From NCBI GenBank assembly GCA_011033025.1, contig WFMF01000126.1:124001-188000 (forward strand): 64,000 bases of DNA, in the 5' to 3' direction. The stretch is from Beroe forskalii (taxonomy: Eukaryota > Ctenophora > Nuda > Beroida > Beroidae). This document shows positions 1 through 64,000 of the stretch, piece after piece; position 1 is the first letter of the stretch; each line of letters starts with the position of its first letter. A model generated the notes under the pieces. The model made no database searches. It was given only the letters and a program-made list of their open reading frames with translations, and was not told the origin of the DNA. A program made the translations under genes and the position numbers.

Positions 1-1220
1 CAGGGAGGGAAGGAGAGGGGACAGTTCCAGGTTCGTTTATTCCCTTTATTAGTAGGGTTCGGGGAGGGAAGGAGAGGGGACAGTTCCAGGTTCGTTTATT
101 AGCAGGGTTCGGGGAGGGAAGGAGAGGGGACAGCTCCAGGTTCGTTTATTAGCAGGGTTCGGGGAGGGAAGGAGAGGGGACAGCTCCAGGTTCGTTTATT
201 AGCAGGGTTCGGGGAGGGAAGGAGAGGGGACAGTTCCAGGTTCGTTTATTAGCAGGGTTCGGGGAGGGGCGAGGGACAGCTCCAGGTTCGTTTATTAGCA
301 GGGTTCGGGAGGGGGAAGGAGCTCCAGGTTCGTTTATTAGCAGGGTTCGGGAGGGAAGGAGAGGGACAGTTCCAGGTTCGTTTATTAGCAGGGTTCGGGA
401 GGGAAGGAGAGGGGACAGTTCCAGGTCTGTTTATTAGCAGGGTTCGGGGAGGGAAGGAGAGGGACAGTTCCAGGTTCGTTTATTAGCAGGGTTCGGGGAG
501 GGAAGGAGAGGGACAGTTCCAGGTTCGTTTATTAGCAGGGTTCGGGAGGGAAGGAGAGGTGACAGTTCCAGGTTCGTTTATTAGCAGGGTTCGGGGAGGG
601 AAGGAGAGGGGACAGTTCCAGGTTCGTTTATTAGCAGGGTTCGGGGAGGGAAGGAGAGGGACAGTTCCAGGTTCGCGTTTTTTCTGTTTATTAGCAGGGT
701 TCGGGGAGGGAAGGAAAGGGGACAGCTCCAGGTTCGTTTATTAGCAGGGTTCGGGGAGGGAAGGAAAGGGGACAGCTCCAGGTTCGTTTATTAGCAGGGT
801 TCGGGGAGGGAAGGAGAGGGACAGTTCCAGGTTTATTAGCAGGGTTCGGGGAGGAAGGAAAGGGACAGCTCCAGGTTCGTTTATTAGCAGGGTTCGGGGA
901 GGGAAGGAGAGGGACAGCTCCAGGTTCGTTTATTAGCAGGGTTCGGGAGGGAAGGAAAGGGGACAGCTCCAGGTCTGTTTATTAGCAGGGTTCGGGGAGG
1001 GAAGGAGAGGGGACAGCTCCAGGTTCGATTATTAGCAGGGTTCGGGGAGGGAAGGAGAGGGGACAGTTCCAGGTTCGTTTATTAGCAGGGTTCGGGAGGG
1101 AAGGAAAGGGGACAGCTCCAGGTTCGTTTATTAGCAGGGTTCGGGGAGGGAAGGAGAGGGGACAGTTCCAGGTTCGTGTATTAGCAGGGTTCGGGGAGGG
1201 AAGGAGAGGGGACAGTTCCA
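1..1220. repeat. 50-bp minisatellite, left array
   Basis: About 24 head-to-tail copies of a 50-bp unit containing GTTCGTTTATTAGCAGGG and a purine-rich stretch. Units differ by single substitutions and 1-base indels, mostly in G runs. The array is the same family as the one at 9081-10118 and is followed by the same unique sequence. It begins before the window. In the right-hand copy the unit is seen to derive from the 3' end of a coding exon plus the first bases of its intron, so this array probably lies in the equivalent intron of a paralogue. Confidence 0.97.
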
Positions 1221-1403
1221 GTTTCTTTTTAACCCCAGAGGGGTACCGCTAAAAGGGCTCCTTACTGTATATGGAAAAGTATTTGATCATTTGCCACAGA
1301 GAAAACAACACAATTCACAACCGACAGTCGACACGTATAATAAGCAAAAATGATGACATTTTAGAAAACTGTACTAATACTATAGTTTTGTATGAATCTT
1401 CAG

Positions 1404-1491
1404 GAGGAAGAACGTCGCGATGAAGTGGAACAATGCAGTCAAGTTGCAGAAACTCAGAAAGGGGGAGGGCAGGGTGGCCAAGAGACCATGA
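1404..1491 (+). CDS. last exon of a paralogue of the 6.4-10.4 kb gene (partial)
   Basis: After a CAG acceptor the sequence reads, in the phase of the right-hand gene, a short lysine/arginine-rich tail containing NVAMKWNNAVKLQKL and KRP followed by TGA. The same exon is at 10301-10388. The coding differences I can see between the two copies are synonymous (AAA/AAG and AGG/AGA), which fits a recent duplication or selection on the protein. The upstream exons of this copy would lie left of the window. The function is unknown. It could be a duplicated fragment rather than a working gene. Confidence 0.5.
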
Positions 1492-1529
1492 CTAATATGA
1501 GTAGGCATTCTGTAAAACTCAGACACTGG

Positions 1530-2284
1530 TCATGTGCGGTATAGGTCGTGAGATGAGGGGAGATTCCGGGAGTGCACTACTCTAGTACTCTGCATCATGT
1601 GCGGTAGAGGTCGTGAGATGAGGGGAGATTCCGGGAGTGCACTACTCTAGTACTCTGCATCATGTGCGGTATAGATCGTGAGATGAGGGGAGATTCCGGG
1701 AGTGCACTCTAGTACTCTGCATCATGTGCGGTATAGGTCGAGATGAGGGAGATTCCGGGAGTGCACTACTCTAGTAATTCTGCATCATGTGCGGTATAGG
1801 TCGTGAGATGAGGGGAGATTCCGGGAGTGCACTACTCTAGTACTCTGCATCATGTGCGGTATAGGTCGAGATGAGGGAGATTCCGGGAGTGCACTACTCT
1901 AGTACTCTGCATCATGTGCGGTATAGGTCGAGATGAGGGAGATTCCGGAGTGCACTACTCTAGTACCTGCATCATGTGCGGTATAGGTCGTGAGATGAGG
2001 GGAGATTCCGGGAGTGCACTACCAGTACTCTGCATCATGTGCGGTATAGGTCGTGAGATGAGGGGAGATTCCGGGAGTGCACTACTCTAGTACTCTGCAT
2101 CATGTGCGGTATAGGTCGTGAGATGAGGGGAGATTCCGGGAGTGCACTACTCTAGTACTCTGCATCATGTGCGGTATAGGTCGTGAGATGAGGGGAGATT
2201 CCGGGAGTGCACTACTTAGTACTCTGCATCATGTGCGGTATAGGTCGAGATGAGGAGATTCCGGAGTGCACTACCTAGTACTCG
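1530..2284. repeat. 65-bp satellite array
   Basis: About 11-12 copies of a 65-bp unit that includes CATGTGCGGTATAGGTCG and GGGAGTGCACTACTC. It starts just after the last exon of the left paralogue and runs into the N gap, so the real length is unknown. The matching place on the right (10427-10485) has a single copy of the unit, so the array expanded after the duplication. Confidence 0.95.
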
Positions 2285-2384
2285 NNNNNNNNNNNNNNNN
2301 NNNNNNNNNNNNNNNNNNNNNNNNNNNNNNNNNNNNNNNNNNNNNNNNNNNNNNNNNNNNNNNNNNNNNNNNNNNNNNNNNNNN
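2285..2384. other. assembly gap (100 N)
   Basis: A run of exactly 100 N directly after the 65-bp satellite. This is a conventional gap of unknown size, so satellite length and local distances cannot be trusted. Confidence 0.99.
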
Positions 2385-3769
2385 AATTCGAACTCCACCA
2401 CCACCATTTCAACCCATATGTGTGCACATGCATCGCTCGATGAAGGGATTGATGAAGACGCGCATTTTACAGTACGTGCAATTTACTTTTCATAGAATTT
2501 CTGTCGTATTTTTTACGCCTTTTCATCGATCGATCCATGTGCAAACGTATGGGTAATCATGGGGTATACCTTATCAGACAAAATTTTCACTAATGTATCA
2601 CGGATTTAATTTTCCCGGACATTAATATTCACGCTGAGGTGCTCAGCGTGACTGTACGTGATAATTATATGTCCGCCGTCCAATAAGGTAGTCGCCCTGT
2701 ACATGATACTCACAGCTCATGACGGCAGTATCGACGGAGCAGTCACAGACATCAGCGAGCCAGGAGGAAGGCCTGTCGATGACGTAGGAATGAGAAATGA
2801 GGACTAGGAGGGCGCCTGTTATACACGCGGCTCTCAAGAGATGTGGTACTACTGTAACTCCCATCTCCTTGACATCCTACCTATCAAAGGGGGATGTCGT
2901 CAATACATGGGGGGATGTCGTCATCAAGGGGCATAGCGCCATCAAGGGAGTTATACTAATTACTTGTGTTAGTTTATCAAAACCAACCTTTTTATGTCAT
3001 ACTTGAATCGAGCCAGCTTTTCATGGGAAGAGAGTAAATTCACATTTCAAGCCTTCAAACTTTGAAAGGATAAACCGGCCTGTAAACCGGCATGTAAAAC
3101 CGATAAACATGGAAAAAATGGAAATAGCCCGCTTTTTGATGCTACGGGGGGGGATGGGGTTAAAAGTACAAAAAAGTGGGGTGGCAAAGACCCCGGGGTA
3201 TCCGTTTAAAAACCTTTCTAGGGGGGCCCAAACAGCCCCCTAGACATTAGACAGGGGTTTTGCCCCCAATCAGGGCCCCCTAGGCAGTGGAGACCACCCT
3301 TGGGATAACCCAATTTTTGGGAAAGGATCCCTGGTATGAGGGCCCTTTAAATTTGCGTTTCCTCGGGGACCCCGCCACTAATTAAAGGGTTTTTTCATGA
3401 TTAAAGGGGCCCCAATAAAAACCGGGAAATACAACTGGAACTAGAACAGAAAATAGAACAGAAAAATGAACAAACAAAGCTGGAACTAGAGCAGGAAAAG
3501 AAAAAAATAGAACATGAAATAAAATAAAATAGAACATAACATACAGCTGGAATTAGAACAGGAAATAGTAGACATTTTGCCGTCCCTACATCAGGAAAGA
3601 GAAAAAACCCCACCAGAGTGACGAAAATGCGAGGAGACGGCCGCTAAGAGAAGCAATTTCTAAACCCCCAAAGGACTATCTAATCTATTGTTGGGGAGAA
3701 GGAAAAAATTCTGTTTGGAATGATTATTTCCGCAGCCCCAAAAACATAGCACCTCACACAGTAGAAACA
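2385..3769. other. non-coding stretch, partly low quality
   Basis: No gene is supported. A short minus-strand frame at 2864-2643 begins with a hydrophobic, signal-like N-terminus and could be a first exon with a GTGAGT donor near 2719, but nothing else supports it. From about 3140 to 3400 the sequence is unusually rich in homopolymer runs and looks like poorly polished sequence. At 3420-3560 an A-rich stretch would code for a Glu/Gln/Lys/Leu-rich coiled coil broken by stops. Confidence 0.5.
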
Positions 3770-4840
3770 AAATCAGCTACCAATTTTGATATACGATACA
3801 CAGTAGCAACAAAATCAGCTCCCCAACTTCGATATCCCGATAAAAGTAGCAACGAACCCGGCTACCAATTTCTGATATACGATACCCCTAGCAACGGAAT
3901 CAGTTACCAATTTTGGATATACGATACACACTAGCAACAAAATCATCCCAAACCCCGAATACGATAAAAAGTAGAAACAAAATAGCTACCAATTTCTGAT
4001 ATACGTTTCCCAGCAACAAAATCAGCTCCAATTTGATATACGTACACGGTAAAAACAATCAGCTACCAACTTCTGATAAAAGATAAAAGTAGCAACGAAT
4101 CAGCTCCAACTTCTGAATACGATACACACAGCAAAAACCCAGCTCCAACTTCTGATATACGTCCCCTAGCAACGAATCAGCTCCCAATTTTTGATATACG
4201 TACACGGTAGCAACGAATCGCTACCAACTTTGATAATGATAACACTAGCAACGAATCGCTACCAACTTCTGATATACGATACCCCTAGAAACAAAATAAA
4301 CAACCAATTCTTTATACTTTACACAGTAGAAACAATCGGCTTTAACTTTATACGATACACAGTAGCAACAAATCAGCTCCCAAACCCTTGATATACGATA
4401 CACAGTAGCAACGAACCCAGCCCAACTTCTGATAAATAACACTAGCAACAAATAAACAACCAATTCTGATATACGTACACAGAAACAACGAATCAGCTAC
4501 TAACTTCATATTTATACGATACCCCGGAAACAACGAATCAGCTACCAATTTCGATATACGATACACAGTAGAAACGAATCAGCTACTAATTTCGGATATA
4601 CGATAAAATTAGCAAAAATCGGCACCAACTTCTGATATACAAAAAAAACCAGCAAAAATCAGCTACCAATTTGGGATATACGATACACAGTAGAAACGAA
4701 TCAAACCAATTTGATATAGGGTACACAGTAGCAACAAAATCAAAAAACCAACTTCTGATATACGATACACACTAGCAACGAATAAATTCCCAACTTCTGA
4801 TATACGAAAAACACTAGCAACGAATCAGCTAAAAGACGAG
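3770..4840. repeat. degenerate ~43-bp minisatellite
   Basis: About 25 diverged copies of a unit built on GATATACGATACACAGTAGC and AATCAGCTACCAACTTCT. Copies vary widely in length and carry many small deletions and homopolymer changes, unlike the clean arrays elsewhere in the window. Apparent reading frames here are translations of the repeat. Confidence 0.9.
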
Positions 4841-6350
4841 CAGTGACTACCATTCAAAATTTCAAGCCTCTATTTTCATGGCAGTAAAATTGGGTACTAG
4901 TTTTAATAAAAAGGGCTTTTTACATAAATCGAGGTGATTATGGCAGTTGTCCGATAGGCGTCGTGAATTTTTCAAGTTAGAAGGGGGCTTTTTTGGTGCT
5001 TTAGAGTACATAAAAATATCTAGATCGTATTTAAAAAACAGACTGGGGCATTTAGTGTTTAGGGGGCATCGGGGGAACCGATCTTAACCCTTTTTAACCC
5101 CAGTGGTTGCATAATATGCAACCACCAAGTTAACCCACTATCCTGATAGTCCCTCTATTATAGTCCTACATGATTACATGATAGCCCCTCTGTTATAGTC
5201 CTACATGATTGAATGAAATTCCCACTCCTTGAGAGCAGTCACCACTGACTGACTGCTCACTACACTAAACATTAGTGTCTTCATGTCTGTGATTCTAAAC
5301 ACTACTATGAGCTGTCTTCATGATATATTAGTTCGACATTCACTTCGACATTTAGTATAACATTGGATAAATATGCTGCTTGTTTACTCTCTCAGTTACA
5401 CCAATTCCTAAACTTAGCCTACATGTTGATAGTTAGAGGTGTTTTCTGTGCTGTTTACACTGTACTATACGGTGTGCACACAAAGACATTGTTAAATAAG
5501 CTAATCTCGTCATCCTTTTTGTCTGATCATCCGTGTTTTAACACTTCCAGTATTATTGATTTTAATGAGAAGTCTCGAATTTCCTGGCATGATTACTCTT
5601 GTTACCGTTCATGTCATAATCCAATGCCAGGAACCATATAATTAATGATATGCACATGATGACATGGTATATCGCGTTGCCAAACTTCTGCCTTTGTTAC
5701 CTGTGTAGCGCAGGTTGAGAGTAGTAGCAGTCAATTAATTAACCCAGTTATCCAACATGCGAGGCAGTGATAAGTGGACCCCCATGCAAGGCAGAATATG
5801 TTCTAGAGTACAGATGGTGTGTCTCAGTCTCTAGAGGCTGTTCTTCACAAGCAACTCTCAGCACCCCCTAGTGCATTTCTTTTATATGACCAGTGCAGCG
5901 TTTATATCAGTCAACAACTAAAAGAATCTTTTTGATATATAAGATGAGAGATATATCTTTTTTATTATTATACCTGGACCATGACTTCGTTTTGTAGTGC
6001 TCTGCACGAATCATCACGATGGTATTTTGATCATAGAACGTGTTTTGGTACCGTTTGAAGTAAACATGATTAGCAGTACACACTATATCCAAAAGTTGAA
6101 ACTTTGAAATCGCATCGTCTATAATGTGTTGTCATTGCTGGAAATAGTTTAACTCTTTAAACGCTCTTTGTAACATAAACAGCCCATACGTTAACGATTG
6201 ATTCATCAATAATCGAGCACATGTGAGACTTAACAAGATAATGAAACATATGTTAGAATTTTCCAGTTGACAAGTTTTTGCTTGATATTTTTTCAAAGTT
6301 TGTTGTTTTAGATGTTTCAAGAGCGAGGTTTTCTCGAAGACAAAGAGCTG
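4841..6350. other. intergenic, nothing recognised
   Basis: AT-rich sequence without a supported exon. Short open frames near 5363-5641 and 5907-6092 have no recognisable domain and no convincing splice context. There is a local near-repeat at 5140-5215 around TCCTACATGATT. Confidence 0.5.
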
Positions 6351-6351
6351 A

Positions 6352-9300
6352 AGAGAGGTACCTGAACGCGGGCTAAGAGCCTGGGCTGCATGTCCACCTG
6401 CCCAAACCTGCCAGACACTGCATCGCCCGCACCTTGGACGACAGCCAAATCTTCGATCAGCGAGGAACGCCCCGGAGAAGGTGACGATGGTGCGACCCCA
6501 GATAGAACCCAAGAAACCCAAGGCACGTATCCTGACCCCCAGATAGGGAACCCAAGAAACCCAAGGTACTCGTATTCTGACCCCAGATAGAACCCAAGAA
6601 ACCCAAGGTACGTACCCTGACCCCAGATAGAACCCAAGAAACCCAAGGTATTCTGACCCCAGATAGAACCCAAGAAACCCAAGGTACGTATTCTGACCCC
6701 AGATAGAACCTAAGAAACCCAAGGTACGTATCCTGGCCCCAGATAGAACCCAAAAACCCAAGGTACGTATCCTGACCCCAGATAGAACCCAAGAAACCCA
6801 AGGCACGTATCCTGACCCCAGATAGAACCCAAGAAACCCAAGGTAATGTATTCTGACCCCAGATAGAACCCAAGAAACCCAAGGTACGTATCCTGACCCC
6901 AGATAGAACCCACGAAACCCAAGGTACGTATCCTGACCCCAGATAGAACCTAAGAAACCCAAGGCAATGTATTCGACCCCAGATAGAACCCAAGAAACCC
7001 AAGGTACGTATTCTGACCCCAGATAGGACCAAGAAACCCAAGGTATTCTGATGTATTCTGACCCCAGATAGAAACCCAAGGACCTTGGGTTCTTGGGGTT
7101 TCATCTGGGGAATGGGGTTCTTATCATGGGTTTCTTGGGTTCTATCTGGGGTCAAGATACGTACCTTGGGCCAAGGTACGTATCTTGACCCCAGATAGAA
7201 CCCCCAAGAAACCCAAGGTACGTATTGTGACCCCAGATAGAACCCAAGAAACCTAAGGTACGTATTATGACCCCAGATATAACCTAAGAAACCCAAGGTA
7301 CGTATTCTGACCCCAGATAGAACCCAAGAAACCCAAGGTACTTATCCTCACCCCAGATAGAACCCAAGAAACCCAAGGTACGTATTGTGACCCCAGATAG
7401 AACCCAAGAAACCCAAGGTACGTATCATGACCCCAGATATAACCTAAGAAACCCAAGGTACGTATTCTGACCCCAGATAGAACCCAAGAAACCCAAGGTA
7501 CGTATCCTCACCCCAGATAGAACCCAAGAAACCCAAGGTACGTATTCTGACCCCAGATAGAACCAAAGCAACCCAAGATACGTATTCTGACCCCGGATAG
7601 AACCCAAGCAACCCAAGGTACGTATTCTGACCCCAGATAGAACCCAAGCAACCCAAGGTACGCATTCTGACCCCAGAAAGAACCCAAGAAACCCAAGGTA
7701 CGTATCCTGATCCCAGATAGAACCCAACAAGAAACCCAAGGTATTTATATACTGTCTTCACGTCGTTGAACTTTATCAAACAACTTTATACAATCAAATT
7801 TGAGACTTGAAGATGTCGTAGGACGACGAAATTGATTGTCAATAAATCACACGATAGTTTATCGTGTACCAGTACAACCAAGTCAAAAGAGAATTAATTA
7901 TTTAATTGTAATAATTATAAATATAATAATTAACTGTAATCACTCTTCTCAAGGTGGTGAAGCGGCAGAAGAGCCGGGTGTTCAGTGCCAGAGCGCCGGA
8001 TATCAGCCACTTCCCTCTCCTCGTCACCACGGCAGGGGAACTGCTGGCGGCTTCCAAACGGACCAGGGCCATGTCAGCACCAGCCAAGGCAGAACAGAGG
8101 AGCAGCGGCGCTGAGAGCCAGGGTAAGTTGTGAGCTGGCAGTTTTATGTGTTGTGGAGAGCCGGGGTGAGAGGTGGCGCTGAGACCCAGGGTAGGGGTAA
8201 AGGGGTGGTGCATCTCTTGTTGCCGGTAATAATGTAAAAACTGCACCCATTTTTACACCTGTTTTTGCACCTGTAATTTATGAAATGCAGTCCTATGAAT
8301 CCCTCGCCACTGGTTATGATTAAACGCTCTCCACTCCACAGAAGCAAAGACAAAAGAGGATGCAGCTACAGAGGATGACAGTCCTGCATGCGAGTCTTCC
8401 TCAAAGAAACTATTCAGGTGCCTCATTGATTAGTTTGTGTTGAAATCAATTAATAACTATTCCAGGTTTTCCCAGAACAGGTCGGATTTGGTAATAATAT
8501 CATACAGTGGATATCGTACTGTGGATTAATTGCGCTAGTAATATATATTTTTTAATAGAAAACTTGAAGAATACTATCGTTTATAACAACTGGCTCCGAG
8601 AACTGATTGCTGACATTTATATGCCCTCAGTAACGGGATTAAAACGTACCAAGTGGCGGACAGCGCTAATATCAGAGAGCAACGGCAGCTAGAACGACAA
8701 ATAAAGGTAATGGAATATACGTCAAATTTAACTACCAATATATTACGAAGTCAATATTACTGTGACTTCTATCAAACTAGGCAATTAATAATGGCAGATT
8801 TTGACATAAAGTCTAAGAATGGCTTTAAATAACGTTTTCGATGCGCGTTTCTAGTTTTATATAATAATATCCCTTGTCAGGGCATCCAAAGTCTGCAGAA
8901 GATGAACATCAGCAGTATTAACAAAGAGAAGTTGTGCATCCTGCAGCGCTCCAAAGCACTCTCCTCAATGCTCTACCCGGACGTCTACACGGGCAAAACC
9001 CCCAAATTCAGCAGCAAGAAAACCCCGGAGAGCGACTGCTTCGAGTCCGGCACCTACTTGTGCGACCTGTCCGAACAAACGGCAGGGTTCGGGGAGGGAA
9101 GGAAAGGGGACAGTTCCAGGTTCGTTTATTAGCAGGGTTCGGGGAGGGAAGGAGAGGGGACAGTTCCAGGTTCGTTTATTAGCAGGGTTCGGGAAGGGAA
9201 GGAGAGGGGACAGCTCCAGGTTCGTTTATTAGCAGGGTTCGGGAAGGGAAGGAGAGGGGACAGTTCCAGGTTCGTTTATTAGCAGGGTTCGGGGAGGGAA

Positions 9301-10388
9301 GGAGAGGGACAGTTCCAGGTTCGTTTATTAGCAGGGTTCGGGGAGGGAAGGAAAGGGGACAGCTCCAGGTTCGTTTATTAGCAGGGTTCTGGGAGGGAAG
9401 GAAAGGGGACAGTTCCAGGTTCGTTTATTAGCAGGGTTCGGGGAGGGAAGGAGAGGGGACAGTTCCAGGTTCGTTTATTAGCAGGGTTCGGGAAGGGAAG
9501 GAGAGGGGACAGCTCCAGGTTCGTTTATTAGCAGGGTTCGGGAAGGGAAGGAGAGGGGACAGTTCCAGGTTCGTTTATTAGCAGGGTTCGGGGAGGGAAG
9601 GAGAGGGGACAGTTCCAGGTTCGTTTATTAGCAGGGTTCGGGGAGGGAAGGAAAGGGGACAGCTCCAGGTTCGTTTATTAGCAGGGTTCTGGGAGGGAAG
9701 GAAAGGGGACAGTTCCAGGTTCGTTTATTAGCAGGGTTCGGGGAGGGAAGGAGAGGGGACAGCTCCAGGTTCGTTTATTAGCAGGGTTCGGGGAGGGAAG
9801 GAGAGGGGACAGCTCCAGGTTCGTTTATTAGTAGGGTTCGGGGAGGGAAGGAGAGGGGACAGCTCCAGGTTCGTTTATTAGCAGGGTTCGGGGAGGGAAG
9901 GAAAGGGGACAGCTCTAGGTTAGTTTATTAGCAGGGTTCGGGGAGGGAAGGAAAGGGGACAGTTCCAGGTTCGTTTATTAGCAGGGTTCGGGGAGGGAAG
10001 GAGAGGGGACAGTTCCAGGTTCGTTTATTAGCAGGGTTCGGGGAGGGAAGGAGAGGGGACAGTTCCAGGTTCGTTTATTAGCAGGGTTCGGGGAGGGAAG
10101 GAGAGGGGACAGTTCCAGTTTCTTTTTAACCCCAGAGGGGTACCGCTAAAAGGGCTCCTTACTGTATATGGAAAAGTATTTGATCATTTGCCACAGAGAA
10201 AACAACACAATTCACAACCGACAGTCGACACGTATAATAAGCAAAAATGATGAAATTTTAGAAAACTGTACTAATACTATAGTTTTGTATGAATCTTCAG
10301 GAGGAAGAACGTCGCGATGAAATGGAACAATGCAGTCAAGTTGCAGAAACTCAGGAAGGGGGAGGGCAGGGTGGCCAAGAGACCATGA
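6352..10388 (+). CDS. unrecognised basic protein, six 3' exons; 5' end not found
   Basis: I do not recognise the family. Six exons join in a consistent phase: a first visible exon ending at 6522 (start uncertain between about 6352 and 6460), then 7954-8122, 8342-8417, 8631-8706, 8881-9119 and 10301-10388, where TGA ends the frame. Acceptors end in AG and donors are GT (GTAAGT, GTGCCT, GTAATG, GTTCGT); the first visible donor is GC in its first repeat unit. The product is rich in Lys, Arg and Ser, with segments such as IEPKKPK, VVKRQKSRVFSARAPD, SHFPLLVTTAGELL and a basic tail with KWNNAVKLQKLRKGE. No signal peptide or membrane segment is visible in these exons. The composition would suit a nuclear or cytoskeletal protein, but that is only inference. 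Two minisatellites begin at exon 3' ends and fill the introns. A partial second copy lies at 1-1500. Confidence 0.6.
6494..7745. repeat. 40-bp minisatellite derived from an exon end and splice donor
   Basis: About 31 copies of a 40-bp unit containing GACCCCAGATAGAACCCAAG and AAGGTACGTATTCTG. On the plus strand the first unit continues directly from an open coding frame, which reads MVRPQIEPKKPK and ends at 6522. The unit is therefore 29 bases of exon end plus 11 bases of intron start, and most copies carry a good AAG|GTACGT donor. All minus-strand frames are open across much of it (repeats of WVSWVLSGV, GFLGSIWGQ), which is a property of the unit and not a gene. An inverted segment lies at about 7079-7190. 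Confidence 0.95.
9081..10118. repeat. 50-bp minisatellite derived from an exon end and splice donor
   Basis: About 21 copies of the 50-bp unit seen at 1-1220. The first copy continues the open frame of the exon 8881-9119 (CDLSEQTAGFGEG...), and the exon would end at TTCCAG|GTTCGT inside it. The unit is thus 38 bases of exon end plus 12 bases of intron. Each copy repeats the donor-like CAG|GTTCGT and an acceptor-like TTTATTAG. Sequence after the array is shared with 1216-1560. Confidence 0.96.
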
Positions 10389-11156
10389 CTAATATGAGTA
10401 GGCATTCTGTAAAACTCAGACACTGGTCATGAGGCGTATAGGTCGTGAGATGAGGGGAGATTCCAGGAGTGCACTACTCTGATGAGAAATATTCAGACAA
10501 AGTGTGAAACTTCATGTCGAAGAAGAGCCACAGATGCCTCATAACGCTTAGCGAATGCAGTTATGATCGCTTTATAATTGAGACAATTGAGAGGGTTATC
10601 AAGGGCCCAAGCGTAAGGTTGAGAATGAGAGAGGACTTCATGATGATACAGACTAAGGGCTTGGGAATGGCTATTCTTTTCCGAAGAGGGAATAGAAAAT
10701 ATGAACTCCGAAGGAGGATTATTTTATTTGTTTTGTTTATTTCCTTAACATTTTTATCGTGTTTTGATAATGGAAATTTCTTTGAAAACTTAATTCCTGA
10801 TTTTTTCAGCTTCTGATTCGATCATCTCAAAAATCTTAGTCCAAAAATAATCAATTATAATTATACAACACAATATTAAAAAACAGATTACTGATCGAGT
10901 CATTGATGATTAAAACGATGATTAATCCAAATTAACGCAGTTCATTATCGTAACTTTTCAGTGCCCCTTCCTAAGGACTATGATCGATAAGCAAATCATA
11001 TAAATTGTTTTCTGTCATACCCGAGTACGACATTACGTCTCCTCGGCTGACTGCCAAATTGCCAAAAGTACCAGTAAGCTAAGGATCTTTAAAAGAAAAC
11101 AAAGCACGACATACCTTTCTCAGTAGGGCCTGCACAAACCCTCATCATCTGACACC
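10389..11156. other. intergenic
   Basis: Includes one copy of the 65-bp unit at about 10427-10485 that forms an array in the left duplicate. A 100-residue open frame at 10514-10816 has a hydrophobic C-terminus but no recognisable domain, and I do not call it a gene. Confidence 0.5.
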
Positions 11157-14100
11157 TTACGTAAACCTATTTTCTTGAGAAAGGGGCGGCTTGAGGGCTG
11201 CGAGGGTGTTGTCAAGCCGTTCCAGGTACTTGTTGATAGACTTGAGATGGGAGGACATCATCTCTATCTTGGTCATGTCCTTCTGGAGGCCGCCAGCTTT
11301 GGAGAGGAGCGAGTACACTGTCTTTACCGTCCTGAGAGCAGGGAAAAATGAGTATTTTACATGCCCTTGCATGGCAAATAGAGATGGACTTAACTGTCAA
11401 ATCCGAATGAGTAATTTGCACATGAGTAACTTATCACGAGTTTTTCGTTTTAGATGGCATATTCTTCGAAATATCAAACAAGCCCTGGAAGTATAAATGC
11501 CTTAATTCCTTCTCAGAACTTTTGAAAAATCCTCTTTCACTGTCATAACTCTCGTAATATCTATACTACCTGTCAAGAACTCAGGAATATCACGTTACGT
11601 CACTAACGGTGACAGTTCGAACTTCAGTTTGCGCGTCTGTTGTGTGCGCGTGACGTAAGTTTGCGCGGCGTTCAGACATGTTATTCATATGTCTGTAGAC
11701 TGCGCAAACTTGGGCCGCGCACGCCGCACACAAACGACGCGCAAACTCCATTTCAAACTGCCCGGCTGTTACTCACGTGTCAGTGGAGGCCGTGACATCG
11801 TCCACAGTGGCAGAGTGGATGTCTACGAATGAAGTGGTGTGCTGGGACATGGAGCTCATCTCCCCCTCCAGCCAGCCCACCATGCTGTTCAGATCCTTAG
11901 CCGAGCGCTCCACACGGAACGCCAGCTCTCGCATGATCTGGAGGAAGTACATATTATTACGAGATAACGGGCCGTGAGATGTCCGTTCCCCGATCTGGGG
12001 GCAGAATAGGTGGAGATATTGAAACATGGGGTTATGTATATTGCGGAATTTTAATAGTTTTACATATTGCAAAAGGAACCACCCATTCTAAGTAACGAAT
12101 CGCCGAATATGAATCAAGGGTGGACTAAGGACTTATCACTGTTTTTTTTATAACAGTCTACACAGGTAAGGTTCTAAACCGGTGTGTTGCGAAATATTGT
12201 CATGGTCAGTGGGAGGAGGACTATCGACAGATATTTTGTAGACAGAGATACAAAGAATTGCTGAATGATAAGATACATGATTTGATAGATTAGAATTATG
12301 GCACCTGCATCGTTACGCGTCGATCAAATGAACTGATCAAATGAAAATGGCACACAATCGCGCTTGCTTGCTTTTTGCGCGTATGTCTTCATAAAAGTGT
12401 ATTGTGTGCGTTTTTCATTTGATCAATCCATTTGATCGACGCGGAACGATGAAACCACCTATGAAACAAATGATCTCGAAATACCTATATTATATCATGT
12501 AAAGGATTCTTTGATACTTCGTATTCGGAGATAAAATCTGTTTCTTCAGCGACACAGATATATTCTTTCAACCCTGCGCGATTCCTGCCCTTACTTTAGT
12601 GTAATGGAAGTGTTTGCTCTTGTCAAGTACGTGAAAAGCATAATATAAGGAGAACACACCAACTGTCAGATATAGTTGGTGGGGACACGCGTCTAAAGTT
12701 AGACACACTCCTCATTTTCGGGAAGTGTCTTCTCGAATTTAAAATTTAATAACACTCGCAGCTCGCAAATGATATTGTCGTAATGATCGACCATGTATAT
12801 ATCAGAACAATAAGCATATATGCACTGCTCCAGTGCACCACATACCACATACTTGCAACTCTCGTAGTTACACCACATACATTGCACATGGTCCCTGAGC
12901 TGCTGTGAAGGGGGCGACTCACCCACCTTTGTAATATGTTAATTGCAAAAATTATATTTCAAAATTTGAAAAGGGATAATCACACGCCGAGCCGTTTGCA
13001 AATCTTATAATGCCGTCACAAAAGGGGTTCAAACTATCGCGGAGATCGATCAAATGAGCCCAGGCCAGGGCAGTAAGCCTCTCCGGGAAAGAAATAGAGG
13101 GTCGATCATACCCTCTTAGGACACAAATAGTGGGGCATACGTTCCAGAGAAAATAAGTGGTGAGGCTTCGTTTCTTTATAACGGTGTGGTTTATCACAGG
13201 TATGTGTTACTAAAGCAGCTGAGCTGTTTCATTGACATCATCCGTCGAGTGAAGAAGTGTAGAAACACCACTCATTTGGCTCAATTTTAGGATTGATTGA
13301 CGTGTATACGTGTTTTTACGGGACATGGGCAATCCATGGAAGAGCATTATGTGAAATTGAGAGGGCAAATACTTAATTGAGCTGAAAATTCAAGTCTAAT
13401 TTTTGTTCATCAGAAAAAAGAATGACAAAAACGTAACTTAGTTATTGTCAAATTTCTGAGCAATGGCAAGGCGGCTAGCGCTGGTGCTAACTTTATTGTC
13501 TGAGCTCAAACAAAGACACCGACAAGAAAAAAAGATTCAAAGACGAACAGATCATCTTGTCGTGTCTTATATTTTGAATATTTGAATTAGAACATTAAAA
13601 TATTTGGTGGAGAAATCTCACTGGTTGTGATAGTATTAAAATCTGACTAGATTCCCAACCAATCTTCCTCATCTCTTAAACATTAAACTTCAACTTTGTG
13701 GGATGTTACCCTGCCCTTGCTTGCGCGGCGCAACGTTCCTCATTTGGATATCACCATTGGGCCTTCGGCACCAATTCAGAAGAAAGGGACGGACATCGCC
13801 CGTCGAACCTCAACTCACCTCCTATACCCCATTCCAAATCTTATACACCCCACTTCAGCCTTCATCTACCCTACCCCTCTTCCAACCTCTTTGACACCTT
13901 GGGACAATATCTAACCTTTAGATTGACTAGATTAACCTGAAAAGCTGAGAGATGAGCTGGACTAACCTCAGGGTTCTTAAGCCCACAGCGCTTCCCGGAG
14001 GAAAGAACGCCGCATAACGCGAGTTAAGCACATGGGAATACACGACCCCCCTTAGGGAGGGGGGGGGAGGCCCCTTCTAGTTTTCAAAGGGGCCCTCTAT

Positions 14101-14552
14101 AAATATCTTATGGGGCCTTGGGCCCGACTAAGATTTTCGCAAAAGGAGTTTAAATTTAAGTTCAGCTAGTCAGAAATAAATTGTTCTTGAAATTCTCCTT
14201 TTTTAAAGTTAAATCAGTCAATAAAACATGATTTTAGTTGTAAATTTATGCAAAATAGTGAAAATTAGGGTTATGAAAAATGAAAATTTGTTAATGTAAA
14301 TTTTGGCCGCCCCTAGTTTTCACAAGGCCCCCCTCCCCCCCCCCCCTAGAAACAAATCTAGGGGTGCCTCTGCTCCCACAAGCTCGAAAAAGTGTTTAAT
14401 GGCATGGTTAAGCAAACCTGAGGGTTGACCGGTGGGATGTGCTGGGGGAGGGAGGTGTAGGAACTCTCTGTTTTCTTCTCCTTGTTGATCACATCTTCCT
14501 CCTCAATACTTGACAAAAACTTCAGCAAACTCTCCCTTCTAGAATCCATCAC
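11157..14552 (-). CDS. BORCS6-like subunit of the BORC lysosome-positioning complex
   Basis: Three minus-strand exons join in phase: 14552-14418, 11937-11777 and 11331-11157 (TAA), giving 156 residues. Donors are GTTTGC and GTGAGT; acceptors are CTCCAG and TCTCAG. The second and third exons code for two amphipathic helices: one with SAKDLNSMVGWLEGEM and HTTSFVDIHSATVDDV, then one with VYSLLSKAGGLQKDM and LKSINKYLERLDNTL. This pattern resembles the C-terminal helices of BORCS6 (lyspersin), which has a similar helix, an acidic valine-aspartate stretch, then a MY-x-L-x-x-x-x-x-x-L helix. BORC sits on lysosomes and recruits Arl8 for kinesin-driven movement. Human BORCS6 is much longer at the N-terminus. 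The first exon is lower confidence than the others, though its phase fits. It could be another small coiled-coil subunit of the BLOC/BORC type. Confidence 0.5.
11605..11770. repeat. imperfect palindrome (fold-back) next to a splice donor
   Basis: Two GC-rich arms of about 75-82 bases (11605-11679 and 11689-11770) are inverted copies around a 9-base centre. Both contain TTTGCGCG blocks and CAGACAT at the loop. The right arm ends one base before the GTGAGT donor (read on the minus strand) of the BORCS6-like middle exon. Confidence 0.8.
12073..14050. other. intron sequence with a small fold-back
   Basis: Lies in the long first intron of the BORCS6-like gene. At 12308-12451 two arms of about 52 bases are inverted copies; the outer ends read CATCGTTACGCGTCGATC and GATCGACGCGGAACGATG, and both arms contain ACACAAT/ATTGTGT. 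Target duplications are not clear. The rest, including a minus-strand frame at 13197-12952, shows no recognisable coding. Confidence 0.6.
14052..14349. mobile_element. TIR element with G-rich ends
   Basis: The left end reads TTAGGGAGGGGGGGGGAGG and the right end is the inverse (CCTCCCCC...CCTAG), each followed inward by a CTAGTTTTC block. The interior is about 200 bases, AT-rich and non-coding. It lies in the BORCS6-like intron, about 70 bases downstream of the first exon. G-run lengths are unreliable, so the target duplication cannot be assigned. Confidence 0.55.
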
Positions 14553-15268
14553 GTAGGTAGATTATATCAAGGGTTTCTGTACCGGGATTTCTGAGTTGAT
14601 TATATTCTGTAAGAAGTGTCCTGACTGAAGGTGTTGGCACACTGTTTCTCTGGAATCCTCAAGCAGTTCTGCTGACTTAAGATGGCTTTTAAATGGTAAA
14701 TGGTGTGTGCTTTTCTCTGATGAAGTGTCTGTTTGTCTTCTGATACCCGTCGTACTTCGTAAACTTTGCTGGTCACGCCATATCCTAATCGCTAGAAATA
14801 GTTCATGGTTACCTCAGAGAACTTGACCATTGAAGAATTTGATCATTGATCAGTGATAAGGTGTGATAATTTTACATTAAGCATCAAAAGAAAATGAAAA
14901 CGGCAATTTGTCTGTGAATTTCTAAGCACTAAGGCCTAATGAAAATCACAATCAATCAAATGACAAATACCTTAAAAAGATCTCAATTACCAGCCATCAT
15001 AAATTAATTAAAAATCCATCAAAACAATAAATAATTAAATCGTATATACCCTCATTTTATCTCAAAGGAATTCATAATAAATCCAATATAAAGGCTGACG
15101 ACTAATGAATACGAGCACTTGGAAATAAAAACAACACGGCTTTTACGACTGCAAAAGCTCCCATTTACCCACAAATCTTCAATAAATAGAAACTGATAAA
15201 GGGATATTCTTTAATCTTTCCATTAACTAAACCCCCTGATCACATCCTTAGACCTGAAAAGCCAGGTG
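14553..15268. other. intergenic between BORCS6-like gene and DPH5
   Basis: AT-rich sequence. It contains the 5' flank of the BORCS6-like gene and the 3' flank of DPH5, both on the minus strand. No exon, RNA gene or repeat family recognised. Confidence 0.5.
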
Positions 15269-18200
15269 CTATAAGACGGGGATATCACTTTTCTCCACAG
15301 CGAAGTGCCTGAGCATGTCCGCTTCTAGGGCGTGTAGTTTACCAACAATGCACAAGCTGTGGAGCGGCTCTCCGAAATCTTCTGACAGTAACCGCCTCAA
15401 CGTACCTTCGGGTTGGGATGTATAGAGGGATATTGAGGGTTTGTAGGGAGGTATTGAGGGTTTGTAGGGAGGTATTGAGGGTTTGTAGGGAGGTATTGAG
15501 GGTTTGTAGGGAGGTATTGAGGGTTTGTAGGGAGGTATTGAGGGTTTGTAGGGAGGTATTGAGGGTTTGTAGGGAGGTATTGAGGGTTTGTAGGGAGGTA
15601 TTGAGGGTTTGTAGGGAGGTATTGAGGGTTCGCAGATATAAAGGGAAGCGTCAAACGTTCAAAAACACAGTCCTTCAAAGTGTGAAATTGTTCCGTAATG
15701 GACTTGCTGTATCTAAGTAGTAACAAGGTAAAAACTAAGATTTATGTTTATTCATCGGGGGTGTAAGGTCGGGGGATATAATGTCGGGGGGGGTCCCTTA
15801 ACCAAACTATACTAATACCCTCCTGGTCACCTGATTTGATGGTCTGGTTGTCTGTCCCGAGTCTGGCTACCCCACACACAAAGTCACCTGATTTGATGGT
15901 CTGGTTGTCTGTCCCGAGTCTGGCTACCCCTACACACAGAGTCTCCTCACTCAAGACAGTCCGTTCCTCTTCCGTCCTATCAGGCAGGATTTCCAGTATT
16001 TGTGTTAGGGCAGTGTTAACTGACATGAACTGCGGTGGTTCGTACACCTTCCTTCCCTTCACCATCTCACTCCAGTCAATCTCCTTGACCTGTGATAATT
16101 ATAGTGTGCCAAGAGAAGGGAACCGAAACGTAGATTGGGAACAGTTCACGAATAAACGAAAATAGTGGCACACTTCGTTACGACAGAAGTTGGATTCTAT
16201 TATTGTTTCCACTGTCCATCCACCATTTTTGATAGAAATTCTATTTTCAGCTGAGTTCACTCGAATCAAAAGTTTTATCTATCACGGTGTATGAGTTAAT
16301 GGTACATGCCTAACGCAACCGAACGCAACTTAAATACTGCGCATCGATAAGAATTTTCCATTAAATGTGCCTTTGTTGACCAATTGGCCCGCTTCAAATA
16401 TCAGGGATTGTGCCATAATTTGGTAAATATCAAATAAACCGAGTTATCAGAATTCGGAATGAAATCATCAGGCAGACTTTAAAAAGGCCGGGTAGCTTTC
16501 ATTCGATCAATTTAGCTTTTCATAATATACACTGAAATCCACACACCCACAATCTGGAAGCGCCGTGTGCGCGTAATTTTCAGTTCCATAAAGATCGCGT
16601 GCTACACATAGTCGAACAAAAATGGCACAATATTATTTAATTTGATTGGCAAAAGTGGCTAGTTTCGGCTATCAGCGAAAGGAATAAAGTATAAACAAAC
16701 TTAAACAAAATAAACAAACTTAAACAAAATAAACAAACTTAAATGCTTCTTGTTTGTGAAACCATACAAACAGAAAGACTTGGTATTTTTCAGGGGACAG
16801 GTTTCTAAAAATGCTCGCTTTTGATTTTGCCACCTGGCCATTCCCCACTAATACTGGGTCACAACATCTAAAAGTTCCGTATTTGAAGGATCTGACAACG
16901 ACAACTGCAAGCGATAAAATTTTGGCGTCAATCGCATGAAAAACTTCCCACTGTAATTTAGGAAGACCAACAATTCAGCGCCACCTCTTATTTTCACGTT
17001 GCGTACTACAATGACAGCTAACAGGAAACCTACAATGTGGTAAACACCACGCAAAACGCCAAGATACTTTTCCCAATAACATTGCACCTAAATACATGGT
17101 ACAATTCTATAAGGTTTCACATCGCATAAAGAAACAAAGTAAACGTATCAACACACAATGTAACATGAATAGACATTTGGCATCCTATCAGTTATCACCC
17201 TAGGGATGACGCCATAACCACGGCACAAAATGATAAGTATTGATGAAATATTAGGGCGTTCGGAAATGATTGTCACTACAGGCATAAAATGACAAATATG
17301 ACCAAATATGTCAAAATTTCGACATATTCGAGTACAAGGGTCTCTACCAGACTGAATTGCAAATTTTCAGTGTTAAAGAAGATTTTTGAGTGGGTCATCT
17401 AGCTAGTTTTTTTTTTATCGCTTTCAGGTGCTCCGCTGTATGGCAAATTCTACATCTTCTAGGCCATGTTTTTATGGTCCGATTTCACTATTCAGGACAT
17501 ATTCAGGGCGTTCAGGTTCAAAACTAAAGAATAGGATGATTGGTTGACTTCCGGGGCAAATTTATGTACAATTTAACCGTGCATGATTGATAAAGATTGG
17601 AGCTAAATTTGGCAAGTTTAACAGTTCAGTAACCGATAATGCAGTACACATCTTGCACACACGTTTCTGAAGTTAAGACAATAACTCAAAATCTTAAAAA
17701 TGGTTGTCCCGTGTACGGAAGGGTCTGAACTAAAAGCCTAACACGATAACCGAACGTATCAAGTTATCTAAATGTTACATTTCTGGGCAATTGTCAGAGC
17801 AAAAGTTGTAATTGCCCTATCTGGAGCATATCTTTTTTGAGGTCAAAGCACCCCCTTAAGATTATTTCAACTCGACGAAAAACAGTTCATTTGTTCCAGT
17901 AAGCATCAACGTGTGCTGCAACACCCTCATTTTGATTATCTCGCACTTCCTGGGTCCGTTGATATCGTGTTTTCTTTGATTACGAAATTTGTGGTCAGTT
18001 TCGTACAGCGGAGCAAAAAAATTAGAAATTTGAATCCGCCGTAGAATGGGCTAAGAAAACTTAGTTATCGGTAAAACCCGATTATCTTAATCCAAAAATG
18101 TCTGAAAAAAACGAATATCGCATCAAAAAGTCACTTCCGGCAGCCGTTTCTCCAGGAAATTGCAAGTGACAATCTTTTCCGAACGCACTATTATGAGCGC

Positions 18201-18765
18201 TATAATAAAAAATGTACAGTAATAAAAACATAAAAAATTTATTAAAAAAGGACAAAATGCTCACCCGTATATCCAGCAGACACAGAACGTGCAGCCCATT
18301 CCGTAGGTTGGCGATTATCTTATCGACAAAACTGGTGGGTTTCCATCCTTCCTTCCACAAGCAAACACTGACGGTATCCCCGAAGTTATACAACTGTAGT
18401 CCCGTACTGGCGATAGCGTTCATAATGCTGGCGTTGTGTATGACCTTGTACGGAATGCCCTTTTCTACAGCCCGCAGTATCATGTCGGTGTGTGTGGTAG
18501 CACCGAGCGGGTCCCCCACTACGAGAAACGCAACGTTCCCTTCGACTGCGGGGTCTAGGATAAGGTGTGACTCTGATTCCACCATTTCCCTGTCCGCTAC
18601 CCTAATCTTCTTATCGTAATACTCCTCCAAGGAGCTGAGTTCCGAGTTAAGGAGCAGCGAGGTGTAAGCTTCAAGGAACACGGTGTCACAGCGCCGAACT
18701 GCTTCTAGTCCTTTGACAGTGATGTCAGTCACATCGCCCAGTCCGAGTCCTATCAGGTACAACAT
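15269..18765 (-). CDS. DPH5: diphthine methyl ester synthase DPH5
   Basis: Three minus-strand exons: 18765-18265, 16089-15831 and 15405-15269 (TAG). The start [20 protein letters not shown] is the classic N-terminus of this SAM-dependent tetrapyrrole-methylase-fold enzyme. Further family motifs are [26 protein letters not shown] with the glycine-rich SAM site, [36 protein letters not shown] and GEPLHSL. DPH5 methylates the modified histidine of elongation factor 2 in the diphthamide pathway, in the cytosol. Using the shorter end of exon 2 (15888) the protein is 279 residues, close to the human 285; using 15831 it is 298, because a 57-bp tandem duplication copied the last 19 codons together with the donor. 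Intron 1 carries a 935-bp TIR element, and a 21-bp minisatellite lies directly upstream of the last acceptor. Confidence 0.95.
15424..15632. repeat. 21-bp minisatellite at a DPH5 splice acceptor
   Basis: About ten near-identical copies of a 21-bp unit with GGGAGGTATTGAGGGTTTG on the plus strand. Read on the minus strand (the DPH5 sense) it is C/T/A-rich and ends about 20 bases before the acceptor of the last DPH5 exon at 15405, where it may serve as polypyrimidine tract. Frames across it on both strands are open only because 21 is a multiple of three. Confidence 0.95.
15831..15945 (-). repeat. 57-bp tandem duplication in DPH5 exon 2, with donor
   Basis: The codons for [15 protein letters not shown] followed by a GTGAC donor occur twice, 57 bases apart (exon ends at 15888 and 15831 on the minus strand). 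Both possible exon ends give the same phase into the last exon (SG|TLRRL). The copies differ by few bases, so the event is recent. Confidence 0.9.
17254..18188. mobile_element. 935-bp TIR element in DPH5 intron 1
   Basis: Left end GGGCGTTCGGAAATGATTG and right end (inverse) GTGCGTTCGGAAAAGATTG match over about 25 bases with two mismatches. The element is flanked on both sides by TATTA (17249-17253 and 18189-18193). The interior has no transposase frame, so it is non-autonomous. The GGGCGTT end and the TTA-containing flank are suggestive of PIF/Harbinger, but a 5-bp duplication does not match that group exactly. Confidence 0.75.
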
Positions 18766-19602
18766 GATGCTTCCTGTGTCATTTGGTAGTGATACTCATG
18801 TGCAGGTCACGTGTTACCCGAGAAATTGATTCATGATCTATGACTCTGTATCAAAAACTTGCATAGTACACTAGTACAGACATAGCACATACCAAAGTCC
18901 TAAAAGTTGAACAATAATCATAAAAGGGAGAGGCTTTCAGAAGTTTCTATGAACAATTCACAAAGTATTGGTCATTATTTACTTTATTCAGTGAAATAAT
19001 ACCAAATTAAATTCAATTAATAAGGAAACAGGTGCATACAGCATCGATTCATCGACCTCCAGCTGACCCCTTTTTCAAATCCCGACTTTCTGCAAAATGT
19101 TTTAACTCTCTAAGATCACCCCTTTTAAAACTTAGCGTTAAAAATTAAAAGATTCGTTCCATTTTCCTATTTCTGTTCGTTCCGTCGACGGGAACATAAA
19201 TTTCTGGTACGTACACATGAAATACATTTAATCAAGTGTTAGCACAGCATTCCTTTATTCCTCCATAATTATAATCCAATTATCATTGTGAACGTTATGT
19301 GGCACACAATAAGAAGTGATTAAGACATTTATCCAGAGTGTCCAGTCTTGCGCAAAGAATTTTCAAGCTTTTGTCAAAAAAAAACGTAGCCACCCGGCAC
19401 TGACTGGGGTACGAAAAGACATCAGCCAGAGGTCACTGTTTAATACCGTCATGCCACCGGCAAGCACAACGTAGATTAAAACAATAAAATAAATACAATT
19501 ACTAAAATAGAAACCAAAAGCTGAAACTCTAAAAGTCTGAACTACTGCCTCTGAAACTTAGGAGAAAACATCACAATTTGGATATATAATCCACATTGAA
19601 GA
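18766..19602. other. intergenic between DPH5 and PIGF
   Basis: AT-rich spacer holding the likely 5' flank of DPH5 and 3' flank of PIGF (both minus strand). A TTTATT, which reads AATAAA on the minus strand, is near 19254, about 350 bases past the PIGF stop. Nothing else recognised. Confidence 0.5.
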
Positions 19603-20559
19603 TCACCGTTTCACCGTGTACTGCACTACCCTAGACATTATCTGACCAATGGTAATCCCCCAAATAACGGGTACAGGCCACGAGTGCCAGGCTTGGTTCC
19701 AGTCCAGAAAGAGGGGGAACACCCCCAACCAGGAGAAAAGGAGCAGGACAAATAACTCACTCGGCATTGTTTCCTGTGGGTTCAGTGGGGTTAATATGCG
19801 CTCAGGATAAATAGGCAGTAGTAATGACGTCATTTACACTGTGCGCGCTTTCAAATTGTTGAAAATAACGACCTACTATTCGCGCGTAGGGTATACTTTC
19901 CATTGATTTCCACATCATCAAACAGTTGATAACATGTTTTTATGTTTATTGATAAAGAATAATAGATTAATGAAGTGAAAGTGAGCAGTTGATATGAAAG
20001 TAGTCAATTCATCACCTACTGTGTAAAATATTCTCGATCCTAATCAATTTTTCTTTAATAAACTGGGAACTCACCCTGTTTTTGTAGGTGTGGGGGGAGG
20101 TGTAGATGGAGAGCAACAGACTGACTGACATCAAGTCCTCCAACTTAGCATATGGTGCCCCCAAAAACACAACCAAGACACTGATCAGCACCAGACTCAA
20201 GCCTGCAATGCAGGGGAGTAATGCTTCAAAAAGGAGCACATTCAAACCTAATGATGCCACATTCGGTGGGGTTAAAACATCGCATTTACGATTTTCATCA
20301 ATCAAATAACTAAATAATATATAGTAGAATTGAGTTGATCTAGTTGGGAGATTAATTTTAAATGCTCGGGGATGTGAGTACCTGAAAAGACGAGGTATCT
20401 GGCAGTAAGTCTACCTCTGAGCTGAGTGAGGTGGAACCCACTAACAAGTGAGGCGAAGACGAGGTAGTCAGAGAACCCATGAGATAGGTGGGACTGGAGG
20501 TGGCTCGAAGCAAAGTAACTAACGCTGATAACTATGATATCTATCAGAGCTTCCATCAT
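19603..20559 (-). CDS. PIGF: PIG-F, subunit for GPI ethanolamine-phosphate transfer
   Basis: Three minus-strand exons, 20559-20382, 20247-20075 and 19773-19603, join in phase to about 173 residues. Nearly all of it is hydrophobic helices, as expected for an ER multipass protein. The last exon has the family signature SWLGVFPLFLDWNQAWHSWP, which corresponds to the conserved GAW-LGA-P-LDW-x-x-x-W-x-x-WP block of PIG-F, and the middle exon has VVFLGAPYAKLEDL, matching the conserved GAP region. PIG-F stabilises PIG-O and PIG-G, which add ethanolamine phosphate to GPI anchor precursors. Compared with human PIG-F (219 residues) about 30 residues are missing between the second and third exons, so a small exon may have been overlooked in the 300-base intron or lost. 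Confidence 0.85.
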
Positions 20560-22245
20560 AGCTATTCAAGGAGTCGTATTATCATGTTTTCATAATTTCA
20601 CATTTCATAATGATAAATAATTTGCATGTCAAGTTTAAGGCGTATCATTCAATATTTATCAGTCATAACTTGATACAATGATGCATTTAAGCTTATTAGG
20701 ATTAAAGCATAGTTCATGGTATTCAAATTATTCGACATTAATTTGTTTAACAAATGCATGTCAAATAATAATAGGTCACGTGACTCATATTATTGATATA
20801 TACCTAGGTATCAAGTAAAAAGTGAAATTTATCAAAAGCGAAATCACTTTTCTTTTTTGAACACTTAACTGAACACTTGAACATTGACTGTATGTGTGTG
20901 TAAAGATTTTAATAAGGGTACTTATAACGAGGAAAAATAATACAGTAATACATCGATCAGACAGGTTTGCAAAGATACTTTCATTCATAATAATATCGTT
21001 ACATCAAACATGATAAAACGGTCCATCTGGTACTGAAATAATTTAAAATTCGTCTTCAAAATATTATGTTCCCATAATCAACATTATTAATTCCACATTA
21101 TATCCACCCCAGTAGTGTCATTACAAACAAGAATTTTATTACTTCCATCATCATGATGCTCCTTCATTTTGTTTCTAAACAACTTTTTCAATTAAGATCA
21201 AACTAAAAACTGATAATACAACCATAATTCGATATTTAAAGTTTTAAACTTAATGAACCAAGCATTGAATTGATAATTCGTCAAATTGTCCAGAATTTGT
21301 ATAATATATATTGAAACTAGGATAGTCAATAAAATTATCAATATCCGTGACATTGATGCTAAAGTGTGGCGAGATTTAATAATTACAACTTAGCAACTTA
21401 GCCTGCGCTGCCAAAGAGCATTTAAAATTATACAAAAAGTAGAAAAACATGGTTATAACATGCTGTGCATTATTGTAATATTTGATGCTTGAATTTTCGC
21501 AATACTGTAAGTGTAAAAATATAAATCATAATGAAAATAACTGGGTGACTTGTTTTGAATTGTTCGCTATAAGTTCACTAATAAAGACATTAAAGAAAAA
21601 TTAATGAAAAGGCGATATATAAAGTGGATCATATAGAATATTAATAATATCATTGACCAGATGTAATGTTTAAACATATCATACAATACTGAGTATCAAC
21701 TAAATGTACAAGTATAAAGTACTGGAACAGCTGGTCGTAGATGGAGAGTTAACTTAGACAGGCCCATTCATCTCTAATGTAACATCATATTGTGTACACA
21801 CATTCACATTTTTTTCCTTTTATCTACTAGAAATAAATCATGCAGAAATGACCATAATTTTCAGAAATATTGATGGGTTTGTAATAAAATTAATTGAACT
21901 GCTGCAGATAGAGCTCCCAGTCACTGTGTATGAAATGGATAAGGGATCGTTCACATATTTTATGATCAGCTAGGGGGATGGAGGGGTTTCCAAATGATTA
22001 CGTTTTATGTTATTGTAACAGATAGGTACAACTACTGTGAAATAAAATCCGAAGGGGGGGGGGAGCAAAATCGGCCAAAAAATGTTGACCTACGAAATAT
22101 GTGAACGGTCCCTAATTTCTATACCAACAGAAAATATAGTTAATAACATGTCACCCATTATATTTTCCAGGTATAGTTTCACAGATTACAGATCTGAATA
22201 TTTGACGCAGTTTACATGCAAGTGTGCAAGGAATAGGTGGAATGC
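20560..22245. other. intergenic between PIGF and the kinase gene
   Basis: Very AT-rich. Several short frames, including a minus-strand one at 20988-20785, show no domain. Near 21935-22115 the phrase around GGGATCGTTCACATATTT and its rough inverse AAATATGTGAACGGTCCC suggest a small TIR element of about 180 bases, not confirmed. Confidence 0.45.
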
Positions 22246-24486
22246 TTAGTAAGCTGATAGGAGGGGGTGGCCATGCAGCTCCTCAACTACAGGACGATCT
22301 GCAGGCTCATGTTCCAGACAGCTCAAAACAAAGGATTTTAGCTGCTCTGGCACCGAGTCAGGAAAGGAAAGCTCGTGCTTCATTCGTTTCTGGGCTATTT
22401 TAAACATTGCTGCAAGAGGCTCAATTCCGAAGAAGGGAGGATTTCCCGAGAGGAACTCGAAGACTGTCACCCCAACACCCCATATGTCAACTTTGTAGGT
22501 GTAAGCTGAAATTGTAATCTGGTTAGGTACCCAATATGTATATTGTATGATCTACTATCTGTTTATGTAAAGATGTAACGGTCAAGATAATGACACATAT
22601 GTCTGTTTAGTGTTTCACCATTGGAGGCACAGGTAGCTAGTTCGCTGTGTACATTGTATTAAAGTATTGAATAGCAATGTTAATGATATTAATTCTCTAA
22701 ATATAATTGGGAAAGCTTGGGATGGCATGTATTGCAGCTATCCAGTAATGTATTCCATGCAGTTTCCAATGAAATTGTGAGGATATTTTGAACAGCATTG
22801 TGTATAATATTATGAATATATGTGAAAGTCATTGTTAATGTTGCAATTTAAATACCTAAGCCTGTTAATTCAATCTGCTTTTAACAACTGCAATATATCA
22901 AGAAAAGTTAGAATTCTAAGAAAAATCCCATAACTGTATACTGATAAACCTTTATAGATAAGACATTGGATTAGTTCTTTCAAGACAAGAGAAATTTTGA
23001 ACTATTGTTAGTTGAGTGAGCTGACCATGTACCTAACTCCTAACTACCAAGTACACCTTTTCAATCACAATGAGTTAATTCACATTAGTCACAGCTATTA
23101 AACTGCGCCAATAAACTACAATATAAACTCACTCTCAGCTTTGATGACTTCTGGGGCCATCCAGTAGGGTGTGCCAACAACAGTATTTGCTCCATGAATG
23201 CTGCGTAAAGCATCAAACTGCTTCGAAGCTCCAAAGTCTGCTATCTTTATATCTCCTTGAGATGTTCTCAGTATATTAGCAGCTTTTAAATCCCTATGAA
23301 CAATGTTCTTGGAATGAAGATACATCAATCCAGACAGAATATGCCTCAAGCATTTAACAACATATTTAGTTGACAATGGTCCATTGTTTTGGATGAATGA
23401 TCGCATAGAGCCACCACTCACGTACTCCATGAATATGTTGAAAGAGTCATCGTTATAAATTGATCCGAAATACATGACAATATTTGGATGTTCAAGAGTT
23501 TTCAATATTTCAATCTCATTATTCAATGCCTTGAGCTCCCTTTTTGAATGCTTACATTTAGAATCAAATAAAACCTGCTTCAGTGCAATGTCACATCCAG
23601 TGTCAACTTCAATACATAGGTAAACTTTCGCAAAACCACCACTTCCAATCATCTGTTTCAAAAGATAACCATCAGGCAGCTGTATGGCTGTTGTATTCAA
23701 ATCACACTGCAAATCGTCATAAGATGCTCGAGTTGAAGAACTAATTGAGATAGATGAATCAAAGTTGGATCTATCTGTATCAGCTTCAATAGGAAATTCT
23801 TCAGTCAAATGACGAGGTATGTCACCATCATATGGAGTTGGAACATGTACAGAAGCACTAGAACCAGATTTAGACTGGTTAAGGATCAAGTGCTTGTTTT
23901 CAGGGCTTTGAAAACCTGAGTCAGGTGACCAGCATCTATTTGCAGGTACAAATCTCCCTTCACTGCTATGATTAGGATAACATTGTCTATTTTCATTAGG
24001 TCCAATAAAATCCTCGCCATCAACAGGTTCAGGAATATAAAGACTGTAAGTAGCATGTGCTGACTTGGTTCTCCTATGACCTTTCTTACCTTGAGTGGAT
24101 TTTGATGAATTCTCCTCTTTTATTTGTGATGAAGAAAACACAACACTCAGTGCCTCTAAATCCAGGGGACTTAATGGGGATACTATTTGCTTAGATGATT
24201 GTGACAAGGTCCTAGATTTCTTCACATAGATTTCTATTTTCTGGTTACCCTTTTGAACTAAATCTTGGAATTCACTATCTCTTCTGAGTTTCCTTAGAGT
24301 TCCAGTTCCCCTGAGTATGTAACATCTATATGTATCACCACACTTCTGCTGTACATAATTATTAAGATCTTCCAATGATATTCTTTGGTCAGGGATGATT
24401 TCAAAATCTGTCTCACTTTCAGCAGTGTAACATTTTATAATACACCAAGGTTCACATGGATACAGTGCCATGTTGTAGTGGTGCAA
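22246..24486 (-). CDS. MAP3K2/3 (MEKK)-like serine/threonine kinase
   Basis: Two minus-strand exons, 24486-23133 and 22505-22246 (TAA), with donor GTGAGT and acceptor TTTCAG, code for 537 residues. Residues about 10-90 look like a PB1-type domain (basic and acidic patches, ending KIEIYVKKS). A Ser-rich linker follows to about 260. The kinase domain has the glycine loop IGSGGFAKVY, the lysine in DIALKQV, the helix-C glutamate in NNEIEIL, HRDLKAAN, DFGASKQ, TVVGTPYWMAPEV and, after the intron, VDIWGVGVTVFEFLSGNPPF. All catalytic residues are present. ALKQV, GGSM and DFGASK are typical of MEKK2/MEKK3, which activate MAP2K5 and other MAP2Ks. The N-terminal match to PB1 is weaker than the kinase match. 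Two partial pseudogene copies of the first exon lie at 36156 and 45557. Confidence 0.88.
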
Positions 24487-26040
24487 CTATAATACATTTC
24501 TCTCAAAGAAAATGTTTTCAAAGTCCTAAAAAAGTTTAGTGATCTTATCAATAATTCAGGGGCAATGACCCATGACTTATAGCCCATGAGCTATGCCCAC
24601 GAGTTATGCCCATGAGCTATAGCCTATAAAGCTATAAATCATACACTAACATGAAATACTATCATCAATATTCAAAATCAAATTGACTGCTTAGTGCAAA
24701 AACAAGTAGCAAGAAATGATTGAAACTTTCTGGCCAGGGCGGTAACAATAAGAAAAGGGTATATATTAGACGAACGGTAATACAGGGTGATATTGAGTGT
24801 CAAAAACAAGCAATTAAAAATGGAAAGCCGAGGATGTCAGAACTTGAAATGGTAGAGCCATGATCGAGGTGGATACACGGACGTCTTGTAGAAATTAGGG
24901 GTTTAAAGAAATTGATGTTTACTGGCTTGATTATGTTGAAATGATTGTTTACTTTTATGAAACTTTGAGACAATTGGGACAACTAGGACATATAGGACAA
25001 ACAGAAATTGGAAAAATTCAGCAATTTTCTAAATTGATTCAAGTTTTTGCCACCAAAACCACGGATTTGGTTTAATAACCCGGTTTGGATTGAACACTAA
25101 AATAGCAAAATTGATCACATCCAAACCAGTGGGGGGTTACTAGACCAACCGTCCAACGGTTTTGGTGGTGTAGGACAAACAGAAATTGGAAAAAATCAGC
25201 AATTTTCTAAATTGATTCAAGTTTTTTTGTTTAACTTGATTGCTTATAGCATTGACTGAGGGGGACCTCATAGTGAAACACTAAAAATGCAATAATGGAT
25301 TCAAATCAGATCTACTTTTCACCACTGATTTACTGCCAGTTTCGAGAATACAACATTTAAAATGATTATATTATCTCTCGTCTTCAAGTTTTTTATCGTA
25401 CAAATTCATTTTGAAAATTTCAGCCTGTAATTCATGCTGTGTTTGTTTGCAGTGATTCAGCACTTCTTTATCTCGAAACCTATGATAGGAAAAGAACCCA
25501 ACTGATACACTGCAACTTTTGCTTTTAAAAAGTACAGACATGAAGTTACATGTTAACATTGCAGCAGTTTCAGCATAGAAACTGCCTTGTTCTATCTCAT
25601 ATCATAGGTTGTGAGGTGAAAAATACAAAACTATATTTAAATACTGCTCACAAACACAACTATTTGAGCCTCAGTTGTCTCTGCCACTTTAGCCCCAATT
25701 GTTCCAAGTGTCCCATTTGTCCCTATCCCAATACAATTCAATTTTAGACTCCCACTTATCTCTGTCTCATTTGTCCCATTTGTCCCAATTTTCCCAATTG
25801 TCCCAGTCTAAATTTACTTATTTGAGTCTCATTTGTCCAATTTTTCTGTCCCAATTGTCCCATTTGTCTCTGTACTAATCCACTTTTGTCTTTTTTCATG
25901 ATTGGGATGATTGGGACAATGGCACCCCCATTATAAAACAAAGAGGTAGTTTGGTGGACATAAACAAATATCTATTATCAACAGAAGTATCCTGATTTCC
26001 ATAGAAGTCAGAAGATCTATCTACAAAGAAAATACATCAA
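24487..26040. other. intergenic with small repeats and a possible terminal exon
   Basis: A 15-bp-like repeat around CCCATGAGCTATAG is at 24565-24640. A 55-base segment (AGGACAAACAGAAATTGG...) is repeated at about 24994 and 25172, flanking a 120-base insert with inverted ends CCACCAAAACCAC and GTTTTGGTGGTG. On the minus strand 25479-25371 looks like a short terminal exon (acceptor CATAG, then FRDKEVLNHCKQTQHELQ... and TAA). 25690-25920 is a degenerate TTGTCCCAATTGTCCCA repeat. Confidence 0.5.
25371..25479 (-). CDS. possible terminal exon, unknown gene
   Basis: The stretch follows a pyrimidine-rich acceptor ending ATCATAG and codes for 36 residues of charged, helix-forming sequence (EVLNHCKQTQHELQAEIFK, YDKKLEDER) ending in TAA. 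No upstream exon was found and no family is recognised. It may be chance. Confidence 0.25.
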
Positions 26041-26049
26041 AATAAAATA

Positions 26050-26900
26050 AAATAAACAATTTTGATAAATAAATAAATAAATAAATATCAAAAATTTATA
26101 AATCGCTTTAAAGCTCTAAGAGATTCAAAACTTAAGATGCAATATCAAAAGAAAAGTTCTCACCATCAAAAGCGACTCATATTTCATTGTGGCAATAATT
26201 TAAAAGTGAAATATGAAAAGGCAACATTAAAGAAATGAGTCTTGAGCTTTCTTAAAATCATGAATATCACTACTAGAACGTATATCATAGGGAAGTTTAT
26301 TCCAGACATTAGGGGCAGCAAAACTGAAAGCCCGTTCAGTTACCTTATAGTTAGGGACATTAGGTCTATGGGGGGGGGGCAACGTCCCGGTTTGTCCCGC
26401 TTTGTCCCGGTTTGTCCTGCTCCAAAAATGTCCCGCTCCAAGATTTGGGTGAGCAATGGGACAAAGCGGGACAAAGCGGGACGTTGCCCCCCCCCCCCAG
26501 GTCTATTTAGCAAGAAATAATCATCTTCGTTTCTTAATGAAAAATTCAATTCTTGCCTCATACTTAAGAGATTCTGAAGATATATTGGTGCCAAATTGTT
26601 CACACATTTAAATGTTAAAAGTGCTATTTTATAGGTAGTCAATACGTTGTTGCACTGGGAGAAAATGAGCTTCCTTGAGAAATGGAGTAATGTGATCTCT
26701 ATAACCAATCCTGCCAAACAAAAAACCTAACACATGCATTCTGAAGTTTTTGAAGTTTTTTGATTACATAGTCAGGGAGACCTACATAAAGTCCATTGCA
26801 GTAATCAATTTTGGAGAATATCAAACAGTGTATCAGTTGCTTCTTCATATTTAAATTCAACTTAGATGCTATTGCACGAAGATACATCAACACTGTTCTC
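26050..26900 (-). mobile_element. 5'-truncated L2/CR1-like LINE, interrupted by a MITE
   Basis: The minus strand encodes the C-terminal part of a non-LTR reverse transcriptase: SKIDYCNGLYVGLPDYVIKK, LQKLQNACVRF, YKIALLTFKCVNNLAPIYL, then after the MITE RAFSFAAPNVWNKLPYDIR. These are the usual thumb and C-terminal motifs of CR1/L2-group elements. The 3' end has a (TTTA)n tail, seen on the plus strand as AAATAAATAAATAAAT near 26070. Stops and frameshifts make it non-functional. Confidence 0.8.
26370..26498. mobile_element. 129-bp MITE with 8-bp target duplication
   Basis: Ends are inverted copies of about 40 bases: a G run then CAACGTCCCG and TTTGTCCCGCTTTGTCCCG repeats. Flanks are AGGTCTAT at 26362-26369 and again at 26499-26506. 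Without the element and one flank copy, the LINE reading frame around it runs on uninterrupted (LLNRP then NVPNYK). An 8-bp duplication is typical of hAT elements. The G-run length is uncertain. Confidence 0.9.
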
Positions 26901-27239
26901 AGAACTCAAATATCTTCAACTTTCCACCTCTTACTGGATCTTCCAGCCTCTTATAACATTGAAATTTGAAATAGAGAAGTAAATAATTTAAAAGGATTGT
27001 TCATTTCAAATTAAATCAAAAAAAAACTTATGATTAACTTGGCAGTTTATATTAAAATAAATAATTGATTCAAATAAGTGAACAAATACCTCACTCAAGT
27101 ATGACTGCCTACCCAACAAAAATAAGTTACTGCAACTGAATATAATAATTTAAACTGAACAATATGATAAAAACTGAATATAATAATTTAAATTCGGAAG
27201 TATACTGATAGTCAGTATGAAAAATAAATTTATTTGAAG

Positions 27240-28330
27240 TTATAGAACAAAAACAATAAATTAATACCTTAAATTAAAAAACCGTTTCTTAGCCAAGAAT
27301 GGTCTTGTCTTAAGGTAATCCACTTGTGCTCGTCTATTTTCTAAATAACTACTGGTTTCTATTTTTGAGAGTATAAAAGACTCCAATTTGCATTTGAATT
27401 CATCTACTGTACTAGAGTCCCGTACATCAATTGGCAGTTTATTCCATATTTCTCTAACACGTTCAGTTATAAATCTTCGGTGAAGTTTCTGAATACTTTT
27501 AGGTATGTTGCCCTTTATCTTAAGATTTGAGATTAAGTTGTGCCTATTTTTACTGAAATTAAAGATATTATGTTGTAACCCATTAATACCTCTAAAAGCC
27601 TTAAAAGTTTCGATTAGATCACCACGGTAACGTCTTGCAGCTAAAGTGGTAAGCTGCAGGTACCCCGATCTCTCAGAGTAGGGAAGTTGGCCCATCCTGT
27701 CAATCAAACGAGTAAAGCGCCTCTGGACACTCTCTAAACTAAGAATTAGAGACCAATTCCCATGCTCTGGAGATGGGTTCCACAGCTGAACTCCATATTC
27801 TAAATGTGGTCTTATCAAAGCTTTATAAACTCTTAACATAACAGATTTCTCTCTTAAAGTGTAATTTCTTAGTATCCAACAAATCATTTGGTTGGCCTTT
27901 GTAACACACTGTTTGATCTGGTCATTCCAAAGTAGAGTATCCGAGATGATAATACCCAAATCTTTTTCCTGCCCAGATACCTCCAAAACATTATTGTTAA
28001 GTGTATATTCATTTAACCTAAGGTGCAAAACTTTACATTTACTTTCATTAAACTTGAGTAACCAGGTCTTCTCCCATTTTTCCAACTGTTCTAAATCATC
28101 TTTAATATTTCCACAGCTACTAGCATTTCCTATTAGTTTGAAATCATCAGCAAAGAGTTTAATCTTACTTTTTATGTTACTGGGCAAATCATTTATGAAT
28201 AGTATGAACAATAGTGGCCCTAGCACTGACCCTTGAGGTACTCCTGATAGAACATGTCTCAAGGAAGAAAAAGAGCCATCTAGCTAAACCTTCATACTTC
28301 TATCTTTAAGAAAATCTCTTATCATCGGAA
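27240..28330 (-). mobile_element. 5'-truncated CR1-like LINE, reverse transcriptase C-terminal half
   Basis: A minus-strand frame (28262-27261) codes for 333 residues with RT motifs SGVPQGSVLGPLLFILFIND and FADDFKL (the catalytic Y/FADD box), GIIISDTLLWNDQI, RPHLEYGVQLWNP, VQRRFTRLI and REIWNKLP. Upstream the frame continues with matching residues (REFL/DRS-like, then an in-frame TAG near 28288) and similarity ends near 28320. No endonuclease domain is present, so it is dead on arrival in the usual LINE way. It belongs to a different subfamily from the LINE at 26.0-26.9 kb. Confidence 0.88.
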
Positions 28331-28617
28331 ACATCACTGTTTCCAACTTTGATGTTTAGATCAATTCATCCTATCTCCAGGTACTGATTCTATTGGTCAG
28401 ATCAATGGAATTTGCCCTACATAGTAGACCGCCTCATAAATGACCAAAAATCAACTTTTTTGAGTAAATCAACTTGGGGGTATTTAATTATCCCCCATTT
28501 GCCATAAAATGAGGTGCAGTGACTTAATTTTTGATCATAATCGAAATTTCACATTTGCAGTGACCACACCCTCTTAATGAGCTGGAAAAAGCATTAGAAT
28601 ATAGGCTATGAACTTCC

Positions 28618-29140
28618 CATAACCAGGGGTGTCGCGAAAAACTAGGGATGTCGCGTAAAACTAGGGATCTGGTTAGAGCAAGCTATGAACTAAACACTCA
28701 AATTTGGCATTTGGAAGCCTAAAACATGATTTGAAGTGCTGATATGTTCTGCATCGTCTTCCCCATCCTAGAAAATGGTGTGGAAGAAGGAATTAGATAA
28801 AAATTGTGTTACGAAGCCAAGTTATAATGGTTCAACGCTGAAAACAACTCCTCCCATGTTATTTATGATAATAACTTTGTTGTCTGACGTTGACAGACCC
28901 TCTCGAGAATCAGCGCCGCAGGTCATACATCGTACGACAATGCTAATGCCGATCGGCGATGTTCGAGGAGTTCCTAAGCCCGCATAGGTGCGTGTACGCG
29001 CTGCGCTTCCCTACGCGCCGGTGCGCTTCCCTACGCGCCGCGCGAGCCGACACAGGGATATATGTGTTTAGCAATTCGAGGAGTGAAACGACGGCGCGCA
29101 AAAAAGGCTCTGGTTAGAGTAACAAACAGGGGTATACGGT
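28618..29140. repeat. GC-rich dispersed repeat, copy C
   Basis: Shares ATAACCAGGGGTGTCGCG and AACTAGGGATCTGGTTA with 38213 and 46696. It also carries, in inverted orientation, the block GTCTGACGTTGACAGACC...GATTC-rich...CATACATCGTACGAC found at 38470-38600 and 46945-47060. Non-coding. Confidence 0.7.
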
Positions 29141-29370
29141 GGTCTTAGTCTTAGTAAAACGGCCACAGTCGGTTTAATCAACCAGGCCGGTGGCAGCCAT
29201 GCTGAGCATGGAGACTATCCCTAGTACACTAGGCGAAGCTTTGGTGAACTCCTGCGTTTTTTCAGGCCACCGACTGCCGGAGATATCCTGTATTGAGTAG
29301 TCTACCCGTCCAGGACCACTGGACCAGCAAGCCACCAACGCCCTGGCCAAAAACAGTTGGCCTAAAACAA

Positions 29371-29783
29371 GTAAGATGGCCATTTTGGCCACATTTTTGG
29401 AGATATGAGCTTCAAACTTGTTTTGTACCACCATCATTTGGGTCAAAATTGATGGGCAAACCAATTTTAAGTGAATTGGTCTGACCATTTAAGCCCATAA
29501 AGACTTCAAAAATAAACTTAATATTCCCATCTCAGTTGGAGCTTTTGCCCTGGGATGCCAATGGGCCAAAATCCCCAACTATTTTGGCTCTACCTGGAAA
29601 AAGAAGAGGGAACTAATTGTTAGTTTGGTGATATTTTTAAGTGTGATTAAGTTTTGGTGATTCTGAAAATTGTTCATGAAACATTGAAAAATGTTGCTAA
29701 ATTGCCAATTTTGACCTAAATGATGGGCAAAACAAGTTTGAAGCTCATATCTACAAAAATGTGGCCAAAATGGCCATCTTAAG
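29371..29783. repeat. fold-back repeat
   Basis: The block at 29371-29465 (AAGATGGCCATTTTGGCCAC... to GATGGGCAAA) returns inverted at 29698-29783, with about 230 bases between. Frames on both strands repeat the same residues (WPFWPHF, RYELQTCF), as expected for inverted copies. Mobile-element origin is likely but ends are not defined. Confidence 0.7.
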
Positions 29784-29882
29784 GCCCAAAATAGGCCAAC
29801 TGCCACTTTGGCGCGCGCTTCGCATGGGCATAACTTGGCCATTTTTCATCCGATTTTGACAAACAAATACACTAAAATGATC

Positions 29883-30355
29883 GGTCAGTCTCCCATATAA
29901 ACGGGAGCCTTCATTATCTATGACAATGACGTCACTCAGAAAAATATAATTAAGCGCATCTAGCGCTTTAAGCAGTAAGGTTAGGGTTCTGATTAGGGTC
30001 AGGATTTGTTAGGCTTAGGATAAGGATTAAGGTTAGGGTTTTGGTAAGGGCAATGGTTAGGTTTAGGATACAGAAAAATTGACGTTTAGATCTGTGACGT
30101 CATGGTATGTGTCCCATATAACGCTGGCTGAGTGACGTCACAGACCTAAAGGTCAATTTTTCTGTATCCTAAACCTAACCATGACCCTAACCAAAACCCT
30201 AACCTTAATCCTAACCCTAACCCTAACAAATCGTGACCCTAATCGTGACCCTAACCCAAGTCCTTAAAGCGCTAGGTGCGCTTAACTATATTTTTCTGAC
30301 TGACCCAGAGTTATATGGGACACTAGCCTATATATGAGTATATGGGAGACATACC
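29883..30355. mobile_element. 473-bp fold-back MITE containing telomere-like repeats
   Basis: Ends are GGTCAGTCTCCCATATA and, inverted, GGTATGTCTCCCATATA. The element is flanked by AAATGATC on both sides (29875-29882 and 30356-30363). Each arm contains a shared block with GACGTCA, TTTTTCTG and AAGCGC...AGCGCTT, then an inner stretch rich in TTAGGG/TTAGGT on the left and CCCTAA/CCTAAC on the right. The whole element can fold on itself. No coding frame. Confidence 0.88.
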
Positions 30356-30363
30356 AAATGATC

Positions 30364-32288
30364 AGCTCGTCGAATCGAATGCAACCAAAAGCTAAGCTCT
30401 ATCTCCATCAGAAAAAATTTCGATTTTTGGACGCCATTTTTGCTCCGAGGCCTCACAGGGGCAATGTTGGACCTATGGACTCAAGACCACCGTCAAAATG
30501 TTGGTACACGCCCTGGCCATCCTGGCCAACTCATATCTCAAATTCGTGTTTTCCAAAATGTGAGGGGTGAACCCCCCCCCCCCCCCCTTAACTCTGCTTT
30601 CTACCGACCACGCCCCTCTTTTATCATTGGAAATATGGGCGGAAATTCCGGGAAATTGCAGAATTTTTTAACGAAAAACTTAAAAATTTTCAGGATGTAA
30701 AGTAGTAGAGCACCCTACAGTCGATACGAATGAAGTAAAACGTCGTTACCTTCAAGTTGATACCACTGCCCAACTAAATACCACCGAATGTTAATGGCAT
30801 AAAAGTTTAGAAATCAAATAATAAAACGGCTTTTGAATGGTCAGTTACCATCACACAAGTTACTTTCGATACATAGTGATTCACTTTCTGTAGTTCATGT
30901 TCAAGGTAATGAATTGGTCATTCGACCATGCATCGCATGATCATAGCTCTATACTGATTATAGTATGTATTTTGGAAAATGTATATATTTTGTTGTACAC
31001 CAGCTGTATATCAATTCAAAGCCCTGCCTATTATTAAAATCCGCTGAATTAAAATAATTCTGCAATTTCGCAGTATCAGCTCAGGTAAGAGCAGTCCCAG
31101 CCTCACTGGCAACAGCTCTGCAGCCGTTATTGCTAAGTCGTGGAATACGGCTGGTAACGGAATGTTTGGGGAAATATGTCTTCCCTACGTTTCCAACGAA
31201 TTGGGATAAACTCGATGGGAGTAAACCAATTTTTATTGTTGAATGTTCGGCTGTTTAGAATGAAGTAAATCGCAAGGTGAGTAGAAAAGTTGCCATGCAG
31301 CCGTCACGATTATTCAATGTTAGTCGAAGATACCAGCCTTGCATTAGCATTATTTGCATTCTTTTGTAATTTAGTTTGTTACGATTAACCGAAGCAATAC
31401 TTGGTGCATTTCCTATACCTATTCTCACAATTGAAAACATTGCAGTATGGATCAATCCGTACCAGTTTTTTAAGCTTTAATTCCCGACAATAAAAGTGCC
31501 CCTCCCACCCCGCTCGTACGTGTACCATATTGGCATAATACGCAATAGTCTCCAGCAATCCAGCAAACTTCACTGAAATCATCCACTAAACCGTGTTTAA
31601 TTGTTCAAAAGTTAACGTTCCCGATTATATAAGTCAATCTGTCGCCATAAATCATAAGAATAATGGGGGAGGGCAACCCCTCAAACCCCCCAAAATTAAG
31701 CCCCCTATTGGCAATTTGTTATATCCACCTGTGCGCTTCAAAGAAAAATGAAAATTATAACTTTAGAACTGATGCGTCATTATTGTTCCGCAGTAACCCA
31801 AAACCTTATCTTAAATTCTCTGTTCTTTACTTCATAGAATTTAGCATGATTCAGATGGTTTAGGAAATAGGGATAGGTGAAAACAAGAAGTGAAGTCAAA
31901 AACTTGATAACTGATCTTTTAGACATCAGAAATGACACATTACAACTAATAGACAACTCATGGACTGAACCATTCCAAACCTGACATCGTATTCACCAAG
32001 CACAAATTCCACTCTGATCACTAAGCATTTAATAAAAATATTCGTTCAATGTCGCATGATTTTCACACCTAAGCACCTATTAAGACTCAAATTCTACTGA
32101 TAATCATATCCAATAATCCGTCTAGTAGTGAGCTAAAACAGGAAATCTTGACTACCTATGAATTTGCATTGGTTGAATTATGATTCGGGAAAGGGCACTG
32201 GCAACAATACAGATGAATGCATATCGCTAACGTTGAAGATTGCTAACGTCTCCCCCATCGCTTAATATAAGCTACTGCAGAGTGGGGG
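30364..32288. other. intergenic, nothing recognised
   Basis: AT-rich sequence with a C-run at about 30573 and isolated short frames. No exon, RNA or repeat family is supported. Confidence 0.5.
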
Positions 32289-34852
32289 ATTTCCACTGCA
32301 GGGTTCCAGAGGACGGGTAGGAAATGATCTCTCTATACTGTTCAAGTTTATTTTACCTGCTGGCTGCTTATGTTACTCTATTACCAGTATTATCAGTGCT
32401 TTAGTGTAGTCTAGATGTGGCGGGGTGCAGACTATTGATCATCGCGATGTTATCAGAAGTTGGCAAGTTGGAGATATTTAGTTGTGTGGCCGCTGGCTTA
32501 TGTCAAGAATGAAGTTAATCACGTATTATATATTTAGAAGCCCTTTGCAGTTACAATCAATCGATGCACAAGGAGTGACAAAGCTACGTTCTGTCGTTAG
32601 AAATTGCCATAGAAAGTCCCCCTATATCCTTCCTTTTCTTACTTTCTTAACTCCATATGTACAAATCCCCTCTCGGCCATTTTGTGGACTGCACAAAATC
32701 TAAGACCATAAATTTAATACTGTACGACGAGCTTATAAATCCATGCGAATTTCAATATTATTAACTTATTTTAGTATTAAACTAAGGTATATTCTTACTC
32801 AAATTTATTGATTACTGTACTCTTTATCTAAGTAAGATACAAACATTACTAAGGCAACGAAAAATATAGTTTGTTTTTTATCTTAACAGCAACCAAAGAC
32901 TGATTCAACCAGTAAGCACGCTAAATTTCCCTATGAATTGATGCCCCCATCACACCATAATAAAATATAAATCTCCATAAAGCATATTAACATGTTCTGG
33001 CAGGAATCTCAAAAGCCTAATCATTGAATGCATGGCACTATTTCAGGTTATGTCAACACCCAAAAAGTCCCATCAGCACAGTCAAGAATATGAAGAAGAT
33101 CGCAAAGGTAAGAAACATGATCTACTGCATAAGATATGTCTCGATTTATTCACTGCCGACGTGGAAAAGTACACTACCCTTGGCAATGAGAAAATAGAGA
33201 CCCTGAAGAACCTGGATCTGTTTGTGCTGGACAACTCGATCCGGGAAACCACAGTGGGATCCCTCCGGGGCCATACTCTGGACGACAAACGTGCTATCCT
33301 CAAAGAAATCAAGAAATGCGGGTTCAAGCATTACGTGATCGAGTCTTTCAACAACGAGACAAGAGTCGGAGATATGCTGTTGGAGACACTAAATGATGCT
33401 AACGAAGATTTAAGCGGAGCATTTGCCTTTTCTGAAACCTGGGATGTCGTGAAAAAGGAGATCCCTCAAGAGGAGCCTATTCCAGTGGGCATGAGAAAGT
33501 GCAAGCAGTTTGGGGTGCCTAATGTCATAATAGAGGTAGATCTGGCCTACTACAAGGTGAACTACGAAAAATTTGATGCAGCAGATGTGTGCAAAATGGT
33601 GCAAAAAAGGATTGAATGGATGCGAGAGAACGTATCAAAAGACTCGCTGATCCTCGTGAACCTGAGGGACATGTCAGAAGCAATGGCTCAACAACCCGAA
33701 AGGGTCTGGAAGGTAGTTAACTTCCTGTCCACTCTTTCACCCGGAGACCGGATAATGGGAATACTCCTGGAGGATCTGGGGAAGTACGACAAGGACCACC
33801 TCGGAGGGTGGACTAAAGCCATCAGGAATGAGATGATGCGATGTGGGTGGGAGGAGGGGCAGCTACTGGTCCATGTGCATGAGCAGTGGGGGCTCATGCA
33901 AGGCAATGTCCTGGAGATGCTGGCCATGGGAGGAACTGGCATCTGGAGTGGGGTCTGCACTGAGGGGGCAGCCATGGGGCATGCTGACTCCTGCACCACC
34001 ATCATCAACCTCATCAGGCTGGGAAACACCAAGGTGCTGAAGAGCATGAACTGCAAGTACTTGCGGGAGGCTGCTATCAATGTCACTAAGATAGTCACCA
34101 CTAAGAAGCCATACGAAAGACAGCCGATTTACGGAGAAAGGGCAACCGACATGGTCTTTGGGTTCGTTTTTCTCACAAATGGCTGAAAGCCAAGCCTCTG
34201 CAGAAGTGCCGGAGTTTAACTTGAGTGAGTTCTTGGGACTCACATCGGAGATGCGTATAACAACCATTGCTTCTCCAGAAATGATTCTTACGAAGTTGAT
34301 AAGAGTATTTGGAGATGACCAACGCTTTACTCTAAGTATAGCTGAGGATATGAAGAATGAGATGTTGAGCAACATGGGCGCCGGAAGGAAAGAGGAGTAC
34401 AACAGCCCATCGGGTCTTGCCATGTTGTTTGATCAATCTGGTGGCAAAATAACTCCTGCAATGGCTGAAACCATCATATCTGCAAAGAAAAACAGCCCTT
34501 ACATAGACGTGCTGATCGAAGAAGTAAAAGAAAAGTGGGACTTATATGACGCAAAAGATGGTAAAGCTGATGACTGTGTTTCGTTTGAAAACTTCCACAA
34601 CGGCTTCATGGCCCCCTACTTTGGATGCTACAGGTGTGAGGATAGCCAGGCTGGTCTCAGAGCTCTGGATATGGACTCTGACGGAACAGTGGATTGGGTG
34701 GAGTTCAAATACTTCCTGATCTGGGCAGGCAGACAGTATCCCCAGGTGAAGACCTCTCAGGAGCTGGTGGACCTGGCATTCAGACATGGACTCATCCCCG
34801 CCATGATAGACGAACTTAACTTGAATAAGCAGATTTGAGCTTATAGAAAGAT
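32289..34852. repeat. segmental duplication, copy 1 (DRE-TIM/EF-hand gene)
   Basis: Matches 50258-53879. Homology starts near TTTCCACTGCAGGGT and ends just after the stop codon at GAGCTTATAGAAAG. The upstream flank is clearly diverged, while most of the coding part is nearly identical. Copy 2 has extra sequence at about 50320-50990 and 51235-51765. Confidence 0.93.
33032..34838 (+). pseudogene. DRE-TIM/EF-hand protein, copy 1, frameshifted
   Basis: Same gene as 52063-53868. Residues 1-384 are open from ATG 33032; then one extra T in a T run (about 34168-34173) shifts the frame after FGFVF, and the C-terminal half continues open in the next frame to 34838. No other break is seen. It is either a pseudogene or an assembly error; the window has other homopolymer errors, so error is quite possible. 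Most of the barrel part is nearly identical to copy 2, but the first 35 residues differ at many positions. An AATAAA lies at 34968, 130 bases after the stop. In copy 1 the bases before the second ATG read TTTCAG, which would be a good acceptor. Confidence 0.85.
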
Positions 34853-34967
34853 AGAAAATTAGGTAGTTGGGTAAGAACTCAAGTGACTAGTCAGCATGAG
34901 TGTGGGATGAAAATACACACGATGCTTTCAAAAATACTTTACAAGTGAAGCTGTAATCTTTATTTTG

Positions 34968-34973
34968 AATAAA
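34968..34973 (+). promoter_or_regulatory. candidate poly(A) signal of copy 1
   Basis: AATAAA, 130 bases downstream of the stop codon of the copy 1 gene, in AT-rich sequence. There is no equivalent sequence after copy 2, since homology ends just past the stop. Confidence 0.4.
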
Positions 34974-35129
34974 AATAATACCTTTTGAATTATCTTATGA
35001 GCCTATATTAGTTTATATCTGTAATAATAACATTGAATTTTTCATTTTAAAATTGTAGGAATGTTCCAGTTATCCCAGTTAAAGGGGATGATGTCATAGT
35101 GAAATCAGACATGAAACACTCTGCGCATC

Positions 35130-35490
35130 ATACATCATACAGTGATTTAATGAGATTGAGGGATTCTTTATTAAACAATTTTTCCAAAAACCAAAATGGA
35201 TTTGGTTGTGTTGGGTGTGGCGTTTTTTCTGAAAAGCCAATGATACGAGAAAAAAGTGACTGTTTAAATGGCTACAACTCACTTCGAAGTGCTTTTTGTT
35301 GCTTTAAAACAAAACTGGGCACTTGAAGAGACATTGCGGCCCTTTAAATGGTTGCTTTTTTCTCATATTGGTTTTTCAGCAAAAAACGCTGTGCCCAACA
35401 CAACCAAATCCATTGTGGTTTTTGGAAAAAATATCACCCTACACTCAGCTTCATTTTTAATCATGCACTCTTTATATCTTTCAATATCTT
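35130..35490. repeat. imperfect fold-back element
   Basis: A left arm of about 130 bases with CCAAAAACCAAAATGG and GGTTGTGTTGGG returns inverted on the right (CCCAACACAACC and CCATTGTGGTTTTTGG), including AAATGG..AGAAAAAAG blocks. Non-coding; no clear target duplication. Confidence 0.75.
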
Positions 35491-35939
35491 TCAACATCTT
35501 ATTAAATATGGTACACTTTAATCTTGACACTTTCAATATAAAAATACTAATATCATGTTTGTTTGGCAAGGGAGGAAGTTATATAATATCAGTTGATTTA
35601 TTAATGTTACAAATATTAAATTTTGTCTTTTACTAAAATTTTGTCTTTTACTAATTTGAAGCACTCATGCTCAAATGAATGCTTAGTCTAGCTTTAAAAA
35701 TGCAACTAAAGCTGCTGTTGTAATGTATGTGAATTTGTGATTACTGCATACCACTGATGACATCATCAATACGTCATAATATTGTAGCAACCACATCAGA
35801 CCCATTTTACAGCACAAAATACGTTTTTAATTAAATTATTACAAATTATTTTTGCAGTATAAATTATTATTTTACACTATGTACCAGTTTTGAAGGTATA
35901 CCTTTATGTTTTTACCCAATTTATTTACAAAATTGCAGC

Positions 35940-36785
35940 AAAACCAAACAATATGATAACATATATGATAATATTTAGTCCTTAATGGGTGGCCCTATTA
36001 ACAGATTTTTAATTTGGCTTGGTGCCTGCCCTCAGCACGACCCAGCAGCCTCTTACTATATACAAATCCAATAGAAATGGAGAGAGAGTATATTTCAATA
36101 ATTGTGCTGTAAAATCTTATAATTGAATTAAATTGCAATTAAAGTCCATATCACCATTTGACCAGGTGACCAGCATTTATTTGTAGGTACAAATCTCCCT
36201 TCACTGCTATGATTAGGATAACATTGCCTATTTTCATAAGGTCCAATAAAATCCTAGTCATCAACAGGTTCAGGGATATAAAGACTGTAAGTAGCATGTG
36301 CTGACTTTGTTCTCTTATAGTCTTATGACCTTTCTTACCTTAAGTGGATTTTGATGAATTCTCCTCTTTTATTTGTGATGAAGAAAACACAACACTCAGC
36401 GCCTCTAAATCCAGGGGACTTAATGGGGATGCTATTGTGACAATGTCCTAGATTTCTTCACATAGATTTCTATTTTCTGGTTACCCTTTTGAACTAAATC
36501 TTGGAATTCACTATCTCTTCTGATTTTTCTGAGAGTTCCAGTTCCTCTGAGTATGTAACATCTATCTATGTTTCACCACACTTTTTGCTGTACATATTAT
36601 TTAGATCTTCCAATGATATTCTTTCTCAGGGATGATTTCCAAAATCTGTCTCACATTTTCAGCAGTGTAACATTTTATAATACACCAAGGTTCCCCATGG
36701 ATACAGTGCCATGTTGTAGTGGTGCAACTATGTACATTTCTCTGAAAGATAATGTTTAGTGATCTTATCAATAATTCAGGGGCAG
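35940..36785. pseudogene. duplicated block with MAP3K exon fragment, copy 1
   Basis: 36156-36785 matches the first exon and start of the kinase gene (about 23921-24565), in the same orientation, with frameshifts, stops and deletions. The preceding 200 bases and this fragment match 45340-46180. The 5' untranscribed side of the parent is also included, so the copy arose at DNA level and not by retroposition. Extra bases in short runs appear towards 36580-36720, next to the low-quality block. Confidence 0.9.
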
Positions 36786-37275
36786 AAAAAAGGTTTTTAA
36801 AAAAATTTTTTTTTTTTTTCCCCTTTTTCCTTTTTTTAAATTTTTTTTTTTTAAAAAAAGGGGGAAAATTTTTTTAAAAAAGGGGGTTAAAAAAAACCCC
36901 CCCCCCCTTTTTTCCCCTTTGTTTCTTTTTTGGGGGTTTTTAAAAAATTTTTGGCCCTTTTTTTTTTTAAATTTCCCCTTTTTTTAAATTACCCCCAAAA
37001 AACCCCTTTTTTTTTAAAAATTTTTTTTTTAAAAAAACCCCCCGGGAATTTTCCAAAATCTGAAAAAAAATTTTAAATTTAAAAAAACCCCCCCAAAAAA
37101 GGGGGTTTTTTAAAAAAAATTTCTTTTTTTAAAAATTTTTTTTTAAAAAATTTTTTTAAATTCAAAAAAAAAATTTTTCCCCTTGGTTTTAAAAAGGGGG
37201 GCCCCCAAATTTAGTTTTTTTTCCCCCAAACCCCCCCCCAAAAAAAAACCCCCCCCCCTTTTCCCCAAAATTTTA
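36786..37275. other. homopolymer-only block, probable sequencing artefact
   Basis: Almost the whole stretch is made of runs of three or more identical bases (A, T, C, G). Real DNA of this composition would be extraordinary. It has no counterpart in the duplicate block at 46180 and looks like a failed consensus. Confidence 0.8.
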
Positions 37276-37659
37276 AAAAAAGTAATAATATATAATATAA
37301 CAATTTTACTATCCAAATGTACGATTCATTCTATAAAATTAGCTAACAAAACTTCATCGCTTCGATTCCACACCTTATATCCAAGGTGTCCAAAAATGTA
37401 ATAAAAATCCTTGATCAAAATACTTCACTAATTATTACATACCTTCTGGTAATTTTAATCTAAAAAGTCAAATTATAAAAATATAATTGAAAGAATGAAA
37501 AATGTAGTAAAATTAATAGAACCTGCTTAAAAATAAGATAATAAGTAGGTATGATAAATAAATAAGACTGAAATAAATAACTGATGGACATAGTTAGAAT
37601 CCAAGATAATAACGAAACTGAATTTAAAATAAATTAAAACTACTGTCAATAAACAATTA

Positions 37660-37900
37660 TAAAAACACCTGCTAACTATTCAACACTATTTGGTCTGACA
37701 TAGGTGTTAATACCTTTCTATTTGCAATAAAAATATTTTGCATTAAAAAGTTATTAAACTTTGATTTGTTTTCTAGATAATCTTTTCCTTCAATCTTATC
37801 TAATATAAGTTTTGAAACATGCCAATAATTATTATCATTCTCATGCAAACATTCATTCTTAAAAAATTCCAAATTAAAATTCCAAATGTAAAGCAAAATT
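37660..37900 (-). mobile_element. LINE 3'-end fragment
   Basis: The minus strand encodes NNYWHVSKLILDKIEGKDYL, ENKSKFNNFLMQN and so on, the same pattern as the C-terminal end of the LINE fragments at 27.3 kb (LSKIETSSYLENR) and 51.4 kb (LSKIEGPSYLENK). It is present only in copy 1 of the 36-41 kb duplicated block. Confidence 0.65.
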
Positions 37901-40900
37901 TAACATTTACTTTAATGAAAAAAAAGTACAATTAATTACATAACAATGCTTAAGGTTTGACCTCCTCAAGACTTCACTCCGAGGTTTCAGAGGGAAACCT
38001 AACACCAAAACAGCAGAAGTGGAATCAATTGACTTAAATCTGATACCAAAAGCAGAGTATTAGATGGGTGATGAACCTTATGTGTCAGAAAAGTTATCTC
38101 TTTATATATGAATTTTATATCAACTAGAATTTTGATGTGATGCTGAGACTTAAATTTATGCTGATAAAATAAGAAACAAAATCAGTCAAATGACTCAAAT
38201 GTTCCCCTAACCAGGGGTGTCGCGAAAGGAGCAAGGCGCGGCGCGCGCGCGTAAAACTAGGGATCTGGTTACAAACTCAAATGTAAAAACGAACAATTAA
38301 ACGGAGCGCGCGGCGTATAAACCATAAACGCTTTAAAATAGGGGGTAGGGTTGACACCAAAAATTTTGGTGTGAACTCAGCCAATTCTGGGCCCTGAATC
38401 TAATATATCCCTGTTCAATTCTGAGGAAGCGTGCCGCGCGACGATATATAACAGGGGTATACGTGTTTAGTTGTCGTACGATGTATGACCCGCTGACGCC
38501 AGCCGCGAAGCGGCTGGCGTCAGTAGCCGCCGCGCGTGCGGCGCTGATTCTCGAGAGGGCCAGGGTCTGTCAACGTCAGACAACGTGTTTAGCACTCGCT
38601 GAACACCTATGCGGGCCTTGTGCTTGCCCTAACCAGCGCCCTGGTTTCGCGCACGGAGTGCGCGGCGCGGCAAGCCGCGGTTAGGAGAAGCCTTGTGCCT
38701 ACGCGCGCTTTATATTTAATTTATTTAGTAATGAATTTGGTGATTGCTATAATTATGCTGCACAAACACTTGTTTAAAAGGTATGCCATTGAAATGCAAA
38801 ATTCCTAGCGTTAGAGTGAATGGGTAGAATTTCCTGCCATTTACCTTCAGATGATGATAGATGGGTGGGTGGGATGTTGTAGGGAGGGAGGGAGGTGTTA
38901 TATGTTGATGTGATGAGGCTGCCATTTGGGGCAGGCAGCACCGATGAGTTGAAGTATTCCTGTTGCAGCCATCAAGGGATTAGATGCCTTCCATGCCCAG
39001 TAGAATCATATCTCAATGAAGTGGATAAAGTGGGAAGCACCATGAAATATGGGAGTGTCCTGGCTTCTTGTAGTACTGATAGATGATCACTGATCAGCAT
39101 CTACACAGCATAGGTTGCACACCCGGACTTATGCACGCATGCAGTAAGCCCTGTTCCATCTTCAGAGTTGTTCAGGAGGGTTATGTTAAACATCTGTTCT
39201 CTTTGTCTGCTTCATGTCTCAGATGACATGTAACCAGGTAGGGAAGAGTGGGGATCGAATGTGTATTCGATTGAAACGTCAGGGTTTTGGTGGGTAGATG
39301 GCACAATCTAGGTGCTCAGTGGCCCTATGCGTCCTAAATTGTTTTCCAGAGCTCACAGTGACGTCCCTGCATAGGGAACTCTGGTTCCATCTACTAGTAT
39401 ACATCTGGAAATACATCTTTATAACAAGTATATGTATGTACATTGAAGCCGTCTTTTAATCTACAACCTTGGACGGTTGTATCCATTCTTTGTTCTCTCT
39501 GTTTAGCCAGATAAAGTAACTTGACCTTATTGCTATCGTTCGTAAATTCGAAATTCAGCGCGAAAACCATATTCATAAAATGTTCGCGCCTTACGTACTG
39601 TAGGCCGAACAGACGTTTTTCAGTAGACCTTACGACCCTTGCCACACTGCCACAGAGCCACACTGCCACACTCGAGAGTGTGGCAAATATAGTGTGGCAC
39701 TGTGGCAGTGTGGCAGATTTTCGAGTTCTGCCACACTATTTTACGCTTTTTGCCACACTGCCGCACTGCCACACGCGAAATCAGTGTGGCAGCCACACTG
39801 CCACACTCCGTTATCCGACCTTACGAAGAGTGTGGCAGCCACACTTATCCAAAAGAAGAAAATTATCTGATTGATTATTTTATTTCATTACTACGGTTAA
39901 GAGTTATCTGTTGAGATGAACCAGTGGCTGAACTTATCATCCTATGACTACCCCTTGCCTGAAGATAAAAGCACATGTGTTTCAGTAATCAGTTGCTTTC
40001 TGCTCACCCTGGACTAACATGTAGCCAATCTTTGATTGAGAATGCGAGATGATAATAGAGTCAATGTGCATCAAAATTTAAGCGTTATACAAATTGCATA
40101 ACAATTTACAATTGCATTTACAACACCTGACAATCACGTGTGAAATGTAATCCTAAACAAACACTACAGAATAGAGTTCATTCACATTCCATGATGGCAC
40201 AGCTTACCAAATATCAAATGATTGATTCGATAGAATCCTACATAGTTCATATCATTATTGCGGTATGACAACAAATTAAGTATATGTAAGCTGAAGTGCA
40301 TATTCACGATGTCAAATCCTAATTCAATAAACCCGCCTATTGCAATATAAATTTAGTTACTACTCTTCAGATTACAGGAAAACTGAATTACGTGCAAATA
40401 ACAAGTACCACGTTCGTTTGTACAATTAACTTCCTAGTAGGTTCATATCTTGTAACTTGTTTAAGGATGAGGACTATACATTTGACGTCGCCAGTATTAG
40501 TGTTATTATTCAAGGTTGGCACTTGGTGGGCTAAAAGGTGCAACTTGTAAGCACTATACGTCAACATACTTGAATAGCCATGGAAACATGAATACCGAGA
40601 CGCGGTATTGATTAAAACGGATTAATCAATACTTCAATATTGCTATTCAATCAGTTATTATTTTTAATCATTGATATAATTTGTTTCACCTCGCTTTCCA
40701 AATCTAATAGGCCAATACAATACAATTACGGTACGTAATTTCATCAAAAGTACTAACATGTACGGTTATAAATCTAATCATTATGTGGCAGTCATGACTC
40801 GTAAGGTCAACATTGCCACACTATCCCATTAGGCGTGCTGACCTTACAGCGAGTGTGGCAGTGTGGCAATAAAAAGGTTGCCACACAGTGTGGCAATGCG

Positions 40901-41266
40901 GCATTGTGGCAAATGAGTGTGGCAGTGTGGCAAACGAGTGTGGCAGTGTGGCTGCCACACTGCTCGTAAGGTCTACTCACGTTTTTTTGTCGATATTTTT
41001 TTATCAAAGGATGCTAATTGAGAAACCACAGAGTCTGCATTTTCTACTAAATGCAGCATATGGCAGAAACACGAATGCTCCTAAATAACAATTCAAGATG
41101 ATCATATTCGACTATAATTACAGATTTACAGATGCAGTTATAGGCACCGTTGCACCAACTACTGCATTTCATGTGTGAAAATATACCACACAGACTTGTA
41201 TAGTACAGAGAATTCATTCATCTAAAAGACTGCTGACAGTACGGGACAGGAGCCTTTGTCGTTTTA
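37893..41266. repeat. segmental duplication block D2, copy 1
   Basis: Matches 46372-47484 in order and orientation, starting at ATGTAAAGCAAAATTTAAC and ending at GTCGTTTTATTA. Relative to copy 2 it has extra sequence at about 38636-38690, 38728-39537 and 39621-40986 (the hAT-like element plus target duplication). GC-rich repeat copy A is at 38213-38700 and includes a perfect 14-bp hairpin (38493-38523, CTGACGCCAGCCGC and its inverse). Confidence 0.9.
39621..40978. mobile_element. 1358-bp hAT-like non-autonomous element
   Basis: Ends are CAGTAGACCTTACGA and, inverted, GAGTAGACCTTACGA. It is flanked by ACGTTTTT at 39613-39620 and 40979-40986. The duplicate locus at 47195-47208 has the site without element and with one copy of the target (GACGTTTTTTTGTCG), which fixes both ends exactly. 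Both subterminal regions (39637-39850 and 40800-40965) are dense in GCCACACT/AGTGTGGC, roughly 18 and 12 copies, with further internal ACCTTAC motifs. Such subterminal repeats are transposase-binding sites in hAT elements. The central 900 bases hold no transposase frame. Confidence 0.92.
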
Positions 41267-42320
41267 TTAGCCAATTTTGAGGTTACTTGTAGGTGTGCAA
41301 TAATAAGTAGTATTGCACTCCTCACATTGGCTAATACACTAAGAGCATGGCAAATGGTCATGACGCTAATAAAATTATTGCACTCGGCTTCGCCTCGTGC
41401 AATAATTTGGTATTGTCGCACTCGGCCTGCTCCTCGTGCGAAAATACAAATTATTGCACTCGGCTACGCCTCGTGCAATAATTTCCATTATTACCCTCCC
41501 GTGGCTCAAACTCCAGTGTGATAATTATCGATATATCAGTCCTTTATAGGACTACTGAACAGTGGCGGAATAATAGAGCAGAATATCGTTAAATAAATTG
41601 TTGATTTTATGAAGGAGCACTCGAAAATCTATAAAAGCGTTGAATTCAGACGAGGGTCGTCAGACCCGAGTCGTAGGGAGTACTGTTTTGTCGGGTAATA
41701 ATACAATTAACAAACTCATGGATCGTGTGATATCGAAAATTGTCAAACTCGGCTGACGCCTCGTGTGATAATTTTCGATATAACACTCCCATTCGTTTGT
41801 TAATCGTACATTAGCCAATTTTGAGGGTACTTGTAGGCGTGCAATAATAAGTAATATTGCACTCCTCACATTGGCTAATACACTAAGAGCATGGCAAATG
41901 GTCATGACGCTAATAAAATTATTGCACTCGGCTTCGCCTCGTGCATATTTGTTGTCGCACTCGGCCTGCCTCGTGCGACAATATACGCTTAGAGCATGGC
42001 TGGGAATGCGCTATAAATTATTGCACGAGGTGTGCCGAGTGCATACTTGTATTGTCGCACGAGGAGCAGGCCGAGTGCGATAATACTACAAATTATTGCA
42101 CGAGGCGAAGCCGAGTGCAATTTATTAGCGTCATGACCATTTGCCATGCTCTTAGTGTATTAGCCAATGAGAGTGCAATACTATTATTGCACGCCATAGT
42201 GCCTCAAAATTGCTAATACAAATTATTAGGCTTCGCCTCGTGCAATAATTTCTATTAGCCAATTTTGAGGGTACTTATAAGCGTGCAATAATTTGTAACA
42301 GTGCATGACCGATTTGATTG
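41257..42320. repeat. fold-back repeat cluster with GCACTCGGC hairpins
   Basis: A 190-base block (GCCAATTTTGAGG... to TTGCACTCGGCTTCGCC) at 41266-41450 recurs at 41815-41945 and, inverted, at 42085-42260. Within and between them the near-palindrome GCACTCGGC...GCCTCGTGC and its inverse occur about ten times. Most likely nested copies of one MITE family. The 100-N gap at 42407 follows shortly after, as is common at such structures. Confidence 0.88.
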
Positions 42321-42406
42321 TTTGTTTTGGCATCATTTCTGCTCATCGTGCAATAACTAATGATAGTGCATTTTGCAATTAAAATGGTCATGCAAATAAG
42401 TTGTTC

Positions 42407-42506
42407 NNNNNNNNNNNNNNNNNNNNNNNNNNNNNNNNNNNNNNNNNNNNNNNNNNNNNNNNNNNNNNNNNNNNNNNNNNNNNNNNNNNNNNNNNNNNNN
42501 NNNNNN
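42407..42506. other. assembly gap (100 N)
   Basis: A run of exactly 100 N, just downstream of the fold-back cluster. The true distance is unknown. Confidence 0.99.
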
Positions 42507-42985
42507 AAATGGGCAGTCGGAAAGTGGGCAGAAATAGGGAAAAGTGGGCACCCCAAATTTTCACTGATAATTCACTGATATTATATATGGGAAAAAAGTG
42601 GGCACTTGAACAGAGAATACCAAATTCAATAAAATAAATAATGTGAAATGCATACTTTAAAATTCACTGAACCTATGACCTAATCGTTTGCAACTAATGA
42701 TCAAAAATAATTCACTTCCTATTTATATCAGATCTAGCAAACCCAATTTTCCAAACGCCTGAAAGGTTTGATTTGTCATTAATTATCCGGTAAAGTGGGA
42801 ATAATAGTAAATTTTAATTGATCATAACTGGATGACAATGTACACTAGAAACTTCAAAAAATGTCCCAATCGATAGCCAAAAGGCTGAATGGAAAGAATA
42901 TATAACTTTTATAAGGATTTGATTTTAAGTGATTATAGGAAATAGGTTTTACTGCAAAAGTATGCCCACTTTACCCCACCATACC
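42507..42985. other. non-coding, next to the Penelope-like element
   Basis: AT-rich with several AGTGGGCA motifs (42526-42605) and the inverse TGCCCAC at 42962. If the neighbouring element were complete, a GIY-YIG endonuclease would be expected here on the minus strand; none is visible. Confidence 0.5.
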
Positions 42986-42989
42986 CTAT

Positions 42990-44779
42990 CTGACCAAGAA
43001 ATGAAATCCTCTTCTGAGCCAGTCCATAGTCCAGTAAGATCATCTACAAACCTCTTCAAACTCAAAAGCTCACTGGGTTTATTATCTGAGTCAAATATTG
43101 TACACCTCAGTGCGTAGTAAACAGCTATATTTGCTAGGGAGACTGACAGAGATCCTCAGTAGCTATACCAGACTTATTCAAGTACCAAGAGTCACCAAAT
43201 TTCCCAAAGCTAGAAGACAAACTAAGCTCCACCAACTTGATTAGCCAACCCACAAACTCATCAGACCAGTCAGGTCTCAATTCAGCAATAGCAAGGTAAG
43301 AGCCTCTATAACAAATTCTGGGGATAAGCTGTGTCGTATAAGGAGGAGAAATCCCATGAAAAACTACTTAAACCAACAGAGTTTGCTTCAGCAATATCCT
43401 CAAGCCATTTAAGGGCTTCAGTTGAGTCCTGAACAAGATCATTGCAGAATTCGTTTTGGAGAGGTTGCAAAAACTTCCAATTCAAAACTTATCAGATCTG
43501 ACAGTAGGGGCCTGACTTAAATTGACAAGTCTGAGGGGTATCTTGTTTCCATGAACTAAATCAGTTGGACTCAGCTTATGAATCTTTAACAAGCCATGAA
43601 ATATGGCACACCAGGCTTGAAAAGGCTAAGTGTACTAGGTCTTCCACTGTCACATAAGCCAACAACATTATATGACTCCTCTCTACTGACATGACCCATA
43701 GTTTCTCCTAATCTCCATTGGTCAAGCAGAGAATTAAAATATATCTGGGATGGGGTCAGCCTCTCAATGCAAGTAAACTGTGAGGTGTCATTCAACATGT
43801 TAAATTCAGAGTTTTCATAGCTGAACGTTCTATGATGCATAGGGCACCACCTTTATCAGCAGCCTTGACGAATTGTAACTCACCTTTATTGGCTTCCAGC
43901 AAGTATCCAATCAAGTCCTAACCTTTCATACTTATTAAGGTTAGATTTAGATGGCATTGGCTTTAAATTATCAACCACTGACAATATATCCTCACAAACC
44001 CCATCAACCAGGGCATCTTCACTGCTCTCTGGAGTGGTGAGATACTTTCGTTTAAGACAAGGGGGAAGTTCCAAATCATTCACTTGCTCTTCAACAGGTT
44101 CCAATGATGTAGATACTTCAGGGTCAAAAGTTTTCACCAAACCTCTTGTCTTTCTACATAGTTTTGCTAAAGCTGCATGAGCATCAATTTTTGCCTGAAA
44201 ATTATTGTGAGTTGATGTTGGGATGAACCCTATTCTTTTAGCCAAAACCACAATAGCTTCATGTGGGATATCCAAACTTGTTAGATTAACAACTGACCCA
44301 CTTCTAATGGCATTTTCTGCTTGTCTTCTGATTTTATTACGAGCTCTCTTTTCTCTCTTCTTGGAATTCCTAGTTCTTTTAGATGACTGCTGATGATGTT
44401 TATTAGGGGGTATTTCTGAAACCAAATGTGGTTGGGGACTTGAAACTTTATCTGGCCAGTCCTTCCAATGAGTAAGGTCTTGTTTTTTGAGCCAATTGAA
44501 CTTTCTGTCTAAGGCTTTTTGCACATTGCTAATCTCTCTATCATTATGATCTAGTAGATAGTTAGTGTCTGACAGTGCCAAACATTTCTTTAGATGATGA
44601 ATTTCTTCTTGCTTGGAGGCTATAGCATTGTCTAAAATCTTTGCTTCAGCTACCTGAGCTGCATCTATGAGTGATTTCAATGGTGTTAACTTTGATGTTC
44701 TTATTCTGAAAACCTGAGGTGGTCTTTTCAAAAGTCTGCATTTCTTTAAGAAGGATAATCTCAGAAGTGAAGTGCTCAC
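42990..44779 (-). mobile_element. decayed Penelope-like retroelement
   Basis: The minus strand starts with a 297-residue open frame (44779-43886): a coiled-coil and Lys/Arg-rich region (SKKREKRARNKIRRQAENAI), then VVNLTSLDI and RIGFIPTSTHNNF, the N-terminal signature of Penelope-like reverse transcriptases. After a frameshift near 43900 it continues with FVKAADKGGALCII (the conserved ADKGG box), KIHKLSP, SFSWDFSSLYD (first catalytic aspartate region) and, in another frame, KRFVDDLTGLW (the Y/F-x-DD box). Several frameshifts and stops are present. The GIY-YIG domain is not found; this copy is truncated or belongs to an endonuclease-lacking lineage. Confidence 0.72.
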
Positions 44780-44799
44780 TTTTGTGCGGAGGCGGGGGT

Positions 44800-45339
44800 A
44801 ATTGACATATAAATCATAGCACCTAGATTTATTTTGTGTTATTTAAAACTGCTTCACCATGGGTGTGAGATGGTGTTCTATGGTCTATGTCAACAACCAG
44901 TGATGTGGGTGAATCATCCCGTGCTTGCACGGTTCTAACATGTTTGAAGTGATTGATCATTGATGCAGTGAAACACAATCGAAATCCTCAAAAATGATAT
45001 CAAACCCCACACTATGTATACCACTAATTGACTGACAGTCTCGAAACTAAATATTTTTTCGTCAGGATCTCCACATAGTGTAACACAACATCCTGAGATT
45101 AAGATGTTAAAACCAATGCTATGATTTATAAGGTGAAACAAAATCAAAATGAATATCAAAATACCAAGTTGAACCAATGTTATGAGAGAAAGTATATATG
45201 TTATTAAAAATTCAAGCCCTAAAATGTGGTGAAAACTAAACATTCAAATATATACATAAGAATTTCAAAGAAAACAGATCTAAAATGGAATTAATAAACC
45301 CTAAGTATAAGCAAAAGACTATGAATAATAAAATATGAT
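44800..45339. other. intergenic between Penelope-like element and duplicated block
   Basis: AT-rich. A minus-strand frame at 45243-44935 would be hydrophobic but reflects T-rich composition. The words CACACTATG and CATAGTGTAACAC (about 45010 and 45075) form a short inverted pair. Confidence 0.4.
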
Positions 45340-46180
45340 TACATATATGATTACATATATGATAATATTTAGTCCTTAATGGGTGGCCCTATTAACAGAT
45401 TTTTAATTTGGCTTGGTGCCTGCCCTCAGCACGACCCAGCAGCCTCTTACTATATACAAATCCAATAGAAATGGAGAGAGAGTATATTTCAATAATTGTG
45501 CTGTAAAATCTTATAATTGAATTAAATTGCAATTAAAGTCCATATCACCATTTGACCAGGTGACCAGCATTTATTTGTAGGTACAAATCTCCCTTCACTG
45601 CTATGATTAGGATAACATTGCCTATTTTCATAAGGTCCAATAAAATCCTAGCCATCAACAGGTTCAGGGATATAAAGACTGTAAGTAGCATGTGCTGACT
45701 TTGTTCTCTTATAGTCTTATGACCTTTCTTACCTTAAGTGGATTTTGATGAATTCTCCTCTTTTATTTGTGATGAAGAAAACACAACACTCAGTGCCTCT
45801 AAATCCAGGGGACTTAATGGGGATGCTATTGTGACAATGTCCTAGATTTCTTCACATAGATTTCTATTTTCTGGTTACCCTTTTGAACTAAATCTTGGAA
45901 TTCACTATCTCTTCTGATTTTTCTGAGAGTTCCAGTTCCTCTGAGTATGTAACATCTATCTATGTTTCACCACACTTTTGCTGTACATAATTATTTAGAT
46001 CTTCCAATGATATTCTTTCTCAGGGATGATTTCAAAATCTGTCTCATTTTCAGCAGTGTAACATTTTATAATACACCAAGGTTCCCATGGATACAGTGCC
46101 ATGTTGTATTGGTGCAACTATAATACATTTCTCTCAAAGATAATGTTTAGTGATCTTATCAATAATTCAGGGGCAATAAA
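45340..46180. pseudogene. duplicated block with MAP3K exon fragment, copy 2
   Basis: Matches 35940-36785 and, from about 45557, the first exon and upstream edge of the kinase gene (23921-24565). It shares with copy 1 the deletion upstream of the start codon (TTCAAAGTCCTAAAAAAG lost) and a TAG-containing insertion near 45712, so both copies derive from one broken ancestor. It is cleaner than copy 1 in the short runs. Confidence 0.92.
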
Positions 46181-46371
46181 TTCTTGAGTTATTGCACTTG
46201 AATCATACTCAAACATGAAATATTATCATCATTAGTGATTTGAGTTAAGTGAAAGACTGCATATTGCAATTCATTAATTCAAACACCTGAGTGAGTCTGA
46301 ATATAGCGGTGGAAGGCTGGGCTTAAAAACACGAAATATAACATGAAAGTGAGAGACAAACAAGCAGTTAA

Positions 46372-47484
46372 GATGTAAAGCAAAATTTAACATTTACTTT
46401 AATAAAAAAAAAAGTACAATTAATTACATAACAATGCTTAAGGTTTGACCTCCTCAAGACTTCACTCCGAGGTTTCAGAGGGAAACCTAACACCAAAACA
46501 GCAGAAGTGGAATCAATTGACTTAAATCTGATACCAAAAGCAGAGTATTAGATGGGTGATGAACCTTATGTATCAGAAAAGTTATCTCTTTATATATGAA
46601 TTTTATATCAACTAGAATTTTGATGTGATGCTGAGACTTAAATTTATGCTGATAAAATAAGAAACAAAATCAGTCAAATGACTCAAATGTTCCCCTAACC
46701 AGGGGTGTCGCGAAAGGAGCAAGGCGCGGCGCGCGCGCAAAACTAGGGATCTGGTTACAAACTCAAATGTAAAAACGAACAATTAAACGGAGCGCGCGGC
46801 GTATAAACGCTTTAAAATAGGGGGTAGGGTTGCCACCAAAAATCTTGGTGTGAACTCAGCCAATTTTGGGCCCTGAATCTAACATATCCCTGTTCTGAGG
46901 AAGCGTGCCGCGCGACGATATATAACAGGGGTATACGTGTTTAGTTGTCGTACGATGTATGACCCGCTGACGCCAGCCGCGAAGCGGCTGGCGTCAGTAG
47001 CCGCCGCGCGCGCGGCGCTGATTCTCGAGAGGGTCTGTCAACGTCAGACAACGTGTTTAGCAATCGCTGAACACCTATGCGGGCCTTGTGCCTACGCGCG
47101 CTTTATATTTAATTTATTTATTTGTAAATTCGAAATTCAGCGCGAAAACCATATTCATAAAATGTTCGCGCCTTACGTACTGTAGGCCGAACAGACGTTT
47201 TTTTGTCGATATTTTTTATCAAAGGATGCTAATTGAGAAACCACAGAGTCTGCATTTTCTACTAAATGCAGCATATGGCAGAAACACGAATGCTCCTAAA
47301 TAACAATTCAAGATGATCATATTCGACTATAATTACAGATTTACAGATGCAGTTATAGGCACCGTTGCACCAACTACTGCATTTCATGTGTGAAAATATA
47401 CCACACAGACTTGTATAGTACAGAGAATTCATTCATCTAAAAGACTGCTGACAGTACGGGACAGGAGCCTTTGTCGTTTTATTA
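46372..47484. repeat. segmental duplication block D2, copy 2
   Basis: Counterpart of 37893-41266 without the 810-base segment and without the hAT-like element. GC-rich repeat copy B is at 46696-47100 and contains the same perfect hairpin (46967-46997). Confidence 0.92.
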
Positions 47485-49242
47485 TCTTCTGGACAGTGGA
47501 CTGTACACATACACAGTTCAAAGTTTCTGTAGCCATTATTGAAATGTTGGCAATCTCTGACATCACAATGCAATAAAAGTATGTGTAACTCACATCAAGA
47601 AAGTGAACAATAACAAACACACAATACTGGCATATTATGTTTGTGTGTGGTGGTTCACACACACACAAACTAACACTGTGGGTGGCTTTAACACTGCCGC
47701 TGAAAGATATATCCCTTCCAGATATTGTAATTATAGAATGCCCTTCATAAAGCAAATATGCTTATCCGGTATGTGAATAATTGAGAATTCACCAAGTTAC
47801 GTATCGCAGAACGCGTTCCAACTAATCGGTACATACTCCGGTACGTATCACGGTACATGTATAATATGTACGTGATACCGAGGTCCGGGTAATCTATGTA
47901 ACGATTAGTTGGGATCTTACTTTTTACTCAATACTCTTCTTTAACTGCTGCTGGGTAGACATGAAAACACACGTATATTACGGTCACGGCGGTACAATAA
48001 ACTAACTTCATTTCATTTAATTATATCAGGTAACACAAATCTCTTGATTTTAAATAAACGGTGGTTTTGATTGCGAAAAAATTGTCCTATTCTTGTTATA
48101 ATTCAAAGTTTTATTGCGGACCCCTAAATATATGCTAGTATCAACGATTTTGAATATAAAATGAGGAAAAATAACAATATTAGTATCGACGGTTCCCGAA
48201 TTCAATCTGCTGTGAAAGTTCAGATAGGATCAGATCAGAACTAAAATCATTTTCCTTGATTTCTAAGAAGTTCTAATGGTGTTCGTTTAAAAATAAACTA
48301 CCACTTTAAAGCAACTTAAAATACATAATTATTGGTCTAAAAATCTATTTAAAAATATGAAAATAAAAGTAAAATTTAGCACCGTTGTTATAGCAAGTGT
48401 TAATCAATGGGACAAAACATAACAATAAAATCAATACACAAACTCAACGCTCGATCAGAGACACAAAACATAAAACACCGAAGAGCAAATGTTTTCAGTA
48501 ATATTCATAATATTGTTATTTTCTAATATTAAACACAAGAGCCTATATTGATAACAAGTTAGCAAAGAGAATTATTGCTGAAAGAAAAGCAAGTTATTAA
48601 TTAGCTAATCAAAATCAAACAACAACCAAAATAGAGAGGTCTTATAATAGAAACTATTTGCGGTAATACAGAAAATGGCTCAGGGCTGCAAATAAGCATC
48701 TCATTGTTGCATACTGATATACTAAAATACTAGTACAGAACGAAGATGGCATGACATTTGGTGCTATGAAAGAAAAATTACGTTTGATTAAGTCTAACTG
48801 AAGTTATTAAGATGAATAAAATCTCTATTAAAATAGAAAAGTTGCATAGTTTTACAGCTCATAAGGGCAGCACAATGGAGAGAGATAGTTTGGTACGAGA
48901 TTAAATCTAGAGAAGTAGAGAAGATATTATGATGTGATAAGTGAAATAATGTATCCCTTGATAATAAAGTAATAAAATGTAGCGAAAATGTCCCCATGTA
49001 ATACCATAAAGTAGCTAAATAAACGGATCATACAAAACTATCCTTGAGCGTACGTACTACTGGATGCAAGAATGGGTGTGTGTGAGTGTGTGAGATAGGA
49101 ATGAGGTATTTACAAAAAGAGGCTTTCAGCCTGTTCTAGCAAACGTCTGATGTTACCCGTTGCTATTTGGATTGTACTTAAGACACTTCCCATATTATGC
49201 CATATAAGGAATAACCAGGCAGCCCCTCCTCCCCGGACATCA
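47485..49242. other. intergenic with a small palindrome
   Basis: At 47818-47912 CCAACTAATCGGTACATA and its inverse end (ATGTAACGATTAGTTGG) form a 95-base fold-back with further TACGT/ACGTA pairing inside. A (CA)n/(TG)n-like stretch is at 47638-47675. The remainder is AT-rich and without supported features. Confidence 0.55.
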
Positions 49243-49406
49243 TTACAAGGGGTTCACTACCTCCACGTAGTTAGTAGGGAACACCCCCCGTCTTCCTCTC
49301 AGCTCCCCCTCGTACCAGTTCTCATCCACCTGCCGTATCAACGTCACCATGTCGCCTTCCTTCAGTTCTAGTTCAGACTCACCTTCCGGCTCAAAGTCAA
49401 ACATCG
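49243..49406 (-). CDS. terminal exon with an endophilin-type SH3 domain (partial gene)
   Basis: After a TTTCAG acceptor the minus strand codes for 54 residues to [50 protein letters not shown]. This is a nearly complete SH3 domain starting at the ALYDFEPE position, with the WYEG and FPxNYV signature of endophilin-A and close relatives. SH3 domains of endophilin bind proline-rich tails of dynamin and synaptojanin in endocytosis. The next upstream exon would lie to the right on the minus strand, but I could not identify it. Endophilin BAR exons are 7 kb away on the opposite strand, so this is either a second gene or a rearranged or mis-oriented piece. A 50-bp tandem duplication covers its acceptor. 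Confidence 0.85.
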
Positions 49407-49520
49407 CTGAAATGAATAGGAAGGGTTACGATAAAATGTTTGGAAATCAAACATCGCTGAAATGAATAGGAAGGGTTAGGATAAAATGTTTGGAAATCAA
49501 ACATCGCTGAAATGACTGTT
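49397..49520. repeat. 50-bp tandem duplication over a splice acceptor
   Basis: A 50-base unit beginning AAACATCGCTGAAATGAATA occurs at 49397, 49447 and (partly) 49497. It spans the exon start and the CATTTCAG acceptor (minus strand) of the SH3 exon, so three equal acceptors lie in a row. Confidence 0.93.
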
Positions 49521-50257
49521 CAGTGACCAGTCACCCGATGCACCCTATCTGCACCCTAGATGCACCCTAAATGCCCCCTAAGCTCACCCTAAGTGCACCT
49601 TTAGCGCCCTTATTTTGCACCCCAAATGTACCCTATTTGCCTGCTTATGAATCTGCATTTGTAGATATATTATGCACCTTATTTGCACCCTAAATGCATC
49701 CTAAATGCCCATCTGTCAACAAACGCCATATGCCCAATTTGCAACCCCATATGCACAGCTCCATGTAAGCATGTAACGGGATACTAGAATTCAAATGAAC
49801 GCAAATTTTTGCGCTCATTTGCGCTCATTAGCTCTAACACTTTGGAGCATTATTGGACTGAGTCAGAAAGTGAGTTGCCGCCTTTGGGACATGAAAAATA
49901 ACACAATAGATGCAGAGGTTTCAATTCCCATAATAACAAGTTAGAGGCTATTAAAGTATTAATAGGGGCTCACCAACATTAAATTGTACAGTGCCGGTCT
50001 AAACTCGTCTTACAAATTTACAACTATCGTAGTATAGTCCTCCCCAATGTATCATATTAATGCTCAGTTGTTTAGCTTGATTTATGCTTGTGTAAGTCAT
50101 GAAACACCACGGTTTACGTTGCTTTTATGTTGCTTTCATGTTGCTTTCAGGACACATACGCAGGAGCGATTATTCGATTACACTTGTCTCATGGGAATGA
50201 GTCCCTTTAGAGAAGCGCCAGCACCAGATACCAATAATACAGCTTTATTCCTTATTT
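49521..50257. other. intergenic or intron with degenerate short repeat
   Basis: 49540-49745 is a degenerate 11-12-base repeat on TGCACCCTAAA. The rest is AT-rich. If the SH3 exon belongs to a local gene this is its intron, but no further exon was recognised. Confidence 0.5.
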
Positions 50258-51234
50258 CCACTGCAGGGTGAAGCTCAAGTTTATTTTACCTTCTTATCGC
50301 ATTTCTTTTATCAGTACTAGTCGTGTACCCGTCCTACGGACGGTAAGTAAATGATGGAAGGCGTATTAGCTTACGACCACAGGTTTATTTGATTGTAATT
50401 TTACCGTGCGAGTTTGCAGTTGAAATCAATTTTGAATAATGATTCGATTTTTGCGAAAACAGGGCGACGTCTCCCACGCTCCTCAGGGTGACCCAATGTC
50501 GCGGACAAAATTCTGAAATTTTTTATTCATAATGAGCAACTCGATGGCGAAAGTATTTTGAAAAAATACGAAAGTTAAATTTTTGCAAAAAAAAAGGCGT
50601 AGCCCCCCACGGGCCCACGACCGTCAGGGTGATACCACATTGCGGACAAAATTCTCAAAATTTTTATTCATCATTTAAGCAACTCGTTGGCGAAGAAATC
50701 TTGAAAAAATTCGAAACTTCAATTTTGGGGAAAAAAGGGCATGGCCCCCACGACTCTCGGTACTTTAGTACAGGGTGGGTAAAAAGTCTGGACCCCCCTC
50801 TCCAGCCAAAACGGTAAAAGATACGGACTTGTCCTTTTGATCAAAAAAATCAAAAAAATTATGAAGGAGCAATTTTACAAAACTTGCATTTTTGGGCCTC
50901 TCAGTCGCTTATTTTCTCCCAAGTCACTGTTAAACTCAGCAAACTTGTCTTGAACCAACTTAATTTTCTTTGTATACTCATTTTGAATCAATTTTGTCTA
51001 GGTGTAGCGGGGTGTAGACTATTGATCATCGTGATGTTACCAGAAGTTGGCAAGTTAGAGATATTTATATTTGTGTGGTCACTGGCCAATGTCAAGAATG
51101 AAGTTAATCAGGAATTATATATTTAGAAGCCCTTTGCAGTTTCAATCAATCGATGCACAGGAGTGACAAAGCTACGTTCTGTCGTTAGAAATTGCCATAG
51201 AAAGTCCCCCAAAATCCTTCCTCTTCTTACCAAA

Positions 51235-51630
51235 TAGGGTTGTTGGTGTCTGGAACAAACTTCCCAATGACGTTAAGCTATCGAAATCAGTTAACGATTT
51301 TAAAGTTGGCTTAGAGGAATTTAAACAGAAGAATAAAGATAGAATGGGAAGTGGGAATTTTTGGGAAGTGTCTGATGAAGTATTGTCAAAAATAGAGGGT
51401 CCAAGCTATTTAGAAAATAAAGCCCTACAGAATAAGTATCTAATGGATAATCCTTTCGATGCAAAGAAAAAGTTCATAAATTTATTTCGACAGGGCTTTA
51501 TACTGGATAGTAAAAAAAGTAAATAATTTGGACGTTATTAATTGAGATAAGTTGATTTTTCGTAAAACTAAAGGAGATGATTATTTTAGATGATCATTGT
51601 CATTATATATTTGATTTGATTTGATTTGTA
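51235..51630 (+). mobile_element. LINE 3'-end fragment with microsatellite tail
   Basis: Codes for the C-terminus of a CR1-like reverse transcriptase (NRVVGVWNKLPNDV, SDEVLSKIEGPSYLENK, KKKFINLF) and ends in TTTGATTTGATTTG, the short tail typical of CR1/L2 elements. It is absent from copy 1 of the surrounding duplication, so it inserted later. Confidence 0.8.
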
Positions 51631-52062
51631 CAAATCCCCTCATGGCCATTTTGTGGACTGCACAAAATCTAATATTGTCTTAGATTTTGTGCAGTCCACA
51701 AAATGGCCAAGAGGGGATTTGTACAAATGGAGTTAAGAAGAGGAAGGATAAAGGGGGACTTTCAGTACTGTACGACGAGCTTAGAAATCCATACGAATTT
51801 CAATATTAACTTATTCTAGTTACACTAAAGTATATTCTTACTCAAATTTACTGATTACACTTCAACTAAGTAAGATACAAACATTACTAAGGTAACGAAA
51901 AATATAGTTTGTTTTCCATTTTAACAGTAACCAGTGACTGATTTAACCAGCAACCACGCAAAATTTCCCTATGAATTGATGCCCCCATCACACCATAATA
52001 AATCTCCATAAATCATTTTAACATGTTCTGGCAGGAATCTCAAAAGCCTAATTATTGAATGC

Positions 52063-53868
52063 ATGGCACTATTTGAGGTTATGTCAACACGCAAAAAGTC
52101 CCGACAGCGCAGTCCAGAATGTAAAGAAGGTCGCAAAGACAAGAAACATGATCTGCTGCATGAGATTTGTCTTGATTTGTTCACCGCCGACGTGGAAAAG
52201 TACACTACCCTTGGCAATGAGAAAATAGAGACCCTGAAGAACCTGGATCTGTTTGTGCTGGACAACTCGATCCGGGAAACCACAGTGGGATCCCTCCGGG
52301 GCCATACTCTGGACGACAAACGGGCTATCCTCAAAGAAATCAAGAAATGCGGGTTCAAGCATTACGTGATCGAGTCCTTTAACAACGAGACAAGAGTCGG
52401 AGATATGCTGTTGGAGACACTAAATGATGATAACGAAGATTTAAGCGGAGCATTTGCCTTTTCTGAAACCTGGGATGTCGTGAAAAAGGAGATCCCTCAA
52501 GAGGAGCCTATTCCAGTGGGCATGAGAAAGTGCAAGCAGTTTGGGGTGCCTAATGTCATAATAGAGGTAGATCTGGCCTACTACAAGGTGAATTACGAAA
52601 AATTTGATGCAGCAGATGTGTGCGAAATGGTGCAGAAAAGGATTGAATGGATGCGAGAGAACGTATCAAAAGACTCGCTGATCCTCGTGAACCTGAGAGA
52701 CGTGTCAGAAGCAATGGCTCAACACCCCGAAAGGGTCTGGAAGGTAGTTAACTTCCTGTCCACTCTTTCACCCGGAGACCGGATAATGGGAATACTCCTG
52801 GAGGATCTGGGGAAGTACGACAAGGACCACCTCGGAGGGTGGACTAAAGCCATCAGGAATGAGATGGTCCGGTGTGGGTGGGAGGAGGGGCAGCTACTGG
52901 TCCATGTGCATGAGCAGTGGGGGCTCATGCAAGGCAATGTCCTGGAGATGCTGGCCATGGGAGGAACTGGCATCTGGAGTGGGGTCTGCACTGAGGGGGC
53001 AGCCATGGGGCATGCTGACTCCTGCACCACCATCATCAACCTCATCAGGCTGGGAAACACCAAGGTGCTGAAGAGCATGAACTGCAAGTACTTGCGGGAG
53101 GCTGCTATCAATGTCACTAAGATAGTCACCACTAAGAAGCCATACGAAAGACAGCCGATTTACGGAGAAAGGGCAACCGACATGGTCTTTGGGTTCGTTT
53201 TCTCACAAATGGCTGAAAGCCAAGCCTCTGCAGAAGTGCCGGAGTTTAACTTGAGTGAGTTCTTGGGACTCACATCGGAGATGCGTATAACAACCATGGC
53301 TTCTCCAGAAATGATTCTTACGAAGTTGATAAGAGTATTTGGAGATGACCGACGGTTCACTCTAAGTATAGCTGAGGCTATGAAGAGTGAGATGTTGAGC
53401 AACATGGGCGATGGACGAAAAGAAGAGTACAACAGCCCATCGGGTCTTGCCATGTTGTTTGATCAAGCTGGTGGCAAAATAACTCCTGCAATGGCTGAAA
53501 CCATCATATCTGCAAAGAAAAACAGCCCTTACATAGACGTGCTTATCGAAGAAGTAAAAGAAAAGTGGGACTTATACGACGCAAAAGATGGTGAAGCTGA
53601 TGACTGTGTTTCGTTTGAAAACTTCTACAACGGCTTCATGGCCCCCTACTTTGGATGCTACAGGTGTGAGGATAGCCAGGCTGGTCTCAGAGCTCTGGAC
53701 ATGGACTCTGACGGAACAGTGGATTGGGTTGAGTTCAAATACTTCCTGATCTGGGCAGGCAGACAGTATCCCCAGGTGAAGACCTCGCAGGAGCTGGTGG
53801 ACCTGGCATTCAGACATGGACTCATCCCCGCCATGATAGACGAACTTAACTTGAATAAGCAGATTTGA
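52063..53868 (+). CDS. intronless DRE-TIM (HMGL/IPMS-like) barrel + EF-hand protein, copy 2
   Basis: A single open frame of 601 residues. Residues about 55-370 look like a DRE-TIM metallolyase barrel: LFVLDNSIRETT holds the metal-binding Asp and catalytic Arg-Glu of the DRE motif, GFKHYVIESF follows as the next strand, and HVHEQWGLMQGNVLEMLAMG is the His-x-His metal site near the end of the barrel. This is the fold of HMG-CoA lyase, isopropylmalate and homocitrate synthase. Residues about 400-600 are a separate C-terminal region with one canonical EF-hand (DMDSDGTVDWVE: D1, D3, D5, G6, E12) preceded by a degenerate one (DAKDGEADD). The substrate is unknown; calcium control is inference. No signal peptide. 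The first ATG was chosen; a second at residue 7 is possible. Lack of introns amid intron-rich genes suggests a retrogene origin or one very large exon. Confidence 0.85.
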   Translation: MALFEVMSTRKKSRQRSPECKEGRKDKKHDLLHEICLDLFTADVEKYTTLGNEKIETLKNLDLFVLDNSIRETTVGSLRGHTLDDKRAILKEIKKCGFKHYVIESFNNETRVGDMLLETLNDDNEDLSGAFAFSETWDVVKKEIPQEEPIPVGMRKCKQFGVPNVIIEVDLAYYKVNYEKFDAADVCEMVQKRIEWMRENVSKDSLILVNLRDVSEAMAQHPERVWKVVNFLSTLSPGDRIMGILLEDLGKYDKDHLGGWTKAIRNEMVRCGWEEGQLLVHVHEQWGLMQGNVLEMLAMGGTGIWSGVCTEGAAMGHADSCTTIINLIRLGNTKVLKSMNCKYLREAAINVTKIVTTKKPYERQPIYGERATDMVFGFVFSQMAESQASAEVPEFNLSEFLGLTSEMRITTMASPEMILTKLIRVFGDDRRFTLSIAEAMKSEMLSNMGDGRKEEYNSPSGLAMLFDQAGGKITPAMAETIISAKKNSPYIDVLIEEVKEKWDLYDAKDGEADDCVSFENFYNGFMAPYFGCYRCEDSQAGLRALDMDSDGTVDWVEFKYFLIWAGRQYPQVKTSQELVDLAFRHGLIPAMIDELNLNKQI

Positions 53869-53879
53869 GCTTATAGAAA

Positions 53880-55115
53880 GCACTGATAGAAGCCAGAGTG
53901 TAAGAAATTTGTGACATTGGCTTATTTATACATCATCGTTCAAAAAGATTATATTGCCAATTTTTTCACATAAAAAGTTAGTTTGGACATCTGTAGTGAC
54001 CAAAAAGTTTTTTTGAACATGATATTACCTTATTTGTGGCAACTGTGAGGTTAGATATGAGGCTGATTGGAGCAAAAAATGCCCTATTTCGCAGCTCTCT
54101 TTGACCAGACCACGGAAAAATTAAAGCAGGTAGTCAGGATCTATCCATGTCAACTTGTAGCAGCCATGGGTACTACAGTTTGGTGTAGGATTGGTTTCTT
54201 TTCTGTGTTGGATATTGAGGTTAAGAAGGCCGGTCTATGCGCGCACGCGTACACCGCCTTCGATAACCTCAACCGGGCCAAAAAGGACTTGACTTTTCCA
54301 GTGAAGACTCTTCTGATGTAATAATATCTCATCAAATTTTTGAGATAGGTCCCAAGGCTGTATCTCTTTTAGTTTTTGAGTTATGAGCTCTTTTGTGAGG
54401 GAAATCGGAGTCACATAGTTAAAGATCAAATGGAATCCCGTGCATATGGAATGTTAATACGAAGTTTGGAGTGGTTTTGGCCACTTTGGACTATTTAGAA
54501 ACTATTTAGACGTGGCGACAATTTTTATTTCAATGTCGCCACCCATTTTGGGCCACGCCCATTTTTGGCACTTTGCGCATGGCCCAAAAATCGAAAAACT
54601 AGAATGAATCCCTATATAGCCCATGTGTTACATCGATTTTATGGTAAATTGACCCGAGAAACACGATGCAACCAACGTTTTTGCTCTCCGAGGTTCCTGT
54701 CAGGAGATAAGGTGACCACACCCACTTTTTGGCCTAGCGCGAAGGCTGATTTTCGAGAGGTATAACTTTCATGGAATAAGTATCATGTGATACATCAAAC
54801 TTGTAGTAAATTGACCCGAGAAACACGATGCAACCCACTTTTTTGCTCTCTGTCAGGAGATAGGTGAGGCTTTTTCAGAAGGCTGATTTTCGTAGTTAAT
54901 TGACCGAGAAACACGATGCAACCACTATTTTGCTCTCCGAGGCTCCTGTCAGCGGATAAGGTGAAGGCTTTTTTGGCCTTTTGAGAGATATAACTTTCAT
55001 GGAATGAGTGGTATGCGATCATCAAATTTAAGGTAAATCGACCTGAGAAACACGATGCAACCAACGATTTTTTACTCCTCGAGGCTCCTTTCAGGAAATA
55101 AGATGACCACACCCA
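53880..55115. other. non-coding with a diverged ~130-170-bp repeat
   Basis: From about 54640 to 55075 the phrase TTGACCCGAGAAACACGATG recurs four times (54648, 54812, 54899, 55039), each followed by CAACC..TTTTGCTCTC and parts of TAACTTTCATGGAAT. Upstream, GTGGCGACA and TGTCGCCAC (54504-54543) form a short inverted pair. No coding support. Confidence 0.65.
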
Positions 55116-55469
55116 CTTGCACTCTCCTGAACGACCCTTTCGCAGTCCTGAACGACCCTTTCGCAGTCCTGAACGACCCAATCACACTCCTGAACGACCC
55201 TTTCGCAGTCCTGAACGACCCCATCACACTCCTGAACGACCCTTTCGCAGTCCTGAATGACCCTTTCGAGGTCCTGAACGACCCAATCACACTCCTGAAC
55301 GACCCTTTCGCAGTCCTGAACGACCCTTTCGCAGTCCTGAACGACCCAATCACACTCCTGAACGACCCTTTCGCAGTCCTGAACGACCCTTTCGCAGTCC
55401 TGAACGACCCAATCACACTCCTGAACGACCCTTTCACAGTTCTGAATGACCCAATCACACTCCTGAACA
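55116..55469. repeat. 21-bp minisatellite, array 1
   Basis: About 16 copies of a 21-bp unit containing CTGAACGACCCTTTCGCAG, with a subtype reading AATCACACTC. Because 21 is divisible by three, frames on both strands are open (LNDPFAV, PERPFRS, GSFRTAK repeats), but no start, signal or neighbouring exon supports translation. Confidence 0.96.
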
Positions 55470-56035
55470 TAGGTGCAGATAATATTTTTTTGCAGTTCCC
55501 GAGAAATTTCTTGCAGTTTGGTTTCATTGTAGCTCAGTCGGCGGCACCTCGTTCGCAGATAGTAGCAGCAGGTTGGGCATTATCTACAGGGCAGGGGTCT
55601 TGGGGTGCAGCCCCAGAAGCCAGAGGTTCCAAACATTTAGAAGTTTCGTGGAAGTGATATTTCTGCAAGAGAAAACTTTTTCAGTTTACATTTAAAATTC
55701 ATATCGTTACTGAATTTCATTCGCAGCCCCCAGGAGCCAGAGGTCCTGAAAGAACCAACTAATTGGAACCATAATTTTTTACAACAAACCAAAGACCCCA
55801 GAAATGCCTGCAAAAGCAGATTTTCTTGTGAAGATGAAGAAACAAACTGTAGTTTGGACCACAACTTTATCGAAAGGTTTGTCTTGAATGCAATTCTCCT
55901 AGACAAACTGCAACTCACAGTCCTGAATTTCATGCAACATCAATGAAATTTGCTCTGCAATCTGAATAATTTTGCAGTTTGCTCAGGGAATTTGCAGTTC
56001 CCGTCAGGACCTCCAGTCACCATATCTGCAGTGGT
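55470..56035. other. spacer interrupting the 21-bp array
   Basis: A 566-base insert between two parts of one repeat family. Its ends carry GGTGCAGAT and ATCTGCAGTGG in inverse order. It contains a tRNA-like A box (TAGCTCAGTCGG at 55532) and two diverged copies of GCAGCCCCAGAAGCCAGAGG (about 55607 and 55725); the inverse GGCTTCTGGGGCTGCACCCC is at 59516. This may be a tRNA-derived SINE, but a proper B box is not convincing. Confidence 0.4.
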
Positions 56036-56685
56036 GCTCCTGAACGACCCTTTCGCAGTCCTGAACGACCCTTTTGCAGTCCTGAACGACCCTTTCGCAG
56101 TCCTGAACGACCCAATCACACTCCTGAACGACCCTTTCGCAGTCCTGAACGACCCTTTTGCAGTCCTGAACGACCCTTTCGCAGTCCTGAACGACCCAAT
56201 CACACTCCTGAACGACCCTTGCACTCTCCTGAATGACCCTCTTACGCTTCTGAACGACCCTCTCACAGTCCTGAAAGACCTTATCACGGTCCTGAACAAC
56301 CCTTTCACAATCCTGAACGACCCAATCACACTCCTGAACGACCCTTGCACTCTCCTGAACGACCCTTTCGCAGTCCTGAACGACCCAATCACACTCCTGA
56401 ACGACCCTTTCACAGTCCTGAACGACTCAATCACACTCCTGAACGACCCTTGCACTCTCCTGAACGACCCTCTTACGCTCCTGAACGACCCTCTCACAGT
56501 CCTGAAAGACCCTATCACGGTCCTGAACGACCCTTTCACAGTCCTGAGCGACCTACTCACAGTCCTGAACGACCCTTGCACTCTCCTGAACGACCCTTTC
56601 GCAGTCCTGAACGACCCAATCACACTCCTGAACGACCCTTTCACAGTCCTGAACGACCCAATCACACTCCTGAACGACCCTTGCA
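56036..56685. repeat. 21-bp minisatellite, array 2, upstream of an endophilin exon
   Basis: About 31 copies of the same unit with higher-order variation (CTTGCACTC and CTCTTACGC subtypes in a repeated order). It ends about 25 bases before the first recognised endophilin exon. Its pyrimidine-rich plus strand could serve as the polypyrimidine tract. Confidence 0.95.
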
Positions 56686-56709
56686 TAACAGTTTTCACGT
56701 CACATTTCG

Positions 56710-59700
56710 ATGAGAATCATGGATTTCTTGCAGCCAAATCCTGTAACCCGAGCAAAGCTGGCAACACAAGCTCAGTACGCCAGAGCTCGAGGTACTGCTG
56801 CAGAGATGCAGTACCCTCAGACTGAGAGACAAGTGGGGGAGATCGTGACGAAAAGTGCTCTGGAGATAGGGGAATACTCCAGCTATGGTAAGTGAGCTGT
56901 TGGAGGGTGTCTTGCTCGTATCTGTCATGCTTTTGATTGTTTTAATGCTTTTATGTTCAGTGTAGGTAGTCTCCATTACTTACAAGGTTAGAAGGTTACA
57001 AATGATTGTTGACGTATAGACTATAGGCATGTGGTAACAATGTGCAATTTATCATGATAACCTCATCAGCACCATGTTAGCACCTCATTAACAAGCCAAA
57101 ACCCCATCAGGAGCAGCTGTTGTTGAGTTGGGGGACGGCTTCATGAAACTAGCAGACATCAAAGATGCTTTGGTGAGTAACACAAGCCTTTGGATGAAGT
57201 TGCTTTGTACAGCACTGAATTACTGAAGAATTCAACGGAGAATTTTCAATGCAGTCATTAAAATTGTTGATGTCAAAACTTGGATTATATTTTCAGGACT
57301 GTGACATAAAACAGAATTTTATTGATCCTATGGAGCAAACCATCAAAGCAGACTACAAAGAAAGCATACAGGTACTTTAGCTGATGCTCAGTGCCTCTCT
57401 TACTTAATGCTGCTTATACCAAAATTGAAGGATGTCTGTTATCAATTTCAGTCAATTAAGCCGAATTAAGCATTCTTGTATTCGTTGCATACGAAGAATG
57501 TTTGAGCTTTAAGCTGATAAGTTGGCCCCTCAATGGTTCAAAATAGTCTCACATCCTGCTTGTGAAATGCTAATTGCTTTGGTATCTACATTCTTCAATA
57601 TCATGAAAATATGGACCCATCACGCAATGATTACTCCTAATCCTGCGCTCAAACAAGCGTGAAACCGGCCCCAAACCGGCGTAGCGATTTGTTCTATTGA
57701 CCCTAATTTCTGTGCCCTTTTCATGCGCTTATAATACTTCATCCCCTCTCATCACTATCTACCCCCTTCTCCTCCCATATTAATTGAGTGATTGACTCAG
57801 TGCTTTCAGCTCAGTCAAGAAGCTTCTTCATACTATAGATTATTGAGTCTTTATATTCCCATTTCTTTCCTCCAGAGTCACAGGAAGAAGATGAACTCGA
57901 GGAGGCTGGACTACGACTACAAGATCAGTCAGCATGAGAAGGGCAAGGTCTCGGACGAGGAACTCTACATGGCCGAGGATAAGTTCAACGAGAGCATGCA
58001 GGCTGCCGACGTGGGCATGAAGAAGTTCGTGCAGGGCGAGGTACGTGCGAGTTAATATTATTCCACACTTGATACGGGTTTTTAGATTCACTAATAGGGT
58101 TTGCTCGAGCTATTTCTCCATGATGTATTGTTCGAGTTACCTAACAGAATTTGTATGATGTGGAAGGAAGTGCCTCGAATTGAAGTGAGGTGAAAAGGAG
58201 TAACAGAAAGTCCATGTGTGAAATGTGAAGTGAAAGGTGCGATGTGTGATGTGTTGGTTATTTAGTGGGATGTGAAGAATAACCAAACCACGTGCACAGT
58301 AACTTGTCACTTCTCCCTCTACATTTGATCATTACATGCCACTTCATATCAATGCCACTCGATTCACATACCACTCCATTTTCCTACGACTACAGCTCCC
58401 TGTACACTAGGACAGCTCCCTGTACACAAATCAAGAAGAGGTATGAAAGTGTGTGACCTGATAAGCAACAGCAATGTGACGTGTGTATGTACATTCGTAC
58501 GTCTACATTCTCGTGAACATCATCATCTTATGATCTGGAGGGGGTGATGTAATACCACGTTTATTTTTAGATATTTGAGAATCTGAGATGTGTATTTTCA
58601 CACGTCATGTGAAAAAGAATTCCCATTCTTCTCATAAATTATCCATTTCTGTCGTCGTATAGAAAATACAATAGCTGACACATTTTTAGCTAATCTGTCA
58701 GACTTTCTTTTTATCTTTAATTAGTTTTTGGAAATCCTGGGTGTCATATTCCACTCTCTTTTTTTCAAAACGAGTACATCAGATACACTGTATCTGACAT
58801 ATCTGAAAACGTGGTACAAACGAGACACGCATAGCACCGTGTACTGTGAAATAGGTATAATTTCTCAGTGCTTTATACATTTTCAGCTTTTCTCTATTAA
58901 CACTTATTCTATTGAATCTATTATTAGAAAAAAGACATGCGTTATGCAATTACACGCCATATCATTAGCAAGGAAGGTTCTTGGGATAAAATATAAATCA
59001 AATTGCTGTCATGGTTTGAGGACTATCGGAAAAGCAGTGAGATTCTCCTCTGTGTGAAATCACGCAGTTCAAATAACTGTTGTTCTGGGTGAGGCCTCAC
59101 TCAGCACAACAGTTATTTCAACTTGCAGTTCAAAGTAAGGCAGTGAAATTTGTACTACAGGAATATCTTTCTGCTATTCAGATAATCCGTAAACCATGAC
59201 ATGATGCTACAGACGGTGGTGTCCTGAACTTCTTATCTTCTTGAGTTTATTACCGCTGAATAATGTGCCAGTGAGTATCAAAAGTTTTAAAAGTAATGAG
59301 GCAGTGTACTACACTCAGTTTCTTTTATAAGAAACTGTCTATAAGAAACTTAGCCTAGGATTCTCAAAAATTTAAGAAACTTAGCCTAGAATTTCGGAAA
59401 AATTAAGAAACTTCATTGATTTGAAATTAAGAAATTACGAAACTTCTAGCCTAGAATTTTGAAATTTGTGTATAAAATCTATTGCAACTGAAATTCTTTT
59501 AACATGAAAACGTCTGGCTTCTGGGGCTGCACCCCCAGACCCCACTTTTGATTGTAAACATTTTGATACTAATTAAGAACTTATTTTGGCCTTACAGTAT
59601 TACACTGGACATGTGATAATAATTGATATGTACAGAAAAGTTGAAAATGGCTCTTCCATGATTTGTCGTTAAAAAGTAACATATCAGATACCAAAGCACA

Positions 59701-62252
59701 AGCAGAAATTGCTGTTGAGACTGAGAGACAATAGCTCCATATTTATTCTCATGAGTCCAGAAAGCCACTAGCCAGAACCTCGGTACTTTAGACAAAGAGC
59801 TTCATTTCAAGGCATTGGACTCGGCTAAATAGTTCAAAATCTAAATTTCATAATTCGTGAACTTTTTTGGAAGCACTTTTTAGAAGATCCATGAAGATTT
59901 TTGTATAGGGGTTTCACGAATCTTTACGATATTATGTATAAACTAGCTCAATATACCTAAAAGTTTGATTTTAAGCATCAACTACAGTCTACAGAGCAGG
60001 TTCCTGTATTGGAAGTTTCACACATATTATAGTAGCATAGTATGCAGAATTAAGAAACCGATTAAGAAACTTTTAGGCTCAAAATCTTCAAAAAATAAGA
60101 AACTTGTAGCCTAGGATTCCAATAAGTTTCTTATAAAAAAAACTGAGTGTATTAGCTGCGAAGGGCGAAGCGTAGAAAATGGTTGATTGTGCTACTAGAA
60201 CGTGCGTGAAACTAAGACCTGTTCTAGACAGGAGCTCCAAGGAGCTATTGCTCGAACAATTGTTCGGGCAAGCGTTACTTTCTAGACAGGATGACCCATC
60301 TAGGATGTTCATAAAACTTGTTTGTTTGCTTAGAGTTGACCCACAATGATATCACCTGTTCACCTTTTCAGTTTTCCCACTTCACCTCACTCACTCTCTG
60401 TTTCATGTTGGGTCGGAGTCTCCTCTCTGCCCCTTCTCTGCAGCCCTCTCAACACCCTCTCTCTCCACTTTAGGAAGTAAATACACCGTATATTAATGTA
60501 CTTGTGTGTGTTTTAAGTTGATTAGAACTGGTAATTGAATACAATATTTCGTATTAATTAGATGAGTGTCTTGCTACTCTCCACACAGGTACACAATGTG
60601 TGCACTGTGTGCAGTAAGGGTGGTAACTGGAGAGATATGATTCTCCAGTTGCTGATTAATTAACTTTCAAGTTTTCAGTCTTTAAATGATTTCAGTTTTT
60701 AGATGATTAAATATGATATGAATTTGCCATATCTCAAATAAGTATTTGCAATTCATTATATCAAATGATTCCCTGTGAAAAGTGATTCCTAAATATCAAT
60801 CGCTAATATCTTAGAGACGGTAGATCAACATTGCGTTTGATGAATCCAATCTGTGTCTTGGACTGATTAAGCTGTTTGTGTATTATTGTACTTTGTACAT
60901 TATTGTACACTATTAGTACACATGTATTGCTTCATCTCACATTATAAAGTATACATTCAGCTTTGCGACTTCCTAGATGCTATCCTATGGTACTGCTCAA
61001 GTATCAGAGTGTATTTTGTGTATAATGTATAAACTGAAAGTGCATACGTTCTAAGTGCAACTTGGTGTGCACAGGGGCATAAATGCCTAGGCCCTAGACC
61101 AGAGCCTTTTTGGCACCCCTTTGATAACGGTAGGGTATACCCTACCGTTATCACCGTACCTACTCATTTAATTTCTTAAGTGGTGTCTAGGCTATACATG
61201 AAAGGGGTGGTTTAAGGTAATATACACTATACAAGGGCACAAGTTAGCCCCATGCCCCTTTGGCCCCTCCACTACACCCCTGACGCAATGACGCCAGGGG
61301 TGCCAAACAGGCATTGGGCTAGGCATTCATGGTCATAACGGTATGTATTCAGTAATTTGCTCAATTTCCGTTTTATTATCCCTGTATAATGTTTATTTAT
61401 TATCCCTGTTTATTGTTTAGCTCAAAAGATATAAGATATCCATTGTTTACAATTTGTAAAATGGTTGCCGGCTTGTAGTTTATTCTTTTATTGATCATCA
61501 TCGCATCATGTTTAGTCAGAACTCAGAAGAGGCATAAAATATCATGGTTATCACGCGCATATTATTTCGTAATTTTATATTAACTTTGCATGGAGTAACA
61601 CATCATATAATAGCAAGTGCCATCTGGGACCTAAACTTTATAACAGCAAATGTACACTTACATCCTTGGCAGTGGAGGTGAAATGTCGTGGACTGAAAGA
61701 CCATCATTATACTATTATGTGATTATACCGTCTGGTGTGCCCAGTGTACACAACACGTTACGCAAACTAATACACTAGAACCACTAGAAAGAGACAACCC
61801 TGCGCTTACTCGGTTTACGACATGGAGCTTATTATTTGACCTGCAAGTTATACGATAAGGGACCGTTTAGCGTGTTTCACTGTTTCATCACTGCTGCTGG
61901 AATATGAGATGATTAAAGTTCATTACCAGGGGTGACATTTCGTACTTTTCTTACCTGGCACCAGTTCTTATCAACGTTTATAACACTTAGAACCAGCCAT
62001 TGGACTAACACCATCGTAGGTCACATCGTATGTCACTGAACCGGTTGCGTGCCTCGGGCAACGGCCTCGGTTTCAAGTATCCCAACATTTACCCGATTGA
62101 CGTGTGTTGCTGTATTTGTATTTTGTGTAATGCCTCACCACCCCACACCCCAGGAAGAACAGATACACCAGCTGATGGCACTGGTGGGGTTCATTAAGAA
62201 CTACCATGAGAACGCACAACGAGTCTTGGAGGAGGTGTACAGCAACATTCAG
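56710..62252 (+). CDS. endophilin-A-like BAR domain protein (5' and 3' incomplete)
   Basis: Five plus-strand exons join in phase: about 56710-56887, 57111-57172, 57297-57371, 57876-58040 and 62154-62252, with donors GTAAGT, GTGAGT, GTACTT, GTACGT and GTTTAC. The product follows the endophilin BAR domain closely: MDFLQPNPVTRAKLA, YPQTERQVGEIV, VELGDGFMKLADIKDAL, DIKQNFIDPMEQT, RKKMNSRRLDYDYK, KVSDEELYMAEDKFNES, then IHQLMALVGFIKNYHENAQ. About 193 residues are seen. Endophilin-A bends membranes at endocytic necks. The N-terminal amphipathic helix exon was not found, and the linker and SH3 exons would lie beyond the right edge. The exact start of the first exon is uncertain: an in-frame TAA lies about 27 bases upstream of ATG 56710, so the acceptor is between there and 56733. 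Confidence 0.9.
58041..59312. other. intron sequence
   Basis: First part of the 4.1-kb endophilin intron. Short direct repeat AGGACAGCTCCCTGTACAC near 58405; otherwise no feature. A plus-strand frame at 58728-59057 has no recognisable domain. Confidence 0.5.
59313..60149. mobile_element. 837-bp TIR element flanked by TA
   Basis: Ends CACTCAGTTTCTTTTATAAG and, inverted, CACTCAGTTTTTTTTATAAG, followed by AAACT, about 25 bases with one or two mismatches, with TA on both sides. Inside both ends, AAGAAACTTAGCCTAG and variants are repeated several times. No transposase frame. The TA flank and simple ends fit a Tc1/mariner-type non-autonomous element. Confidence 0.7.
60150..62153. other. intron sequence with a perfect palindrome
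   Basis: Remainder of the long endophilin intron. A perfect 30-base palindrome lies at 61124-61153 (GATAACGGTAGGGTA followed directly by its inverse). No exon or other repeat family recognised. Confidence 0.6.
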
Positions 62253-62419
62253 GTTTACATCCTGTACCATTGTCCTCAAGAGAGTGCGATCTTGTGATGT
62301 GCTCTAGCTATTTACTTTATTAACTGTTAAAATTTCTTTTTTTATACTTTTCAAATCTTATTATTTGCATTTAATGACAAATTGATGTTAACCTTATTCC
62401 TGTTTAAAATCTATCCACT

Positions 62420-64000
62420 ATGACCTATTGATGTTCAATCCCTGTTTAATCCCTGTTAAAACTCTGTTTAATCAATGTTAATTCCCTGTTAACTCCCTCT
62501 TTATTCGTGATAATTCCCTGTTTTACTCCTCCTTACTCCTTGTTTTAACTTTTACCTCTCCTTTCTCCCTGTTTTACCCCTCCTTACTCATTGTTTTACC
62601 CTCCTTACTCCCTGTCATATCCCTCCCTACTCCCTGTTTTACCCCTCCTTACTCCTTGTTTTACCCCTCCTTATTCCCTGTTTTACCCCTCCTTATTCCC
62701 TGTTTTACCCCTCCTTACTCCCTGTTTTACCCCTCCTTATTCCCTGTTTTACCCCTCCTTACTCCTTGTTTTACCCCTCCTTATTCCCTGTTTTACCCCT
62801 CCTTACTCCCTGTTTTACCCCTCCTTACTCCCTGTTTTACCCCTCCTTATTCCCTGTTTTACCCCTCCTTATTCCCTGTTTTACCCTCCTTACTCCTTGT
62901 TTTACCCCGTCTTATTCCCTGTTTTACCCCTCCTTACTCATTGTTTTACCCCTCCTTACTCCCTGTCATATCCCTCCTTATTCCCTGTTTTACCCTCCTT
63001 ACTCCTTGTTTTACCCTCCTTACTCCCTGTTTTACCCCTCCTTACTCATTGTTTTACCCTCCTTACTCCTTGTTTTACTTCTCCTTTCTCCCTGTTTTAC
63101 CTCTCCTTACTCCCTGTTTTTAACCCCGTCTTACTCCCTGTTTTACCCCTCCTTACTCCTTGTTTTACCCTCCTTACTCCTTGTTTTACTTCTCCTTTCT
63201 CCCTGTTTTACCTCTCCTTACTCCCTGTTTTTAACCCCGTCTTACTCCCTGTTTTACCCCTGCTTACTCCTTGTTTTACCCTCCTTACTCCTTGTTTTAC
63301 CCCTCCTTACTCCCTGTTTTACCCCTCCTTACTCCCTGTTTTACCCCTCCTTTCTCCTTGTTTTACCCCGTCTTACTCCTTGTTTTACCCTCTTTTACCC
63401 CCTTGTTTTACTCTCCTTACTCCCCTGTTTTAACCCCGTCTTACTCCCTGTTTTACCTCCTTACTCCTTTTTTTACCCTCCCTCCTTGTTTGCCCTCCCT
63501 TTCTCCCTGTTTAACCCCTCCTTACTCCCTTTTTACCCCTCCTTACTCCTTTTGTTTTACTCCTCCTTACTCCTGTTTTAACCCCTCCTTACTCCCTGTT
63601 TACCTCCTTACTCCTGTTTTACCCCTCCTTACTCCCTGTTTACTCCTCCTTGTTTTGCCCATCCTCCTTGTTTTAGCCTCCTTTCTCCTGTTTTACCTCT
63701 CTTACTCCCTGTTTTTAACCCCGTCTTACTCCCTGTTTTACCCCCTTACTCCTTGTTTTACCCTCCTTACTCCTTGTTTTAACCTCCTTTCTGTTTTACC
63801 TCTTTTACTCCCTGTTTTTAACCCTTTTACTCCCTGTTTTACCCCTCCTTACTCCTTGTTTTAACCCCTTTCTTACCCTCCTTACTCCCTGTTTTACCCC
63901 TCCTTACTCCCTGTTTTACCCCTCCTTTCTCCTTGTTTTACCCCGTCTTACTCCTTGTTTTACCCCTCCTTACTCCCTGTTTTACCTCTCCTTACTCCCT
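62420..64000. repeat. 22-bp minisatellite running off the right edge
   Basis: More than 60 copies of a unit of about 22 bases, with CTCCCTGTTTTACCCCTCC, degenerate at its left border (62420-62560) and cleaner further right. It lies in the endophilin intron after exon 62154-62252. Long plus-strand frames (for example 62591-63433) are translations of the repeat (LFYPSLLPVLPLL) and not genes. Confidence 0.96.

Follow-up and report, generated by a model that had tools for sequence, protein, structure and literature searches.

The window, by which we mean the whole stretch of 64,000 nucleotides analysed, contains one of two copies of a locus, here called gene X, that gave no Pfam match in its window version and no match among solved structures. 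Its reading frame runs on the plus strand through four introns, which separate exon 2 (7954..8122, with the acceptor TTCTCAAG/GTGGTG in phase 0 and in frame with the later exons; a slash marks the splice site), exon 3 (8342..8417), exon 4 (8631..8706), exon 5 (8881..9119, ending ..GFGEGRKGDSSR at the donor CCAG/GTTCGT) and a terminal exon (10301..10385, RKNVAMKWNNAVKLQKLRKGEGRVAKRP and stop). Exon 1 (6312..6522) is damaged in the window by a TGA and small indels, and its first donor is GC rather than GT, while many later donors of the array that follows are GT; with this damage and the GC donor, the window copy may be either a pseudogene or a stretch of poor-quality sequence. The upstream copy of exon 1 (C166:110043-110252, on the contig labelled C166) has an open frame in matching phase, compatible with the exons that follow.

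Two of the gene X donors lie in tandem arrays delimited with TRF. The first array (6494..7743, plus strand, 30.8 copies) repeats a 40-bp unit composed of the last 29 nt of exon 1 (..PQIEPKKPK) and 11 nt of intron (GTACGTATTCT), and its junction is backed by the open upstream exon 1; the second (9082..10126, plus strand, 20.9 copies) repeats a 50-bp unit composed of the last 38 nt of exon 5 and 12 nt of intron. Both units are specific to the locus: all 66 genome pattern matches of the 40-bp unit fall at gene X on C166, and of the 123 matches of the 50-bp unit the 100 listed lie on C166, while the window accounts for the remaining 23. In the upstream copy, the 50-bp array starts near C166:119083 and ends within the window (45..1229, plus strand). 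Three arrays differ in length between the two locus copies, which may be alleles or paralogues: the 40-bp array measures about 1.25 kb in the window and 2.4 kb upstream, the 50-bp array about 1.0 kb and about 6.1 kb (the latter figure taken partly from the matches listed), and a 65-bp unit is single in the window copy and repeated 11.9 times in the upstream one.

Further arrays accompany three other genes. In DPH5, on the minus strand, a 57-bp duplication (15826..15947, 2.1 copies by TRF) copies the end of exon 2 with its donor TCAG/GTGAC; the unit equals 3 x 19 nt and its second copy is open too, and the alignment to solved diphthine synthases is gap-free at this intron if the first donor is used. 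A 21-bp array (15431..15630, minus strand, 9.5 copies) lies wholly inside a DPH5 intron and ends 25 nt short of the acceptor (first exon base 15405, minus strand); all eight genome matches of its unit are at the DPH5 locus. On the acceptor side, a 50-bp duplication (49397..49515, minus strand, 2.4 copies by TRF) precedes an exon that matches the SH3 family, and its unit joins 40 nt of intron to 10 nt of exon (TTTCAG/CGATGTTTGA). Another 21-bp array (56038..56682, plus strand, 30.7 copies) lies before the BAR exons of an endophilin gene, where the CAG before 56734 resembles a glutamine codon (MDFLQPNPVTRAKL), which bears on the 5′ end of the endophilin exon. This array and a further one found with TRF (55125..55468, plus strand) belong to a family whose genome matches number 78 forward and 102 reverse, the 100 places listed being on 14 contigs; a unit so dispersed was hardly born from the endophilin acceptor. 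Foldback-like mobile elements have inverted arms rich in repeats; the endophilin-side family, whose arrays were not shown to span a junction and are the only ones to which the comparison applies, recalls them in that its members lie in either orientation and face each other in pairs at four places.

The original prediction placed four arrays on exon-intron junctions and two right against acceptors, and all six were recovered with TRF. Junctions were placed by hand and scored automatically with a straddle test, in which an array must extend across the exon/intron border while the exon interior is non-repetitive; this test was adopted after the result of a blunter core-touch test was known. Of 23 window junctions 4 were positive (4/22 without the mis-set endophilin acceptor at 56733), namely the donors after 6522 and 9119 (plus strand), the donor after exon base 15888 (minus strand) and the acceptor at exon base 49406 (minus strand). 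The claim thus holds for the 40-bp (6494), 50-bp (9082), 57-bp DPH5 and 50-bp SH3 (49397) arrays; it fails for the DPH5 21-bp array, whose adjoining junction was negative, and the endophilin array was not shown to span a junction. The four positive arrays are exon edges copied together with their own splice sites, at junctions backed by frame, family or homologue evidence, and they match the "mirages" described in amphioxus genes.

To look beyond the window, 32 exons (20 helicase, 12 RRM) were fetched without sight of repeats. They were chosen by hand from match lists before the sequences were viewed, for an open frame of up to ~200 aa with no stop, a low E-value and distinct places; some qualifying matches were left out (e.g. 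C907), and kinase matches were also selected but are absent from the counts. Eight of the 64 junction ends were unplaced (the donors of L040, L053 and L062, the acceptor of L041, and both ends of L060 and L066). Six of the remaining 56 junctions were straddled, all of them in helicase exons (6/37 Helicase_C junctions); none of the 19 RRM junctions was straddled, nor any of 23 junctions located, out of 25, at random loci, whose exons, among them DnaJ-like and phosphodiesterase-like ones, were picked out by eye. In all, therefore, the tandem unit spans an exon-intron boundary in the four window arrays and in six elsewhere. A single copy satisfies homology in the sampled exons that could be aligned, since the CHD1 exon L042 aligns gap-free over 1-74 with one copy and L043, L048 and L052 align gap-free across the duplicated part, as DPH5 does across its intron; L044 and L055 were identified by their Helicase_C match alone. 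That real splice junctions are involved is thus indicated by sequence evidence, namely the gene X frame, the matching phase in its other copy and the homologue alignments.

Among ten unit lengths, four are multiples of 3 (57, 54, 84 and 36 bp) and six are not (40, 50, 50, 71, 74 and 77 bp), which is about the chance share and is as expected if extra copies are untranslated; in L043, where the frame stays open through several copies of the 36-bp unit, some copies may be translated. The surplus splice sites are mostly intact. In the 40-bp arrays, the exon edge is followed by GTACGT in 42 of 56 copies upstream and in 17 of 31 in the window; GTTCGT and GTTAGT are kept at 19/21 and 8/8 decoy donors, and the AG is kept before decoy acceptors in L042 and L052 (5/5), L055 (4/4), the SH3 gene (3/3), L048 (2/2) and L044 (5/6). 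With decoys in this state, splicing would have to pick the exon-proximal copy. The suggestion that such arrays are tolerated agrees with these features and with the position of the extra copies on the intron side.

Whether the arrays are more frequent at junctions than elsewhere depends in part on the yardstick. If a repeat-rich genome merely had arrays that hit junctions at the same rate as other sequence, the overlap would be a matter of chance, a reading that we regard as possible but rather doubtful. The straddle rate of random pseudo-junctions was 2.1% across all loci and 4.5% in the worst of them, against which 6/56 gives P 0.001 and P 0.04, respectively, and GC-rich stretches were straddled at 5-8%. 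When the 23 negative random-locus junctions are pooled with the 56, the resulting 6/79 exceeds the 2.2 expected from GC content (P ~0.02), but it is unremarkable under doubled GC-matched rates (P 0.26). Arrays of at least 150 bp were found on 5 of 32 exons, as scored from TRF coordinates against placed junctions, versus 1.0-3.5% of random windows scored by a separate script (P 2e-5 to 5e-3). Five of the six arrays of this size in view straddle a junction, compared with 23-34% expected; the null for large arrays consists of 11 arrays in 12 loci, and this comparison was added latest, after the straddle test. On the side of chance, the core-touch test, which accepts any position inside an array, gave no clear excess at the sampled exons (6/20 helicase and 0/12 RRM exons versus 116/800 and 59/480 random windows), and 0/42 junctions outside helicase exons were straddled. 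The surplus over random expectation envisaged at the outset is therefore seen in the sample with the straddle and large-array comparisons and not with the core-touch test. Taken together, the data support a moderate excess at junctions in a small sample with six positives, and part of that excess is due to GC-rich sequence, such as exon edges, being more repeat-prone in this genome.

The original prediction also envisaged a process in this genome that makes splice-site minisatellites. One that is tied to transcription or splicing, e.g. R-loops or repair at junctions, and that favours duplication at splice sites would be in keeping with the moderate excess and with the two arrays on two junctions of gene X, but we consider it unlikely: in random DNA, arrays cross splice-like motifs at the background level of 1.8-2.3% (donor-like 4/227, acceptor-like 18/786, with a long pyrimidine tract 1/45), composition accounts for part of the excess, and TRF also found arrays away from known junctions. 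What stands is that the arrays are real and recur at sampled junctions; the part of the proposal that aims the process at junctions finds no echo in the motif rates.

It is less probable still that the arrays are steps toward new introns according to the Rogers model, in which a duplicated AG/GT segment supplies both splice sites, as described for intron gain by tandem duplication in the potato RdRp gene (PMC4974935, in the text available). The likeness is that duplication across an intron-exon boundary multiplies splice signals; the units contain AG/GT, and in L008 the two splice sites of a phosphodiesterase-like intron carry a direct repeat of 18 nt. The difference is that the copies seem to be absorbed into an existing intron, with no new intron demonstrated: where an intron was seen whole, its array reaches one end only and the opposite end bears no relation to it. 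Apart from the L008 intron, the 16 introns compared share at most 7 nt between their ends, with 1-5 nt in those of gene X and DPH5; one of these rows, for gene X intron 5, was measured from the wrong donor copy, and its length is wrong. That all arrays are mobile element copies inserted near exons is very improbable. Such an origin is likely for the endophilin-side 21-bp family (at least 14 contigs among the matches listed, facing pairs), but the 40- and 50-bp units of gene X are confined to one locus, and the units of gene X, L042, L043, L048 and L052 carry the coding edge of the host exon itself.

We favor the explanation that the junction-spanning arrays are mirage-type minisatellites, which probably arose by tandem duplication and expansion in place and are tolerated as their extra copies become intron. 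By this mechanism, a short segment spanning an exon-intron junction would be duplicated in situ and usually then expanded, with unequal exchange or slippage as the probable means. The copy adjoining the intact exon would remain functional, and the others, lying on the intron side, would be correctly spliced out if the spliceosome takes the exon-proximal site. Arrays so placed would be about as neutral as other intron repeats, while equal duplications within coding sequence would alter the protein. More tentatively, splice junctions might be preferred birthplaces of minisatellites in a ctenophore lineage, at about one junction in 13 (6/79), with decoys ignored through exon-proximal choice, as exon definition predicts.

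In the available text of the amphioxus reports, mirages are described in Adh3 (Canestro 2002, as cited), TnC, the globins BflGb6 and BflGb9, and PGBD5 (PMC3087553, PMC3902484), as scattered cases that are "possibly" general in cephalochordates (PMC3087553). Insofar as those accounts go, the two sets have in common minisatellite-like tandem duplications across the exon-intron boundary, which may lie at the donor or at the acceptor, often contain AG/GT in the unit and are unstable in length (here at gene X); units measure 10-72 bp in Adh3 and 150-160 bp in the globins, and 36-84 bp here. The present arrays differ in that their splicing is predicted from sequence rather than read from RT-PCR, in that they also turn up in an exon sample drawn blind to repeats, and in that their host is probably a ctenophore rather than a cephalochordate. 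Among the literature matches listed, no report of junction-spanning arrays in ctenophores was found; minisatellites near alternative exons in C. elegans, as presented in the text available (PMC4039745), are a different phenomenon.

The present cases would place mirages in a second, distant animal lineage, at about 8% of the junctions sampled (6/79). If junctions are indeed preferred birthplaces of minisatellites there, mirages are no cephalochordate peculiarity, and exon edges would repeatedly give rise to repeats within genes and occasionally to new introns. Their origin and the choice among many identical splice sites can now be tested genome-wide with mapped RNA reads, and gene models and copy-number calls at exon edges may err in such genomes. 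As to the host genome itself, some indirect evidence speaks against a cephalochordate: a search without a positive control gave no Cys-loop receptor domain match, innexins are present, and COX1 is very divergent.

All six arrays that the original prediction placed at exon-intron junctions were recovered in the window by TRF, and four of them straddle a junction, with the exon interior non-repetitive. Exactly these four were straddled in an automated test of 23 window junctions (one of which, 56733, was mis-set), placed by frame, families and homologues where possible. Two lie on the donor side in gene X (6312-10385), where the 40-bp unit (6494) comprises 29 nt of exon end and 11 nt of intron, and the 50-bp unit (9082) 38 nt of exon end and 12 nt of intron. 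A second copy of the locus, upstream on the same contig, has an open exon 1 of this gene (C166:110043-110252), and exons 2-6 in the window follow a single frame across four introns to a stop, in a phase matching exon 1. In the 57-bp DPH5 duplication (15826-15947), an exon end with TCAG|GTGAC is repeated; the donors are 57 nt apart, and therefore the frame would be kept by either. On alignment, the identity of DPH5 is certain, because solved diphthine synthases match almost all of the spliced protein and the duplication-bearing intron leaves no gap. The unit at 49397, present in three copies with TTTCAG in each, joins 40 nt of intron end to the first 10 nt of an exon coding for an SH3 domain. 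Roughly 7 kb separate an endophilin-like SH3 terminal exon (49246-49406, minus strand) from BAR exons that are also endophilin-like (56722-58040, plus strand); the opposite strands might reflect misassembly, a local inversion or the presence of a second gene.

The two 21-bp arrays appear to be of another kind. That in DPH5 is intronic, and its unit was not found elsewhere in the genome (8 matches, all at its own locus). The array before endophilin belongs to a dispersed family, CCTGAACGACCCTTTCRCAGT, with 78 forward and 102 reverse matches; it was hardly derived from the adjoining acceptor, because the family is spread over 14 contigs among the 100 matches listed, some members being facing pairs. 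Its sites include window 55125-56682, C166:191622-192666, three further contigs (C492, C327, C221) and others, and at four places facing arrays 0.2-1.1 kb apart resemble a foldback-type mobile element. At three loci elsewhere (L041, L045, L054), intronic repeats that include no exon sequence run, as judged by eye, close to an acceptor; they resemble the DPH5 21-bp array and possibly form with it a second, intron-only class.

The gene X arrays are confined to their own locus, which suggests that they arose in place. All 66 genome matches of the 40-bp unit fall at the gene X locus on C166; of the 123 matches of the 50-bp unit, 100 are listed on C166 and the remaining 23 are accounted for by window 1043-1300 (3) and 9000-10200 (20). 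Both arrays are present in the window and in the upstream copy of the locus, the duplication spanning ~20 kb (C166:104.9-126.3 kb versus window 2385-10500). Piecewise, the copies are 94.5-97.6% alike, including some pieces with array sequence; weaker pieces reach 82% (a short segment, and the region of a 42-bp array) and 90.5% (a piece that includes the 50-bp array). Between copies, the 40-bp array measures about 1.25 versus 2.4 kb, the 50-bp array 1.0 versus 6.1 kb (2.6 kb of the longer one known from pattern matches alone), and a 65-bp unit occurs once versus 11.9 times. Because the seam carries a 100-N gap (window 2285-2384), the assembler may have placed two alleles one after the other; whether alleles or not, these arrays are unstable in length.

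Beyond the window, exons were hand-picked from genome-wide family searches before sequence inspection (20 of 96 Helicase_C matches and 12 of 150 RRM matches); 8 of their 64 ends were not placeable, and six of the 56 placed junctions were straddled. Five lie on the acceptor side, with units of 71 bp (L042, a CHD1 exon), 54 bp (L044, irregular), 74 bp (L048, two copies), 77 bp (L052) and about 84 bp (L055), and one, of 36 bp (L043), on the donor side. By side, 5/29 acceptors and 1/27 donors were straddled; by family, 6/37 helicase and 0/19 RRM junctions. Random loci, with exons identified by eye, contributed 23 further junctions, none of them straddled, and the pooled count is 6/79.

An excess over chance was upheld in part. 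Pseudo-junctions placed in 12 random 10-kb loci, likewise requiring a non-repetitive exon interior, were straddled in 2.1% of 29,848 placements (0.5-4.5% by locus), against which 6/56 has a P of 0.001 (0.04 if the rate of the worst locus is used). Repeat-proneness climbs with GC, from 1.2% at 35-45% GC to 8% above 65%, and the GC-matched expectation is 2.2/79 (P 0.02; P 0.26 with rates doubled). TRF arrays of at least 150 bp occurred at 5/32 exons versus 1.0% of 21,184 random windows (P 2e-5), or 3.5% under the most cautious null, with two array-rich loci added and GC at 50-66% (P 0.005); these P values are rough, since placements were non-independent and the nulls draw on 11 to about 19 arrays. 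A blunter first test gave no clear junction excess, and splice-like motifs alone did not attract repeats. We read the excess as real, imprecisely measured and partly compositional.

The extra array copies sit intron-side, and most of their decoy splice sites are intact, the most worn being those of the window 40-bp array (GTACGT in 17/31). Being mostly intact, the decoys have not been silenced by selection, and the spliceosome would have to pick the copy next to the complete exon. Such exon-proximal choice would yield the shortest exon and would agree with exon definition. Four of ten unit lengths are divisible by three, with no clear bias, which fits the expectation for untranslated copies; the 36-bp unit of L043 keeps an open frame across several copies.

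Arrays of this kind are already known. Junction-spanning arrays of the same anatomy occur in amphioxus globin genes, with splicing apparently undisturbed, variable lengths and a proposed role in intron gain, and Adh3 is cited there as a further amphioxus case (PMC3087553); PGBD5 and TnC are additional cases (PMC3902484), and in potato a duplication across an intron-exon boundary created an intron (PMC4974935). No report from ctenophores was found among the matches listed in our literature search.

Several other features were observed. At L008 (minus strand, about 928 to 516), a 412-nt intron in a gene judged by eye to be phosphodiesterase-like carries an identical 18-nt direct repeat at both splice sites, CCACCGCTATGCTGCAG|G, and looks like a recent intron gain or an insertion with target-site duplication; 16 other introns compared have at most 7 nt common to both ends. 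A long open frame occurs in the window in two very similar copies, the first (32981-34838) split into two frames and the second (52012-53868) of 618 aa, with no Pfam match above cut-off. A short frame (36601-36873, minus strand) resembles, by eye, 24400-24486 (minus strand), the start of a kinase frame (23116-24486), and is probably its partial duplicate. Three features of the genome, read against what is known of animal genomes, make a ctenophore host probable and an amphioxus unlikely. Cys-loop receptor domains had no match in the genome's contigs in a search run without a positive control, and innexins had 13 family matches. COX1 lies on a 13.3-kb contig, reads TGA as tryptophan and differs greatly from the solved COX1 of vertebrates, with roughly half of residues identical by eye.
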